A DNA stretch of 64,000 bases from NCBI RefSeq assembly GCF_027947575.1, contig NZ_CP116256.1, forward strand, positions 1,488,001 to 1,552,000. The letters are read 5' to 3'. A program made the position numbers and the translations under genes. Of this stretch, positions 1 to 64,000 are shown one piece after another; position 1 is the first letter of the stretch, and each line of letters starts with the position of its first letter. The DNA comes from Streptomyces rubrogriseus (GTDB lineage: Bacteria; Actinomycetota; Actinomycetes; Streptomycetales; Streptomycetaceae). The notes beneath the pieces were generated by a model, which saw nothing but the letters and a program-made list of their open reading frames with translations, did no database searches and was not told where the DNA came from.

Positions 1-501
1 CCGCAGGAACGGCGCCACGTGGTCGAAGACGACCGACTTCTCCGCCATGGTCCCGGGCAGACAGTGCAGCAGGAAGTTCAGGCCGACCGAGTCGAACCGC
101 GCCGGGCCCGCGGCCAGGGGCCGGAACGCGTCACCGACCAAGGTCTCGGGGCGATACCGCCTGATCCGGTGCGCGGCGGTGGCCAGCGCCACCTCGTTGA
201 GGTCGAGCAGCGTGATCGAGGGAGTCCGAACCGGGAACCGGCAGCGGTCCAGGAACCAGCCGGTGCCCGGACCGATGTCCAGGTGCGACGCGCCGACCTG
301 CCGGTCGTAGTGGGCCAGCATGCGGCCCGGCGGGCAACGCCACATGAGGCGGCTCATCAGGCCGAGCACGAACAGGTCGTAGGCGGCGAGCATCGGGCGG
401 CGGTAGAAGGCGGCGGCGGTCTGAACACGGGCTTCGGTCGACTCGGGAAGCCCGGTTCGCGCGTGGTTCGGCTCCATGTCCCTCGTTTCGGTCTCAGTCA
501 T
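1..501 (-). CDS. Class I SAM-dependent methyltransferase, 3' end beyond window
   Basis: Only the first 167 codons are present; the gene runs off the left edge. The SAM-binding motif I reads LDIGPGTG at about residues 74-81. It is followed by LLDLNE, an acidic residue at the end of strand beta-2 as expected for binding the SAM ribose, and then by VGDAF and FDSVGLNFLLHCLPG, which resemble motifs II and post-II. The ATG overlaps the end of the upstream methyltransferase gene (shared ATGACTGA), so the two are translationally coupled. A small-molecule methyltransferase acting on the polyketide is likely, but the substrate cannot be read from the sequence. The fold is seen directly; the role is inferred from context. 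Confidence 0.85.
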   Translation of the reverse strand, partial: MTETETRDMEPNHARTGLPESTEARVQTAAAFYRRPMLAAYDLFVLGLMSRLMWRCPPGRMLAHYDRQVGASHLDIGPGTGWFLDRCRFPVRTPSITLLDLNEVALATAAHRIRRYRPETLVGDAFRPLAAGPARFDSVGLNFLLHCLPGTMAEKSVVFDHVAPFLR

Positions 502-1327
502 GGGTCGCGGTGACGAACTGGCCACCGGTCAGCCGGCCGTCGGGCCGTCCGTAGCGGGGTCCCAGCTCGGCGCGTTCGGTGATCCGGAGGGTCCAGCCGT
601 GGCCGGCCACCCAGTCCCGGCCGCCGGGGCCGAGGCCGCCGCGGACCAGGGCGCTGATCCGGGCCGCGCCGGGGGTGGCGGCGGCCTTCGGGTCCGGCCC
701 CGGCTTGTCGGAGTGCTCGAAGACCAGCCTGCTGCCGGGCGCGGACAGCCGGCCGATCTCGCCGATCACCCGCCGGGCCTGCTCGGCGCTCAGATAGGGC
801 AGCACTCCCTCGGCCACCCACGCGGTCGGCCGGTGCGCGGCGAAGGCGGTCTCCCCGAGCCGCGTGGCGAAGTCCTCGCGCAGGTCGGTGGGGACGGCGG
901 TGCGCGAACGGGCGGTCACCGGGGCACCGGCGTCGGTGAGCACCCGGTCCTTGAAGGCGAACACCGACGGCGTGTCCACCTCGTACACGTCGGCGTCCGG
1001 CAGCGGCAGCCGGAAGGCGCGCGCGTCGAGGCCCGCGCCGAGCAGCACCACCTGGGTACAGCCGCCTGCCGCGGCGTCCCGCACGAAGTCGTCGATGAAC
1101 CGGGTGCGCACCACCCCTCTGCTGTAGAACAGGTCGACCCAGGAGACCAGCGACGACCACTCGTCGGCGTCGAGCGTCGCCCTGGCCGCGTCCACGAACG
1201 ACTGGGCGTACGGGTCGTGGAACATACGGTCCGAGCGGTCGGACTCCATGGCCCGGGCCATGGCCACCGCGACCGCGGTGACCCCGGCGCCGGCCGGCGT
1301 CCTCGCCGGTGCTGCTGATGCGTCCAT
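494..1327 (-). CDS. TIGR00027-type (leucine carboxyl methyltransferase-like) SAM methyltransferase
   Basis: 277 residues. The motif VVLLGAGLDARAFRL is the SAM-binding signature of the TIGR00027/LCM-like family common in actinomycetes. YEVDTPSVFAFKDRVL and WVAEGVLPYLS are further family blocks. Two in-frame ATGs exist, at 1333 and 1327. The GAGGAG ribosome site touches the first but lies about 7 nt from the second, so 1327 is preferred. It is divergent from the type II ACP gene and overlaps the next methyltransferase. Family members methylate oxygen or carboxylate groups on natural products; the acceptor here is unknown. Confidence 0.88.
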   Translation of the reverse strand: MDASAAPARTPAGAGVTAVAVAMARAMESDRSDRMFHDPYAQSFVDAARATLDADEWSSLVSWVDLFYSRGVVRTRFIDDFVRDAAAGGCTQVVLLGAGLDARAFRLPLPDADVYEVDTPSVFAFKDRVLTDAGAPVTARSRTAVPTDLREDFATRLGETAFAAHRPTAWVAEGVLPYLSAEQARRVIGEIGRLSAPGSRLVFEHSDKPGPDPKAAATPGAARISALVRGGLGPGGRDWVAGHGWTLRITERAELGPRYGRPDGRLTGGQFVTATHD

Positions 1328-1449
1328 TCGCATCTCCTCACACCCGTGGAAAACAATTGAAGTAAGTGAAGCATCGCGCCCGAAAAGGCGTCAATCTATT
1401 CCCCAGGCAGGTGTTAAGTCATTCCCGAGGATAGGTCGGCCTCATTCTC

Positions 1450-1472
1450 GAGAACGAACCGATTTGGTTCTC
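1450..1472. promoter_or_regulatory. Inverted repeat in the divergent methyltransferase/ACP promoter region
   Basis: The 215-nt gap between the divergent methyltransferase and ACP genes is less GC-rich than its surroundings. It holds GAGAAC at 1450-1455 and GTTCTC at 1467-1472. The inner part also reads GAACC-GATTT-GGTTC (1456-1470). A dyad of this size between divergent genes is a reasonable operator for a dimeric regulator. I cannot say which regulator, and no clear -10/-35 boxes stand out. Confidence 0.45.
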
Positions 1473-1548
1473 CTGGCTGAAGATTGTCCGCGAGATTTCC
1501 ACGTAGTCTGAGAAGCGGGTTCGCTACCTAAATGTGAGGGGAATGGGC

Positions 1549-1797
1549 GTGTCGGTATTCACAATTGACCAACTGATGGAAATCCTGGTCGTCAAGGCAG
1601 GGCTCCCCCGGTCCGCGGTCACCGCCGATCCCGGAGCCACGATGAGTGACGTGGACCTGGACTCGCTGGCGTATCTGCAGCTCAGGGTGGAGATCGAGGA
1701 CCGCCACGGGATCGAGATCGGCGAGGAGTACGCGAAGGCGACCTTCGGCGAGCTGGTGAGGCTGGTCAACGAGGGACTGAGCGAGCACGCGCGATGA
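1549..1797 (+). CDS. Type II PKS acyl carrier protein
   Basis: 82 residues, normal for a discrete aromatic-PKS ACP. The phosphopantetheine site is Ser39 in [10 protein letters not shown]. The N-terminus [13 protein letters not shown] matches the usual ACP helix I. GTG 1549 is preferred over GTG 1534 and ATG 1543 because GAGGGG lies about 7 nt before it. The stop overlaps the KS-alpha start (ATGA at 1794). The protein tethers the growing poly-beta-keto chain for the KS-alpha/CLF pair encoded next. The gene order ACP-KS-CLF differs from the more usual KS-CLF-ACP. Confidence 0.93.
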
Positions 1798-3059
1798 GCG
1801 ACGAGCGACGCGTAGCGGTCACCGGGATCGGTGTGGTCGCGCCCGGTGGCCCCACGCGCAAGGCGTTCTGGCAGCTGATCACCGACGGGCGCACCGCGAC
1901 CCGGCGCATCTCCCTGTTCGACCCGGCGCGGTTCCGCTCCCAGCTCGCCGCCGAGGTCGACTTCGACCCGGTCGCCATGGGCCTGACCCCGCAGGAGGTG
2001 TTCCGCACCGACCGGTCCGTCCAGTTCGCGCTGGTCGCCGCCGACGAGGCGATGGCCGACGCCGGCCTGACGCCGGGCGGCGGGTTCGACCCGGAACGCA
2101 CGGCGGTGTGCCTGGGCAGCGCGGTCGGCGCGAGCACCCGCCTGGAGGACGAGTACGTGGTGGCCAGCGACGGCGGTGCCAAGTGGTTGGTCGACCCGGA
2201 GTACACCACCGGCTTCCTCTACGAGGCGTGGGTGCCGAGCAGCCTGGCGGCCGAGGTCGCCTGCCGCTACGGCGCGCACGGGCCGGCCTCGGTGGTCTCC
2301 ACCGGCTGCACGTCCGGCATCGACGCGCTCGGGCAGGCGTACCAGCTCATCCAGGACGACCTGGCCGACCTCGTGATCGCCGGGGCGAGCGACGCTCCCA
2401 TCACACCGATCTCGATGGCCTGCTTCGACGCCATCGGCGCCACCAGCGCGCGCAACGACGATCCCGAGCACGCTTCCCGGCCCTTCGACGCGACGCGCGA
2501 CGGGTTCGTGATGGGCGAGGGGTCGGCGGTGCTGATCCTGGAGGAGTACGAGCACGCACGGCGGCGCGGGGCACACGTCTACGCCGAGATCCGCGGCTAC
2601 GCCAACCGGTGCAACGCCTTCCACATGACCGGACTGCGCCCGGACGGCGCCGAGATGGCCGCCGCGATCGGCAGCGCGCTCGACCAGGCACGGCTGGACC
2701 CCACCGACCTGGACTACGTGAACGCGCACGGCTCGGGCACCAAGCAGAACGACCGGCACGAGACCGCCGCCTTCAAGGAGAGTCTCGGCGCCCACGCCTA
2801 CCAGGTGCCGGTCAGCTCGATCAAGTCCATGGTCGGGCACTCGCTCGGCGCGATCGGCTCGATCGAGGTGGCCGCGACCGCGTTGGCCATCGAGCACCAC
2901 GTGGTGCCGCCCACGGCCAACTACTCCAGTCCCGACCCGCTGTGCGACCTGGACTACGTGCCCCACACCGCACGCAACCAGCGGGTCGACACCGCGCTCT
3001 CGGTCGGCAGCGGCTTCGGCGGGTTCCAGTCGGCGATCGTGCTGGCTCGGGTGAGCTGA
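1794..3059 (+). CDS. Type II PKS ketosynthase, KS-alpha subunit
   Basis: 421 residues, full length for the family. The active-site cysteine is Cys172 in [18 protein letters not shown] and [11 protein letters not shown] supply the two conserved histidines. The segments [11 protein letters not shown] and [14 protein letters not shown] are typical of aromatic (actinorhodin-like) KS-alpha proteins. It condenses malonyl units on the ACP as a heterodimer with the chain length factor. It overlaps the ACP gene upstream and the CLF gene downstream, so stoichiometric expression by coupling is likely. No ketoreductase or classical aromatase for this system lies in the window; they may be outside it, or the cupin/SnoaL proteins may do the cyclisation. 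Confidence 0.95.
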
Positions 3060-4324
3060 TGGCCGCCGTGATCACCGGAATCGGAGTCGTCGCCCCGACC
3101 GGCGTCGGAGCGGCCGAGCACTGGCGCGCCACCCTGGCCGGCGAGCTGGCGGTGCGACCGATCGAGGCGTTCGACGCCGGCCGCTACGCCACCGGGCTGG
3201 CGGGCCAGGTCACCGGTTTCGACGTGACCGAACACGTGCCGGACCGGCTGGCCGTCCAGACCGACCGGTGGACCTGGCTGGCGTTCGCCGCCACCGCCAT
3301 GGCCCTCGCCGACGCCGACTACGACCCCGCCGCCCACGACCCGTACGCCACGTCGGTGATTCTCGGCAGCGGCTCGGGCGGCAACGAGTTCGGTCAGCGT
3401 GAGATCCAGGCGCTGTGGAGCCGGGGGCGCAAAGCGGTCGGCGCGTACCAGTCCATCGCCTGGTTCTACGCCGCCAGTACCGGGCAACTGTCCATCCACC
3501 ACGGCACCAAGGGGCCCAGCGGGGTGCTGGTCTCGGACGCGGCCGCGGGCATCGACAGCCTCGGCTGGGCCGACCGGGCGATCAGACGCGGCAGCGCGGC
3601 CGTCCTGGCCGGGGGCACGGAGGCCCCGATCTCGCCGTACGCGCTGACCATCCAGACGAGGAGCGGCCGGCTGTCCACGGCGACCGACCCGAGAGCCGGC
3701 TACAAGCCGTTCGACCGGGCGGCCAACGGCCACCTGCCCGGCGAGGGCGGTGCGGTGCTGGTACTGGAGGACGAGGCCGCGGCGCGGGCCCGGTCCGCCC
3801 CGCCCGGCTACGGCATGCTCGCCGGGTACGCGGCCACCCAGGACGCCCACGGCTTCCGGGCCGCCGCGCCGGACGGACGGCAGTACTCCCGGGCGATCGA
3901 GCTGGCCCTGGGACGAGCCCGGGTGCGGCCGGACCAGGTCGACATGGTGCTGGCCGACGGGGCGGGCCTGCCGGAGGACGACGCGGCCGAGGCGCGGGCC
4001 CTGCGCTCGGTCTTCGGGCCGCACGCGGTGCCGGTCACCGCGCCACAGGGGCTGGTCGGGCGCCTGCTGTCCGGCGGCTCGGCGCTCAACGTGGCCACGG
4101 CGCTGCTCGCCATGAGGGACGGTGTCATCCCGGCGGTGGGCAACCTGGACGACCCCGACCCGGCCCACGGCCTCGACCTGGTGCGGCGGCCACGGGAACG
4201 CAGACTGGATACGGTGCTGGTCACGGCCCGCGGCCGGGGCGGTTTCAACAGCGCGCTGGTACTGCGTGCCTGTGACACGCGCCGGGCACCGCGCTCGACG
4301 GGAGCACTGGCTCGCGGGCAGTGA
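3059..4324 (+). CDS. Type II PKS chain length factor (KS-beta) with Ala in place of the usual Gln
   Basis: 421 residues, starting at the ATG that overlaps the KS-alpha stop (TGATG). The fold matches KS-alpha but there is no active-site cysteine. Where most chain length factors carry Gln (SDQAGG-type motif; Gln161 in the actinorhodin CLF) this protein reads SDAAAGID, with Ala161. The rest, such as LAGGTEAPISPYAL and YKPFDRAANGHLPGEGG, is normal for the family. CLFs set the number of condensations and shape the chain tunnel. The Gln has been linked to decarboxylative priming, so an Ala variant would fit a synthase primed by a separately made starter. That link is inference. Confidence 0.92.
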   Translation: MAAVITGIGVVAPTGVGAAEHWRATLAGELAVRPIEAFDAGRYATGLAGQVTGFDVTEHVPDRLAVQTDRWTWLAFAATAMALADADYDPAAHDPYATSVILGSGSGGNEFGQREIQALWSRGRKAVGAYQSIAWFYAASTGQLSIHHGTKGPSGVLVSDAAAGIDSLGWADRAIRRGSAAVLAGGTEAPISPYALTIQTRSGRLSTATDPRAGYKPFDRAANGHLPGEGGAVLVLEDEAAARARSAPPGYGMLAGYAATQDAHGFRAAAPDGRQYSRAIELALGRARVRPDQVDMVLADGAGLPEDDAAEARALRSVFGPHAVPVTAPQGLVGRLLSGGSALNVATALLAMRDGVIPAVGNLDDPDPAHGLDLVRRPRERRLDTVLVTARGRGGFNSALVLRACDTRRAPRSTGALARGQ

Positions 4325-4340
4325 GCCCCGCCCCCCGAAC

Positions 4341-4383
4341 ACGCTTCGCCCTGTAATCCCCCAGCAGGGCGAAGCGTCTTTTT
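4341..4383 (+). terminator. Rho-independent terminator after the minimal type II PKS
   Basis: A perfect 13-bp stem, ACGCTTCGCCCTG with CAGGGCGAAGCGT, has an 11-nt loop and is followed by CTTTTT. It closes the ACP-KS-CLF transcript 16 nt after the CLF stop. The same hairpin occurs at 60092-60132. Confidence 0.93.
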
Positions 4384-4394
4384 ATGCGTCGCCC

Positions 4395-4475
4395 GGAAAA
4401 GATAGGGGGGTGTGGCGCGTGAATCTCTGGGGTTGGTTGTAGGGGTGGGGACGCCGATAGTTTCCAAAGCGGTCG
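4395..4475 (+). promoter_or_regulatory. Putative promoter shared with 60145 and 57210 (copy 1)
   Basis: The 367-nt gap before the regulator gene holds the terminator, this element and a broken gene start. The element contains GATAGGGGGG at 4401, GGGGTTGGTTGTAGGGG at 4429-4445 and CGATAG at 4455-4460. Almost the same string lies before the KAS III-like gene at 60265, and a looser version lies upstream of the acyl-CoA dehydrogenase operon on the other strand. Conservation in three unrelated upstream regions points to a promoter with a common activator. The neighbouring LuxR-type protein is the obvious candidate, but this is inference. Confidence 0.55.
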
Positions 4476-4513
4476 AACGCCGTGGGAGTTTCTCGGGAAA
4501 GGACGGGGAAAAG

Positions 4514-4560
4514 CGGTGGAACGACATGCGTGTGTGCGGTGACACCCCCGTACGGGGTGC
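4514..4560 (+). pseudogene. Remnant of the 5' end of a KAS III-like gene
   Basis: The DNA after the promoter copy continues to match the first codons of the KAS III-like gene at 60265. The translation KRWNDMRVCGDTPVRG can be aligned with MQWNDLYVGGVAARLG. Here the start codon ATG has become AAG and similarity fades after about 15 codons. It looks like the stub left by duplication or recombination of a [terminator-promoter-gene start] segment. The match is short. Confidence 0.45.
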
Positions 4561-4691
4561 TCGATCCGTGAGTCCGTGGTGGCCGGCCGACGGCGGCGGC
4601 GGGCTGACACGCAGGAGCCCCGCAGCGGGATGGAGACAGGCTCGTGCCGGTACGTGGCGCACGTCGCCGCCAACCACAAGGGAGCGCGTAG

Positions 4692-5462
4692 ATGCCAGTG
4701 ATGTCGCCGTATCGCAAACGAGTCGATTGCGTGCAATGTTCTCTTTCCGGCCGGTCTCCGGGCGACATTGGTACCGAGGCCGAGAACGTGCTGCCGGTCG
4801 GAGTCTGCAGCAATTCCAGTGTATACCGCGCAGGAATGACGACAGTGCTGCGGGAAGCGCCGGGAATAGACGTGGTGGCGGAATTCGAGACTGCGGGTTA
4901 CAGTCCCCGGCTGCTGCGGGGGCAGCGGCTGCGTGTGCTGCTGATGGACCTGGACGGCTTCGACATCGAGGACCTGCTGGCCGGCCAGGTGGTGAACCGG
5001 ACGGCGGAGCAGGCGGTGAAGGTGCTCGCGCTCTCCGCCAGCCTGGACCCGGACACCGCGATCAAGGTGCTCCGGGGAGGCGCCGAGGGCTTCCTGCACA
5101 AGGACACGCCGGTGCAGGGGCTGGTGGACGCCATCCGCGCGGTCGACCGGGGCGGGGCGGCACTGGACCCCCAGGTGGCGGGCGAACTGATCACCGCGCT
5201 GCGCTACAGCGGCCCCACGGAGGCCGAGGCCGTACCGGGCCGCGGCGTGAAGCTCACCCCACGGCAGCGGCAGATTCTCGGACTGATCGGTTACGGGCTG
5301 ACCAACGTGGAGATCGCCGACCAACTCCAGCTCGGCAGGCCCACGGTGAAGTCGCACATCTCCTCGCTGCTGCGCGCGCTCGACCTGCGCGACAGGACGC
5401 AGCTCGCCGTGTACGCCTGCACGCACGGATTCCGCGCCCATGCCGCACTGCCCGTGAGTTGA
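4692..5462 (+). CDS. NarL/FixJ-family LuxR-type transcriptional regulator
   Basis: 256 residues. The N-terminal part (about 35-160) is receiver-like. It has LLMDLDGFD around the phospho-acceptor position and VLALSASLDPDTAIKVLRGGAEGFLHKD, ending in the conserved Lys. The acidic pocket is incomplete, so phosphorylation is doubtful. The C-terminal LuxR helix-turn-helix spans about 188-245 (LTPRQRQILGLIGYGLTNVEIADQL, then TVKSHISSLLRAL). ATG 4692 has AAGGGAG about 8 nt upstream. It is a likely pathway-specific activator, placed between the type II PKS and the tailoring and type I PKS operon. Its own upstream region carries the GGGGTTGG...TAGGGG element. No sensor kinase is adjacent. Confidence 0.88.
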   Translation: MPVMSPYRKRVDCVQCSLSGRSPGDIGTEAENVLPVGVCSNSSVYRAGMTTVLREAPGIDVVAEFETAGYSPRLLRGQRLRVLLMDLDGFDIEDLLAGQVVNRTAEQAVKVLALSASLDPDTAIKVLRGGAEGFLHKDTPVQGLVDAIRAVDRGGAALDPQVAGELITALRYSGPTEAEAVPGRGVKLTPRQRQILGLIGYGLTNVEIADQLQLGRPTVKSHISSLLRALDLRDRTQLAVYACTHGFRAHAALPVS

Positions 5463-5578
5463 CGGGCCGGCCCGCCGCTCGCCGTTGCCGACGTGCCGCG
5501 GTCGACTGCGGATTTCCCGCTGTTTTTTGCGGCGTATTCCCGATGTGGACCTCGAAGATCATCGGAGATGATCCTCTC

Positions 5579-6304
5579 ATGAGCAAACCACAGGTGAACC
5601 GAATTCACGCCGATGACATAGAACCCTATCGGGCGCGTGGCGGTCGGCTCCGTATGGTGCTCCATCCCGGTTCGGTGGGAAGCCGGTCCGGTTACATGGG
5701 CACCGTTCAGCTCCAGCCCGGTGAATACGTGGTGGAGCATTTTCACCCGTATTCCGAGGAATTTCTTTTCGTCGTCAACGGTGACCTGGTGCTCGAGGTC
5801 GAGGGTGAGAACTGGGCACTGGGAGCCGGCGACGGGATCTACGTGCCCATCGGCAAGCGGCACCGGCTGCGCAACGTGGGCGCGACCGAGTCGCTGATCG
5901 TGTACCACGTCGGGCCGCTGGCACCGGACCCGTCGCTGGCGCACGTGGACACCGAGGTCCTCGGCGAACCGGCCGAACGCACCGATCCCGCGGCGGGCAC
6001 CGCCCGGATCCTCTTCATGGTGAAGGTGGCCGAGGAGAAACGGGAGGACTTCCTGGCCGCCTACGAGAAGGTCCGGTTCAACGTCGCGGCGGCCTTGGGG
6101 CACATCCGCGACCAGATCTGCCAATCGCCCGACGACCCGGAGAAGTGGCTGATCGTCAGCGAATGGAAGTCGACCGAGGACTTCTTCGCCTGGGAGAAGT
6201 CCGACGAGCACAAAGAAGTGGTGCGACCGATGCGGGAGTGCTACTCCGACCCGGAGTTCCGCAACTTCACCGTGGTGGCCGAGACGACGGCGGCACGGTC
6301 ATGA
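5579..6304 (+). CDS. Cupin-ABM fusion protein (TcmJ-like cupin plus antibiotic biosynthesis monooxygenase domain)
   Basis: 241 residues. The first half (about 40-120) is a cupin: EHFHPYSEEFLFVVNG gives the HxH...E metal motif and VPIGKRHRLRN the second-motif His. The second half (about 140-235) is a ferredoxin-like ABM domain (ARILFMVKVAEEKREDFLAAYEKV, then WLIVSEWKSTEDFFAW). In aromatic polyketide clusters these are usually separate proteins: TcmJ-like cupins assist cyclisation, and ABM enzymes (ActVA-Orf6/TcmH type) oxidise anthrones to quinones without cofactor. Fusing them suggests coupled ring closure and oxidation on the type II product. ATG 5579 lies 116 nt after the regulator gene; the stop overlaps the next start by ATGA. 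Confidence 0.85.
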   Translation: MSKPQVNRIHADDIEPYRARGGRLRMVLHPGSVGSRSGYMGTVQLQPGEYVVEHFHPYSEEFLFVVNGDLVLEVEGENWALGAGDGIYVPIGKRHRLRNVGATESLIVYHVGPLAPDPSLAHVDTEVLGEPAERTDPAAGTARILFMVKVAEEKREDFLAAYEKVRFNVAAALGHIRDQICQSPDDPEKWLIVSEWKSTEDFFAWEKSDEHKEVVRPMRECYSDPEFRNFTVVAETTAARS

Positions 6305-6675
6305 GCACCATCTCCGCGCAGCGGCCCCTGATGACCTACATCAACGTCTTCCACTGCAAGCCGGAGAAGCAGCAGGCGCTGTCCGCCGCGATCCGCAAGG
6401 AGACGGACGAGGTCGTCCGGCACATGCCCGGTTTCGTCTCGGCCAACGTGCACTGCAGCACCGACGGCAGCCGGGTGACCAACTACGCCCAGTGGAGCGA
6501 GCTCTCGGCGTTCCAGAAGCACATACGCAGCGAAGAGGGGCGCGCGCTGATCCTCGAACTGCACAAGTACGCCGACGACGTGGACGTGCACGTGTACCAG
6601 GTCGACTGGATCGTCTCCGGTGAAGACGAAGGCGACCTTGAAGGCGGAGACGACGGCGAAGGAGAGCGACGATGA
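6301..6675 (+). CDS. ABM-family monooxygenase (quinone-forming type)
   Basis: 124 residues, the usual single-domain size. The core is YINVFHCKPEKQQALSAAIRKETDEVVRHMPGF, then NYAQWSELSAFQKHIRS, ending in VYQVDWI, which is the beta-alpha-beta-beta-alpha-beta ABM pattern. The acidic tail (GEDEGDLEGGDDGEGERR) is unusual. Relatives such as TcmH and ActVA-Orf6 oxidise aromatic polyketides with O2 and no bound cofactor. It overlaps both neighbours, so it belongs to the same tailoring operon. With the ABM half of the previous protein there are two such oxygenases, implying two oxidation sites or a heteromer. Confidence 0.86.
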   Translation: MSTISAQRPLMTYINVFHCKPEKQQALSAAIRKETDEVVRHMPGFVSANVHCSTDGSRVTNYAQWSELSAFQKHIRSEEGRALILELHKYADDVDVHVYQVDWIVSGEDEGDLEGGDDGEGERR

Positions 6676-7061
6676 AGTCCGCCAGGGAACTCTGGGAAGC
6701 CGTGTACGAGAGGGTCGACGCGGGCGACCCGGGCGCGGTGGCCGACCTGTGCGACGCCGAGCTGGAGATCCGCACCGCCAGCCAGGGCAAGACCGGCGCA
6801 CAGCGGCTCGGCGACATGTTCGTGCAGCAGCACGGCCTCTACCAGGAACTGGAACGCAGGATCGACGGATTCATCGAGTCCGCCGACGGCTCCGCCCTCT
6901 CGGTCGAGTTGACCCTGTCCGGCATACCCAAGGGCACCGGCCGGCGCCTGACCTGGAACGTCGTGGAGACCGTCCGGGCCGACGCCGGTCGCATCGTGTC
7001 CTGGCACGCCATGCTGGACCGCACCGGCCTGGTCCAGCAGATCCGCGCGCTGCACGGATGA
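6672..7061 (+). CDS. SnoaL/NTF2-like protein
   Basis: 129 residues with the NTF2-like cone pattern: an N-terminal helix (SARELWEAVYERVDAGDPGAVADLCDAELEIR), a helix, and then beta strands (SVELTLSGIPKGTGRRLTWNVVETVRADAGRIVSWHAMLDR). SnoaL-like proteins in aromatic clusters act as cyclases or hydroxylases. The catalytic Asp/His of true SnoaL aldol cyclases cannot be assigned here without alignment, so only the fold-level call is firm. Overlaps of four bases with both neighbours place it in the tailoring operon. Confidence 0.75.
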   Translation: MKSARELWEAVYERVDAGDPGAVADLCDAELEIRTASQGKTGAQRLGDMFVQQHGLYQELERRIDGFIESADGSALSVELTLSGIPKGTGRRLTWNVVETVRADAGRIVSWHAMLDRTGLVQQIRALHG

Positions 7062-7966
7062 ACGCCGTGCCGGCCGGGACGGCCACGCGCCGGGAGGCCG
7101 AAGTCGCCGACGACGTCGTCGTGGTGGTCAACGGCGACGGCGGCGCCGGCCTGTCGAACAGCGTGCTGCTGCTCGGGAACCCCACCACGGTGATCGACAC
7201 GATGCTGCTGCCGGACATGGCGGCCGACATCGTGACCGCCCTGACCCGCCGGGGACGCGCCGCCGAACTGGTCGTCAACACGCACATCCACACCGACCAC
7301 ATCGGCGGAAACCGCCTTTTCGACGGCGTACCCGTCGTCGCCCACCCCCGCACCGCGAGCGGGATGCGCAGGATGATCGGCGAACCCGGCCTGCCCGCGC
7401 TGCTCGCCAAGGTGATGCCGGACTTCGCCGAGCGGCTGGCGGACTGGGACAGCGTGCCCGCCGATCCACTGCCGCCCGTCGACATCGAACGGGCCCTGCC
7501 CGCCGGGACCCGCGTGCTCGAGTTCACCGACGCCCACTCGGCGGCGGACCTCGCCCTCTGGCTGCCCGCCTCGCGGGTGCTGGTCGCCGGGGACCTGTGC
7601 TTCGCCGGGGTCACACCGCTGGCCGTGCACGGTCGGGTCAGCCGGTGGCGTGCGGCACTGGACCGGCTGATCGCGCTCGGCCCCGACGTCGTCGTGCCCG
7701 GACACGGCAGTCCGGCCGGGATCGGGGCACTGCGGGAACTCGCCGACTACTTCGACCGGGTGCTCGCCGCCGCCCACCTGGCGCACACCGAACAGCTCAC
7801 CGCACAAGCGGTGTGGGCCCGCTTCGACGCGGGACCGGCGGCGGGCTGGCTCGAGCCCGGCCGAACGCTCGTGAACATCCAGGTAGCTCTTGCCGAGATA
7901 GCCGGCAAGCCATTCGAAGGAGAACACCGTGTCCAACAAGATCAAGATCCGTCGCATTCTCGATGA
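7058..7966 (+). CDS. Metallo-beta-lactamase-fold hydrolase
   Basis: 302 residues. The metal motif HIHTDH (His76, His78, Asp80, His81) is followed by FTDAHSAADLALWL, LVAGDLCF and VVPGHGSP, so all expected zinc ligands are present. MBL-fold proteins in polyketide clusters include thioesterase-like enzymes that release or cyclise ACP-bound aromatic chains. Beta-lactam hydrolysis is not implied. It is coupled to the genes on both sides (ATGA at 7058; about 38 nt overlap with the following gene). Chain release from the type II ACP is the most attractive role, since no type II thioesterase was found nearby; this is inference. Confidence 0.83.
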   Translation: MNAVPAGTATRREAEVADDVVVVVNGDGGAGLSNSVLLLGNPTTVIDTMLLPDMAADIVTALTRRGRAAELVVNTHIHTDHIGGNRLFDGVPVVAHPRTASGMRRMIGEPGLPALLAKVMPDFAERLADWDSVPADPLPPVDIERALPAGTRVLEFTDAHSAADLALWLPASRVLVAGDLCFAGVTPLAVHGRVSRWRAALDRLIALGPDVVVPGHGSPAGIGALRELADYFDRVLAAAHLAHTEQLTAQAVWARFDAGPAAGWLEPGRTLVNIQVALAEIAGKPFEGEHRVQQDQDPSHSR

Positions 7967-8375
7967 GGGCTTCTCCCAGGGCAACGTCGACGTCCTCGAC
8001 GAGCTGATGACCGAGGACTTCGTCAACCACAACGCGGCGCCCGGGATGGCGCCCGGCCGCGACGGCGTCAAGGCGGTGATCAAGGCCGAGCGGCAGGGCT
8101 TCCCGGACCTGAAGGTCGAGGTCATCCGCGACTTCGAGGACGGCGAGTACGTCATCCAGCACGTCCGGCTGACCGGCACGCACCAGGGCACGGTGTTCGG
8201 CGCGGAGCCCACCGGCCGCACCATCAGCTGGAACGAGATCCACATCGCGCGGGTCCGCGACGGCCGGGTGAGCGACCACTGGGCCTGCAACGACCTGCAC
8301 GTCCTGCTGATGCAGCTGGGCAAGATGACGCCGCCCGACACGTCCGCGTTCCGCCAGGCGGTCGTCGGTTCCTGA
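7929..8375 (+). CDS. SnoaL-like polyketide cyclase family protein
   Basis: 148 residues. [32 protein letters not shown] followed by [21 protein letters not shown] and [20 protein letters not shown] is the classic SnoaL/ester cyclase pattern, with the conserved F(V/I)NH and DHW motifs. GTG 7929 is chosen because AAGGAG lies 7 nt upstream, inside the end of the MBL gene. Members close rings or act as hydroxylases on polyketide substrates. It sits just before the type I PKS A gene (44-nt gap), so the tailoring genes and PKS A are probably one transcript. Confidence 0.83.
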
Positions 8376-8419
8376 CCGGCCCAGCGTCGTCATACGGGAT
8401 TTCGTCGAGGAGAGGCATC

Positions 8420-11400
8420 ATGACAGACGGGTTCGCGATCATCGGCATGGCCGCCCGGCTGCCTGGGGCGCACGGACCTGCCGAGTTCTGGCGGCTGCTG
8501 CGCTCGGGCACCGACGCGGTGACCGAACCGCCTCCGGACCGGTCGGCGATCGCGCGCCGCGGTGCGTTCCTCGACGACATCACCGGATTCGACGCGGGCT
8601 TCTTCGGCGTCTTCCCGCAAGAGGCCGCCGCCATGGACCCGCATCAGCGGCTCATGCTGGAGCTGGGCTGGGAAGCGCTGGAAAACGCCCGGCTCGGTCC
8701 GGACCGGCTGTCCGGCACCCAGACCGGCGTCTTCGTGGCCACGCCGGGGGAGACGGCACCGGTGTCCACGCCCGACCGGTACACCTTCGCCGGACGGCAG
8801 CGCGCCATGGTGGCCAACCGGCTGTCCCACGCGCTGGGGCTGCGGGGCCCCAGCCTCACCGTGGACACCGGGCAGTCCTCGTCGCTGGTCGCCGTCCACC
8901 TGGCCGTACAGGCGCTGCGCACCGGCGAGTGCGATCTGGCCGTGGCGGGCGGGGCCAGCCTGATGGTGGCCCCGGACGACGGAAGCGGCCTGGCCGAGAT
9001 GGGGGTGCTGTCCCCCGACGGCAGGTGCCACGTGTTCGACAGCCGTGCCAACGGCTTCGTGCGCGGGGAGGGCGGCGGCCTCGTCGTCGTCAAACGCCTC
9101 GCGGACGCGCTCGCCGACGGCGACCGGATCGCCGCGGTCGTCGTCGGCAGCGCGGTCAACAACGACGGGCACACGGACGGGCTGACGACCCCCAGTGCCC
9201 CGGCGCAACAGGCCCTCCTGGAGCGGGCGTACGACCGTGCCGGGGTCGATCCCGGCACGGTGCAGTACGTCGAACTGCACGGCACCGGCACGGCCGTGGG
9301 AGACCCGCTGGAGGCGGCCGGACTCGGTGCCGTACTGGGCACCGCCGCCAACCGCACCGCCCCGCTGCTGGTCGGGTCCGTCAAGACGAACATCGGCCAC
9401 CTGGAGGCCGCGGCCGGGATCGCCGGCCTGCTCAAGACGGTGCTGAGCGTGCAGCACCGAGAGGTGCCCGCCAGCCTGCACTTCGCGACGCCCAACCCGG
9501 ACATCCCGCTCGAGGAGTGGAACCTCCGGGTGAACACCCGGTCCCGGCCGTGGCCGGACGGCCCCGCCCTGGCCGGCGTCAGTTCCTTCGGCCTGGGCGG
9601 CACCAACTGCCACCTGGTGCTCGCCGAGGCACCACCGCGACCCGAGCCCGCGCCGCCCGTGCGGCCCGCCCCGCCCGTGGTGCCCTGGGTGCTGTCGGCG
9701 AAGAGCCGGGACGCCCTGCGCGGCCAGGCCCGGCGGCTGCTCGGCCCGGACGTCGCCGCCGACCCGGTGGACGTCGGGTTCTCGCTGGCGACGACCCGCA
9801 CGCTGTTTCCGGTGCGCGCGGTCGTGTTCGGCCGGGACCGGAGCGAACTGGAGTCCGGACTCGAAGAGCTGATCCGCGGTGACGGACCGGCCGTGGTCGG
9901 CTCCGCCGCGCAGCCGTTGACGGCGATGGCGCACGCGTTCGTGTCCGGCGGCGAGGCGGACTGGTCCGCCGTGTTCACCGGCCTCGGCGCGCGACCGGTG
10001 GACCTGCCGACCTACGCGTTCGAACGGTCGGCCGCCGAGGCTGTCCGACCGGCCGAGGCGGCCGAGGCCGCGTCGCACGACGGCCTCGGCGCGCTCGTCC
10101 GGGCCGAGATCGCCGCACAGATGGGGCTCGCCGACGCCGACGCCGTGCCGCGCGAACGCACCTTCCAGGACCTCGGCTTCAGCTCTCTGGCCGCGGTCGA
10201 ACTCGCCGAGCGGCTGTCGGCGGCGACCGGCACGCGCCTCGACGCGACCGTGGTCTTCGACCATCCGACCCCGGCCGCGCTGGCCACCCACCTCGCCCGC
10301 GGCACCGGTGACCACGCTCCCGACGACGACCCGGGCCACGGCCCCGACGACGCCCCCGGCCGCGATGCGCACGACCGGGCCGTACCCCACCCCGACGACG
10401 ATCCGGTCGTGATCGTGGGCATGGGCTGTCGTTATCCCGGCGGTGTCGCTTCGCCCGCCGAGTTGTGGGAGGTCGCGGAAGCCGGGCGTGATGTGATCTC
10501 TCCTTTCCCCACCGACCGGGGGTGGGACCTGGAGGCGCTGTACGACCCCGATCCGGACCGTCCGGGGACGACGTACGTGCGTGAGGGCGGGTTCCTCACC
10601 GGTGCGGGGGACTTCGATGCCGGGTTCTTCGGGATAGGCCCCAGTGAGGCGCTCGCGATGGATCCCCAGCAGCGGCTGGTGCTCGAGGTGGCCTGGGAGG
10701 CCCTGGAGGACGCGGGTGTGGACCCGCACTCCCTGGCCGGCAGCAGCACCGGGGTCTTCGTCGGCATGTACGGCTGGGACTCGAGCGAGTCCGTCGAGGG
10801 CTACCGCATCACCGGTGGCCTGTCGAGTGTCGCCTCGGGTCGGGTGGCGTATGCGCTGGGGTTGGAGGGGCCGGCGGTGAGTGTGGACACGGCGTGTTCG
10901 TCGTCGTTGGTGGCGGTGCATCTGGCGTGTCGTTCTTTGCGGTCGGGGGAGACGGATCTGGTGCTGGCGGGGGGTGCGACGGTGATGGCGACGCCGCGTG
11001 TCTTCGTCGAGCTCGCGCGGCAGCGGGGGTTGTCGCCGGACGGGCGGTGCAAGTCGTTTGCGGCGGGGGCGGATGGTACGGCGTGGGGTGAGGGTGTGGG
11101 GGTGGTGGTGTTGGAGCGGTTGTCGGATGCGCGGCGGCGTGGGCATGAGGTGTTGGCGGTGGTGCGGGGGAGTGCGGTGAATCAGGACGGTGCGTCGAAT
11201 GGGTTGACGGCGCCCAGTGGTGTGGCGCAGCAGCGGGTGATTCGGGCTGCGTTGGCGGACGGGGGGTTGTCGGTGGGGGATGTGGATGTGGTGGAGGCGC
11301 ATGGTACGGGGACGGTGTTGGGGGATCCGATCGAGGCGCAGGCGGTGTTGGCGACGTATGGGCGGGGGCGGGGTGCGCGGCGGCCGGTGTGGTTGGGGTC

Positions 11401-14400
11401 GTTGAAGTCGAATATCGGGCATACGCAGGCGGCGGCGGGTGTGGCGGGGTTGATCAAGATGGTGGGGGCGATGCGGCGTGGGGTGGTGCCGGCGACGTTG
11501 CATGTGGATGCGCCCAGTGAGCATGTGGCGTGGGAGTCGGGTGGGGTGCGGTTGGTGACGCGGGCGTGTCGGTGGCCGGAGACGGGGCGGGTGCGTCGGG
11601 CGGGGGTGTCGTCGTTCGGGATATCGGGGACCAACGCACACGTCGTCCTCGAACAGGCACCCGCACCGACGCCCGCACCCGAGGGCGAACATCCCTGGCC
11701 CGTGGTGCCGTGGGTGCTCTCGGCGAAGACCGGGGAGGCCCTGCGCCGGCAGGCACAGCGGCTGCTCGCGCACGCCGAGGAGCCGGACGCGGCCCGCCTG
11801 GGTCTGTCCCTGGCCACCACCCGCTCGCGGTTCGAGCATCGCGCGGTCGTGCTCGGTTCGGACACGGCGGGTCTGCGGGCCGGGCTGTCGGCGGTGGCCG
11901 CCGGCCTGCCCGCCGCGAACGTGACGTACGGCCGGGCCGAGGAGACGCCAGGGAAGACCGCGTTCCTCTTCCCCGGGCAGGGCGTGCAGTGGCGCGGCAT
12001 GGCCGCCGGGCTGCTGGACACCGCCCCCGTGTTCGCCGCGCGGATGGCCGATTGCGCACGGCTCATCGACCCCCAGGTCGACTGGTCCCTGCTCGACGTG
12101 GTCCGGGGAACCGACGACGACGCGTGGACGGAGCGCGTCGACGTCGTACAGCCCGCGCTGTTCGCCGTGCTGGTGTCGCTCGCCGCACTGTGGCGCTCGC
12201 TCGGGGTGCGGCCGGACGCCGTAGTGGGCACGTCGCAGGGCGAGATCGCGGCCGCCTGCGTAGCCGGTGCGCTCTCGCTGGAGGACGCGTGCCGGCTCGT
12301 CGTGGTCCGGTCGCGGCTGATGGCCGAGCGGCTCCCCGGCGCGATCCTCTCCGTCGACGCCCCCGAACCCGTGGTGGCCCGGCGGCTGCGCCCGGGACAG
12401 ACGGTGGCCGGCGTCAGCGGCCCGAACGGCACGACGGTGGCCGGTCCGGCGGACACCGTGGCCGACCTGTGCGCCGAACTTCGCGCGAGCGGGATCCGGG
12501 CCCGTGTCGTGGCGCCGTGCGCCTCGCACTCACCGCTCGTCGAGCCACTGGCGGACCGGTTCGCCGAACTGGCCTCCTTCGTCCGTCCGTCACCGGCCGC
12601 CACCCCCCTCTACTCGACGGTCACCGGTGCCGTCGTCGCCGGAGAGGACCTGACACCCGAGTACTGGTACCAGAACTGCCGGCAGCCGGTGTCCTTCCAG
12701 CGGTCCGTGGAGGCCCTGCTGGCCGACGGTTTCACCCACTTCGTGGAGTGCGCTCCGCACCCGGCGCTGGGCATCCACGTCGAGCAGACCGCCGAGTCGG
12801 CCGGCCGGACGGTCACCGTGACCGGCTCGCTGCGCCGCGGCGAGGGCGGACCGGCCCGCCTGTTGGCCAGTGCCGCGCAGCGGTACGTGCGCGGCGGCGA
12901 GGTGGTGTGGGACCCGGTGTTCGGCGGAGCCCGGCGACTGCCCCTGCCCACCTACGCGTTCGACCACAAGCGGTACTGGCTGATGCCGGAGCCGCGCACG
13001 GACGTGACCGGCCTGGGCCTGACCCCGGCGGAGCATCCGCTGGTCGGCGCCGTGACCGAACTGCCGGACACCTCCACGTCGGTGCTGACCGGGCGGCTCT
13101 CGCTCGACACGCACGGCTGGCTGGCCGATCACACCGCCGCCGGCGCGGTGCTGCTGCCGGCCACGGCCTTCGTCGAACTGGCGCTGCGCGCGGGCGCGGG
13201 GGCCGGACGCGGGGTACTGAGCGACCTGGTGATCCAGACGCCGCTCGTCCTGCCGGAACGGGGCGGCGCGGACCTGCGCGTGGTCGTGGACGGCGACGCG
13301 GTGGCGATCCACTCCCGCACCGACGAGGCATGGGTGACGCACGCGCGCGGCGAACTGGCCGCGGCCGCCGAACCGGCCGAACCGGGCCTGGAGGAGTGGC
13401 CACCGCCGGGGGCGAGCGCCGTCGACCTGGACGACGCCTACCGGCGGCTGGCCGAGCGCGGCTACGGATACGGACCGGCCTTCCGCGGTCTGCGCGCGGT
13501 GTGGCGTCGCGACGACGAGGTGTTCGCCGAGGTCGCGCTGCCCGCCGAGGCCGACCCGGGCGGGTTCGGCCTGCATCCCGCGCTCCTCGACGCCGCGTTG
13601 CACGCCGCTCTGCTCACCGTCACCGACCACGGCCTGGCGCTGCCGTTCTCCTGGACCGACGTCCGGCTGTCCGCGACCGGCGCCACCGCGCTGCGGGTCG
13701 TGATCAAGCGGCGCGGACCGGAGGACATCTCCCTCGCGGCGTACGACGAGTCCGGCCGGAACGTGTGCACCGTCGGGTCGGTGGTGCTGCGGCACCTGAC
13801 GCGGGAACAGCGGACCGCGGTCCTGGGAGGGGGACGGTCCGCCGCCCACCGCCTGCTGGAACCGGTGTGGCGGCCGCTGGACCCGCCGGCCGCGGTGCCG
13901 GTGTCCGTCGTGGACCTGGACGACCTGGACCGCCTGGACCGGACGGCGCCCGTCCCGGACGTCGCGGTGCTTCACGCCACCCGCGGCCCGGACGCCGCGC
14001 CGGACCGGGTCGCCGGGACACATGCCGCCGCCCACCGGGTGCTCGACGCGCTCCAGCACTGGCTGGCGGACGAACGGACGGCGGACAGCACCCTGTTGGT
14101 GGCCACCCGCGGCGCGGCGGGGCCCGCCCTCGACGGCGGTACCGACCCGGCCGCGGCCGCGGTGTGGGGCCTGGTGCGCGCGGCGCAGGCCGAGGCACCC
14201 GGCCGATTCGTCCTGGTCGACTCCGACGGGGACCTCGACGCGGCCACCGCCCTGGCGACCGGCGAACCCCAGGTGGCGATCAGGGCCGGTGTGCCGCACG
14301 CGGCCCGGCTGGTACCGGTGCCGGCCGGCCCTTCCTCCGCCCAGGGGCTCGATCCCGGCGGGCCGGTACTGATCACCGGCGGCACCGGTGGACTCGGCTC

Positions 14401-17400
14401 GGCACTGGCCCGCCACCTCGTCACCCGGCACGGCGTGCGGCGGCTGGTCCTCGCCTCACGGCGCGGGCCGGACGCCCCCGGGGCCGAGGACCTGGTCGCC
14501 GAGCTGACCGAACTCGGCGCCTCGGCACGGGTGGTGCGCTGCGACGTCACCGACCGCGCCGCACTCACCTCCCTGGTGACGCCCGACCTCTCCATGGTCG
14601 TCCACACCGCGGGCGTGCTCGACGACGGCGTACTCGACTCGCTGACCGCGGACCGAATGGACACGGTGCTGGCCCCGAAGGCCGACGCCGCCTGGTACCT
14701 GCACGAGGCCACCGCGCACACCGGTGCCGCGCTCGTGCTGTTCTCCTCGGTGCTCGGCGTCTGCGGCGGCATGGGACAGGCCAACTACGCGGCCGCCAAC
14801 GCCTTCCTCGACGCGCTGGCCGCCCACCGGCACGAGCGCGGGCTGCCCACCCTGTCCATCGGCTGGGGGCTGTGGGACCGCGCCACGGGCATGGCCGGCC
14901 AGTTGCGCGACGCGGACGTCGTCCGGCTCAGGCGGCGCGGCCTGGTGGAACTGCCGGTCGACTCGGGACTGGAGCTGTTCGACGCGGCCCTCGCCCAGCA
15001 CCGGCCGCACGTCGTCGCCATGCCGGTCGACCGCGTGGCACTCCAGGTCTCCGCCGACCTCGGTGAGCTGCCCGCGGTGCTGCGCGACCTGGCACCGCAC
15101 CGGCCCGCGGCGCCGTCCACCGTGCGTTCCGCGCCCACCGACCTGCTGGAGCTGACGCGGACCGAGACCGCGGTCGTGCTCGGCACGAGCGGCGAGCAGG
15201 TCGACCCCGACCGCAAGTTCCGGGACCTCGGCTTCGACTCCCTGCTCGCCGTCGAACTGCGCAACCGGCTCAAGACGGCCACCGGCATGGCGCTGCCCGC
15301 CGCCGTGGTCTTCGACTACCCGACCCCCGCCGCCCTCGCCGGGCACCTGCGCGACCGGGCCGCTGGCGGCACCGTACGGGCGGCGGACGAGCGGCCGGTG
15401 GCCGTGGTGGACGACACCGATCCGGTCGTCGTGGTGGGCATGGGCTGCCGGTACCCCGGCGGCATCGACTCGCCCGCCGGCCTGTGGGAGGCCGTGGCCG
15501 GCGCCCGGGAGGTGATCGGCGACTTCCCGGCCGACCGCGGCTGGCAGGTGGAGGGACTGTCCGTGCGGCGGGGCGGGTTCCTCGCCGGCGCGGGCGACTT
15601 CGACGCCGCCTTCTTCGGTATCAACCCGCACGAGGCGGCCGCCATGGATCCGCAGCAGCGTCTGCTGCTCGAAGTGTCCTGGGAGGCGCTGGAGCACGCC
15701 GGTATCGTCCCGGACACACTGGCCGGCAGCCGGACCGGGGTGTTCGCCGGAGTCATGTCCCAGGAGTACGGCGCGGGGGCCGACGAGGCGGCCGCCGGGG
15801 TGGAGGGCTACCGGCTGACCGGAAGCCAGGGCAGCGTCGCCTCCGGCCGGGTCGCCTACGCGCTCGGTCTGGAAGGGCCCGCCCTCACCGTGGACACGGC
15901 CTGTTCCTCGTCGCTGGTCGCGCTGCACCTGGCCGCGCGGTCGCTGCGGTCCGGCGAGTGCGACCTGGCGCTGGCCGCGGCCGCCACGGTGATCGCCACG
16001 CCGCGGGTGTTCGCGGAGTTCGCCAAGCAGGGCGGGCTGGCCTCCGACGGGCGCTGCAAGCCGTTCGGCGCCACGGCCGACGGGACGGGCTGGAGCGAGG
16101 GCGCGGGCGTGCTGGTCCTGGAGCGACTGTCCCGGGCCCGGGAACACGGGCACCGGGTCCTCGCGGTGGTGCGCGGCAGCGCGGTCAACCAGGACGGCGC
16201 CTCGAACGGGCTCACGGCGCCGAACGGCCCCGCCCAGCAGCGAGTGATCCGCGCCGCCCTCGCCGAGGCCGGCCTGTCCACCGGCGACGTCGACGTGCTG
16301 GAGGCCCACGGCACCGGCACGGTGCTGGGCGACCCCATCGAGGCGGAGGCCGTCCTGGCGACCTACGGCCAGGGACGGCCCGCCGAGCGGCCCCTGCTGC
16401 TCGGGTCGGTCAAGTCGAACATCGGGCACACCCAGGCCGCCGCCGGCATGGCCGGCGTGATCAAGATGATCGGCGCCCTCGACCGGGGCACGGTCCCCCC
16501 GTCCCTGCACGCAGACCCGCCGACGTCCGCGGTGGACTGGACGGGCGGGGCCGTGGCGCTGGCGACCGAGTCGGTCGACTGGCCGCCGACCGGCCGGCTC
16601 CGCCGGGCCGCGGTGTCGGCCTTCGGCATCTCCGGAACCAACGCCCACGTGATCCTCGAACAGGCACCCGTGCGGCCGGAGCCGGAGCCGGAGTTGGAGC
16701 CGGAACCGGAGTCGGTCGCCGGGGCAGAGGACCGGGCGGAGCTGGCGTGGGTGCTGTCCGCGCGCACCCGGCCCGCCTTGCGCGGCCAGGCCGCCCGGCT
16801 GCTCACCCACCTGCGGTCGAACGAGGACCTCGCCCCGGCGGCCGTCGCCACGGCTCTGGTGGCGACCCGGTCCCGGTTCCCGTACCGGGCGGTGGTCACC
16901 GGAACGGACCGCGCCGAACTGCTCGACCGACTGGCCGAGACGGCCCGGGCCGAACCGGCCGAGCCCGCGCCCGGGCCCCTCGTGTTCCTCTTCCCGGGCC
17001 ACGGCAGTCAGTACGCGAGCATGGGCGCGGGCCTGTACAACCGGTTCCGCACGTACGCCGACGCGCTGGACGAGGTGCTCGCCGCGCTCGACGCCAACCT
17101 GGAACGGCCGCTGGCCGACCTGCTGTTCGCCGAGAAGGGCTCACCGGGGGCGGCCCTCCTCCAGGACCGGACCGAGTTCACCCAGCCCGCGCTGTTCGCC
17201 GTCGAGGTCGCGCTCTTCCGACTCGTCGAGTCCCTCGGACTGCGGCCGGACCACCTGCTCGGCCACTCTTTCGGCGAACTGGCCGCGGCACACGTGGCCG
17301 GGGTCCTGTCGCTGCCCGACGCCGCCCGCCTGATCACCGCTCGGGGCCGTGTCATGAGCGCCCTGCCGCCGGGCAGCATGGCGCAGATCACGGCGGGTGC

Positions 17401-20398
17401 CGACGAGATCGAACCCACGCTGGAGCCCGGTGTCTCGATCGCCGCCCTGAACGCGCCGGGCGTCACGGTCGTCTCCGGCACGCCGGACGCGGTGGAACGG
17501 GTCGTCGCGCACTGGCGCGACCGCGGCAGGCGGTCGGCCCGGCTGCCCAACCGGCACGCCTTCCACTCGGCAGGTCTCGACGGACTGCTCGGCGAGTTCG
17601 CCGCGGTGGCCGAGGAGGTCACCTGCCACCCGCCGACCATCCCCATCGTGTCCGGACTCACCGGGGAACCGGCCGCCGGCGAGGACCTGCGTTCGGCCGA
17701 CTACTGGCTGCGGCACGCCCGGCAGCCCGTGCGTTTCCTGCCCGGCCTGCGCACGCTGGAGCAGCTCGGCGCGAAGACCTTCGTCGAGATCGGGCCGGGA
17801 CGCGCGTTGACCACCCTGGTGAAACGGAGCCTGCCCGACGCCGCCGCGTCGGCGCCGCTGCGCGGGCCGCGGCCACAGGAAACGGCGGGGCTGCTGCGCA
17901 CGCTCGGCGAACTGTTCGTGCGGGGGCTGCCGGTGGACTGGCAGGCGGTGTCCGGTGCGTCACCCGGACCCTTTGCGCAGCTTCCCACGTACGCCTTCGA
18001 CCGGCGGCGCTACTGGCTGTCCCCGAAACCGCCGGCCCGCACGGAGGGACTCGGCTTCGTCGAGGCGGATCACCCCCTGCTGAGCGCCCGGATGGAGCTG
18101 CCCGACAACGGCACGGTGATCCTGACCGGCTCGGTGTCCCGCGACGCGCCCCGCTGGCTGGCCGACCACACGGTGGCCGGGTCGGTCCTGGCACCCGGCA
18201 CACTCTTCGCCGAACTGGCGCTGCGCGCCGCCGCCGAGACGGGCGCGGACACCGTACGGGAACTGGTGATCCAGACCCCGCTCGTGCTGCCCGACCGGGG
18301 CTCACTGACCATGCAGGCCCTCGCCCGGCCGACCGGTGAGGTCGTGGTGTCGGCCCGCGCCGACGAACCGAAGGCACCGTGGGTGGTGCACGCCAGGGGG
18401 ACGGTGGCCACGACCGGCCGGGAGGCTCCGCCGGAGACCGGCACCTGGCCGCCCGCCGACGCGGTGCCGATCGACCCGGGCGACGCCTACGACCGGCTGG
18501 CCGGCCGCAGGCTCGACTACGGCCCGGCCTTCCGCGGACTGCGCGCGGTGTGGCGCCACGGCGACGAGGTGCTCGCCGAGGTCGCGCTGCCCGCCGACGC
18601 CGGAACGGCCCCGACCGGCTACGGCCTGCACCCCGCCCTGCTGGACAGCGCGCTGCAGGCGTGGCTGATCGGCACCGGACGCGAGGCCGCGGACGTCCCG
18701 TTCGCCTGGGAGGATGTCGTCCTGCACCGGGCCGGCGCGGACCGCCTGCGGGTCCGGCTGACCCCAGTGGGCCCCGACGGCCTGTCCGTCGCGGTGTACG
18801 ACGTGACCGGCCGGCCGGTGCTGACCGCCGAGTCGGTCCGGCTGCGACCGATGTCCACGCCGGCCGGGCGGCTGCGGGAACTGGCCTGGATTCCGCTGGA
18901 CCCCGGGCCGGCCGCCCCCGCCGAGGCCCCCGACGACGTGGTGGTGCTGGACGGGTTCCCGCCCGGTGCCGACGTCGTGTCCCGTGTGCACGCGGCGACG
19001 CGGACGGTGCTGGACGCCCTGACCGAACCGTCCCGGCGACGGTTGGTGATCGTCACGCACGGCGCGGTGGGGCTGCCGGGCGAGGACGTGCCGGACCTGG
19101 CCGGTGCCGCGGTGTGGGGCCTGGTGCGGTCCGCGCAGGCGGAACAGCCCGGCAGGTTCGTCCTGGTGGACACCGACGGCGAACCGGACCTGCCCGCGAT
19201 CCTGGCGACACGGCAGCCGCACCTGGTCATCCGGTCGGGCGTGCCGCACGCGCCTCGGCTGACGCCGCTGTCGGAACCCCCCACGGGCGAGGCCCCGTTC
19301 GGACCGGCGAGCACCGTACTTGTCACCGGTGGCACCGGCGGCCTCGGTGCACTGTTCGCCCGGCACCTGATCACGGCCCACGGCGTCCGGCGGCTGGTGC
19401 TGGCCGGCCGGCGCGGACCGGACGCTCCGGGGGCCACCGGGCTGCGGGCGGAGCTGACCGCGCTGGGCGCCGACGTCGAGATCGTGGCCTGCGACCTCGC
19501 CGACCCCGCGGCGGTGGCCGCGCTGGTGACGCGGGCACCGACCGCGGTGGTGCACGCGGCAGGCGTCCTGGACGACGGAGTGCTGGCGTCGCTGACGCCC
19601 TCCCGGCTGTCCGCCGTACTCCGGGCCAAGGCGGACGCGGCGTGGAACCTGCACGAGGCGACGCGTCACCTGGACCTGAGCGCGTTCGTGCTGTTCTCCT
19701 CGGTGGCGGGCACGCTCGGTTCGGCCGGACAGGCCAACTACGCCGCGGCCAACGCGTTCCTGGACGGGCTGGCCGCCCATCGCCGGGCCAACGGGCTGCC
19801 CGGTGTGTCCATCGCCTGGGGGCTGTGGGCCGGACGGCGCGGCATGACCGAACACCTGCGGGAGGCGGATCTGGCGCGGCTCGGCGACCGCGGGCTGGCC
19901 ACGATCACCGAGTCCGACGGTCTGGCCATGTTCGACGCCGCCCTGACCGCGCCGCGCGCACAGGTGACCGCGGCAACGCTGCGGGCGCCCGACCGCCCGG
20001 ACGGACGCGACGACGCGCTGCGGCTGCGGCACGAACTGGCCGGCCTGGGCCACGACGAGCAGCGGCGGCGGGTGCTGGACCTGCTGAGCCGCCGGCTGGC
20101 GGCAGTGCTCGGCCACGGCGACGGGCGGCCGCTCGACACCGACCTCACCTTCCGCGACCTGGGCGTCGACTCGCTCATGGCGATCGAACTGCGCGACGCC
20201 CTGGCCCCGCTGACCGAGGTGCCGTTGCCGGCCACGGCGATCTTCGACCACCCGACTCCCGCAGCGCTCACCGACCACATCCACCGCAACCTCGTCGCGC
20301 CGGAACCTGACCCGCGGCCGAACCGGAAGGAGCCGATCGACACCATGGACACGGAAGAACTGATCGCGGCCGCGCTGGGCGAGGAAGGCCCGCGATGA
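8420..20398 (+). CDS. Modular type I PKS A: KSQ-ACP loader, then KS-AT-DH-KR-ACP, KS-AT-DH-KR-ACP
   Basis: 3992 residues. The loader has a KS with Gln152 (VDTGQSSSL, a KSQ decarboxylase type), a KS-to-AT linker at about 420-530 with no AT, and an ACP (Ser in GFSSL, about 585). Module 1: KS Cys826; AT with GTSQGE (nucleophile Ser1272, His replaced by Thr1271) and CASH at 1367-1370, a branched-extender type; DH with HxxxGxxxxP (His1571) and Asp1724; KR with LDD and Tyr2123 (B-type); ACP Ser2274. Module 2: KS Cys2495; AT GHSFGE and HAFH (3046-3049), malonyl type; DH His3250 and Asp3409; KR LDD and Tyr3774; ACP Ser3918. A short C-terminal docking tail (about 3970-3992) follows. The predicted output is a 4-methyl-2,4-hexadienoyl-type chain; the loader ACP must be charged in trans. 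The ATG has GAGGAGAGG upstream. Confidence 0.94.
10390..11665 (+). repeat. KS-coding repeat, copy 1 (module 1 of PKS A)
   Basis: This KS block is almost base-for-base the same as 20644-21927 in PKS B, except for a variable patch around 10770-10840. From about 10840 to 11620 the codons switch to TTG, GTG, TGT, CGT and GGT where the rest of the gene uses C/G-ending synonyms such as CTC, GTC and CGC. The tract keeps that odd usage in both copies, which suggests a recent copy or gene-conversion event from a donor with different codon habits. Confidence 0.85.
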
Positions 20399-20562
20399 CC
20401 GACCGGACCGCGACGACACGGCCCGCCCCGGACCCTTGGTACCGGGCCCCGGCCACCGTGCTCTGGGAATCCCTCGTGTGGCTGGGCTGCTCATGGCTGC
20501 CGGTCCCCGTCGTGATCGACGAGCACGGTCCCCACGGCTTCGCGGAGGAGGACCCGCGATGA
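20395..20562 (+). CDS. 55-residue Trp-rich small protein coupled between PKS A and PKS B
   Basis: The ATG overlaps the PKS A stop (ATGA at 20395) and its stop overlaps the PKS B start (ATGA at 20559), so the frame is closed precisely on both sides. The product has four Trp (15, 24, 29, 34), a hydrophobic middle ([20 protein letters not shown], about 22-41) and an acidic end (EEDPR). It has no signal peptide and the hydrophobic stretch is short for a membrane span. I do not recognise a family. The double overlap and high-GC codon usage argue that it is translated. A structural or helper peptide for the PKS, or a relic of a degraded gene, are both possible. Confidence 0.6.
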
Positions 20563-22640
20563 CCGAGGACACCGAGGCCAGGCTGGTCAGGGCACTGCGC
20601 GAATCCCTGAAGGAGAACGAGCGGCTGCGCCGCGAGGGTCGCGGCGACGATCCGGTCGTGATCGTGGGCATGGGCTGTCGTTATCCCGGCGGTGTCGCTT
20701 CGCCCGCCGAGTTGTGGGAGGTCGCGGAGGCCGGGCGTGATGTGATCTCTCCCTTCCCCACCGACCGGGGGTGGGACCTGGAGGCGCTGTACGACCCCGA
20801 TCCGGACCGTCCGGGGACGACGTACGTGCGTGAGGGCGGGTTCCTCACCGGTGTGGGGGACTTCGATGCCGGGTTCTTCGGGATAGGCCCCAGTGAGGCG
20901 CTCGCGATGGATCCCCAGCAGCGGCTGGTGCTCGAGGTGGCCTGGGAGGCCCTGGAGGACGCGGGTGTGGACCCGCACTCCCTGGCCGGCAGCAGCACCG
21001 GGGTCTTCGTGGGGCACATGGCGCAGGAGTACGGGCACGACCTGGAGGAGGCCGGAGCGGAGGGCTATCGGCTGACCGGCACCGCGGGCAGCCTGGTCTC
21101 CGGTCGGGTGGCGTATGCGCTGGGGTTGGAGGGGCCGGCGGTGAGTGTGGACACGGCGTGTTCGTCGTCGTTGGTGGCGGTGCATCTGGCGTGTCGTTCT
21201 TTGCGGTCGGGGGAGACGGATCTGGTGCTGGCGGGGGGTGCGACGGTGATGGCGACGCCGCGTGTCTTCGCCGACTTCGCGCGGCAGCGGGGGTTGTCGC
21301 CGGACGGGCGGTGCAAGTCGTTTGCGGCGGGGGCGGATGGTACGGCGTGGGGTGAGGGTGTGGGGGTGGTGGTGTTGGAGCGGTTGTCGGATGCGCGGCG
21401 GCGTGGGCATGAGGTGTTGGCGGTGGTGCGGGGGAGTGCGGTGAATCAGGACGGTGCGTCGAATGGGTTGACGGCGCCCAGTGGTGTGGCGCAGCAGCGG
21501 GTGATTCGGGCTGCGTTGGCGGACGGGGGGTTGTCGGTGGGGGATGTGGATGTGGTGGAGGCGCATGGTACGGGGACGGTGTTGGGGGATCCGATCGAGG
21601 CGCAGGCGGTGTTGGCGACGTATGGGCGGGGGCGGGGTGCGCGGCGGCCGGTGTGGTTGGGGTCGTTGAAGTCGAACATCGGGCATACGCAGGCGGCGGC
21701 GGGTGTGGCGGGGTTGATCAAGATGGTGGGGGCGATGCGGCGTGGGGTGGTGCCGGCGACGTTGCATGTGGATGCGCCCAGTGAGCATGTGGCGTGGGAG
21801 TCGGGTGGGGTGCGGTTGGTGACGCGGGCGTGTCGGTGGCCGGAGACGGGGCGGGTGCGTCGGGCGGGGGTGTCGTCGTTCGGGATCTCCGGGACCAACG
21901 CACACGTCGTCCTCGAACAGGCACCGTCGGTCCCCGACCCGGCGCGACGCGCACTGCCCGCCGTGCCGTGGATCCTGTCGGCGAAGACCCCGGAGGCCCT
22001 GTCCGCGCAGGTGTCCCGGCTGCTCGCGTTCCTGGAGAAGGCGGACGCCGACCCCGCGGACGTCGGGTACACCCTGCTGTCCCGTGCGCGGTTCGCCCAC
22101 CGGATCGTCGTGCTCGGCGCGGACCGGGACGAACTGCTGGGCGGGCTGCGCGCCCTCGCCGACGCACCCGAGCCGGGCACCGTGGTCGGACGGACCGAAC
22201 TGCGCGAGCGGGCCGACCGGTTCGTGGCCGGCGGCGAGGTGGACTGGGCCGACGTGTTCGCCGGAACCGGAGCGCGGCGCGTGCTCCTGCCCACGTACCC
22301 CTTCGCCCGTCGGCACTTCTGGGCCGCACCCGCACCCGCACCCGCCCCCTCCGGTCCCGTGGGCCCCACGGCGGGTGCCACCAGGAAGGCGGAGCTGCCC
22401 GACCTCGTCGCCGCGGTCCGTACCGCGGTGGGTGACGTGCTCGGTGAGCATGATGCCACCGGTCTCGACGACGACATCGTCGCCCTGGGGCTGGACTCGC
22501 TGGCCGCCGTGGAACTGCGCGGTCGGCTGCAGGCGCTGACCGACCTGCCGATCGGCCTGACCGACATCCTCGACAACCCGACGATCCGCTCGCTGGCCGA
22601 GGCCCTGGCCCGGCGCGGTCCCTCCCGGAGGCCCCGATGA
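20559..22640 (+). CDS. Type I PKS B: single KS-ACP module lacking an AT
   Basis: 693 residues. A coiled N-terminal docking helix ([23 protein letters not shown]) precedes a KS with Cys201 (VDTACSSSL) and both histidines ([19 protein letters not shown]). After the KS comes the usual linker start ([13 protein letters not shown], about 469). It then jumps straight to the post-AT segment [13 protein letters not shown] (about 577-588), so the AT core is absent. An ACP follows with Ser647 ([10 protein letters not shown]). There is no reductive domain, thioesterase or docking tail. It can accept the chain from PKS A but cannot load its own extender. It is either served by a trans AT or works as a non-elongating hand-over module. 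The gene overlaps the small ORF and the AfsA-like gene. Confidence 0.92.
20644..21927 (+). repeat. KS-coding repeat, copy 2 (PKS B)
   Basis: Nearly identical to 10390-11665, including the tract with TTG/GTG/CGT-type codons. The internal variable patch lies around 21010-21105 and encodes the region between VFVG and [10 protein letters not shown]. Long near-identical tracts like this are prone to mis-assembly. Confidence 0.85.
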
Positions 22641-23563
22641 CCACCGAACCCCTTCCCGCCCTCAGCTTCGACCGGCCGGTGCCGCCCGCTCAGGTGAACC
22701 GGCGGTCGGCCCGCGAGGTGTTCGTCACCGACCACACGCGCCTCGGCCCGGACGAGTTCGCCCTCGCCGTGCTCGTGCCGCACGACCATCCCCTGTGGTC
22801 CGACCAGGCGGCGGGCCGGCACGACCCGGCATTCGTCATCGAGGCGTTCAGGCAGGCGTTCGTCGTGGTCCGGCACGAGTACCTCGGCGTCGCGAAGGGC
22901 ACCCCGTCGGCCGTGCAGCGACTGACGCTGGCCGTCACGGAGCCGGACGCGTTCCGCGCCGAGGGAACCGAACCCCTGCGGGGCGTCGTCAAGGTGCGCG
23001 TCTCGCGCGGGAGCGGCACCTTCGACATGGACGGCGACTTCCTCGTCGGCGCGACCCGGGCCGCGACGCTGTCGTTCGCCGGGGTCCTCTTCCCCACCGA
23101 GTCCTACCGCGAACTGCGGGACTACCAGCGGTCCCGGCGGGCCGCGGGAGGGGCGGAGGCTCCGGCGGCCGGGCCGATCGACCCCGCCCTGGTCGGCCGC
23201 CGCGACCGGCGCAACGTGGTCATCGCGCCGGCTGTGGCACCCCACCGGTACCCCGTGGTGGTCGACCGGTCCCATCCCTCGTTCTTCGACCGCGCCTACG
23301 ACCACCTGCCCGCGTCTCTGCTCATCGAGGCCATGCGGCAGTCCGCCCTGCGGGGCGCGGCCGAGGCGGGCCTGCCCACCGACGCGACGGCCCTGGTCCG
23401 GGTCGACCTGGAATTCGGCATCTTCGCGGAGACCGACGTGCCCGCCACCTGTGCGGTGTCGGTGACAGGGCGCCCGGGGACCGTGGCCGTGTCGGTCGGC
23501 GTCGATCAGGCCGACGTCCGCGTCGCCGGAGGAACCCTGGAGCTGACCGCGTCAGACGCGTGA
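22637..23563 (+). CDS. AfsA-like (A-factor biosynthesis hotdog) protein
   Basis: 308 residues with two AfsA repeats. The first holds [29 protein letters not shown] followed by [23 protein letters not shown]. The second holds [36 protein letters not shown]. AfsA proteins join a beta-ketoacyl-ACP to dihydroxyacetone phosphate on the way to gamma-butyrolactone signals; relatives in some clusters make other small furan-type molecules. The ATG overlaps the PKS B stop, so it is co-expressed with the type I PKS, which is unusual for a signalling gene. It may make an autoregulator or act on a polyketide intermediate. Confidence 0.85.
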
Positions 23564-23584
23564 CCCGGCGGCTCGGTCGGGCGG

Positions 23585-23610
23585 CCCGCACCGGTCATGG
23601 CCGGTGCGGG
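23585..23610. terminator. Bidirectional hairpin between convergent AfsA-like and TetR genes
   Basis: CCCGCACCGG and CCGGTGCGGG form a 10-bp stem with a 6-nt loop where the two long convergent transcription units meet. It overlaps the TetR stop codon and lacks a T-tract. Confidence 0.7.
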
Positions 23611-24239
23611 CGCAGCACCGCGTCGAGTTCGCCCGCGGTGAGCGGGGACGCGGGCAGCGGCGTCGCCGCGGGACGGGCGCGCAGGCCGTCGAGCAGCAGT
23701 CGCAGCGGACGCCGCCAGGCGCCGGGAGCGGTGCCGGCGAGCCCGGGAAGGGCACGGCCCAGCACGGCCAGCGCGAACAGCAGGTCTTCGGCGGAGACGT
23801 CGGGGCGGATCGTGCCCTGCCCGCGGCCACGGTGGAGCAGGGCGCGGACGGTCCGGCGGTGCCGGTCGCGCACCGCCGCCAGGGACGGCGCGTCTTCGGG
23901 ACAGGCACCGCCGCGACACCCGGATCCGCACTCGGACGGCAGCACCGGGAACGTAGTGTCCAGGTAGGCCGTCAGAGCGGTCCACGCGTCCTGGACGGCC
24001 ATGGCACGCTCGCCCGCCGCGACGAACTCGGCGAGCGTGCCGGAGAAGACCTCCTCCACGAGCGCCCGCCGGCTGGGGAAGTGGCGGTAGAGCGTGCCGC
24101 TGCTCACCCCCGCGCGCCGGGCGACCCCGTCCAGCGGGGCGTGCAGACCCTCCGCGGTGAACGCCTCCCGGGCCGCCCGCACCAGCAGACCGCGGTTGCG
24201 CGTCGCGTCGCTTCGCCGCGGGGGCGGTCCGTGGTTCAC
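23595..24239 (-). CDS. TetR-family transcriptional regulator
   Basis: 214 residues from a GTG that overlaps the carboxylase stop (GTGA). The helix-turn-helix is LDGVARRAGVSSGTLYRHFPSRRALVEEVF (about 38-67), the TetR hallmark. The ligand domain contains a Cys cluster, ECGSGCRGGACPED, that could respond to oxidation or thiols. As the last gene of the long minus-strand run it is expressed with its likely targets. Its closeness to an AfsA-like gene raises the idea of a butyrolactone receptor, but I see no specific receptor features, so the ligand is open. Confidence 0.87.
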   Translation of the reverse strand: MNHGPPPRRSDATRNRGLLVRAAREAFTAEGLHAPLDGVARRAGVSSGTLYRHFPSRRALVEEVFSGTLAEFVAAGERAMAVQDAWTALTAYLDTTFPVLPSECGSGCRGGACPEDAPSLAAVRDRHRRTVRALLHRGRGQGTIRPDVSAEDLLFALAVLGRALPGLAGTAPGAWRRPLRLLLDGLRARPAATPLPASPLTAGELDAVLRPHRP

Positions 24240-25804
24240 AGCGGCGGGTTGCCGTGCTTGCGCACCGGCAGGTCGGCGTGCTTGGCACGCAGCATGGCCA
24301 GTGACGCGATCAGGACCGCGCGGGTCTCCGCGGGTTCTATGACGTCGTCCACCAGGCCGCGTTCGGCACCGTAGTAGGGGTGCATCAGCTCCTGTTTGTA
24401 CTCCTTGACGAGCCGGGCACGGGTCTCGTCGGGGCTGTCGGACTGGGTGATCTCCCGGCGGAAGATGACGTTGGCGGCGCCCTCGGCGCCCATGACCGCG
24501 ATCTCGTTGCCGGGCCAGGCGTAGGCGAGGTCGGCGCCCACCGAGCGGGAGTCCATGACGATGTACGCGCCGCCGTACGCCTTGCGCAGCACCACCGAGA
24601 CCCGGGGCACGGTCGCGTTGCAGTACGCGTACAGGAGCTTGGCCCCGTGCCGGATGATGCCGTGGTGCTCCTGGTCCACGCCGGGCAGGAAGCCGGGCAC
24701 GTCGACGAGCGTCACGATCGGAATACTGAACGCATCGCACATCTGCACGAAGCGTGCGGCCTTCTCGGCGGCATGGATGTCGAGGGCCCCGGCCATGGAC
24801 AGCGGTTGGTTGGCGACGATCCCCGTGACGTGCCCGTCCAGCCGGACCAGCGCGCACACGACGTTGGTCGCCCAGGTCGCGTGCACCTCCAGGAACTCCG
24901 CCTCGTCGGCGATCTCCGCCACCACGTCACGGACGTCGTACGCCCGGCCGGGGTCCTCGGGCACCAGGTCCCGCAGCGCCTCGGTGCGCCGGTCCGCCGG
25001 GTCGCCGGACGGGTAGTGCTCGGGCACCGAACGGTTGTTGGCGGGCAGCAGGGAGAGCAGGAAACGCACGTCCTCCAGGCAGCTCTCCTCGTCGTCGTGC
25101 ACGAAGTGCGCCACACCGGAGGTCGCGCCGTGCACGTCGGCGCCCCCGAGGTCGTCGTGGGAGACCCGCTCGCCGGTGACGGCCTGGACGACGTCCGGGC
25201 CGGTGACGAACATCTGGGAGGTGGAGCGGACCATGAACACGAAGTCGGACAGCGCGGGCGAGTAGGCCGCTCCGCCGGCCGACGGACCCAGCATCACCGA
25301 GATCTGGGGGATCACCCCCGAGTTGCGGACGTTACGCCGGAAGATGCCGCCGTAGCCCGCGAGTGCCGTCACCCCTTCCTGGATGCGGGCGCCCGCGCCG
25401 TCGTTGAGGGAGACCAGGGGCGCGCCGGTGGCCGCGGCCAGGTCCATCAGCTTGTGGATCTTCTCCGCGTGGGCCTCGCCCAGGGCTCCGCCGAAGATGC
25501 GGAAGTCGTGCGCGTAGACGAACACCTTGCGCCCGTGGACGGCGCCCCAGCCGGTGATCACGCCGTCGGTGTAGGGCCGCCTGGCCTCCAGGCCGAACCC
25601 GGTGGCACGGTGCCGGCGCAGCGGCTCGATCTCGTGGAACGTCCCTTCGTCCATGAGCAGGTCGATACGCTCCCGGGCGGTGAGCTTGCCCTTCGCGTGC
25701 TGCTTGCGGGTACCGTCCGGATCGGGTCCCCGGCGGGCCTCCTCCTTGCGGCGCCGCAGCTCGGCGGTCCCGGACCCCTCGGCCCGCTCGTCGGTGACGT
25801 GCAT
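24236..25804 (-). CDS. Acyl-CoA carboxylase beta (carboxyltransferase) subunit
   Basis: 522 residues. NDGAGARIQEGVTALAGYGGIFRRN, FFEARRPYTDGVI-like N-terminal blocks and PGFLPGVDQEHHGIIRHGAKLLYAY are carboxyltransferase signatures. In actinomycete PccB/AccB proteins one residue after GGAY controls substrate choice: Asp in propionyl-CoA-specific PccB, Ile in AccB-type enzymes that also take acetyl- and butyryl-CoA. Here it reads GGAYIVM (Ile415), pointing to the broader type. It makes malonyl-type extenders and needs a biotinylated alpha subunit, which is not in the window. ATG 25804 is chosen for AAGGGGAG 7 nt upstream; a longer frame starts at 25843. Confidence 0.9.
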   Translation of the reverse strand: MHVTDERAEGSGTAELRRRKEEARRGPDPDGTRKQHAKGKLTARERIDLLMDEGTFHEIEPLRRHRATGFGLEARRPYTDGVITGWGAVHGRKVFVYAHDFRIFGGALGEAHAEKIHKLMDLAAATGAPLVSLNDGAGARIQEGVTALAGYGGIFRRNVRNSGVIPQISVMLGPSAGGAAYSPALSDFVFMVRSTSQMFVTGPDVVQAVTGERVSHDDLGGADVHGATSGVAHFVHDDEESCLEDVRFLLSLLPANNRSVPEHYPSGDPADRRTEALRDLVPEDPGRAYDVRDVVAEIADEAEFLEVHATWATNVVCALVRLDGHVTGIVANQPLSMAGALDIHAAEKAARFVQMCDAFSIPIVTLVDVPGFLPGVDQEHHGIIRHGAKLLYAYCNATVPRVSVVLRKAYGGAYIVMDSRSVGADLAYAWPGNEIAVMGAEGAANVIFRREITQSDSPDETRARLVKEYKQELMHPYYGAERGLVDDVIEPAETRAVLIASLAMLRAKHADLPVRKHGNPPL

Positions 25805-25847
25805 GCTGGTCTCCCCTTCGGTGGCGGCGGCTGCCCGGTGCATGGAG

Positions 25848-27362
25848 TCAGGCGGGGCGGGTCACGAGGTCCGTCAGCAGGGTTCCCGCCCGCCGCGCCC
25901 CCTCGGGCGTGGTGCCGGACGCGGCGACGAAACCGTCGGGCCGCAGCAGCAGGAACGCCGCGCCGGGACGGGACAGGTGCTCGTGGCGGACCTGTCGGGG
26001 AAACGCGGCGGCCACTGATCGTGCCGCCACGGCCAACGCGCCGCCCACCGGCCCGGTGGTGACCATCCGGAAGGCGAGCGGGTCGGCGCCCGCGCCGGCC
26101 GGCGGCACCCAGGAGGGAGTGCGCGAGCCCGGCAGCGGCGGCTGCCGCAGCCCGCGCGCCCGCAGCCCGCGCCCGGTCCGCTCCGGCTCGGACGTCAACC
26201 CGCCTCCCTCGTACCGCACGCGCCAGCCCGCGAGCAGCGGCACCAGCCGCCGACGGAGCACCCCGGTCGTCTCCAGCAGCCGCCAGGCGGCGTTGCGGAC
26301 CCGCGCCGCGGCCGGGCCCAGCGTGAACATGCGGGTGAACCGACCGGTGTTGACCAGGATCTGTTCCGCGGCCTGCCGCCGCTCGCTGTCGTAGGAGTCG
26401 AGGATGGCCGCGTCGAAGGTCCCGGAGATCACCCCGGCCAGCTTCCAGGCCAGGTTGTGCACGTCCTGGAGCCCCAGGTTCAGTCCCTGCCCGCCGATCG
26501 GCGAGTGGGTGTGGGCCGCGTCGCCGACCAGGAAGCACCGCCCCTTGCGCAGCTCTGTCGCGATCCGCTCCTGGCTGCCGAAGGTGTCCAGGGTGTCGAG
26601 TTCGCGCACCCGCAGTCCTCCGGGCCCACGCTCGTCCAGCAGCCGCTGCACGGTCTCCGCGACGAGCGGGGTGTCCGGGCCGACGGGCGTGCCGAGCCGG
26701 GTGACGCCGTCGCGCAGCGGCGCGAACACCATCGGCCCGGTGGAGCGCAGGAAGTAGTGGACGGCGCCCCGCTCGGCCTCGCCGTCGACGCGGCCCTCGG
26801 CGGCCAGGTACGTCGTCGGCAGGGTGGTGCCGGGAAACTCGACGCCGAGCCGCTCCCGGACGGTGCTGCCCAGGCCGTCGGCGCCGATCAGCCAGTCCGC
26901 CTCGACGAGTTCACCGCCGTCGGGGCCCTGGGTCTTGACGGTGACGCCCCGGTCGTCGGCGACGACGTCGGTGACACGGGCGGACCGCTCCACCCTGCCG
27001 CCCAGTTCCGTCAGCCGCTCCTCCAGCAGCCGGCTGGTCTGCTCCTGCGGCAGCAGCAGTGCCTCGTTCTCCGCACCGATCTCGCTGCGCAGTCGCCGGC
27101 CGCCGTCGAGGTGGTAGACGAGCGAGCGCAGCGGCAGCCCGCGGCGCACGGCCTCCTCGTACAGTCCGAGGTGGCGCAGCACGGCCAGCCCGAGCGGCCA
27201 CAGCAGGATCGCCCGGGAGCCCTTGGCCGCCTCGGGCTGCGACTCCAGCAGGCGCACCGACACGCCCAGTTGCAGCAGTTCGCAGGCGGCGGCCAGGCCG
27301 CAGGTGCCGCCGCCGACGATCACGACGGAGCAACGCTCGGTGGTACCGGATTCGGCTGTCAT
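25848..27362 (-). CDS. FAD-dependent aromatic hydroxylase (PHBH-type)
   Basis: 504 residues. [18 protein letters not shown] is the FAD dinucleotide fold. [17 protein letters not shown] holds the DG motif, and [30 protein letters not shown] the second FAD motif. The C-terminal thioredoxin-like region matches polyketide hydroxylases of the PgaE/RdmE type. It would hydroxylate an aromatic or enol substrate using NAD(P)H and O2. The ATG overlaps the PKS C stop (ATGA), so it is co-translated with the line E-D-C. It could tailor the diketo or pyrone product or the aromatic core. Confidence 0.88.
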
Positions 27363-30300
27363 CGTTCTCCTTCGCTCAGGACGTGGCCGAGCCAGGTCGC
27401 CACGGCGGACGCGGTGGGCTCGGCGTGGTCCTCCATCACAGAGAAGTGGTCACCGGGCAGGTCGACCCGCTCGTGCGGCCGGGGCCAGGAGGCCTGCCAC
27501 CGGTGCTCCGGGGTCCAGCCGGGCACGGGCGACCCCGCGACACCCAGCAGCGTGGGGGCTTTGACCGCCCCCGGCGTGTAGTCGGCCAGCAGCCTCAGGT
27601 AGCGGCCCATCGCGGTCAGCCGGACGTCGTCGAGCCGTGTCGCCGCCCCGCCCAGCCGGGCGGTCATGCCCGCCATCAGCTCGGCGCCCAGGCGGTCCAG
27701 GAGCCCGTCGCCGAGCACCTGGCTGTCGATCAGGACCAGCGCCGCGGGGTGCACCCCCCAGTCCTCCAGCCGCTCGGCCACCGCCTGGGCGAGCAGTCCT
27801 CCCGAGGAGTAGCCCAGCAGGACGGCCGGCGCCCCCGCGGACCGGTCCCGTACGGCCGTGGCCGCGGCCTCGACCAGGGCCCCGAGGTCGGCCGGCAGCC
27901 GCATGCCGTCGTCCTGGTAGCCGGGGAGCGCGAAGGCCGTCACCGAGTGCTCCCCGGGCAGCGCCGCGGCCAGGCGGGCGTACTGCACCGGGCCCGAGGA
28001 GGCCAGCACGGTCGGGAAGCAGAAGATGCCCGGTCCTTCGCCCGTACCCCGCACCAGCTCCACCGGTTCGGGCAGCACGTCCGGTTCGGGCGTGCGGAAG
28101 GAGGAACGGAAGTCCGCGGTGTCGGCGAGCAGTTCGACGAACTGCGGGACCCGGCCCCGGTCGACCGCCGCGCGCAGCATCGAGCCGTACAGCGTCGGCG
28201 GGGAGGAGGGAGTCTCGGCCCCGCCGCCCGGGCCCGTCACTTCGTCGGCGAGCAGCGCCGCGAGGCCCTCCGGCGTCCGGCCGCGCAGTACGACGTCCGG
28301 GGCGAGCCGCAGCCCCGTGGCGGCACCGAGCCGGTTGCGCAGTTCCAGGGTGGTCAGCGAATCCATGCCCAGCTCCAGGAAGGCACGCTCGGCTGCCACG
28401 GCGTCGCCGGAGGGGTGACCGAGCACCGCGGCGCACTCGGCCCGCACGGCCGCGAGCAGGAGATCGCGCCGCTGCTCCGGGGCGAGCCCCGCCAGATCGG
28501 GCAGCCGGGTGGCGGCCGATGCCGCGACGCCGGCGCCGGGAGCCCGTTCGGGACCCGTCACGAGGGCCCGGGCCTGCGGCAGCGCGTCGAAGAGCGCGTT
28601 CGGCCGGGCGGCGGTCAGCCGCGGCAGGTAGCGCTCCCAGTCCACGTCGACCATGACGAGAGCGCCCTCGGGGAGCGACACGCACTCCAGCAGCGCGTCG
28701 AGCGCGAGATCCGGGTCGAGCGCGGGCAGTCCCCGCTGGGCCAGCCGTTCCCGGCGGGACCGCTCGAACTCGCGCTCGGCGTCGGTGCTGCCCTCGTTGG
28801 CCCAGCCGCCCCAGCCGACCGAGGTCGCGGGCAGGCCCAGCGAACGGCGGTGCGCCGCGAGCGCGTCCAGGTGGGCGTTGGCCGCGGCGAAGGCGCCCAG
28901 TCCGACGCCGCCGCCGAGGGTGGCACTGAACGACGAGAACAGGACGAACGCGGAGAGCCCGCGGTCCAGGGTCGCCTCGTGCAGCACCTGCGCCGTACCG
29001 GCCTTCGCCTCCAGCACCTGCTGGAACCGTTCGGCCGGGAACGTGGCGAGCGGTCCCTCCTCCAGCAGCTCCGCCACGTGGAAGACCGAGTCCAGGGGTG
29101 CCGCCGGCGGTGTCCCGTCCAGCAGCCGGGCCACGGCCGCCCGGTCGCCGAGGTCGCACGGCTCGACCTCGGCCTCGGCACCCAGCGAGGCCACCTCCGC
29201 CGCCAGGACCGTGGCCGCCGCCGGATCGGCCTGCGGCGGGACCACCAGCAGCAGCCGCCGCGCACCCTCCCGGACCAGCCGCCGGGCCAACGGGGCCGCC
29301 GTGGGGTGGTCGGCGCCGGTGATCAGCACCGTGCCGCTCGGCTGCCAGGGCGTGACGGCCGTGTCCCGGACCGGTGCGTGCGTCAGCCGGCAGGCGAGCA
29401 GGCCCGCCCGGCGCACGGCGAGCTGGTCCTCACCGGTCAGGGTGAGGGCGCGGGGCAGCCAGGTCCGCAGCAGGCCCCGATCGGGTGCCGCGTCGCCGGG
29501 CAGGTCGATCAGTCCGCCCCAGGTGCCGGGGTGCTCCAGCGCCGCGACCCGGCCCGTCCCCCAGATCCGGGCTGCGGCCGGGGCGGTGAGCGGGTCGGAG
29601 TCCGAGGTGGTGACGGCGCCGCTGGTGAGCAGCCACAGGGGTGCGGTGAGCCCCGCGTCGTCGTGGGCCTGGATCAGCGCCAGCGCCCCCGGCGCGTCCG
29701 GCTCCGGGCCGAGCGACAGCGAGAGCACACCCACCGGTTCCAGTCCGGCGGCCGCCTCGCGCAGCCGTTCGGCGAGCACCCGCCGGTCCGGGTCCGCCGG
29801 CACCCGGACCACCCGGGAGGCCCATTGGCCCAGCACCTCCAGGACGGCCGCCTCCGTCGCGTCCTCCGTCGCTCGCCGGTCGGCGGCGACGACCAGCCAG
29901 TCCCCGGACGCCGCGGCGGCCGGCGGCACGCTGACGGAGTGCCAGGCGGCCGCGTACCGCCACGAGTCGATCCGGGCGCGGCGCCGCGCACGCTCCCGCC
30001 AGGAGGCCAGCGCGGGCAGCACCTCCCGCAGCGCCGCGTCCGGCGCGGGCAGCACACTCGCCAGCTCCGTCACGTCGCCGCTGTCCACCGCCCGCCACAG
30101 GGGTGCGTCGGCCGCACCCTCCGGAACCGCCGGCCGCTCCTGCTGGGCTGCCGCGGTGATCCAGTAGGGGTGGTGTTGGAAGGGGTAGGTGGGGAGGGGG
30201 TGGTGGGGGTGGGGGGAGGGTGGGGGTGAAGGTGATGGGGTGGCCGTGGGTCCAGGCGTGGGTGAGGTTGGTGAGGAGTTGGTGGGGTCCGTTGGTGTTG

Positions 30301-33001
30301 CGGCGGAGGGTGGTGAGGGTGTGGATGGGGGTGTTGTGGTGGTGGGCGGTGTTTTCGATGTGGTGGGTGAGGACGGGGTGGGGGGAGGGTTCGAGGTAGG
30401 TGGTGTGTCCGTCGTTGAGGAGTTGGGTGATGGTGGGGTGGAAGGCGACGGGTTGGCGGGCGTTGTTGTACCAGTGGTGGGGGTGAGGTTGGTGCCGGGG
30501 GTGGGGTGGGTGGTGGTGGTGGAGTAGAGGGGGTGTGGGTGGGTTGGGGGGTGAGGTGGTTGAGGTCGTTGAGGATGTGGTGTTTGAGGGGTTCGAGGGC
30601 GGGGCTGTGGCTGGGGACGGTGGCGGGGATGAGGTGGGCGCGGGTTCCTTGTTGGCGGAGGGTGTTGATGAGGGTGTGGAGTTGGTGGGTGGGGCCGGCG
30701 ATGTTGGTGGTGGTGGGGCTGTTGGTGCCGGCGATGTGGAGGTTGGGGTGGTGGGTGAGGTGGGGGGTGAGTTGTTGGGGGGTGGCTTCGATGGTGGCGA
30801 TGGCGCCGTGGCCGGTGAGGTGGGTGTGGAAGAGGTGGGAGCGGGTGGTGATGATGTGGGCTGCTTGTTGGAGGGTGAGGGCGCCGGCGAGGTGGGCGGC
30901 GGTGATTTCGCCTTGGGAGTGGCCGGTGTAGGCGTGGGGGGTGAGGCCGTGGGTGTGCCAGGTTTGGGCGAGTGCGGTGTTGATGGTGAAGAGGAGGGGT
31001 TGGAGGAGGTCGATGCGTTGGAGGAGTTCGGGTTGGTGGGTGGTGTTGCGGAGGGTTTGTTCGAGGTCGAAGGGGAGGTGGGGTTGGAGGGTGTGGGTGA
31101 TGGTGTGGAAGTGGTGGGCGTAGGGGGGGTAGTGGTCGAGGAGGTCGAGGGTCATGCCGGGCCATTGGCTGCCTTGTCCGGGGAGGACGAAGACGAGGGG
31201 GCCGGGGGTTGGTGGGTGGTGTGTTGGGTGAGGTTGGGGTGGGGTTGGTCGTTGGTGAGGGCGGTGAGGGTGGTGAGGAGTTCGTGGTGGGTGGTGGCGA
31301 TGATGGCGGCGCGGTGGGGGTGGTGGGTGCGTTCGGTTGCGAGGGTGCGGGCGATGGCGGGGAGGGGGTGTGGGGGTGTTGGGTGAGGTGGTGGTGGAGG
31401 CGTTGGGCTTGGGCGTGTAGGGCGGGTTCGGTTCTGGCGGAGAGGAGGAAGGGGAGGGGGGTGGGTGTTTCGGTGGGTGTGGGGGTGGTGGGCCGGTCGG
31501 CCACCCGCAACACCCCGGCGGCTCCGGTGGTCTCCGCGTCGACCGTCGATCCGCCCGTGTCCGCCGGTGCGGTGGATGCGGGCGCGGCCGCCTGCTCCGG
31601 TTCGGGGGTGTGTTCGGGTGCTTCTTCGATGATGGCGTGGGCGTTGGTGCCGCTGACGCCGAAGGCGGAGATGCCGGCGCGGCGGGGGCGGTCGGGGCGT
31701 GCGGGCCAGGGGTGTGTTTCGGTGAGCAGGCGGACGTGGCCGCTGTCCCAGTCGACCATCGGGGTGGGTTCGTCGACGTGCAGGGTCTTGGGGAGCTGCT
31801 CGTGCCGCAGGGCCTGCACCATCTTGATCACCCCGGCCACTCCCGCCGCGGGACCGGTGTGGCCGAGGTTGGATTTGACGGAGCCGAGCCAGAGGGGTTG
31901 ACCGTCGGGTCGGTTCTGGCCGTAGGTGGCCAGGAGGGCCTGGGCTTCGATGGGGTCGCCGAGGCGGGTGCCGGTGCCGTGGGCTTCGACGGCGTCGATG
32001 TCGGCGGGGGTGAGGCGGGCGTTGGCGAGGGCCTGGCGGATGACGCGTTGCTGGGAGGGTCCGTTGGGTGCGGTGAGTCCGTTGCTGGCGCCGTCCTGGT
32101 TGACGGCGGTGCCGCGGACGACGGCCAGGACGCGGTGTCCGTTGCGGCGGGCGTCGCTCAGACGCTCCAGGACCAGCATGCCGGCCCCCTCGCCCCAGGC
32201 GGTGCCGTCGGCGGCCCCCGCGAACGCCTTCACCCGCGCGTCCGGGGCGAGTCCGCGCTGGCGGCTGAAGTCCACGAACGCCGACGCCGACCCCAGCACG
32301 GTGACTCCGCCGGCCAGGGCCAGGGAGCAGTCGCCGTCGCGCAGGGCCTGGCAGGCCAGGTGCAGGGAGACCAGGGAGGAGGAGCAGGCGGTGTCCACCG
32401 AGACCGCCGGGCCCTCCAGCCCCAGCACGTAGGAGATGCGCCCGGACGCCACGCTCGGCGCGACACCGGTCAGCCGGTGCGCCTCGACGTCCTCGGCGGC
32501 CCGGCCGAGATGCGCGGCGTAGTCGCTCGTACTGAGGCCGGTGTAGACGCCGGTGCGGGTGCCGTGGAGTGCGGCGGGCGGGATGCCGGCGTGTTCGAGC
32601 GCTTCCCAGGAGGTCTCCAGCAGCAGCCGCTGCTGGGGGTCCATGGCCAGGGCCTCGCGGGGCGAGACACCGAAGAAGTCGGCGTCGAAGTCGGCCGCGT
32701 CGTAGAGGAAGGCGCCTTCGCGGACGTACGAGGTGCCGGGGTGGTCGGGGTCGGGGTGGTAGAGGCCGTCGAGGTCCCAGCCGCGGTCGGTGGGGAAGGA
32801 ACCGACCACGTCGGCGCCGGAGTCCACCAGGGACCACAGGTCCTCGGGCGAGGTGACGGCACCGGCGTAGCGGCAGCCCATGCCGACGACGGCGATCGGC
32901 TCGTGCCGCACCTCGTCGGCCTCGCGCAGGCGGCGGCGGGTCTCGGCCAGGTCCACCGTGACCCGCTTGAGGTAGTCGCGAAGCTTGCTCTCGTCAGACA
33001 T
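27359..33001 (-). CDS. Type I PKS C: KS-AT-KR(inactive)-ACP-TE, reading frame damaged in the AT
   Basis: 1880 residues as deposited. Docking helices ([20 protein letters not shown]) precede a KS with Cys206. The AT core lies in another frame between about 31368 and 30211: GPLVF-type start, [14 protein letters not shown] and VPSH (TVPSHSPAL). The GHSQGEI and VPSH signatures fit a C2-branched extender of uncertain identity. The KR is dead: the nucleotide loop reads [10 protein letters not shown] instead of GGTGxxG, the LDD motif is ELLEE, and the catalytic Tyr is Phe (GAFAAAN). The ACP has GMDSL. The C-terminal thioesterase has GYSSGG (Ser1732) and DHFSVMED. The frame happens to stay open across the damage, so automatic annotation would give one protein with a nonsense AT. 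Last module of line E-D-C; TE releases the chain. Confidence 0.9.
30157..31519 (-). repeat. AT-coding repeat, copy 1 (PKS C)
   Basis: 1363 bp, matching 40665-42031 (1367 bp). By eye the two copies differ only by indels at five places: three GCCGGC sites and two G-runs. The coding strand is strikingly poor in G and rich in C/A, so the protein is rich in His, Thr and Pro (for example [15 protein letters not shown]). Frame breaks lie at G-runs 31364-31368, 31204-31208, 30529-30533 and 30211-30216, and at about 30476. Confidence 0.92.
31609..32225 (-). repeat. KS-coding repeat shared by PKS C, D and E
   Basis: The C-terminal half of the KS is almost identical at 31609-32225, 36476-37110 and 42069-42661. 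PKS C and D also share the N-terminal KS stretches. Copy C differs in having GPAAGVAG where D and E have QAAAGVAG. Confidence 0.85.
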
Positions 33002-33025
33002 GTGTTCCTCCGCTGCGGCCGCGGG

Positions 33026-36000
33026 CTAGAGCGTGCCGAGCTCGTTGTCGATGTAGTCGAAGATGTCCTCGTCACTGGCGGACAGCAGTCGTTCGGAGGC
33101 TCCCGACCCGGTGCCGTCCGCGCCGTCGGGCTCCTCGGCCGTCAGCTCCGCCAGCGCGGCACGCAGCTCCGCGGCGAGGTCCTGGCGCAGTTCCGCGGTG
33201 TCGGCGGAGCGGACCGCGGCACGCAGTCGGCCGAGCCCGGCCGACACGGACTCCTCCGCCGTGGCGGGGGCCAGCCGGTCCCGGAGATAGGACGCGATGG
33301 CCTCCGGGGTGGGGTGGTCGAAGGCCAGGGTCGCCGGCAGCCGCAGTCCGGTGACGGCATGCAGCCGGTTGCGCAGCGTCACGACGGCGAGGGAGTCGAA
33401 GCCGAGCTGCTTCAACGCCCGCCGGGGGTCGACGTCCTCGGGGCCCGCGTGGCCGAGCACGGCGGCGGCCTCGGCGGCGACCACCCTCACCAGGTGCCGT
33501 TCCCGATCGGCCGCCGACAGCCCGCTCAGCGCCTCGGCCAGGTCGGTGCCGGCGGTGGCCGAGGCCGGTCCCGCCGCGGTGGGCCGGGCCTCGGTCAGCG
33601 CGGTGAACAGCCGACCGGGACGCACGGCGGTCACCGTCGGGGCGAACCGCTCCCAGTCGACGTCCGCCACGACGAGCGCGGTCGTACGACCGCCGAGCGC
33701 GTCGCCGAGGAGGTCCAGGGCCTGCTCGGGCTCCAGCCGGGACAGCCCGTGCAGGCTCAGCCGTTCGTCACGTGCCCGAGCGTCGGTGTCGTCTCCCTCG
33801 ACCGGCCCCCAGACGATCGCGGTGCCCGGCAGCCCGACTCCGTCGCGGTGCGCGGCCAGCGCCTCCAGCGTGGCCCCCGCGGCGGCGGCGACCGCCTGGG
33901 CGGCGCCACCCCACACACCCGCGGTCGTGGACATCACCACGAAGTCCGAGAGCTGCGGATGGGCGTCCTCCGCCAGCACCCGGTGAAGCACGAAGGCACC
34001 ACTGGTGGCGGACTCCAGGGCGGCCGCGAAGGCCTCCGGCTCGGTGTCGGCCAGCGCCGTCTGCGGCAGGGGCCCGGCGGTGTGCACCACCGCCGACAGC
34101 GGAGCCGCCTCCGGCAGGTCCGCGAGCAGGGCGCGCAGCGCCCCGGCGTCGTGGCCGTCCCAGGCGGCGACGACGGCCGTGGCGCCGAGCCCGTCCACCT
34201 CCCGCGCCAGCTCGGCGGACGACTCCGGGGCCGCGCCGGGGTCGGTGAGCAGCAGCAGCGGCGTGCTCGCGCGGGCCAGCCGCAGGGCCAGCCGTCGGCC
34301 CACCGCGGTGGTGGCACCGGTGACCAGGACGGTTCCGTCCCCCAGCGACCGGTCGGACCGGGCGGGCCCGGTGACCCGTACCAGACGGCAGCCGAGCAGA
34401 CCACCGGCCCGCACGGCGATCTGGTCCTCTTCCGGGACCGTCAACGCCTGCGGCAGGAGCGCCCGTTCACGCGCGCCGAGGACCGCGGGCAGATCGATCA
34501 CGCCGCCGAACCCCTGCGGGTTCTCCAGCGCGGCGGTCCGCGCCAGGCCCCACACGGCGGCCTGCTCCGGGTGGTGCAGCGGCTCGGTGCCGCCGGTGCG
34601 CACGGCGCTCCGGGTGAGCAGCCACAGCGGGGCGTCGAGCCCGCCGTCGGCGTGGGAGCGGATCAGGGAGAGCGTGGCGGTCGCGCCCGAAGCCGCCGTG
34701 TCGAGCGCGAGGAGTGAGAGCACCCCCGCGACCTCACGGCCGGCCGCGGCCTCGCGCAGGTCGGCGTCGGCCCGTACGGCGACGACGTCGGCCCCGGCCT
34801 GCCGCAGCGCGTCCAGCACCTCGTCGCCGGTCTCCGAGGGGCCGGAGGCGGGGACCACGGCCAGCCAGAGCCCACGCAGACGGCCGGGTGCGGAGGTCAG
34901 GGGCTGCCAGTCGAGCCGGTAGCGCCAGGACTCGGCCCGGGTGCGCCGGTCCCGGCTCCGCCGCCAGTCCGCGAGGACGGGCAGTACGGCGCCCACGGCG
35001 TCCTGTTCCGCGGTGCCGAGCAACTCCGCGAGGCCGGCGGGGTCGCCGTCCGCCACCAGGTCCCAGAAGGCCCCGTCGTCCGCCGCGTCGGCGGTCCGCG
35101 TCGTCTCCTCGGCGTCGAGCCAGAAGCGCTTGTGCTGGAAGGCGTAACCGGGCAGTTCCGCGCCCGGGCCGGTGCCCGGGAAGAAGGCCCGCCACTCGAC
35201 GGCCCGTCCGGCGGCCCACACCTCGCCCACGGAGAGCAGGAACCGGTCCCAGCCGTCCTCCCCGCGCCGCAGTGAACCGACGGCCACCGCTTCGGCCCCG
35301 GCGTCCTCGGCGATCTCCGCGACGCCCAGCGACAGCACCGGGTGCGGTCCGGCCTCGACGAAGGTGGCGAAGCCGGCGTCCAGCAGGGCCCGCGCCGCCA
35401 GGTCGAAGCGGACCGGCCGACGCAGATTGAGATACCAGTACTCGGCGTCCAGGGAGGCATCCGCGTCCAGCGGGCCACCGGTGACGGTGGAGTAGAAGGG
35501 GATCTCGGGCCGCCCCGGAGCGACCGGGGCTAAGGCGCTCAGCAACTCCTCCCGCGCGGCCTCGACGTACGGGGAGTGCCCCGCCTGGGCCGCCTTGAGC
35601 AGCCGCGCCCTGATGCCCTCCGCCTCGCACTCGGCGAGCAGCTCCGCACAGTCCTCCGCCGGACCGGAGACCACGATCGAGGTCAGCCCGTTGACCACGG
35701 AGACCGACAGCCGCCCCGACCACTTGGTCAACCGCTTCTCGAGCAGGTCGAGCGGCATCGACACCGACAGCATGCCGCCGGTCGGCAGGGTGGGGATCAC
35801 CCGGGAGCGGGCGGTGACCACACGGGCGCCGTCCGCCAGCGACAGCGCGCCGCTGACGCACGCCGCGGCGACCTCGCCCTGGGAGTGCCCCACCACCGCG
35901 TCGGGCTCGACACCGAAGGACCGCCACAGTTCGGCCAGCGACACCATCACGGCCCACAGGACCGGTTGCACGTACTCGACCCGCTCCAGCAACTCGGCGT

Positions 36001-37885
36001 CCAGCAGCACGGCGGCGGGTGACCAGTCCAGGTACGGGGCGAGTGCGTCGGCGCACTCCTGGAAGCGGTCGCGGAAGACCTCCGAGGACTCCAGCAGACC
36101 AGCCCCCATGCCGGCCCACTGCGCCCCGTGCCCGGGGAAGACGAACACGGTCCGCCCGCGCTCGCCGGCCACGCCGCGCACCACCTGCGGCGACGGCTCG
36201 CCGGCCCGCAGGGCGGCGAGCCCGGAAAGCACCTCCTCGCGGTGTGCGCCGACCACGATCGCACGGTGCTCCAGCTCGGCCCGTCCGACCGCCAGCGTGC
36301 GGCCGACCGCCGGGAGGGGCAGGTCCGGGTCGGCTTCGAGGGCGTCGTGCAGGCGGCCGGCCTGGTCGCGCAGCGCGGCCGCGCTCCGGGCCGACACCAG
36401 CAGCGGCACCGCACCGCCGTGCAGCGTGTCCGGGAGGGACTCGGACTCGGCCGGTGCCTGGGAGTCCGCCTGCTCCGGTTCGGGGGTGTGCTCGGGTGCT
36501 TCTTCGATGATGGCGTGGGCGTTGGTGCCGCTGACGCCGAAGGCGGAGATGCCGGCGCGGCGGGGGCGGTCGGGGCGTGCGGGCCAGGGGTGTGCTTCGG
36601 TGAGCAGGCGGACGTGGCCGCTGTCCCAGTCGACCATCGGGGTGGGTTCGTCGACGTGCAGGGTCTTGGGGAGCTGCTCGTGCCGCAGGGCCTGCACCAT
36701 TTTGATGAGGCCGGCGACGCCGGCGGCTGCCTGGGTGTGGCCGAGGTTGGATTTGACGGAGCCGAGCCAGAGGGGTTGACCGTCGGGTCGGTTCTGGCCG
36801 TAGGTGGCCAGGAGGGCCTGGGCTTCGATGGGGTCGCCGAGGCGGGTGCCGGTGCCGTGGGCTTCGACGACGTCGATGTCGGCCGGGGTGAGGCGGGCGT
36901 TGGCGAGTGCCTGGCGGATGACGCGTTGCTGGGAGGGTCCGTTGGGCGCGGTGAGTCCGCTGCTGGCGCCGTCCTGGTTGACGGCGGTGCCGCGGACGAC
37001 GGCCAGGACGCGGTGTCCGTTGCGGCGGGCGTCGCTCAGACGCTCCAGGACCAGCATGCCGGCCCCCTCGCCCCAGGCGGTGCCGTCGGCGGCCCCCGCG
37101 AACGCCTTCACCCGGCCGTTCTGCGCCAGGGCCCGCTGCCGGCTGTGCTCGACGAAGACGAACGGCGAGGCCAGCACCGCCACTCCGCCGGCCAGGGCCA
37201 GGGAGCAGTCGCCGTCGCGCAGGGCCTGGCAGGCCAGGTGCAGGGAGACCAGGGAGGAGGAGCAGGCGGTGTCCACCGAGACCGCCGGGCCCTCCAGCCC
37301 CAGCACGTAGGAGATGCGCCCGGACGCCACGCTGCCGTGGCTGCCGGTGGTCAGATAGCCCTGGAGGTCGTCGGCGACCTCGGGCAGCCGGCTGATGTAG
37401 TCGTGGTACATCACGCCCGTGTAGACGCCGGTGCGGGTGCCGCGCAGCGCGGTGGGGGCGATGCCGGCGTGTTCGAGCGCTTCCCAGGAGGTCTCCAGCA
37501 GCAGCCGCTGCTGGGGGTCCATGGCCAGGGCCTCGCGGGGCGAGACACCGAAGAAGTCGGCGTCGAAGTCGGCCACGTCGTAGAGGAAGGCACCTTCGCG
37601 GACGTACGAGGTGCCGGAATGGTCGGGGTCGGGGTGGTAGAGGCCCTCCACGTCCCAGCCGCGGTCGGCGGGGAAGGAACCGACCACGTCGGCGCCGGAG
37701 TCCACCAGGGACCACAGGTCCTCGGGCGAGGTGACGGCACCCGGGTAGCGGCAGCCCATCCCCACGACGGCGATCGGCTCGGCCGAGGCGGCGAGCAACT
37801 CCTGGTTCTGCCGCCGCAGCCGGGCGGACTCCTTCAGTGCGTCACGCAGTGCCTCGACGACGGCTTCCGGCGGTGTGTTCGCCAT
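33026..37885 (-). CDS. Type I PKS D: KS-AT(ethylmalonyl type)-KR(inactive)-ACP
   Basis: 1619 residues from ATG 37885 (GGGAG upstream; the open frame runs further but is a shadow). Docking helices at the N-terminus ([19 protein letters not shown]). KS Cys208. AT with RVEYVQP, GHSQGE (Ser668) and QAGH (767-770); XAGH at this position is the known ethylmalonyl-CoA signature. The KR is inactive: [12 protein letters not shown] loop, HTAGPLPQT in place of LDD, and the Tyr region reads QAVAAAAG with no Tyr. ACP Ser in GFDSL. The C-terminus ends with an acidic docking segment ([16 protein letters not shown]). It is the second extension module of line E-D-C and would leave a beta-keto group next to an ethyl branch. 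Ethylmalonyl-CoA is the product of the CCR enzymes encoded upstream. Confidence 0.92.
36476..37110 (-). repeat. KS-coding repeat (PKS D copy)
   Basis: Second of the three near-identical KS stretches in the minus-strand PKS genes. It covers [19 protein letters not shown] and the KS C-terminus up to [12 protein letters not shown]. Confidence 0.85.
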
Positions 37886-37914
37886 GTCTCCCACTTCTCT
37901 GGCTGTCGGGTTCT

Positions 37915-40900
37915 CTAGTTGTCGAGGCCCTCGCGGGCCAGGCGGACCAGCTCCGCGACGTCCATGTCGTCGATCTGGTCGAGGTCGGCCTCCGCGGATC
38001 CGGCGGCGTCCGCTTCCTCGGGAACCGGGCCCGGCTCGGGCGCGGGGCTCTGCTCGGGGAAGAGCTGCGAGCCGAGCAGCTCCGCCAGCGCCTCCGGCGA
38101 CGGGTGGTCGAAGACGAGGGTGGCCGGGAGCCGGAGACCGGTGCGGCGGCTCAGGCGGTTGCGCAGCTCCACCGAGGTGAGTGAGGTGAAGCCCAGGTCC
38201 TTGAACCCGCGACGCACGTCGACGGCCTGCGGCGAGGCGTGGTCGAGGACCGTCGCGGCCTCCGCCCGCACCAGCGCCAGCAGTTCCTTCAGCCGGTCCG
38301 CCGGACTCAGCGGTGCCAGCCGCTCGGCCAGGGTGGCCGGGGCGGCGGAGACCGCCGCCGTCGTCCCCGAGGCCGCCGCCGGCAGGGCCCGGCCGCGCAC
38401 CAGTCGGCGCAGCACGGGCGGTACGTCGGCACCCCGGGCGCGCAGTGCCGCGGCGTCCAGCCGCGCCACCACCAGCTGGGGCTCGTCCACCTGGAGGGCC
38501 GCGTCGAACAGCTCCACGCCCAGCCGGGGAGCGATCGCCGTCATACCGGTACTGCGGGCCAGCCGCGCCCGGTCCTCCTCGCTCAGAGCGGCCTCCATGC
38601 CACCCTCGGCCCACAGTCCCCAGTCCAGCGACACCGCGGGCAGACCCTGGGCCCTGCGATGCCGGGCCAGAGCGTCGAGGAACACGTTGGCGGCCGCGTA
38701 ATTGGCCTGGCCGGGCCCCCCGACCAGACCCTGCACGGAGGAGAACAGCACGAAGGCGGACAGCTCGTGGTCCCGGGTCAGCCGGTGGAGGTTCCACGCG
38801 GCGTCGGCCTTGGGGCGCAGTACGTCGTCCAGGCGCGACCCGTCCAGGCTCTCCAGCAGTCCGTCGGCGAGCACGCCGGCGGTGTGCACGACGCCGGTGA
38901 GCGGACGGTCGTCCGGGACTCCGGCCAGCAGCTCGGCCAGCGCCTCGGGATCGGCCGCGTCACAGGCCTCCACGGAGACCCGCGCGCCGAGCGCCTCCAA
39001 CTCGGCCCGCAGCGAGGCTGCTCCGGGTGCGTCCGCTCCCCGACGGCTGGTCAGGACGAAACTGCGGACGCCGTGCCGGGTGGCCAGGTGACGAGCCGTC
39101 AGTGCGCCCAGGGCGCCGGTGCCACCGGTGATCAGTACGGTGCCGTCCGGATCCCATCGCACGGACACCGACCCGTCCCGCGCGCCGCCCGCCCCGACCC
39201 GGGCCAGCCGCGGTGCCAGGAACTCGTCGTCTCTGACCGCCAGTTGGGGTTCCTGGGTCAGCAGTGCCCCGCCCAGTCCGCCGGGCAGCGGCCCTTCGCG
39301 GTCCAGGTCGAGCAGCGCGAACAGATCGGGATGCTCCGACTGGGCCGAGCGGACCAGCCCCCACAGCCCCGCGTGCGCGAGATCGGCGACGTCCGTGTCC
39401 CGGCCCGCCGCGACGGCGCCCCGGGTGACCACCACCAGCCGGGCGTCGGCCAGCCGCTCGTCGGCGAGCCAGGTCTGCGCGACCTCCAGCATCCGGCGGG
39501 CGGCCGCCCGGACCGCCGCGCCGTCCACCGGCTCGTCCGGCTCGCCGATCAGGGGGACGAACACCAGGTCGGGCCGTTCGCCCCCGTCCGCCACCGCCTT
39601 GCTCACGGCGGCCAGGTCCGGGTGCGCGGACACCGTGTGCCCGGCCCGGCCGGCGGCCCTGGCCAGCTCGGGCAGCTGCGGGCCCACCACCGCCCAGCGT
39701 TCCGCCGGTACCGCGGCGGGACGGGTGACGGGCGTCCAGTCCAGCCGGAACAGCGCGTCCTGCTCGGCGCCCCCGGCGGCGGCGAGCCGGTCCGCGGACA
39801 CCGGCCGCCGGGACAGGGAGGCGACGGTCGCCACCGGGTTGCCGTCGGTGTCCGTCACGTGCAGCGCCACCGCGTTCTCCCCGGCCCGCGAGATCCGGAC
39901 CCGGACCGCGGCCGCTCCGCCGGCGTGGAACCGGACGCCGGAGAAGACGAAGGGGAGCTGCGTCCGCCCGGTGCGCGGCAGCACACCCAGCTCCACTGCG
40001 TGCAGCGCCGCGTCCAGCAGGGCCGGGTGGAGCCCGAACCGGGCGGCGTCCTCGCCCAGGCCCTCGGGCAGGGCCAGTTCCGCGAAGACCTCCTCGCCCA
40101 GGCGCCACGCCTTGCGCAGGCCCTGGAAGGCAGGACCGTACGCGTATCCGCTGCGGGCCAGTTCCTCGTACCAGCCCTCCAGGGGCACGGCCTCGGCGCC
40201 CCGGGGCGGCCACTCGGCCGCATCGGCCGCCGGCTCCGGGTCGGCCGCCTCGGCCAGGGTGCCGCCTGCATGGCGCGTCCACGCCGTGTCCGGCGGCGCG
40301 TCGGCGGGGCGGGCGTACACGCCGACCGATCGCCTGCCGTCCTGGTCGGGCTCCTTCACGGCGACCTGTATGTGCACGCCGCCCTCGGCGGGCAGCACCA
40401 GCGGCGCCTCCAGCGCCAGCTCCTCCAGCAGGTCGCTCCCGGCCTGGCGGCCCGCGTGCAGCGCCAGTTCGACGAAGCCGGTGCCCGGGAACAGGGTGGT
40501 GCCGAGCGCGGCGTGGTCCGCCAGCCACGCGTCGGTGTCCTGACCGAGCCGACCGGTCACCACCAGCCCGTCACCACCGGCGAGCTGCAGGCTCGCGCCG
40601 AGCAACGCATGATCGGCGCCGGCGAGTCCCAGCCCGTCGGGCTCGGCACTCTGACGCGGGGGGCTGATCCAGTAGGGGTGGTGTTGGAAGGGGTAGGTGG
40701 GGAGGGGGTGGTGGGGGTGGGGGGAGGGTGGGGGTGAAGGTGATGGGGTGGCCGTGGGTCCAGGCGTGGGTGAGGTTGGTGAGGAGTTGGTGGGGTCCGT
40801 TGGTGTTGCGGCGGAGGGTGGTGAGGGTGTGGATGGGGGTGTTGTGGTGGTGGGCGGTGTTTTCGATGTGGTGGGTGAGGACGGGGTGGGGGGAGGGTTC

Positions 40901-43900
40901 GAGGTAGGTGGTGTGTCCGTCGTTGAGGAGTTGGGTGATGGTGGGGTGGAAGGCGACGGGTTGGCGGGCGTTGTTGTACCAGTGGTGGGGGTGAGGTTGG
41001 TGCCGGGGGTGGGGTGGGTGGTGGTGGTGGAGTAGAGGGGGTGTGGGTGGGTTGGGGGTGAGGTGGTTGAGGTCGTTGAGGATGTGGTGTTTGAGGGGTT
41101 CGAGGGCGGGGCTGTGGCTGGGGACGGTGGCGGGGATGAGGTGGGCGCGGGTTCCTTGTTGGCGGAGGGTGTTGATGAGGGTGTGGAGTTGGTGGGTGGG
41201 GCTGAGCGATGTTGGTGGTGGTGGGGCTGTTGGTGCTTAAGCGATGTGGAGGTTGGGGTGGTGGGTGAGGTGGGGGGTGAGTTGTTGGGGGGTGGCTTCG
41301 ATGGTGGCGATGGCGCCGTGGCCGGTGAGGTGGGTGTGGAAGAGGTGGGAGCGGGTGGTGATGATGTGGGCTGCTTGTTGGAGGGTGAGGGCGCTAAGCG
41401 AGGTGGGCGGCGGTGATTTCGCCTTGGGAGTGGCCGGTGTAGGCGTGGGGGGTGAGGCCGTGGGTGTGCCAGGTTTGGGCGAGTGCGGTGTTGATGGTGA
41501 AGAGGAGGGGTTGGAGGAGGTCGATGCGTTGGAGGAGTTCGGGTTGGTGGGTGGTGTTGCGGAGGGTTTGTTCGAGGTCGAAGGGGAGGTGGGGTTGGAG
41601 GGTGTGGGTGATGGTGTGGAAGTGGTGGGCGTAGGGGGGGTAGTGGTCGAGGAGGTCGAGGGTCATGCCGGGCCATTGGCTGCCTTGTCCGGGGAGGACG
41701 AAGACGAGGGGGCCGGGGGGTTGGTGGGTGGTGTGTTGGGTGAGGTTGGGGTGGGGTTGGTCGTTGGTGAGGGCGGTGAGGGTGGTGAGGAGTTCGTGGT
41801 GGGTGGTGGCGATGATGGCGGCGCGGTGGGGGTGGTGGGTGCGTTCGGTTGCGAGGGTGCGGGCGATGGCGGGGAGGGGGTGTGGGGGTGTTGGGTGAGG
41901 TGGTGGTGGAGGCGTTGGGCTTGGGCGTGTAGGGCGGGTTCGGTTCTGGCGGAGAGGAGGAAGGGGAGGGGGGTGGGTGTTTCGGTGGGTGTGGGGGTGG
42001 TGGGCCGGTCGGCCACCCGCAACACCCCGGCCGACTCCACCGGTGCCCGGGAGTGGGCTTCTTCTGCTTCGGGGGTGTGTTCGGGTGCTTCTTCGATGAT
42101 GGCGTGGGCGTTGGTGCCGCTGATACCGAAGGCGGAGATGCCGGCGCGGCGGGGGCGGTCGGGGCGTGCGAGCCAGGGGTGTGTTTCGGTGAGCAGGCGG
42201 ACGTGGCCGCTGTCCCAGTCGACCATCGGGGTGGGTTCGTCGACGTGCAGGGTCTTGGGGAGTTGCTCGTGTCGTAGGGCCTGCACCATTTTGATGAGGC
42301 CGGCGACGCCGGCGGCTGCCTGGGTGTGGCCGAGGTTGGATTTGACGGAGCCGAGCCAGAGGGGTTGACCGTCGGGTCGGTTCTGGCCGTAGGTGGCCAG
42401 GAGGGCCTGGGCTTCGATGGGGTCGCCGAGGCGGGTGCCGGTGCCGTGGGCTTCGACGGCGTCGATGTCGGCGGGGGTGAGGCGGGCGTTGGCGAGGGCC
42501 TGGCGGATGACGCGTTGCTGGGAGGGTCCGTTGGGTGCGGTGAGTCCGTTGCTGGCGCCGTCCTGGTTGACGGCGGTGCCGCGGACGACGGCCAGGACGC
42601 GGTGTCCGTTGCGGCGGGCGTCGCTCAGACGCTCCAGGACCAGCATGCCGGCCCCCTCGGCCCAGCCCGTGCCGTCGGCCCGGGACGAGAAGGCCTTGCA
42701 CCGGCCGTCGGCGGACAGGGCCCGCTGCCGGGTGAGTTCGATGAAGATCCCCGGTGTCGGCATCACCGTGACCCCGCCGGCCAGGGCCAGCGAGGACTCC
42801 CCGCGGCGCAGCGACTGGCAGGCCAGGTGCACGGCCGTCAGGGACGCCGAGCAGGCGGTGTCCACCGTCAGCGCGGGCCCTTCCAGACCCAGCGCGTAGG
42901 AGATGCGCCCGGACGCCACGCTGGGCGTGCTGCCGGTCATCAGATAGCCCTCGGTGGTCGCCGTGCCCTGGTCGAGACGGGGCCCGTAGTCCTGGAAGGT
43001 CGCGCCGACGAACACCCCCGTCGCCGAGCCCGCGAGGTCGGCCGGGACGATGCCGGCGTTCTCCAGGGCCTCCCAGGAGGTCTCCAGCAGCACCCGCTGC
43101 TGCGGGTCCATCGCGGCGGCCTCGCGCGGGGAGATGCCGAAGAACTCCGCGTCGAAGCCCGCCACGTCCCGCAGGAACCCGCCCTCGCGCACGTAGTGCT
43201 TGCCCGGCTGCTCGCCCTCCGGGTCGTACAGGCCGGCCACGTCCCAGCCGCGGTCCGTGGGGAAGGGCCCGATGCGTTCCTCCCCCGCGGCGAGGACCTG
43301 CCACAGCTCCTCCGGCGAACCGATGCCGCCGGGGAAGCGGCAGGCCATGCTCACGACGGCGATCGGCTCGTCCGCGTCGGCGGCCACCGGCCGCGGGCCG
43401 TCCGACCCGGTGCCGTCGGCCTCCGCGTCGCCGAGCAGGTCGGCCCGCAGCCGCCTGATCACCGCCTCCGGCGTCGGGTGGTCGTACACCAGAGTCGTCG
43501 GCAGACTCATCCCGGTGGCGGCCCCGAGCCGGTTGCGCAACTCGACCCCCGCCAGGGAGTCGAAGCCCAGCTCCTTGAACGGACGGCCGAGGTCCAGGGT
43601 CTCCGGCCGTTCCTCCTCCAGGACTCCCGCCACCTCGGCCCGCACCAGGTCCGGCAGCTCCGCGGCGAGGTCCGCGCGGCGCGCGTCCCGCTCCGCCTCG
43701 CCGCGGGCCCCGCCGACCGCGGACGGTGCGGCGGCGTCCGGTTCGCGGCGGCGGGTCAGCACCCGGCCCGAGCGCAGCGCGAGTTCACCCGCCTCGGAGC
43801 GCAGCGCCTTCGTCAGGGGGCGCAGCGACTCGCCGGCCGGCCCCAGGTCGAGCAGGGACAACCGGCCCGGATGCCGAGGCAGCAACGCGCGGACCGCCTC

Positions 43901-46900
43901 CCAGACCTCGGCCGGTGCGGGGCCGGGAGCCTCGTCCCAGGGAACGGCGACGACCGCGCCCCGGGTCACCACGGTCAGCCGACGGGAGCCGAACCCTTCG
44001 TCCTCCAGCCAGGAGCGCACCAGTTCGGCCGTCCCGGCGGCGTCGGCCCCGTCCGGTGCCAGGGGCAGCAGCACGTGCGAGGGCTGCCGGGCGCCGCTCT
44101 CGACCACGCCGCGCAGCGCGTCCGGACCCGAATGCAGTTCGACGCCCGACCCGACACCGGTCAGCGCCGGACCCAGACCGAACGGGTCCGGGCCCACCAC
44201 GGCCCAGGCGGTGCCCACGAACCCGTCCGCGGGCTCGGGGGCGTCCTCGGAGAGCACGGTCCAGTCGGGCCCCGCGGGCGGGACCGCACCGGCCAGCCAG
44301 TGCGAGGAACGCTGGAAGGCGTACGTGGGCAACGGCGCACGCGAGGTCGCCGCGCCCGCGACCTCGTCGAGTACCCTCTCCCAGTCCCAGTCCACGCCGT
44401 GCGCGTGCAACTCGGCGAGCGCGGTGAGCAGCGTCGGCACGCTCTCCCGGCCGGCCCGCTGCGTGGCGGTGAAGACGGAGCCCTCCCGCCGGGCGCTGTC
44501 CCGGCCCATGGCGGTGAGCACCGCGTCCGGGCCGACCTCGACGAAGGCCGTCACCCCCTCCGCCTCCAGGCAACGGACGCCGTCGAGGAAGCGCACCGCC
44601 TCCCGGGCGTGCCGCACCCAGTAGTCGGCCGTGGCGATCTCGGCCGGGTCGGCCACGGTGCCGGTCAGGTTGGACACCACGGGGATGCGGGGCGTGCCGT
44701 AGTCCAGACCGGCGGCGATCTCGCGGAACTCCGCCAGCACGGGCTCCATCAGCGGCGAGTGGAAGGCGTGGCTGACCTTGAGACGCCGGGTCTTGCGGCC
44801 CCGTTCGCGCCACTGGGCCAACACGGCCGTGACGGCTTCCTCGTCCCCGGAGATCACGGTCGAGTCGGGGGAGTTGACCGCGGCCACCACGACGCGGCCG
44901 TCATGGACCGCCACGGCCGGGAGCAGTTCCTCCTCGCTCGCCTGGACCGCCGCCATCGCGCCGCCGCCGGGAAGTCGCTGCATCAGGCGGCCGCGGGCGG
45001 CCACCAGGGCGCAGGCGTCCGACAGGGAGAGCACACCGCCGACATGGGCCGCGACCAGCTCGCCGACCGAGTGGCCGAGGAGCAGGTCCGGCCGCACCCC
45101 CCAGCTCTCCAGCAGACGGAACAGAGCCGTCTCGAAGGCGAACAGCGCGGGCTGGGTGCAACCCGTCTGGTCCAGCAGAGCGCTCCGGTCGCCGTCCCCG
45201 CCGTCCCCGCCGTCCTCGGGGGCGAGCAGCAGGTCGCGCAGCGGGCGTTCGACCGCGCTCTCCAACTCGGCGCACACCGCGTCGAAGCTCCGCGCGAACA
45301 CCGGGAAGCGCCGGTGCAGTTCCCGCGCCATGCCGAGCCGTTGACTGCCCTGGCCGGTGAAGAGAAAGGCGGTGCGGCCGCCCGCCGTCTGCCCGACGGC
45401 ACCGGCGGCCGGCCGGCGGCCGTTCGCCACCTGCCGCAGAGCCGTCTCCAGCCCGGCCCGGTCGCGCGGGAGGAGCACCGCCCGGTGCGGGAAGGCCGTC
45501 CTGGTGCGGGCCAGGGCGTGGCCGAGTTCGCCCAGCTCCAGCTCCGGGTGTTCCCCGAGGTGGTCCAGCAGCCGCTGGGCCTGGTCCCGCAACGCGTCCG
45601 TGCCACGGGCCGACAGAGGCACCGGAACGCGTTCGGGGGCGGTCGTGGGACGCGCCGGCACCGGCGCGTCCGTGCCCCGTTCCCGCGGCCAGGCGGACAG
45701 AACCAGGTGGCAGTTGGTGCCGCCCATGCCGAAGGAACTGACGCCGGCGAGCAACGGTGCGTCCTCCGGACCGTCCTCCAGTTCGGTCGGCGCCACGTTG
45801 ACGCGCAGGCCGAGCCGGTCCAGAGGGATGCGCGGGTTGGGGGTGCGGAAGTTGAGGCTGGGCACCAGCGTCCGCTCGCGCAGACACAGCACGGCCTTGA
45901 TCAGACCGGCCACCCCGGCGGCCCCCTCCAGGTGGCCGATGTTGGTCTTCACGGAGCCGACCAGCAGCGGGTGCGCGGCGTCGCGGCCCTGGCCGAGCAC
46001 CGCACCGAGGGCGTCCGCCTCGACCGGGTCGCCGACCGGTGTGCCGGTGCCGTGCAGTTCCACGAACCGGACCCGGCCCGGTGCGACGCCGCTGCGGCGG
46101 TAGGCCTCGCGCAGGACCTCGCGCTGCGCCTCGCCGTGCGGCGCGGTCAGGGTGTCGCCGCCACCGTCGTTGTTGACGGCGCCCCCCAGGACGACCGCGT
46201 GCACGGTGTCCCGGTCGGCGAGTGCCTGGCGCAGGGTCTTGAGGACGACGAGGCCCCCGCCCTCACCGCGGACGTAACCGTCGGCCCGCTCGTCGAAGGT
46301 GTGGGTGCGACCCCGCGGGGAGAGCGCGCCGAACCGCTCGCCGAGAGTGAAGCCCCCCGGCCCCAGGGCCAGGCTGACGCCACCCGCGAGCGCCACCGAC
46401 GACGCGCCGCTCAGCAGGCTCTCGCAGGCCAGCTGCACGGCGACCAGGGAGGACGACTGGGCGCTGTCCAGCACCATGCTTGGCCCGCGCAGCCCCAGCG
46501 CGTAGGAGAGCCGGTTGGCGATCAGCGCCCGGCTGGTGCCGGTGATGCTGTGGTGCGTGACGGCCGCGGGTCCCAGGGTGTCCGAGAGCCGCGCGTAGTC
46601 GTCCCAGATCGCTCCGACGAAGACCCCCGCCGGGGTGCCGGACAGCCGTTCCGGCACGATGCCCGCGTGCTCCAGCGCCTCCCAGCCCAGTTCCAGCAGC
46701 AGGCGCTGCTGCGGATCCATCGCGGCCGCCTCGCGTGCGGGGATGCCGAAGAACTCGGCGTCGAAACCGTCGATCCGGTCCAGGAACCCGCCGCGCAGCG
46801 GCTGCCCCGCGGTCGGGGCGCCGGCCGCGGACAGCCACGGTCGGTCGGCCGGTGGCTCCCCGACGGCCTCCCGGCCCTCGGTCAGCAGTTTCCAGAACTC

Positions 46901-47008
46901 CGCGGGGCCGGCCGCCCCGGGGAAGCGGCAGGAGAGGCCGACGACGGCGACGGCCCGGTCCGGTATGTCCAGCGGTATGGACCGTGCGGCTCCGGATTGG
47001 TTCGACAT
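37915..47008 (-). CDS. Type I PKS E: KSQ-AT-ACP loader and KS-AT-DH-KR-ACP module, frame broken in the second AT
   Basis: About 3030 residues when the frame is mentally repaired; as deposited it splits near 41400-41670. Loader: KS with Gln184 ([12 protein letters not shown] type), AT with GHSVGE (Ser647) and HAFH (747-750), malonyl type. A KR structural subdomain remnant follows without a catalytic half ([12 protein letters not shown] region), then ACP Ser1151. Together these give acetyl by malonyl decarboxylation. Module 1: KS Cys1386; AT copy 2 with GHSQGEI and VPSH; DH with HxxxGxxxxP ([11 protein letters not shown]) and LLDAALH; KR with [15 protein letters not shown] and NYAAAN (active, probably B-type); ACP GFTSL. 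The C-terminal docking tail is [16 protein letters not shown] 47008 has GGAGGAGC upstream. First protein of line E-D-C; output is a 2-alkyl-2-enoyl chain. Confidence 0.9.
40665..42031 (-). repeat. AT-coding repeat, copy 2 (PKS E) with altered GCCGGC sites
   Basis: Matches 30157-31519. All three GCCGGC sites of copy 1 (30694, 30727, 30883) appear here as GCTGAGC (41201), GCTTAAGC (41235) and GCTAAGC (41393), adding 1, 2 and 1 bases. One G-run is longer (41715-41720) and one shorter (41054-41058). The extra bases exactly explain the 4-bp length difference. Confidence 0.92.
42069..42661 (-). repeat. KS-coding repeat (PKS E copy)
   Basis: Third near-identical KS stretch. Upstream of 42661 the sequence diverges into a different KS N-terminal half ([14 protein letters not shown]), so this KS looks like a mosaic. 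Confidence 0.83.
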
Positions 47009-47091
47009 GGTGGTGCGCTCCTCCTGTTCGCCGGCCGGGTTCGGGTGCCGCCGCGGCGTCGGTGGTGGCTGGGGTGTGGTCCGGGCCCGGA

Positions 47092-47997
47092 TCAGGTGTC
47101 GTAGGCGTAGAAGCCCTGTCCGGACTTCCTGCCGTGCCGACCGGTCTCGACCATGCGCATCAGCAGCGGGGGCGGCGCGTACAGGGGCTCCTTGAACTCC
47201 TGGTACAGCGCGGTGGCGACGTCCACGACCGTGTCCAGGCCCACCAGGTCGGCGAGCTTGAGGGGACCGAGCGGGTGCGAGCAGCCGAGGACCATGCCCC
47301 GGTCGATCACCTCCGGGGTCGCGAAGCCCGACTCGACCATCCGTACGGCCGACAGCAGGTACGGGATCAGCAGGGCGTTGATCACGAAGCCGCTGCGGTC
47401 CCCGGACCGGATCACCTGCTTGCCCAGCACGTCCTCGGCGAACCTCCGGGCCTGCTCGTGCACGGTCTCCTCGGTGTCGAGCGAGGAGATCAGCTCGACC
47501 AGGGGCATGGCCGGGACCGGACTGAAGAAGTGCGTGCCGATCACCTGGCCGGGGCGCGTGGTGGCCCGGCCGATGCGGGAGATGGGCAGGGAGGAGGTGT
47601 TGGTGGCCAGGATCGCCGCCGGGTCCTTCACGACCCGGTCGAGTGCGGCGAACAACTCCAGCTTCTCCTGCTCGTGTTCCCGGATGCTCTCCACCACGAG
47701 CTGGCGGTCCCGCAGGTCGTCCAGGTCGGTGGTGAAGGCCAGCCGCCGCAACGCGGCGTCGCGCTGCTCCCGCGAGAGCCGGCCCTTGCGCACACCGCGG
47801 TCGAGCGAGGCGGTGATCCGGTCGCGGCCCCGCTCGGCCGAGGCGGGCCGCGAGGCCACCACGGTCACCTGGCAGCCGGCCAGGGCGGACACCTCGGCGA
47901 TGCCGGAGCCCATCAGCCCGCAGCCGATCACACCGATGCGTTCGACGGGTTCCTCGAGGCTCGTCGGGGGGAGGGGCCCGGAGACGGTGTCGGTCAT
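47092..47997 (-). CDS. 3-hydroxyacyl-CoA (3-hydroxybutyryl-CoA) dehydrogenase
   Basis: 301 residues. IGVIGCGLMGSGIAEVSALAG is the NAD(P) fold. NTSSLPISRI, GTHFFSPVPAMPLVELI (catalytic His) and RSGFVINALLIPYL are family motifs. It reduces 3-ketoacyl-CoA to 3-hydroxyacyl-CoA, one step before the enoyl-CoA used by the CCR enzymes. The start at 47997 overlaps the KAS III stop by ATGA, so KAS III, this enzyme and CCR form one extender-supply unit. No enoyl-CoA hydratase gene is present in the unit, so the dehydration must come from elsewhere. Confidence 0.92.
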   Translation of the reverse strand: MTDTVSGPLPPTSLEEPVERIGVIGCGLMGSGIAEVSALAGCQVTVVASRPASAERGRDRITASLDRGVRKGRLSREQRDAALRRLAFTTDLDDLRDRQLVVESIREHEQEKLELFAALDRVVKDPAAILATNTSSLPISRIGRATTRPGQVIGTHFFSPVPAMPLVELISSLDTEETVHEQARRFAEDVLGKQVIRSGDRSGFVINALLIPYLLSAVRMVESGFATPEVIDRGMVLGCSHPLGPLKLADLVGLDTVVDVATALYQEFKEPLYAPPPLLMRMVETGRHGRKSGQGFYAYDT

Positions 47998-48992
47998 GCC
48001 GCCACCGCCCAGCGCATCACGCACGCCCCCACGGCCATGCCGCCGCCGAAGCCGGCCAGCAGCACGAGGTCGCCCTGCCCGATCAGACCCGCCCGGTTCG
48101 CGTCGTCCAGGGTCAACGGGACCGAGGCACTGCCCACGTTGGCGTACTTCTCCACCGTCCGGTGGGTGCGGGCGATGCGCAGCCCCGTCGCGTCGGCGAG
48201 CTGATCCACCAGTACCCCGTTGGGCTGGTGCGGCACGAAGTGGTCGATCCGCTCGCCGTCCAGTCCGGCGGCGCCGACCAGGCGGGTCAGCACGGGCGGG
48301 ACGTTCTCCAGGACGAAGTCGCGTACGCCCCGCCCGTCCATGCTGACGTAGTGCGCACCGGCGTCGACGGTCGCGTGCGAGGCCGGCAGGCGGCTGCCGC
48401 CGGCCTCGATGCGCAGCAGTTCGTGGGCGTCGCCGCGACTCGACAGATCCGAGGCGACGATGCCGTACCCCTCGGGTACCGCGCCGACCACGGCCGCCGC
48501 CGCGCCGTCGCCGAGCAGCACCGCGGTGCGCCGGTCGGCGAAGTTGGCGAAGCGGGAGTAGACCTCGGTGGAGATCACCAGAGCCAATGCCTGAGGCCGG
48601 CGCTGGAGCAACGCGCGGGCCAGTTCCAGGCCGTAGACGAACCCGCTGCACGCCACGCTGATGTCGAAGCAGGCCGCCTCGGACGCCCCGAGGGCGTTCT
48701 GCACGAGGCACGCGGTGGGCGGCTGCGGTGAGTCGCCGGTGCCGGTGGAGACGATGATGAAGTCGACGCGTCTGGCGTCGAGTCCGGCGCGGGCCAGCGC
48801 GTCCTCGGCCGCACGCGCTCCCAGGTCGGACGCGGCCTCGTCCGGCGCGGCCCAGTGGCGGCCGCGGATGTGCGTCTTGCGCTCGATCCACTCGGCGGTG
48901 GCCCCGACCCGCTGGGCCACTTCCTCGTTGCCGACTTCCTCCTTCGGTACGTACGAACCTGTCGCCAGGATGCCAACGGGTTGTCCGTTCAC
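47994..48992 (-). CDS. KAS III (FabH-like) ketosynthase 1 for extender-unit supply
   Basis: 332 residues from GTG 48992 (GGAAGG upstream; the longer open frame is not supported). Catalytic triad complete: Cys115 in SVACSGFVYGLELA, His in FVPHQPNG, Asn in KYANVGSASVP. It condenses an acyl-CoA with a malonyl unit to start a short 3-ketoacyl chain. Homologous KAS III genes next to CCR genes are known for alkylmalonyl-CoA supply (for example the reveromycin type). It lies 31 nt after CCR1 and overlaps the dehydrogenase gene. Confidence 0.9.
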   Translation of the reverse strand: MNGQPVGILATGSYVPKEEVGNEEVAQRVGATAEWIERKTHIRGRHWAAPDEAASDLGARAAEDALARAGLDARRVDFIIVSTGTGDSPQPPTACLVQNALGASEAACFDISVACSGFVYGLELARALLQRRPQALALVISTEVYSRFANFADRRTAVLLGDGAAAAVVGAVPEGYGIVASDLSSRGDAHELLRIEAGGSRLPASHATVDAGAHYVSMDGRGVRDFVLENVPPVLTRLVGAAGLDGERIDHFVPHQPNGVLVDQLADATGLRIARTHRTVEKYANVGSASVPLTLDDANRAGLIGQGDLVLLAGFGGGMAVGACVMRWAVAA

Positions 48993-49023
48993 CTTCGTAA
49001 CCGCCTTCCGACGGGTCGTGGGC

Positions 49024-50400
49024 TCAGCGAGCCAGTGCGGGGACGGGGGTGGCTCCGGCCTGCGTGCGCAGCGGGGAGAGGCGTTCCTCACCGATGCGGG
49101 CGCGCGTGGCCGGGTCGGTGACGCCGAGTCCGGGTTCGGGTGCGAGGCACAGGACGCCGACCTTGCCCGTGTGGAGGTTCTGCTGGACGCGCCGGGACGC
49201 CTCGCCGATCCGGTCCAGCGGATGCACCTCGGACAGCGCCGGCATCAGCCGGCCCATCTGGACCAGCCGGTTGCACTCCCACTGCTCCTGGAAGTTGGCG
49301 GAGTGACTGCCGATGATCCGCTTGAGGTTCATCCAGAGGTAGCGGTTGTCGTAGTGGTGCTGGTAGCCGGTGCTGGAGCCGCAGGTGACCACGGTTCCGC
49401 CGCGCCGGACCAGGAACACCGAGGTCGCGAAGGTGGCCCGGCCGATGAAGTCGAAGGCGATGTGCGGGTCCTCGCCGACCTCGCGGCGGATGATCCGGCC
49501 CAGCCGCTTGCCGTCCTCGATGGCCCGGCGGCCGGGGTCCCCGTCGGTGTCGCCGCCGTCACCCATGCCCAGCTCGGAGCGGTTGATGACGACGTCGCAG
49601 CCGAGCCGGCGCAGCAGGTCGGCCTTGGCCTCGGAGCTGACCACGCCGACGGGGATGCCGCCGCCGTTCTTGACCAGTTGGACGGCGAAGGCGCCGAGGC
49701 CGCCGGTGGCGCCCCAGATCAGCACGACGTCGCCCTGCTTGATCCGCGCCCCGTGCTCACTGACCAGCATCCGGTACGAGGTGGCCGCGCACAGGGGCAC
49801 CGACGCGGCCTCCTCCCAGGTCAGGTGGGCCGCCTTGGGAAGGAGCTGGCTGGCCCGGACCACGGTGTAGTGGGCGAGGCCGCCGAAGTTGGTCTCGAAG
49901 CCCCAGATCCGCTGGTCCGCGCCGAGCATCCCGTCGGAGTGCGTGGCGGGCTCCTGGTCGTCCACGTGGGTGCAGGAGACGACCACGTGGTCGCCGGTGC
50001 GCCAGCGCCGTACGCCGTTGCCGGTGCGGACGATGACTCCGGCGGCGTCGGAGCCCATGACGTGGTACGGCTGGTCGTGCCGGGCGGCCCAGCCTCCCTG
50101 GCGGGCGTAGCGGCGCAGGAAGTCGAAGGTGGGCAGCGGTTCGAACGTCGCCGACCACACGGTGTTGTAGTTGACGGAGCTGGCCATCACGGCCACCAGG
50201 ACCTCGTCCGGGGCGAGTTCGGGCATCGGCACGTCGCCTACGTGCAGGGTGCGCCGGACGTCCTTGTCCTCGACGCCGTCGAACACGCCGACGTCCTCGA
50301 CCCGCAGGTGCGCGGCCGTGTAGCGGTCCGGCACCGGCTCGCGTTCCAGTACGTCGGCGTCCGCGCCCGCGAGCACGGCCTGGGCGAGGGAGTCGGTCAT
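49024..50400 (-). CDS. ccr: Crotonyl-CoA carboxylase/reductase 1
   Basis: 458 residues. MDR-family fold with NADPH loop GATGGLGAFAVQL. SSVNYNTVWSATFEP carries the CO2-binding Asn, and WGFETNFGGLAHY and LKRIIGSHSANFQEQWECNRL the other active-site segments. CCRs reductively carboxylate 2-enoyl-CoA to alkylmalonyl-CoA. In common crotonyl enzymes the segment after IIGSH starts with Phe (HFAN); here it is Ser (HSAN), which may open the acyl pocket for longer chains. ATG overlaps the KAS III-2 stop. Together with its close paralogue it should feed the XAGH and VPSH AT domains. Confidence 0.92.
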   Translation of the reverse strand: MTDSLAQAVLAGADADVLEREPVPDRYTAAHLRVEDVGVFDGVEDKDVRRTLHVGDVPMPELAPDEVLVAVMASSVNYNTVWSATFEPLPTFDFLRRYARQGGWAARHDQPYHVMGSDAAGVIVRTGNGVRRWRTGDHVVVSCTHVDDQEPATHSDGMLGADQRIWGFETNFGGLAHYTVVRASQLLPKAAHLTWEEAASVPLCAATSYRMLVSEHGARIKQGDVVLIWGATGGLGAFAVQLVKNGGGIPVGVVSSEAKADLLRRLGCDVVINRSELGMGDGGDTDGDPGRRAIEDGKRLGRIIRREVGEDPHIAFDFIGRATFATSVFLVRRGGTVVTCGSSTGYQHHYDNRYLWMNLKRIIGSHSANFQEQWECNRLVQMGRLMPALSEVHPLDRIGEASRRVQQNLHTGKVGVLCLAPEPGLGVTDPATRARIGEERLSPLRTQAGATPVPALAR

Positions 50401-51386
50401 GCCGCCCACCTCACCAGGCAGGAGCCCAGCGACAGACCGCCGCCGAACGCGCTGATCAGGACGAGTTCGCCGGGTTTGAACCGGCCCGCCCGGTGGGCGT
50501 CGTCGAGCGTGATCGGAACCGACGCGCTGCCGACGTTGCCGTACTTCTCCACCGTGCGGTGGGTCCGGGCGTTGGTCAGACCGCTCACCGACAGGAGTCC
50601 TTCCAGCAGTACGCCGTTGCCCTGGTGCGGGACGAAGTGGTCGATGGCCTCCAGCGGTACTCCGGTCCGGTCCGCCAGCCTCTCCAGGGAGGGCGGCACG
50701 TCGCGCATGACGAAGTCGCGGACGCTGCGGCCGTCCATGCGGAAGTAGTGCTCGCCCGCGTCGACGGTCTGGTGCGAGGCGGGCAGCCGGCTGCCGCCGG
50801 CCTCCACGCGGATCATCTTGTGGTCCTCGCCCTGGCTGCGCAGGTCCACGCCGACGAACCCGTACGGTTCCTCGACCGGCCCGACCAGGGCCGCCCCCGC
50901 ACCGTCCGCGAAGAGCACGGCGGTGCGGTGGTCGTCGAAGTCGAGGATGCGGGAGTAGACCTCGGCCGCCAGCACCAGGACCCGGCTCCCGGGGTGCAGG
51001 TTGATCAGGTCGGCGGCGAGGGCCAGGCCGTAGACGAACCCGCTGCACACCACGTTCAGGTCCAGGCACGCCGCCTTGTGCGCGCCGATCAGGTGCTGGA
51101 CCAGGGTGGCGGTGGGGGGTGAGGGTGAGTCGCCGGTCGAGGTGGAGACGATGATGTAGTCGATGCTCTCGGCACCGACACCGGCCTGTTCCAGGGCGTT
51201 CTGCGCGGCACGGGCGGCGAGGTCGGAGGCGGCCTCGTGGGGGGCCGCGTAACGGCGGGTGCGGATCTTCGTCTTGCGCTCGATCCACTCGGCGGTGGTG
51301 CCGACCCGCTGGGCCACCTCCTCGTTGCCGATCTCGTCCTTGGGCAGGTAGGAGCCCGTCGAGAGGATGCCGACGGCGTTGGTCAC
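50397..51386 (-). CDS. KAS III (FabH-like) ketosynthase 2 for extender-unit supply
   Basis: 329 residues from GTG 51386 with AAAGG upstream. Triad: Cys114 in NVVCSGFVYGLALA, His in FVPHQGNG, Asn in KYGNVGSASVP. It is a clear paralogue of the KAS III at 47994 (same GILxTGSYxPKxExGNEEVAQRVG start) but more diverged than the two CCRs. It overlaps CCR1 (ATGA). A second KAS III beside a second CCR suggests two different acyl starters and so two extender units. Confidence 0.9.
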   Translation of the reverse strand: MTNAVGILSTGSYLPKDEIGNEEVAQRVGTTAEWIERKTKIRTRRYAAPHEAASDLAARAAQNALEQAGVGAESIDYIIVSTSTGDSPSPPTATLVQHLIGAHKAACLDLNVVCSGFVYGLALAADLINLHPGSRVLVLAAEVYSRILDFDDHRTAVLFADGAGAALVGPVEEPYGFVGVDLRSQGEDHKMIRVEAGGSRLPASHQTVDAGEHYFRMDGRSVRDFVMRDVPPSLERLADRTGVPLEAIDHFVPHQGNGVLLEGLLSVSGLTNARTHRTVEKYGNVGSASVPITLDDAHRAGRFKPGELVLISAFGGGLSLGSCLVRWAA

Positions 51387-51418
51387 GATTGGTACCTTTC
51401 GTCGGATTGGGGGCGGGC

Positions 51419-52765
51419 TCAGCGTGCGGCGAGGGCAGGCGGGCGCAGCGGGGAGAGGCGTTCCTCACCGATGCGGGCGCGCGTGGCCGGGTCGGTGACG
51501 CCGAGTCCGGGTTCGGGTGCGAGGCACAGGACGCCGATCTTTCCCGTGTGGAGGTTCTGCTGGACGCGCCGGGACGCCTCGCCGATCCGGTCCAGCGGAT
51601 GCACCTCGGACAGCGCCGGCATCAGCCGGCCCGTCTGGACCAGCCGGTTGCACTCCGAGTGCTCCTGGAGGTTCGCGGCGTGGCAGCCGATGATCCGCTT
51701 GAGGTTCATCCAGAGGTAGCGGTTGTCGTAGTGGTGCCGGTAGCCGGTGCTGGAGCCGCAGGTGACCACGGTTCCGCCGCGCCGGACCAGGAACACCGAG
51801 GTCGCGAAGGTGGCCCTGCCGTTGTTGTCGAAGGCGATGTGCGGGTCCTCGCCGACCTCGCGGCGGATGATCCGGCCCAGCCGCTTGCCCATCTCGATGG
51901 ACTCCGCGGGCGAGGGGTCGGAGTTGCCGCCCACCCCGATCTCGGAGCGGTTGATGACGACGTCGCAGCCGAGCCGGCGCAGCAGGTCGGCCTTGGCCTC
52001 GGAGCTGACCACGCCGACGGGGATGCCGCCGCCGTTCTTGACCAGTTGCACGGCGAAGCCGCCGAGGCCGCCGGTGGCACCCCAGATCAGCACGATGTCG
52101 CCCTGCTTCATCCGGGCCCCGTGCTCACCCACCAGCATCCGGTACGAGGTGCCCGCACACTGGGTGGTGGACGCGGCCTCCTCCCAGGTCAGGTGGGCCG
52201 CCTTGGGCAGGAGCTGACTGGCCCGGGCGACCGCGTAGTGGGCCAGGCCGCCGAAGTTGGTCTCGTAGCCCCAGGCGCGCTGATCGGCGCCGAGCATCCC
52301 GTCGGAGTGCGTGGCGGGCTCCTGGTCGTCGACCTCGACGGCGCTGAGCACCACGTGGTCGCCGACGCGCCAGCGCCGTACTCCGCTGCCGGTGCGGACG
52401 ATGACTCCGGCGGCGTCGGAGCCCAGGACGTGGTACGGCTGGTCGTGCCGGGCGGCCCAGCCCCCCTGTCGGCCGTAACGGCGCAGGAAGTCGAAGGTGG
52501 GCAGCGGCTCGAACGTCGCCGACCACACGGCGTTGTAGTTGACGGAGCTGGCCATCACGGCCACCAGGACCTCGTCCGGGGCGAGTTCGGGCATCGGCAC
52601 GTCGCCGACACGCAGGGTGCGCCGGACGTCCTTGTCCTCGACGCCGTCGAACACGCCGACGTCCTCGACCCGCAGGTGCGCGGCCGTGTAGCGGTCCGGC
52701 ACCGGCTCGCGTTCCAGCACGTCGGCGTCCGCACCCGCGAGCACGGCCTGGGCCAGAGAATCCAT
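51419..52765 (-). CDS. ccr: Crotonyl-CoA carboxylase/reductase 2
   Basis: 448 residues, very close to CCR1 over most of its length with concentrated differences: SSVNYNAVWSA (Thr to Ala), WGYETNFGG, AASTTQCAGTSYRML instead of AASVPLCAATSYRML, FDNNGRATF instead of FDFIGRATF, and IIGCHAANLQEHSECNRL. Most of these lie in or near active-site segments, so the two enzymes probably prefer different 2-enoyl-CoAs. AAGGAC lies before ATG 52765. First gene of the duplicated [CCR-KAS III] block in transcription order. Confidence 0.92.
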   Translation of the reverse strand: MDSLAQAVLAGADADVLEREPVPDRYTAAHLRVEDVGVFDGVEDKDVRRTLRVGDVPMPELAPDEVLVAVMASSVNYNAVWSATFEPLPTFDFLRRYGRQGGWAARHDQPYHVLGSDAAGVIVRTGSGVRRWRVGDHVVLSAVEVDDQEPATHSDGMLGADQRAWGYETNFGGLAHYAVARASQLLPKAAHLTWEEAASTTQCAGTSYRMLVGEHGARMKQGDIVLIWGATGGLGGFAVQLVKNGGGIPVGVVSSEAKADLLRRLGCDVVINRSEIGVGGNSDPSPAESIEMGKRLGRIIRREVGEDPHIAFDNNGRATFATSVFLVRRGGTVVTCGSSTGYRHHYDNRYLWMNLKRIIGCHAANLQEHSECNRLVQTGRLMPALSEVHPLDRIGEASRRVQQNLHTGKIGVLCLAPEPGLGVTDPATRARIGEERLSPLRPPALAAR

Positions 52766-52861
52766 GATGTGTCCTTAAGCGTGGGAGGCGGTCGGCAAGG
52801 CCCCGGTCCCGGCCGCGGACGCGGGCGCGGGCGCGTCCGGGGCCGGAGTGGGTGCCCGGGA

Positions 52862-54115
52862 TCAGGCGTCGAGGCGACCGCCCAGGCGCACGGGCAGCTC
52901 CGCGAGCGTCCTGATGACCAGGGCGCCGTTGAACACGGGGGTGTCCGTGGCGAGTTCGATCTCGTGGCGGGCGAGTGCGGCGAGGGCCACCTGGGTCGCC
53001 AGCCGGGCCACCGGCGCCGCCACGCAGAAGTGGATGCCGTGCCCGTAGCCGAGGATCTTCACCGGGACGCGGGACAGGTCCAGGTGGTCGGGGTCCTGGT
53101 AGACCGCGGGGTCGTGGCTGGCCGAGCCCATGGACAGGAAGACCTGCTCGCCGGCCGCCACCTGAAGGCCCGCGACCTCGGTGTCCCGCAGCGCGGCGCG
53201 GGTGAGCAGGAACAACGGGCCGTCGAAGCGCAGCAGTTCCTCGGTGGCCCCGGCGATCTGCTCGGGGTGCTTGCGGAGCCAGGCGAGCTGGTCGGGATGC
53301 TGCAGCAGCGCCAGAGTCGAGTTGGCCATCTGCGCGGCGGTGGCGCCGAAGCCGGCCGCCAGCAGATTGACACAGATCACCGCCAGCTCGTCGTCGGACA
53401 GCGCGTCGCCGTCCTGCTTGACCGCGACGAGGTCGCTGATCAGGTCGTCCCCGGGTGCGGCCCGGCGTTGGCGGGCCAGTTCCGCGGTCAGGTGGGCGAA
53501 CCACAGCCGGCCCTCGTCGCGCTTCTTCGCCTGCTCCGGGGTGAGCAGCATCTCCGGGTCGAGCCCGCGGGCGCTGTCCGCCGAGTAGTCGAAGGCCTGG
53601 GCGTGGTACTCCTCCGGTATGCCCATCATCTCGGTGAGCACCAGACCGCCCAGCGGGCGGAACACCGTGGCGACCAGGTCCACCACCCCGTCGTTCGCCT
53701 CGGCCGCGGTCCTGGCCTCCGCCAGCAGTCGGTCGGTGATCTGCTCGATCCGGGTCTTGAGACGGGCGACCATGCGCGGGGTGAAGACCTTGGACACCAG
53801 GCCGCGCAGCCGGGTGTGGTCCGGCGGGTCCTGCATGGCCAGGAACCGGGTGGGCGGCCCGCCGTCGATGGACAGTTCCTGACTGCGCACGGCCTCGCTG
53901 TCGCCCCAGCCGAAGCCCGGGTCGGACAGCACCGAGGTGACGTGCTTGTGGTCGAGCAGGGTGATGACTCCGGCCGGGGTGCGTACCGCACTGCCGAACT
54001 CCTCACGCAGCCCCCGGAAGACGGGGTAGGGGTCGGCGTGGAAGCCGGGGTCGAACGGGTTGAAGGGCAGCAGTTGGCTGACGAAGGCGGGGTCAAAAGC
54101 GGGTGTCTCAGTCAT
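52862..54115 (-). CDS. Cytochrome P450 (1) with unusual I-helix
   Basis: 417 residues from ATG 54115; a longer frame exists but starts inside the neighbour. Heme loop GYGHGIHFCVAAPVAR (Cys about 364), ExxR in EELLRF, and the CYP107-like N-terminal pattern. The oxygen-activation motif, usually AG-x-(D/E)-T, reads AAGFGATAAQ with no acid, and the heme loop has CVAAP where CLGAP is usual. Many P450s without the acid-alcohol pair still hydroxylate or epoxidise by other proton routes. It is encoded just downstream of a second P450 and upstream of CCR2. Confidence 0.92.
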   Translation of the reverse strand: MTETPAFDPAFVSQLLPFNPFDPGFHADPYPVFRGLREEFGSAVRTPAGVITLLDHKHVTSVLSDPGFGWGDSEAVRSQELSIDGGPPTRFLAMQDPPDHTRLRGLVSKVFTPRMVARLKTRIEQITDRLLAEARTAAEANDGVVDLVATVFRPLGGLVLTEMMGIPEEYHAQAFDYSADSARGLDPEMLLTPEQAKKRDEGRLWFAHLTAELARQRRAAPGDDLISDLVAVKQDGDALSDDELAVICVNLLAAGFGATAAQMANSTLALLQHPDQLAWLRKHPEQIAGATEELLRFDGPLFLLTRAALRDTEVAGLQVAAGEQVFLSMGSASHDPAVYQDPDHLDLSRVPVKILGYGHGIHFCVAAPVARLATQVALAALARHEIELATDTPVFNGALVIRTLAELPVRLGGRLDA

Positions 54116-54149
54116 GTCTCTCCAGTGGTGACCTGACGCGGGGGGTGGA

Positions 54150-55442
54150 TCAGTGCACGGGGGCCTGGGCAGGCACCAGCTCGACCGGCAGGTCCACGAC
54201 GATCGTGTGCTTGTTGCTGGGCTGGTACACGCAGTCGCCGAGGACGCGGATCTCGGCGACCCGGTCGAGCAGGGTCTCCAGCAGCAACCGGACCTGGAGC
54301 CTGGCGACCTCGCTGCCGAGGCAGTAGTGGTTGCCATGGCCGAAGGTCATGTGCGGGTTGAGGGTCCGGCGGATGTCGAAGCGGTCCGCGTGCGGGAACG
54401 CCCGCTCGTCACGGTTGGCGGACGGCCACCACAGGGTGACCTTCTCCCCGGCCCGGATGAGGGTGTCACCGACCTGGACGTCGCGCGTGGCGGTGCGCCG
54501 GTTGTAGGGGTTGGGCGGGGCCCACCGCAGCATCTCCTCCACGGCGCCGTCCAGCAGTGAACGGTCGGCACGCAGGGCCTGCCACTGCTCGGGGTGCCGG
54601 GCGAGCCCCAGCAGTCCGCCGGCGATGGTGTTGCGGGGCTGCTCGGCGCCCGTGAGGAGCAGGAGCAGGAGGTTGGCCTCGCGTTCGTGATCGGTCAGTG
54701 CCGGTTCGCCGCAGTCCGCGGGGAAGACGCCGTTGGCCATCGCCGAACCGAGGTCGGCGGCCGGGTGGCGCTGCTTGAGCCGCAGCAGTTCCCCGGCGTA
54801 CTGCTGGGTGGCCAGCATGGTCTCCCGGGACCGTTCGCTGGGCAGGCCGGAACGCCGCTCGATGAAACCGGTGCAGTCGTGCGCCCAGGAGGCGATCCGC
54901 GCCCGGTCCTCGGGCGGAACGCCCAGCAGGACCGCCAGGTTGCCGAAGGCGTACGGCTCGCACACGTCCGTCGCCAGGTCGATCGCGCCGCGGCCGGTCG
55001 AGTCGGCCACCAGCGACTCCGCGAACGCCCGCATGTCCTTCTCCAGCGCGGCGAGCGCCGACCCCGTCGCCGACGGGGTGAGCAGGTGCTTGATCAGGCG
55101 GTGGCGCGGATTGTCGAGCATCGGCATGATCACCCCGGCGAGCACGCCGAAGGGCATGTCGTCCAGGTGGGAGCCGCCGGCGGGGCGTCCGCCCCCGCCC
55201 TGCGCGGAGAATACGTCGGGCCGGTTGGCCGCCTGCGCGATGTCGGCATGGCGGCTGAGCACCCAGAACGGCTCGCCGTCGGTGGACTGGCCGGCCGGGT
55301 GGCGCAGCACGGGTGCCTCGTCGCGGAGCCGGGCGAAGACCTGGTAGGGAAATCCCTCCGGGGCTGCGGCGAACTGATGATGGTCCGTCAGGTCGAAACC
55401 CTGGAGGACGGGTGGAAGGTCCTGGACAGTGCTGTCCGTCAT
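54150..55442 (-). CDS. Cytochrome P450 (2)
   Basis: 430 residues. Heme loop FGHGNHYCLGSEVAR (Cys about 374), ExxR in EEMLRW. The I-helix reads LLLTGAEQPRNT: the acid is present but the conserved Thr is Gln. It resembles class I bacterial P450s that need ferredoxin partners; none is encoded nearby. Likely oxidises one of the polyketide products. The 34-nt gap to P450 (1) and shared direction put it in the same transcript. Confidence 0.91.
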   Translation of the reverse strand: MTDSTVQDLPPVLQGFDLTDHHQFAAAPEGFPYQVFARLRDEAPVLRHPAGQSTDGEPFWVLSRHADIAQAANRPDVFSAQGGGGRPAGGSHLDDMPFGVLAGVIMPMLDNPRHRLIKHLLTPSATGSALAALEKDMRAFAESLVADSTGRGAIDLATDVCEPYAFGNLAVLLGVPPEDRARIASWAHDCTGFIERRSGLPSERSRETMLATQQYAGELLRLKQRHPAADLGSAMANGVFPADCGEPALTDHEREANLLLLLLTGAEQPRNTIAGGLLGLARHPEQWQALRADRSLLDGAVEEMLRWAPPNPYNRRTATRDVQVGDTLIRAGEKVTLWWPSANRDERAFPHADRFDIRRTLNPHMTFGHGNHYCLGSEVARLQVRLLLETLLDRVAEIRVLGDCVYQPSNKHTIVVDLPVELVPAQAPVH

Positions 55443-55484
55443 CGAGAGGTGATCCCCCTTCGCCGCCGCGGCGGCGGTTCGGTG

Positions 55485-57167
55485 TCAGTGGTGGGCGGCC
55501 GGTGACCGGCTGACCGCGGCGTAGTCGGGTTCACCGGTCGCGGTGAGCCGGCGCCACAGGCCGGCGAGCCGGTGCCGCACGGCCGTGCAGTGGACGTCGG
55601 TCAGGCCCTGCGCGCCGTCATCGGTGTCCGAGGCGACCCGGGCGAGGACCGCGCACATGGAGAACAGTTCGGCCGAGATCCGTCCGAGCAGGCGCAGGGT
55701 CTCCTGGCGGCCGAACAGGGCGTCCGGCCGCGGGTGCTCGGCGATCAGCCGCCGGCAGACGCGTTCGAAGCGGCGCAGCCCCTGTTCCGCGGCCCGCAGA
55801 TGGGCCTCGTTGGCGGGGCCGAGCCCAGTGGGGCGGGCAGGTTCGGGAACGTCGTCGGCAGCCCCGGCCCCTCCGGCCGCGTAGCGGCCGGCGAGCAGCA
55901 GCCGGGCGGACTGGATGTCGAGCAGGAAGTCGATGTTGCCGGAGACGCGCAGCCCGCGGGCGTCGCGGAAGAGCCGTTCGAGCGGCAGCGGTTCGGCGCC
56001 GCGGCGCTGCTTGCTGCGCGCGGTCTCGAAACCCTCGCCGCCGAGCAGGCTCATCGTCCGGTCGACGATCCGCCAGGCGGTGACCGTGCACAGGTTCTTG
56101 GTGACCGACCGTTCGAACCAGCGATCCGTGAGCCCGCTGTCCAGCAGGCTCCACCGTACTACCGTGTCCATGGCGAAGACCTCGGCGGCGGTCGTGGCCA
56201 GGATCCGCTGGATCTGGTCGTACTCGCCCAGGGGGCGGCCGTTGATGGCGCGCCGGGCGACGAACGCCGACGACCACTCCTGGCACTGCCGGGCGATGGC
56301 CAGTGCCGGTGCGGCGTTGAAGAAGAGCGCGCTGAGCAGGGCGATGGCACCGACCGGGGCCGGGAACCTGGGCGCGTCCGGTTCCCCAAGCAACGCGTCC
56401 TCGCGCGGAACCCGGACACCGTCGAGCGTGAGGGCCGCGTTGTGCAGACCGCGGCTTCCCATGAACTCGAGCCGGGACCGGACGCGGAAGCCCGGGTCGG
56501 TGGTGTCGACGAAGAACACACCCACCCGGCGGTGGCCGTCCTCCGGCACCGTGGCCAGGACGGCGAGCAGGTCCGCGATGTCGCCGTTGCCGGTGAAGAC
56601 CTTCTCGCCGCTGAGCCGGTAGGCGGAGCCGTCCGCCGCGGGCACGGCCGTCGTGCCCGGCCAGGCGTTGTTCGCCCCCTCGGGTTCGGTACCCGCGAAG
56701 GCGGAGACCGTCCCCGCGGCGATGCGCCGTTCCACCTTGGCGCGCAGCGGGCCGTCGGGCAGCGCCGCCAGCAGGGCGGCCGCCCCCACGGCGTTCTGGA
56801 TGGCCAGCGTCTGGCCCACCGGCTGCGACACGGCGCACACCCGCTCGACGAGGCGGAAGGCGTCGTAGTCCGACAGCTCGTGCCCGCCGAGCGCGGACGC
56901 GTTGCGCAGCCGGAACCAGCCGTCGTCCCGCAGCCTGTCGATCAGGCCGTCGGGAAGCTGCCCCGTCGCATCCGTCCGCTCCGGGTCGACCTCCGCGGCG
57001 ACCGACTCGGTGATCTCCTTGATCAGTGCGTCCGCGACCGTCCCCGACGCGGCGTCGGGGACGGGAAAGGGAAGCAGTGTGTTCCAGTCGAGACGGCCTG
57101 ATTCCAATGACGCGAGAAAACTCTCGGCAACAGGCTCGTCGGCGGATGCGCTAGGCCTGACAGGCAT
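55485..57167 (-). CDS. Large acyl-CoA dehydrogenase-like flavoprotein
   Basis: 560 residues, clearly longer than the usual 380-400. ACAD features: FAGTEPEGANN (FAD/substrate loop), YRLSGEKVFTGNGDIADLLAVLATV, VPREDALLGEP, and SLLGGEGFETARSK near the C-terminal FAD region. About 120 residues beyond the ACAD core form an Ala/Leu/Arg-rich helical tail. ATG 57167 follows AAAGGA. It may desaturate an acyl group or act as a flavin monooxygenase of the same fold. It is the first gene of the long minus-strand operon, behind promoter copy 3. Confidence 0.82.
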   Translation of the reverse strand: MPVRPSASADEPVAESFLASLESGRLDWNTLLPFPVPDAASGTVADALIKEITESVAAEVDPERTDATGQLPDGLIDRLRDDGWFRLRNASALGGHELSDYDAFRLVERVCAVSQPVGQTLAIQNAVGAAALLAALPDGPLRAKVERRIAAGTVSAFAGTEPEGANNAWPGTTAVPAADGSAYRLSGEKVFTGNGDIADLLAVLATVPEDGHRRVGVFFVDTTDPGFRVRSRLEFMGSRGLHNAALTLDGVRVPREDALLGEPDAPRFPAPVGAIALLSALFFNAAPALAIARQCQEWSSAFVARRAINGRPLGEYDQIQRILATTAAEVFAMDTVVRWSLLDSGLTDRWFERSVTKNLCTVTAWRIVDRTMSLLGGEGFETARSKQRRGAEPLPLERLFRDARGLRVSGNIDFLLDIQSARLLLAGRYAAGGAGAADDVPEPARPTGLGPANEAHLRAAEQGLRRFERVCRRLIAEHPRPDALFGRQETLRLLGRISAELFSMCAVLARVASDTDDGAQGLTDVHCTAVRHRLAGLWRRLTATGEPDYAAVSRSPAAHH

Positions 57168-57209
57168 GGATAGGTGTTCCTTTCGTGGCCGCACCCTTTG
57201 TGGTCCGTC

Positions 57210-57300
57210 CACGGAAAGCTAGGTTTCGGCCTCCCCCTACCGCCAACCCCAGTCCTACCCGGACCGTCATTGCCGCCAGCCCCTAACCGCCTCCCCTAAT
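57210..57300 (-). promoter_or_regulatory. Putative promoter shared with 4395 and 60145 (copy 3, looser)
   Basis: On the minus strand this reads TTAGGGG twice (57280-57286 and 57293-57299), then GGGGTTGGCGGTAGGGGG, then TAGCTT near 57216-57221. The string GGGGTTGGNNGTAGGGG followed by TAG(C/T)TT is common to all three copies. Position just upstream of the 34-kb minus-strand operon fits its main promoter. Confidence 0.5.
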
Positions 57301-57320
57301 GTCCGGGCTCACCTGGGCAA

Positions 57321-57352
57321 CAAAAAGAACCGGGTCCCGTGGACCCGGTTCT
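57321..57352 (-). terminator. Rho-independent terminator of the HxlR-type gene
   Basis: AGAACCGGGTCC and GGACCCGGTTCT form a 12-bp perfect stem with a 3-nt loop. On the minus strand it is followed directly by TTTTTG. It separates the regulator transcript from the acyl-CoA dehydrogenase operon. Confidence 0.93.
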
Positions 57353-57393
57353 CGATGGTGCGGCGCGCGGGGTGCCCGGCGGGCGGCCGGCCG

Positions 57394-57798
57394 TCAGGAG
57401 GCCAGCTTTTCCTTCTCCTTGCCGGTGTCGAAGACCTCGCGCGCGGTGATCACCTCGTCGCGGTGCCTCAGGGCCCAGCGGGCGAGCTGGGACAGCGGGC
57501 CTTCCAGCTCCATCGTCATCTCGGAGGCCGTGTACTCGACCTTCGGAGGTACCGTCGGGTAGACGGTCCGGATGATGAGGCCGTCGCGCTCCAGGTTGCG
57601 CAGCGTCAGGGTGAGCATGCGGCGACTGATCCCCTCGATGCTGCGCTCCAGCTCCGTGAATCTGACGGGCCCCTGAGTGACAGCGAGAATGATCTGCACG
57701 CTCCACTTGCTGCCGACGCGGTCGATGATCTCGCGTACCGGACACGCCTCCGCGTGCTTGGCCAGGCGCTCGGACACATCGGTGTTCCCCTGGGACAT
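57394..57798 (-). CDS. HxlR-family (MarR-like) regulator
   Basis: 134 residues from ATG 57798, with AAGGAGG 7 nt upstream. CPVREIIDRVGSKWSVQIILAVTQGPVRFTELERSIEGISRRMLTLTLRNLERDGLI is the HxlR winged helix, with the conserved Cys in CPV that senses oxidants or electrophiles in relatives such as YodB. VPPKVEYTASEMTMELEGPL follows as usual. It is divergent from an MFS exporter gene, an arrangement typical of substrate-induced export control. Confidence 0.92.
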   Translation of the reverse strand: MSQGNTDVSERLAKHAEACPVREIIDRVGSKWSVQIILAVTQGPVRFTELERSIEGISRRMLTLTLRNLERDGLIIRTVYPTVPPKVEYTASEMTMELEGPLSQLARWALRHRDEVITAREVFDTGKEKEKLAS

Positions 57799-57830
57799 GA
57801 AAGTGCCTCCTTCCACTGCGCTCCATCCTC

Positions 57831-57848
57831 ACAGAGCATGGTCTCTGT
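57831..57848. promoter_or_regulatory. Palindrome 1 in the HxlR/MFS intergenic region
   Basis: ACAGAG and CTCTGT with a 6-nt spacer, 32 nt from the regulator start. A symmetric site here could be the HxlR operator. Confidence 0.5.
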
Positions 57849-57863
57849 AACAAGACGTGCCCT

Positions 57864-57884
57864 AGCGGCATTTCTTGTGCCGCT
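57864..57884. promoter_or_regulatory. Palindrome 2 in the HxlR/MFS intergenic region
   Basis: AGCGGCA and TGCCGCT with a 7-nt spacer. It differs in sequence from palindrome 1, so it may be an RNA hairpin or a site for another protein. Confidence 0.4.
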
Positions 57885-57922
57885 CAAGATGCGGCCACGC
57901 CGACCCGTGCCGTGATCAGGCC

Positions 57923-57938
57923 CGCCGAAGCTCTTCGG
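57923..57938 (+). promoter_or_regulatory. Palindrome 3 in the MFS leader
   Basis: GCCGAAG-CT-CTTCGGC, a 16-bp perfect palindrome about 26 nt before the MFS start, close upstream of its ribosome site (AAGGAAG). Confidence 0.4.
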
Positions 57939-57964
57939 CATTCCCCGCGAAGGAAGCTCATCCC

Positions 57965-59431
57965 ATGGTCGATGCTGCCACTCGTCCCTCGTCGAGTCCC
58001 GGGGCGAGACTCGCTCTGCTGGCGTTCGCCCAGTTCATCATCACGCTGGACTTCAACATCGTGTACGTGGCGCTGCCGGACATCGGCAGCGCGCTGGGAT
58101 TCACCGTCCAGTCCCTGCAATGGGTGGTGAGTGCCTACATCGTCGCGCTCGGTGGCCTGCTGCTCTTCGGCGGCCGAGCCGCGGACCGGCTCGGCCCGCG
58201 CCGGATGTTCATCGTCGGACTTCTCATCTACGCCGTGTCGTCGATGGTCGGCGGCCTGGCCGAGGACTCCGGTGTGCTGCTGACCGCGCGCGCCGTGCAG
58301 GGCATCGGTGGCGCCCTGCTGTTCCCCTCCACCCTGCGGCTGGTCTTCACCAGCTTCGACGAGGGGCCCGCCCGCAACAAGGCGCTCGTGGTCTACGGCG
58401 CCGTGGGCGGCGCCGGCCTGTCCGCCGGCGCGCTGCTGGGCGGTGTGCTCACCAACTACGCCGGCTGGGAGTGGATCTTCTTCGTCAACGTGCCGCTGGC
58501 CGTCGGCGCGGCGCTCCTCACCCCCCGCATCCTGCCCGCCGACACGTTCCTGCCGGGTGCCGGAAAGGGCTTCGACCTGCTCGGCGCCCTGGTCGCCACG
58601 CTCGGCTCGACCCTGGTGGTCTTCGGCCTGGCCAGCGGTCCCGACGAGGGCTGGGGCTCCGCACGCGGAGCCGGCGCCATCGCCGTCGGCGCGGTGCTCC
58701 TGGCGCTGTTCCTGTTCGTCGAGTCGCGCGCCGGCAGTCCGCTGATGCCGCTGCGGCTGCTGCGCCACCGCAGCCTGGCCATCACCATGCTGGTCGCCTT
58801 CATCTACCAGGGCGGCCTCGGCGCCGCGTACTACCTGTTCACCACCTATCTGCAGGAAGTGCTGGGCTACAGCCCGCTCGCGGCCGGTCTCGGCTTCCTG
58901 CCGCCGACCATCGCGTCGATGCTCTTCGCCGCCCGGTTCAGCACCAAGCTGCTGACCAAGCTCGGACTGCGCGGCGCCCTGTTCCTCGGCACGCTCACCA
59001 CCGGCGTCGGCATGGCCGGGATGGCCCTGGCCTTCACCAGCGAGGGCACCGGCTCGTACTGGGTGCTGCTGCCCGGCCTGGTCGTCTGGGCCGTGGGCGG
59101 TGCGCTCGCCATGCCGGCGATCTTCGCCGGTGCCGGTGCCGGAGTGGCCCCGCTGGAGCAGGGCGTGTCCTCGGCGATGGCCACCACCGCCCGGCAGATC
59201 GGTGGCGCGGTCGGTCTCGCGGCACTGGTGGCCGTGGCCAACACCACGGTGGACGTGGACACCACGGGCGTGCCGCCGCTCGGCGACCTCACCGACGGCC
59301 TGCGGCTCGCCGGTGTCGTGGGCGCGATCGTGACCGTGGCGGGCTCCTTCCTCGCCCTGCTGCACGACAAGCCGAAGCCGGTCGAGCAGCCGGCCCCGGC
59401 GCCGGCGGCGGACGAAACCGCGGTTTCCTGA
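57965..59431 (+). CDS. MFS drug exporter (EmrB/QacA, DHA2 type)
   Basis: 488 residues with about 14 hydrophobic spans. LDFNIVYVALPDIG (motif D1 region), GGRAADRLGPRRMF (motif A) and GALLGGVLTNYAGWEWIFFVNVPLA (motif C and after) are DHA2 signatures. It probably exports the finished polyketide and gives self-resistance by proton antiport. Start ATG 57965 with AAGGAAG upstream. Divergent from the HxlR-type regulator. Confidence 0.94.
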   Translation: MVDAATRPSSSPGARLALLAFAQFIITLDFNIVYVALPDIGSALGFTVQSLQWVVSAYIVALGGLLLFGGRAADRLGPRRMFIVGLLIYAVSSMVGGLAEDSGVLLTARAVQGIGGALLFPSTLRLVFTSFDEGPARNKALVVYGAVGGAGLSAGALLGGVLTNYAGWEWIFFVNVPLAVGAALLTPRILPADTFLPGAGKGFDLLGALVATLGSTLVVFGLASGPDEGWGSARGAGAIAVGAVLLALFLFVESRAGSPLMPLRLLRHRSLAITMLVAFIYQGGLGAAYYLFTTYLQEVLGYSPLAAGLGFLPPTIASMLFAARFSTKLLTKLGLRGALFLGTLTTGVGMAGMALAFTSEGTGSYWVLLPGLVVWAVGGALAMPAIFAGAGAGVAPLEQGVSSAMATTARQIGGAVGLAALVAVANTTVDVDTTGVPPLGDLTDGLRLAGVVGAIVTVAGSFLALLHDKPKPVEQPAPAPAADETAVS

Positions 59432-59432
59432 C

Positions 59433-60077
59433 ATGGCGTCGGCGCCCTCGGAGGTCCCCGAGGCCCACGGACACCCCAGGACCTCCGGGGGCCCCGGGTC
59501 CCCCGAGCCGCCCGCGTCCACGACGAGCGTCGTGTCCGCCGTCATCACCGAACTGGCGGACGTGCTGACGGTGACGGCCGAGGCGGTGCGTCCCGAGCAG
59601 TTGGAAGCCCGCACCCCGTGCACCGACTTCACGGTCGGGCGCCTGCTCGATCACCTGGCGTCCTTCCTCGCCAGGTCGCAGGGGGCGGCGCGCAAGATCC
59701 CGCAGCCCTGGCCGGCCGGGGGATCCGATCCGGCCTCGGTGGCGGCGGCTGCCCGCACGGTGGGCGCCGTGTGGCAGACGCCCGGCGCCCTGGTCGGGAC
59801 CACCGACCTGGGCTTCGGTCCGGTGCCGGCCGACCTGGCGGTGTTGATCACCGTGCAGGAGCTGGGTCTGCACGGCTGGGACCTGGCGGTGGCGACCGGC
59901 AGTCCGTACCGGCTCAGCAAGCCGGCCGGGCAGGCGGTGCTGGAGGCCGTGGAGGGCTTCGCCGCCGGGGCCCGGGCGAGTGGCAGCTACGGGCCGCCAC
60001 TGCACCTGTCGCCCAACGCCCCCGCGCTGCAGCGGGCACTCGGGACGAGCGGCCGCAGCCCCTCGTGGGCCCGGTGA
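59433..60077 (+). CDS. DinB/MDMPI-fold TIGR03086-type protein
   Basis: 214 residues, starting one base after the MFS stop, so co-transcribed. The core TPCTDFTVGRLLDHLASFLARSQGAA and LAVLITVQELGLHGWDLAVATG match the mycothiol-dependent maleylpyruvate isomerase N-terminal fold, with DH and H...GWD metal-type residues. The first 30 residues are Pro/Ser-rich and poorly conserved in type. Possible mycothiol-linked detoxification beside the exporter; the reaction is unknown. Confidence 0.78.
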   Translation: MASAPSEVPEAHGHPRTSGGPGSPEPPASTTSVVSAVITELADVLTVTAEAVRPEQLEARTPCTDFTVGRLLDHLASFLARSQGAARKIPQPWPAGGSDPASVAAAARTVGAVWQTPGALVGTTDLGFGPVPADLAVLITVQELGLHGWDLAVATGSPYRLSKPAGQAVLEAVEGFAAGARASGSYGPPLHLSPNAPALQRALGTSGRSPSWAR

Positions 60078-60091
60078 CGTCCCTCTGAACG

Positions 60092-60132
60092 CGCTTCGCC
60101 CTGCAATCCCCCGGCAGGGCGAAGCGTCTTTT
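60092..60132 (+). terminator. Rho-independent terminator after the exporter operon
   Basis: CGCTTCGCCCTG and CAGGGCGAAGCG stem with TCTTTT after it. Near-identical to the hairpin at 4341-4383. Confidence 0.92.
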
Positions 60133-60144
60133 CCCCGGGGCCTC

Positions 60145-60215
60145 GGTGATAGGGGGGTCCGCGAACTGGGCGCGGAACTTCTGGGGTTGGTTGTAGGGGT
60201 GGGGCCGCCGATAGC
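60145..60215 (+). promoter_or_regulatory. Putative promoter shared with 4395 and 57210 (copy 2)
   Basis: GATAGGGGGG at 60148, GGGGTTGGTTGTAGGGG at 60183-60199 and CGATAGCTT at 60209. It lies about 60 nt before the KAS III-like gene. It differs from copy 1 by a few substitutions and by about 7 nt between the two TAGGGG words. Confidence 0.55.
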
Positions 60216-60264
60216 TTCCGAAGCGGTCCAAGGCTGTCGCAGATTCCATGGAAAGGGCGGGAAA

Positions 60265-61308
60265 ATGCAGTGGAACGACTTGTACGTGGGCGGTGTCGCG
60301 GCTCGTCTGGGGCGTCGTGAGGACGTCCGTGAGGCGGTGGCCGACGGTCGCTACGACGCGGAGGAACACGAGGAGAACGACTACCTCTTCGTACGGGTGG
60401 AGGACGAGCTGACCCCGGCCGACATGGCGGTCGAGGCGGCCCGCGAGGCGCTGGGCCGGGGTGCGGTCGGCGAGGGCGGAGTCGGTCTCTACCTGCACGC
60501 CGCTTCCACCTTCCAGGGACTCGACCACTGGACGCCGGGTTCCTACATCCAGCAGCACACGGCGGGCGGTACCGCGCCTGCGCTGGAGGTCAGGCAGGCG
60601 TGCAACGGCGCGATCATGGCCCTGGAGATGGCCGCCGCGTACCTGACCGCCGTCCCCGGCCGCGGTGCCGCGCTCATCACCACGGGCGACCGCTACAACG
60701 CCCCTTCGTACGACCGTTACCGCACCGACAAGAACATCCTGCTGGCGGACGGCGCGACCGCGCTGGTGCTGTCCCGGGAGCCGGGCGTGCTGCGGCTGCT
60801 GTCCACGGCGACGGTGGGCGACACCTCGCACGAGGCCCTCGGACGGGGTACCGGCGGGTGGCAGGGCGCCTCCGGCGACGCCGGCTGGCCGATCTCGCTG
60901 CGCGACCGCAAGAAGGAGTACCTGATCGGCGGCGGCGACATTCAGGACATCATCCGCACCATGACGGTCCGTCAGCAGGAGGCGATGCAGACCGCGCTGG
61001 ACGACGCCGGGGTGAAGGTCGCCGACGTCGCCCGGTTCGTCTTCCCGAACATCGGGCGGTCGGCGCAGGACTGGGAGCTGCGCAAGGCTGCCGGCATCTC
61101 GGAGGAGCAGACCACCTGGGCGTGGGGCCGGGAAGTGGGCCACATCGCCGCCGGAGACCAGTTCGCCGGGCTCGCCCACCTGCTGGAGAGCGGCGCGCTG
61201 CGCACCGGAGACCGGGTGGCCGTCGCGGGCGTGGGCAGCGGCTACAACTTCGGCTGGGCGGTCCTCGAGGTCGCCGGTGAGCCGGACTGGTCGACCACCG
61301 CCGTCTGA
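60265..61308 (+). CDS. KAS III-like acyltransferase (DpsC/CerJ-type subfamily)
   Basis: 347 residues. The Cys is present (Cys113 in QACNGAIMALEMAAA). The FabH His (HQxN) is replaced by FPNIGRSAQDW, and the FabH Asn region reads EVGHIAAGDQFAGL (His293, Asp298). This residue set is that of KAS III-like proteins that transfer acyl groups to alcohols or carriers, or choose starters, such as CerJ, ChlB3 and DpsC relatives. The start MQWNDLYVGGVAARLG and RYDAEEHEENDY are also typical of that group. It could join the product of one assembly line to another or load the starter. It heads a four-gene operon behind promoter copy 2. Confidence 0.83.
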   Translation: MQWNDLYVGGVAARLGRREDVREAVADGRYDAEEHEENDYLFVRVEDELTPADMAVEAAREALGRGAVGEGGVGLYLHAASTFQGLDHWTPGSYIQQHTAGGTAPALEVRQACNGAIMALEMAAAYLTAVPGRGAALITTGDRYNAPSYDRYRTDKNILLADGATALVLSREPGVLRLLSTATVGDTSHEALGRGTGGWQGASGDAGWPISLRDRKKEYLIGGGDIQDIIRTMTVRQQEAMQTALDDAGVKVADVARFVFPNIGRSAQDWELRKAAGISEEQTTWAWGREVGHIAAGDQFAGLAHLLESGALRTGDRVAVAGVGSGYNFGWAVLEVAGEPDWSTTAV

Positions 61309-61357
61309 CCCGGCTGACCGACCGCCGTACACAGGGGACGCACGAAGGGAGACAGCG

Positions 61358-62119
61358 GTGGACATCGGCGACGGGGTGGCACTGGTCACCGGGGGCGCCT
61401 CCGGGCTGGGGCTGGCAACGGCCGGACACCTCGTCGCGGCCGGCGCCGCCGTGGTGATCGCGGACCTGCCGACCTCGGCGGGCCGGGAACAGGCGGAACG
61501 CCTCGGCCCACGGGCGGCGTTCGCCCCCACGGACGTGACCGACGAGAAGGAGGTGGCGGCCGCGCTGGACCTGGCCGAGTCGCTGGGCCCGGTCCGGTAC
61601 GTGGTCAACTGCGCCGGCGTCGTCAACTCGATCCGGACCGTGGGCCGTCAAGGCCCCTTCCCGCTGGCCGAGTTCGAGCGGGTGGTGCGGGTCAACCTGG
61701 TGGGCACGTACAACGTGGTCCGGCTCGCCGCCGAGCGCATCGCCCGCACCGAGCCGGTCGGCGGCGAGCGCGGAGTCGTCGTCAACACCGCCTCCGTCGC
61801 CGCCTTCGACGGGCAGATCGGTCAGGCTGCCTACGCCGCCTCCAAGGGCGGTGTGGCGAGCCTGACCCTGCCCCTGGCCCGGGACCTGTCGGGGCTGCTG
61901 ATCCGGGTGGTGGCCGTCGCCCCGGGACTGTTCGCCACCCCCATGCTGGACGCCCTGCCCGAGGCGGCCGTGAAGTCGCTCGGCGCGCAGACCCCCCATC
62001 CGGCCCGGCTCGGCGAACCGGCCGAGTACGCCGCGCTGGTCGCGCACATCATTGCCAACCCGATGCTGAACGGTGAGGTGATACGCCTCGACGGGAGCAT
62101 CCGGATGACGCCCCGGTGA
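61358..62119 (+). CDS. Short-chain dehydrogenase/reductase (3-hydroxyacyl-CoA dehydrogenase type)
   Basis: 253 residues from GTG 61358 (AAGGGAG 7 nt upstream). TGGASGLG cofactor loop, NCAGVVNS, catalytic Ser in [10 protein letters not shown] and YAASKGG (Tyr-x3-Lys). [33 protein letters not shown] is characteristic of the HSD10 (type 2 3-hydroxyacyl-CoA dehydrogenase) branch. With the acyl-CoA dehydrogenase downstream it forms a short beta-oxidation-like set that may trim or build an acyl starter. Confidence 0.9.
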
Positions 62120-62161
62120 GGGGCGCGCGGCCCGTCCAGGGGCCGGGAAGGAAGAGTACGG

Positions 62162-63211
62162 ATGCGCATCGGTATGCAGTTGGACCACCGAGGGGGCTTC
62201 CTGGAGGCCGCGGCCGAGCTGCGTGACCTCGAACGGGCCGGGCTCGCCTGCGTCCTGGTCTCCGAGCTGTACAGCTTCGACGCCGTCAGCCAGCTCGGCT
62301 ACCTCGCCGCCGTCACCGACCGGCTGGAGATCTGCTCGGGCATCCTGCAGATCTACTCCCGGACGCCGACGCTGACCGCGATGACCGCGGCCGGACTCGA
62401 CCACGTCTCCGGCGGCCGGTTCACCCTCGGCATCGGGGCTTCCGGCCCCCAGGTGGTCGAGGGCTTCCACGGCGTCCCCTACGACGCACCCCTGGGCCGT
62501 ACCCGGGAGGTGGTCGAGATCTGCCGCAAGGTCTGGCGCCGGGAGACCCTGGTCCACGAGGGAAGGCACTATCACGTCCCGCTCGGACCGGGGGAGGGGA
62601 CCGGGCTGGGGAAGCCGCTGAAGCTGCTCAACCGGCCGGTGCGCGAGCGCATCCCGGTGGTGATCGCCGCGATGGGACCGAAGAACGTCGCGCTGGCGGC
62701 CGAGGTCGCCGAGGCCTGGCAGCCGATCTTCTTCCTGCCCGAGCGCGCCGCCGACGTCTTCGGCCCGGCCCTCGAGAAGGGTCTGGCCGAGCGGGACCCC
62801 GCCTGCGGCGACCTGCGGGTGCAGGTCGACGTCCCGGCCTGCATCGGAGCGGACGTGGCCGACGCGCTCGACGCCGCGCGGCTGCGGCTGGCCCACTACG
62901 TCGGCGGCATGGGCGCACGGGGTCACAACTTCTACTTCGACCTGGCCTGCCGGTACGGCTACGCCGCCGAGGCGGCCCGGATCCAGGACCTCTACCTGGA
63001 CGGCCGCCGACGCGACGCCGCCGCCGCCGTGCCGGAGGAACTGGTGCGGGGCGTGTCGCTGATCGGCTCGCCCGCCGAGTGCGCGGAGCGCGTCGCGGCG
63101 TTCGCCGCCACCGGGGTCACCACGCTCTCGCTCAGTCCGGTGGGACGTGCCGCCACGAGTCGTGAGGAACGGCTGCGGCTGGTCGAACAGGCCGTCGCGC
63201 TGACCGCCTGA
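62162..63211 (+). CDS. LLM-class F420-dependent oxidoreductase
   Basis: 349 residues. MRIGMQL start, FDAVSQLGYLAAVTDRLEICSGILQIYSRTPTLTAMTAAGLDHVSGGRFTLGIGASG is the luciferase-like monooxygenase signature of the F420-binding group. SLIGSPAECAERVAAFAATGVTTLSL closes the barrel. It would reduce or oxidise an alcohol, enone or ketone with F420. 42 nt after the SDR gene, same operon. Confidence 0.9.
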   Translation: MRIGMQLDHRGGFLEAAAELRDLERAGLACVLVSELYSFDAVSQLGYLAAVTDRLEICSGILQIYSRTPTLTAMTAAGLDHVSGGRFTLGIGASGPQVVEGFHGVPYDAPLGRTREVVEICRKVWRRETLVHEGRHYHVPLGPGEGTGLGKPLKLLNRPVRERIPVVIAAMGPKNVALAAEVAEAWQPIFFLPERAADVFGPALEKGLAERDPACGDLRVQVDVPACIGADVADALDAARLRLAHYVGGMGARGHNFYFDLACRYGYAAEAARIQDLYLDGRRRDAAAAVPEELVRGVSLIGSPAECAERVAAFAATGVTTLSLSPVGRAATSREERLRLVEQAVALTA

Positions 63212-63231
63212 AGCGGGATCGGGAGACGTTG

Positions 63232-64000
63232 ATGGACCGGAACCTGTTCACCGAGGACCACGAGATGTACCGCAAGACGGTCCGCGCCTTCCTCACCAGG
63301 GAGGTGGCGCCGGACTACGAGCAGTGGGAGGAACGGGGACTCGTCCCCCGCGAGGTGTGGCGGACGGCCGGCCGGCAAGGAGTCATCGGGCTCTGCGTGC
63401 CGGAGCGTCTCGGCGGGGGCGGGGAACCCGACTACCGCTACCGCGTCGTCGTCGCGGAGGAGACGGCCGCCGCCGGAGCCGGCTCGCTCAGCGCGGGCAT
63501 GGGCGTACAGGACGACATCGTCATCCCCTACCTGCTGGAACTGGGCACCCCCGACCAGCGCGAACGATGGCTGCCGGGCCTGGCGTCCGGCGAGCTGATC
63601 GGCGCCATCGCCATGACCGAGCCGGAGGCCGGCAGCGACCTGCGCGGCATCCGCACCCGTGCGGTGCGGGACGGGGGAGCGTGGGTGCTGAGCGGTCGGA
63701 AGACGTTCATCAGCAACGGCATCCACGCCGACACGGTGATCGTGGCGGCCCGTACCGATCCCGGCGGGGGCAGCGGGGGCTTCAGCCTGTTCGTCGTCGA
63801 GCGCGACGACCCCGGCTTCCGGCGGGGGCGCAGGCTCGCCAAGATCGGCCTGCGGGCGCAGGACACGGCCGAGCTGTTCTTCGACGACGTCCGGCTGCCC
63901 GAGGACCGCCTGCTGGGCACCGCCGGGCGCGGGCTCGCCCAGCTCAAGGAGCGGCTGCCCCTGGAGCGGCTGTCGGTCGCGGTGCAGGCCGTCGCCTCGG
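63232..64000 (+). CDS. Acyl-CoA dehydrogenase, 3' end beyond window
   Basis: 256 codons are present. FTEDHEMYRKTVRAFLTREVAPDYEQWE start, AIAMTEPEAGSDLRGIRTRAV (FAD/substrate loop) and WVLSGRKTFISNGIHADTVIVAART are standard. Ordinary ACAD spacing, unlike the large homologue at 55485. Catalytic Glu lies beyond the window. ATG 63232 is 20 nt after the LLM stop. Confidence 0.92.
   Translation, partial: MDRNLFTEDHEMYRKTVRAFLTREVAPDYEQWEERGLVPREVWRTAGRQGVIGLCVPERLGGGGEPDYRYRVVVAEETAAAGAGSLSAGMGVQDDIVIPYLLELGTPDQRERWLPGLASGELIGAIAMTEPEAGSDLRGIRTRAVRDGGAWVLSGRKTFISNGIHADTVIVAARTDPGGGSGGFSLFVVERDDPGFRRGRRLAKIGLRAQDTAELFFDDVRLPEDRLLGTAGRGLAQLKERLPLERLSVAVQAVAS

Follow-up and report, generated by a model that had tools for sequence, protein, structure and literature searches.

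According to one account (PMC10646177), KSQ-initiated type I polyketide synthase (PKS) lines prime the type II PKSs of hedamycin and kidamycin, and a QAFH motif is reported there for HedF and AT1-1. The gladiostatin PKS, as described in PMC7756379, carries a C-terminal AfsA-like (PBS) domain and provides a precedent for release of the AfsA type. In PKS genes, repeats of intense nucleotide skew have been described as GRINS (PMC10394414, PMC9899208). Elements of all these systems are found together in the Streptomyces rubrogriseus DNA analyzed here, a stretch of 64,000 nucleotides referred to as the window.

On balance, we lean towards reading the locus as two biosynthetic clusters joined in a supercluster: block 1, a type I/type II hybrid with proposed AfsA release, and block 2, a separate type I cluster. 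Their features are listed in Table 1.

Table 1. Features of blocks 1 and 2, by position in the window
Feature	Position	Strand	Basis
LCM-family methyltransferase, block 1	494..1333	-	PF04072; in 8/8 block-1 genomes
Type II acyl carrier protein, block 1	1552..1791 (start approximate)	+	PP-binding match; translation; orthologs
KSalpha, aromatic type II PKS	1794..3059	+	closest PDB chain actinorhodin KS 1tqy_A, 563.7 bits
Chain length factor (CLF)	3056..4324	+	closest PDB chain actinorhodin CLF 1tqy_B, 372.2 bits
LuxR/NarL-type regulator	4692..5462	+	matches under curated cut-offs
Fused cupin-ABM protein, block-1 marker	5582..6304	+	Cupin_2 + ABM
Second ABM-type protein	6301..6675	+	named from translation by reading; orthologs in relatives
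SnoaL-like protein 1	6672..7061	+	named by reading; no NCBIfam match
Metallo-beta-lactamase-fold (MBL-fold) hydrolase	7061..7966	+	matches under curated cut-offs
SnoaL-like protein 2	7962..8375	+	match under cut-off
PKS A: KSQ-ACP / KS-AT-DH-KR-ACP / KS-AT-DH-KR-ACP	8420..20398	+	domain search, motifs
PKS B: KS-ACP	20559..22640 (start approximate)	+	domain search
AfsA-family hotdog protein	22637..23563	+	PF03756; overlaps B stop codon
TetR-type regulator	23600..24288	-	named by reading
Acyl-CoA carboxylase beta subunit (PccB-like), block 2	24236..25843	-	profile match; 87% in MZ04
FAD monooxygenase, block 2	25848..27362	-	profile match
PKS C: KS-AT(frame-broken)-KR(no Tyr)-ACP-TE	27359..33001	-	domain search
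GRINS copy 1, AT of C	30101..31900	-	skew, repeats, alignment
PKS D: KS-AT(QAGH)-KR(no Tyr)-ACP	33026..37885	-	domain search, motifs
D': DH-KR-ACP, rear part of module split from E	37915..41676	-	domain search
GRINS copy 2, AT of E/D'	40601..42600	-	skew, repeats, alignment
PKS E: KSQ-AT-ACP / KS-AT(front part)	41663..47008	-	domain search, motifs
KSIII 1	47994..49091	-	profile match
CCR 1	49160..50400 (ends approximate)	-	by reading and similarity to CCR 2
KSIII 2	50397..51386	-	profile match
CCR 2	51419..52765	-	TIGR01751 above cut-off
P450 a	52862..54205 (start approximate)	-	matches under curated cut-offs
P450 b	54150..55442	-	profile match
Acyl-CoA dehydrogenase (ACAD), block-2 marker	55485..57212	-	profile match; ortholog searches
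HxlR regulator	57394..57816	-	profile match
MFS exporter	57875..59431	+	profile match

The type II PKS and its KSQ-initiated partner

Block 1 is a type I/type II hybrid cluster that begins some 3.4 kb before the left edge of the window and reaches to roughly 24 kb within it. A preliminary description had placed two KSQ-initiated type I lines and a type II PKS in one cluster spanning 8420..47008. Both KSQ starts are confirmed: in the first KS of each protein, Gln152 of PKS A lies in DTGQSSSL and Gln184 of PKS E in DSAQSSSL. The type II PKS is also present, as an act-like ACP-KSalpha-CLF set just upstream of that span; its ACP, encoded before KSalpha (Pfam match at window 1570-1767), and the frame D' (DH-KR-ACP) between E and D were additional to the earlier account. 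The Gln of A occurs in all eight orthologs, the present one included, and that of E also in MZ04 and G067, so these residues are not due to chance. The two other KS domains of A and those of B, C, and D read DTACSSSL, and the second KS of E has the Cys too, in TACSASL, one residue off that motif. The Tyr motif is carried by the KRs of A and D' and absent from those of C and D. By eye, the docking domains for the A to B and D' to D contacts look alike.

The genes of block 1 (type II PKS, aromatic tailoring genes, A, B, and AfsA) are kept together in eight genomes: the present one, MZ04, A. cocklensis, NRRL F-5123, NBC_01198, NBC_00433, A. paucisporea, and Actinomadura rayongensis, the last giving no fadMO1 or LCM1 match in the stretches compared. 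The named-genome scan listed 80 of 514 relatives. The cupin-ABM marker was found in 7 of the 394 genomes of a family sample, the present one included, and 37 proteins at least 63% identical (again with the present one) head its best 120 matches, counted as proteins without genomic context. Among the best 120 matches listed for the cupin-ABM protein, and likewise for the FAD monooxygenase, there were no telling names. Plasmid records gave no cupin-ABM match covering 80% of the query (30 records), ACAD matches of at most 40% (4 records), and KSalpha matches of 69.6% at best (93 records). A 500-aa ORF at 6839-8341 (-) was rejected as antisense, having no NCBIfam or Pfam match in a region covered by plus-strand genes.

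KSalpha, CLF, and ACP would build an aromatic core which, judging from protein families, may be tailored by the products of the cupin-ABM, ABM, SnoaL, MBL-fold, FAD, and methyltransferase genes. The CLF has Ala in its motif (SDAAAG) at the site of the actinorhodin-type Gln. Loss of this Gln was considered as a sign of non-acetate priming and set aside: only 13 of the 80 homologs listed have it, and the closest of any kind lack it. A loss as common as this (67 of the 80) does not discriminate between priming modes.

Extension and release of the A-B chain

The A-B line is predicted to start by decarboxylation at the KSQ and, from its domains, the two reducing modules of A would yield a dienoyl chain, to which B would add one unreduced ketide. 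The dienoyl-type chain of the preliminary description therefore accounts for only part of the line, which continues with the non-reducing module of B and then AfsA. In the present genome the A loading module is KSQ-ACP without AT, unlike that of Actinomadura rayongensis, in which an AT motif was seen; B has no AT either, so a malonyl-type unit must come in trans. Since B also has neither KR nor DH, a 3-oxo thioester is the product expected from its domains.

How, then, does the chain leave B? The genes for B and AfsA overlap or lie less than 50 bases apart in all eight genomes, which points to AfsA acting on the product of B. Together with the missing AT, KR, and DH of B, this arrangement suggests, by analogy with gladiostatin, a butenolide-type release, which may replace or accompany a role in priming the type II PKS. 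AfsA, here encoded as a stand-alone protein next to the last PKS module and not fused to it, would most likely take the 3-oxo chain from B and condense it with dihydroxyacetone phosphate to a butenolide. A point against this proposal is the score of AfsA against the NF041195 butyrolactone synthases, 172.9 bits with a cut-off of 200, in a match over nearly the full length of the model. A PDB search with AfsA gave no match at E up to 1. The adjacent TetR-type protein was considered as a butyrolactone receptor and rejected, there being no NCBIfam match.

A tentative alternative, which we consider possible though the abutting or overlapping B and AfsA genes of all eight genomes speak against it, is that the A-B line makes a non-acetate primer for KSalpha/CLF, as in hedamycin and kidamycin, and that AfsA serves otherwise, for example in editing or cyclization. 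The precedent of those two systems favors it, as does a discrete AT encoded after AfsA in five of the eight genomes, four copies being 72-84% identical to that of A. cocklensis. Three of the five have QAFH, the motif given for HedF and AT1-1 in PMC10646177, but one has QPFH, one is unmatched by the pattern, and the gene is absent from the present genome and MZ04, where the best matches reach at most 39% and lie inside frames of at least 827 aa. (Actinomadura rayongensis has one 36% match in a 428-aa frame, taken by its identity as no ortholog.) The CLF without the actinorhodin-type Gln would also fit priming, were that state not the common one noted above.

Returning to AfsA release, the supply of the malonyl-type unit is a further point against the proposal. 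The present genome and MZ04 have neither a cis loading AT nor the discrete AT, so the only candidate trans donors are the ATs of block 2 and a FabD-like gene, whose AT match lies in a frame of 370 aa close to KS and ACP matches of the FAS type.

Block 2 and its GRINS copies

Block 2 extends over about 24-57 kb. It would form a separate KSQ-initiated line, E(+D')-D-C, ending in the TE of C itself; E and D' have the appearance of a single gene interrupted within an AT. The predicted product of the line is a tetraketide, branched and for the most part unreduced and plausibly a pyrone, for which the two KSIII/CCR pairs would supply alkylmalonyl units.

The ATs of C and E/D' lie in pieces in several frames with in-frame stops. 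Could the E-D-C line be a decayed pseudo-line, so that block 2 makes nothing? We regard this as improbable. The breaks found fall inside two near-identical repeats that match GRINS in size (1-2 kb), in being more than 80% identical within the same PKS, in |GC| and |TA| skews above 0.25 (GC/TA 0.64/0.44 and 0.62/0.40), and in lying over AT domains. Over a central 1.36 kb the copies differ at five places only, each a C run or a GCCGGC site, which is the pattern that consensus errors left uncorrected in a repeat would give. The domains flanking the broken ATs are open, and three GRINS ATs in another PKS cluster of the same genome are each one open frame (frames alone were compared). At least one break is common to both copies, near 31373 (C) and near 41885 (E/D'); at that site comparison of the copies does not show an error, and a real lesion could have passed from one copy to the other by gene conversion. 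The AT frame breaks are thus probably, for the most part, consensus errors, and it is in the broken reading frame of both copies that these repeats differ from described GRINS.

Block 2 probably has its own product. In G067, the CCR, KSIII, KSQ PKS, FAD monooxygenase, PccB, two P450s, and ACAD lie within 40 kb. No CLF match at 1e-120 was found in G067, which is outside the 14 of 392 genomes having one; by gene content, the block-2-like cluster is standing alone there. Three of the six genus genomes closest in ACAD were inspected, G067 being the one covered over the whole cluster. In L035 (G256), MFS, P450s, and ACAD were seen near a contig end, and G285 has a CLF match of 55% and an ACAD match of 43% on different contigs.

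Two probable clusters in one locus

The preliminary description had all three chain-building systems assemble one product from an aromatic core, the A-B chain, and an acyl or pyrone unit from E-D-C. The A-B line does travel with the type II PKS in eight genomes, but the three systems are not conserved jointly, since an ortholog of the block-2 ACAD was found in two of the eight only, the present genome and MZ04. Relatives of block 2 also occur alone, as in G067, which leaves room for the three machines to serve more than one molecule. With the TE of C and with the HxlR and MFS genes beside block 2, these findings make the single-molecule reading rather unlikely in our view. They approach the case of two neighboring but unlinked clusters, which the same description had named as its refutation, but in MZ04 the blocks also adjoin, in rearranged form: the block-2 carboxylase immediately precedes the LuxR-cupin-ABM-A run of block 1, on a contig that ends before C, D, and the FAD monooxygenase.

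That the blocks stay together in both genomes despite the different order can also mean one pathway. In a tree of 14 proteins from the eight genomes (support among Actinacidiphila-group members is weak, 32, 55, and 72), block 1 of the present genome and that of MZ04 are sisters with UFBoot 100 and yet only 79.1% identical, so the pairing of the blocks probably had a single origin and has lasted. Lasting linkage would suit a joint product; a single origin, however, counts as one event and not as repeated convergence. On the two-cluster reading, block 2 is probably co-inherited, and perhaps co-regulated, with block 1.

A more elaborate single-metabolite scheme, speculative and in our opinion unlikely, would combine a type II core, a butenolide released by the stand-alone AfsA from the KSQ line with its AT-less loading and terminal modules, and a branched pyrone or acyl arm from the second KSQ line. 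In this scheme a block-2 AT may charge A and B in trans, given that the discrete AT is missing in the very lineage in which block 2 is joined.

Block 1 represents a conserved cluster family in eight genomes, and the open-access literature (most subscription journals lie outside it) gave precedents and no matching compound or described product. In this block, KSQ initiation, AT-less modules, and an AfsA partner accompany an aromatic PKS, which allows release of the AfsA type to be tested directly against priming of a type II PKS. With block 2 joined and the discrete AT missing in the same lineage, the locus illustrates one way in which a supercluster may come about.

In summary, we read the locus as a supercluster. 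As in whiE and actinorhodin minimal PKSs, there is a KSalpha/CLF pair, nearest in the PDB to the actinorhodin KS/CLF, and the cupin half of the fused protein has cupins among its relatives, including one whose name comes from a whiE locus; the ACP before KSalpha, the cupin-ABM fusion, and the linked KSQ type I line are different. AfsA resembles the ScbA/AfsA gamma-butyrolactone synthases in its PF03756 family and nearly full NF041195 match, but it is under the equivalog cut-off, its neighboring TetR is without an NCBIfam match, and it adjoins PKS B in all eight genomes. With gladiostatin, as described in PMC7756379, the locus shares an AfsA-family protein straight after a last PKS module that lacks KR and DH; here it is a separate, actinobacterial protein with a putative release role, and its cluster also has a KSQ start and an aromatic type II PKS. 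Compared with hedamycin and kidamycin as described in PMC10646177, the present A loading module lacks an AT, an AT-less KS-ACP protein (B) is followed by AfsA, no glycosylation genes are among the annotated block-1 genes, and a second KSQ line lies next door, while the shared feature is an aromatic KS/CLF accompanied, in a conserved cluster, by a modular type I line of the KSQ type.

Organization of the type I and type II synthases

The preliminary description proposed that two type I lines each start at a KSQ, and both domains are real: Gln152 of PKS A lies in the first active-site sequence, DTGQSSSL, and Gln184 of PKS E in DSAQSSSL. The remaining KS domains of A, B, C and D have the active site DTACSSSL, and the second KS of E has Cys at this position. 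The type II pair that it had also described is present, resembles the actinorhodin KSalpha/CLF and has an ACP directly upstream.

Features of the window, with domain order from the domain scan
Feature	Position	Strand	Domain order or remark
KSalpha/CLF	1.8-4.3 kb		type II pair
PKS A	8420-20398	+	KSQ-ACP / KS-AT-DH-KR-ACP / KS-AT-DH-KR-ACP
Skewed stretch	10701-11600		over KS of A module 1
PKS B	20559-22640	+	KS-ACP
Skewed stretch	21001-21900		over KS of B
TetR	23600-24288		convergent to AfsA
PKS C	27359-33001	-	KS-KR-ACP-TE; no AT match in own frame
Skewed region 1	30101-31900		GC skew 0.64 (30.1-31.9 kb); broken AT
PKS D	33026-37885	-	KS-AT-KR-ACP
tRNA-Leu (ARAGORN)	35506-35595	-	inside PKS D coding sequence; probably a false positive
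D'	37915-41676	-	DH-KR-ACP
Skewed region 2	40601-42600		GC skew 0.62 (40.6-42.6 kb); broken AT
PKS E	41663-47008	-	KSQ-AT-ACP-KS
Distal genes	59980-63999		KSIII-like gene, SDR, luciferase-like monooxygenase, acyl-CoA dehydrogenase

Nineteen AT matches were found in the S. rubrogriseus genome, eight of them in the window (two in the A extension modules, one in D, one in the E loading module, and two pieces each in C and in E/D'). None of the 19 lies in the A loading module or in B. An alignment of S. rubrogriseus, Streptomyces sp. MZ04 and Actinacidiphila cocklensis shows that at both places the linker from KS to AT is followed immediately by the post-AT linker and the ACP. No AT motif was found ahead of the next KS in the A loading module of S. 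rubrogriseus; that of Actinomadura rayongensis has the AT motif GHSQGE 428 residues past the KSQ motif. The KS domains of A module 1 and of B read nearly alike as proteins, perhaps through recent gene conversion inside line A-B.

The type II synthase and the end of line A-B

CLF matches at 1e-120 were found in 14 of the 392 genomes of the genus sample, none above 63% identity outside S. rubrogriseus itself. Among named genomes in the best 80 of 514 relatives, CLF identities were 86% (A. cocklensis), 84% (MZ04), 81% (NRRL F-5123) and 76% (A. rayongensis). A fused cupin-ABM protein was detected at 1e-50 in seven of 394 genomes of the family sample: S. rubrogriseus, MZ04, A. cocklensis, NRRL F-5123, Streptomyces sp. 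NBC_01198, NBC_00433 and Actinacidiphila paucisporea. These seven and A. rayongensis all hold ACP-KSalpha-CLF, LuxR, cupin-ABM, ABM, SnoaL, MBL, SnoaL, A, B and AfsA (block 1); the KSQ of A is kept and B and AfsA adjoin or overlap in 8/8, and fadMO1 is found in seven. Given this shared conservation, the type II PKS and line A-B very probably constitute one pathway.

Since PKS B has neither KR nor DH, its ACP would carry a 3-oxo thioester. For gladiostatin, an excerpt of PMC7756379 shows that 3-oxo chains are released by an AfsA-like domain using dihydroxyacetone phosphate, and by analogy line A-B most likely ends by AfsA-type release. Both halves of the S. rubrogriseus AfsA are conserved, and 8/8 sequences have an E..RQ motif in the first half and another in the second, but the protein scores under the butyrolactone synthase cut-off. 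Alternatively, line A-B may prime KSalpha/CLF, as described for hedamycin and kidamycin in an excerpt of PMC10646177. Priming would accord with a discrete AT found directly after AfsA in five genomes of the Actinacidiphila group (G500, G508, G446, G437 and locus L120, 17709-18704), its motif being QAFH in three, QPFH in one and unmatched by the pattern in one; against it, this AT is missing from S. rubrogriseus and MZ04, where a TetR gene stands beside AfsA. HedF-like ATs may also work as editing thioesterases (ZhuC of R1128). A. rayongensis has no ortholog of the discrete AT, its A loading module carrying its own AT motif. The TetR gene of MZ04 directly follows AfsA on the same strand.

Chemistry and repeats of the second block

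Block 2 comprises PKS E, D', D and C with their supply and tailoring genes. Its AT substrate motifs are HAFH (E loading AT), QAGH (D) and VPSH (C); an excerpt of PMC10646177 assigns HAFH to malonyl, YASH to methylmalonyl and VASH to ethylmalonyl. Together with two KSIII/CCR pairs, the motifs suggest the use of branched extender units. The KR motif of D' is intact and D' also gives a DH match; the KR domains of D and C are without the Tyr motif. A TE-released 3,5-dioxo chain would close to a 4-hydroxy-pyrone, and the block-2 product would be tailored by the FAD monooxygenase, P450s and ACAD.

The ATs of C and E/D' are spread over several reading frames, and both sit in strongly skewed regions, near-identical to one another, that fit GRINS as described in excerpts of PMC10394414 and PMC9899208. 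The central 1.36 kb of the aligned copies has five short length differences, two at C runs and three at GCCGGC, and substitutions only next to these. The three GCCGGC differences are in one copy and could be base-calling errors at a methylated motif within an uncorrected repeat. We infer that the frame breaks are mostly consensus errors, so that E and D' would be one gene; one break argues against this reading, since the two copies share its position (near 31373 in one and 41885 in the other), and it is either a systematic error or a genuine lesion that conversion has spread. Three GRINS ATs of similar skew, in another PKS cluster at 5.88-5.89 Mb, are each in one open frame, although those copies may be less alike.

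Separability and linkage of the two blocks

Block 2 is separable from block 1. Its ACAD has an ortholog in MZ04 (64%); in five of the other six block-1 genomes the best match is a paralog of at most 32%, and A. rayongensis has no match at 1e-40. ACAD matches at 1e-60 occur in 23 of the 392 genus genomes, S. rubrogriseus included, with 51-55% identity in six (G067, G239, G033, G256, G275, G187), none of which has a CLF match at 1e-120 in this sample. The surroundings were inspected for three of the six (L034-L036) and the whole cluster for G067 only, where CCR, KSIII, a KSQ PKS, FAD monooxygenase, carboxylase, two P450s and ACAD were found. KSIII 2 is widespread (37/392 genus genomes at 1e-110, including S. 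rubrogriseus). A further cluster (G263:C172; L135, L136) has three KSIII genes, CCR and a fragment like the E loading module.

In MZ04 both blocks are on one 62.6-kb contig in a different order, beginning with E and supply genes, P450 b, ACAD, a regulator, SDR and luciferase-like genes, followed by P450 genes, carboxylase, LuxR to AfsA, TetR, and then FAD, methyltransferase and type II genes. Two of the distal genes of the window, the SDR and the luciferase-like monooxygenase, have counterparts of 70% identity beside block 2 in MZ04. When 14 block-1 proteins are concatenated, the resulting tree groups S. rubrogriseus and MZ04, which are 79.1% identical, with UFBoot 100, and this grouping with differing gene order is most simply explained by a single joining of the blocks in their common line that outlasted rearrangement. 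Such lasting linkage favours a benefit of proximity, be it that the blocks are regulated together, transferred together or contribute to one product.

The earlier proposal that three chain-building systems make one product holds in part: the type II PKS is tied to line A-B in 8/8 genomes, whereas the E-D-C line is separable, as seen from the ACAD distribution and G067. A single product of all three systems is possible and is not the default reading. The locus combines known machinery in an uncommon way: a type I/type II hybrid cluster of a variant form, with a second modular cluster attached to it.
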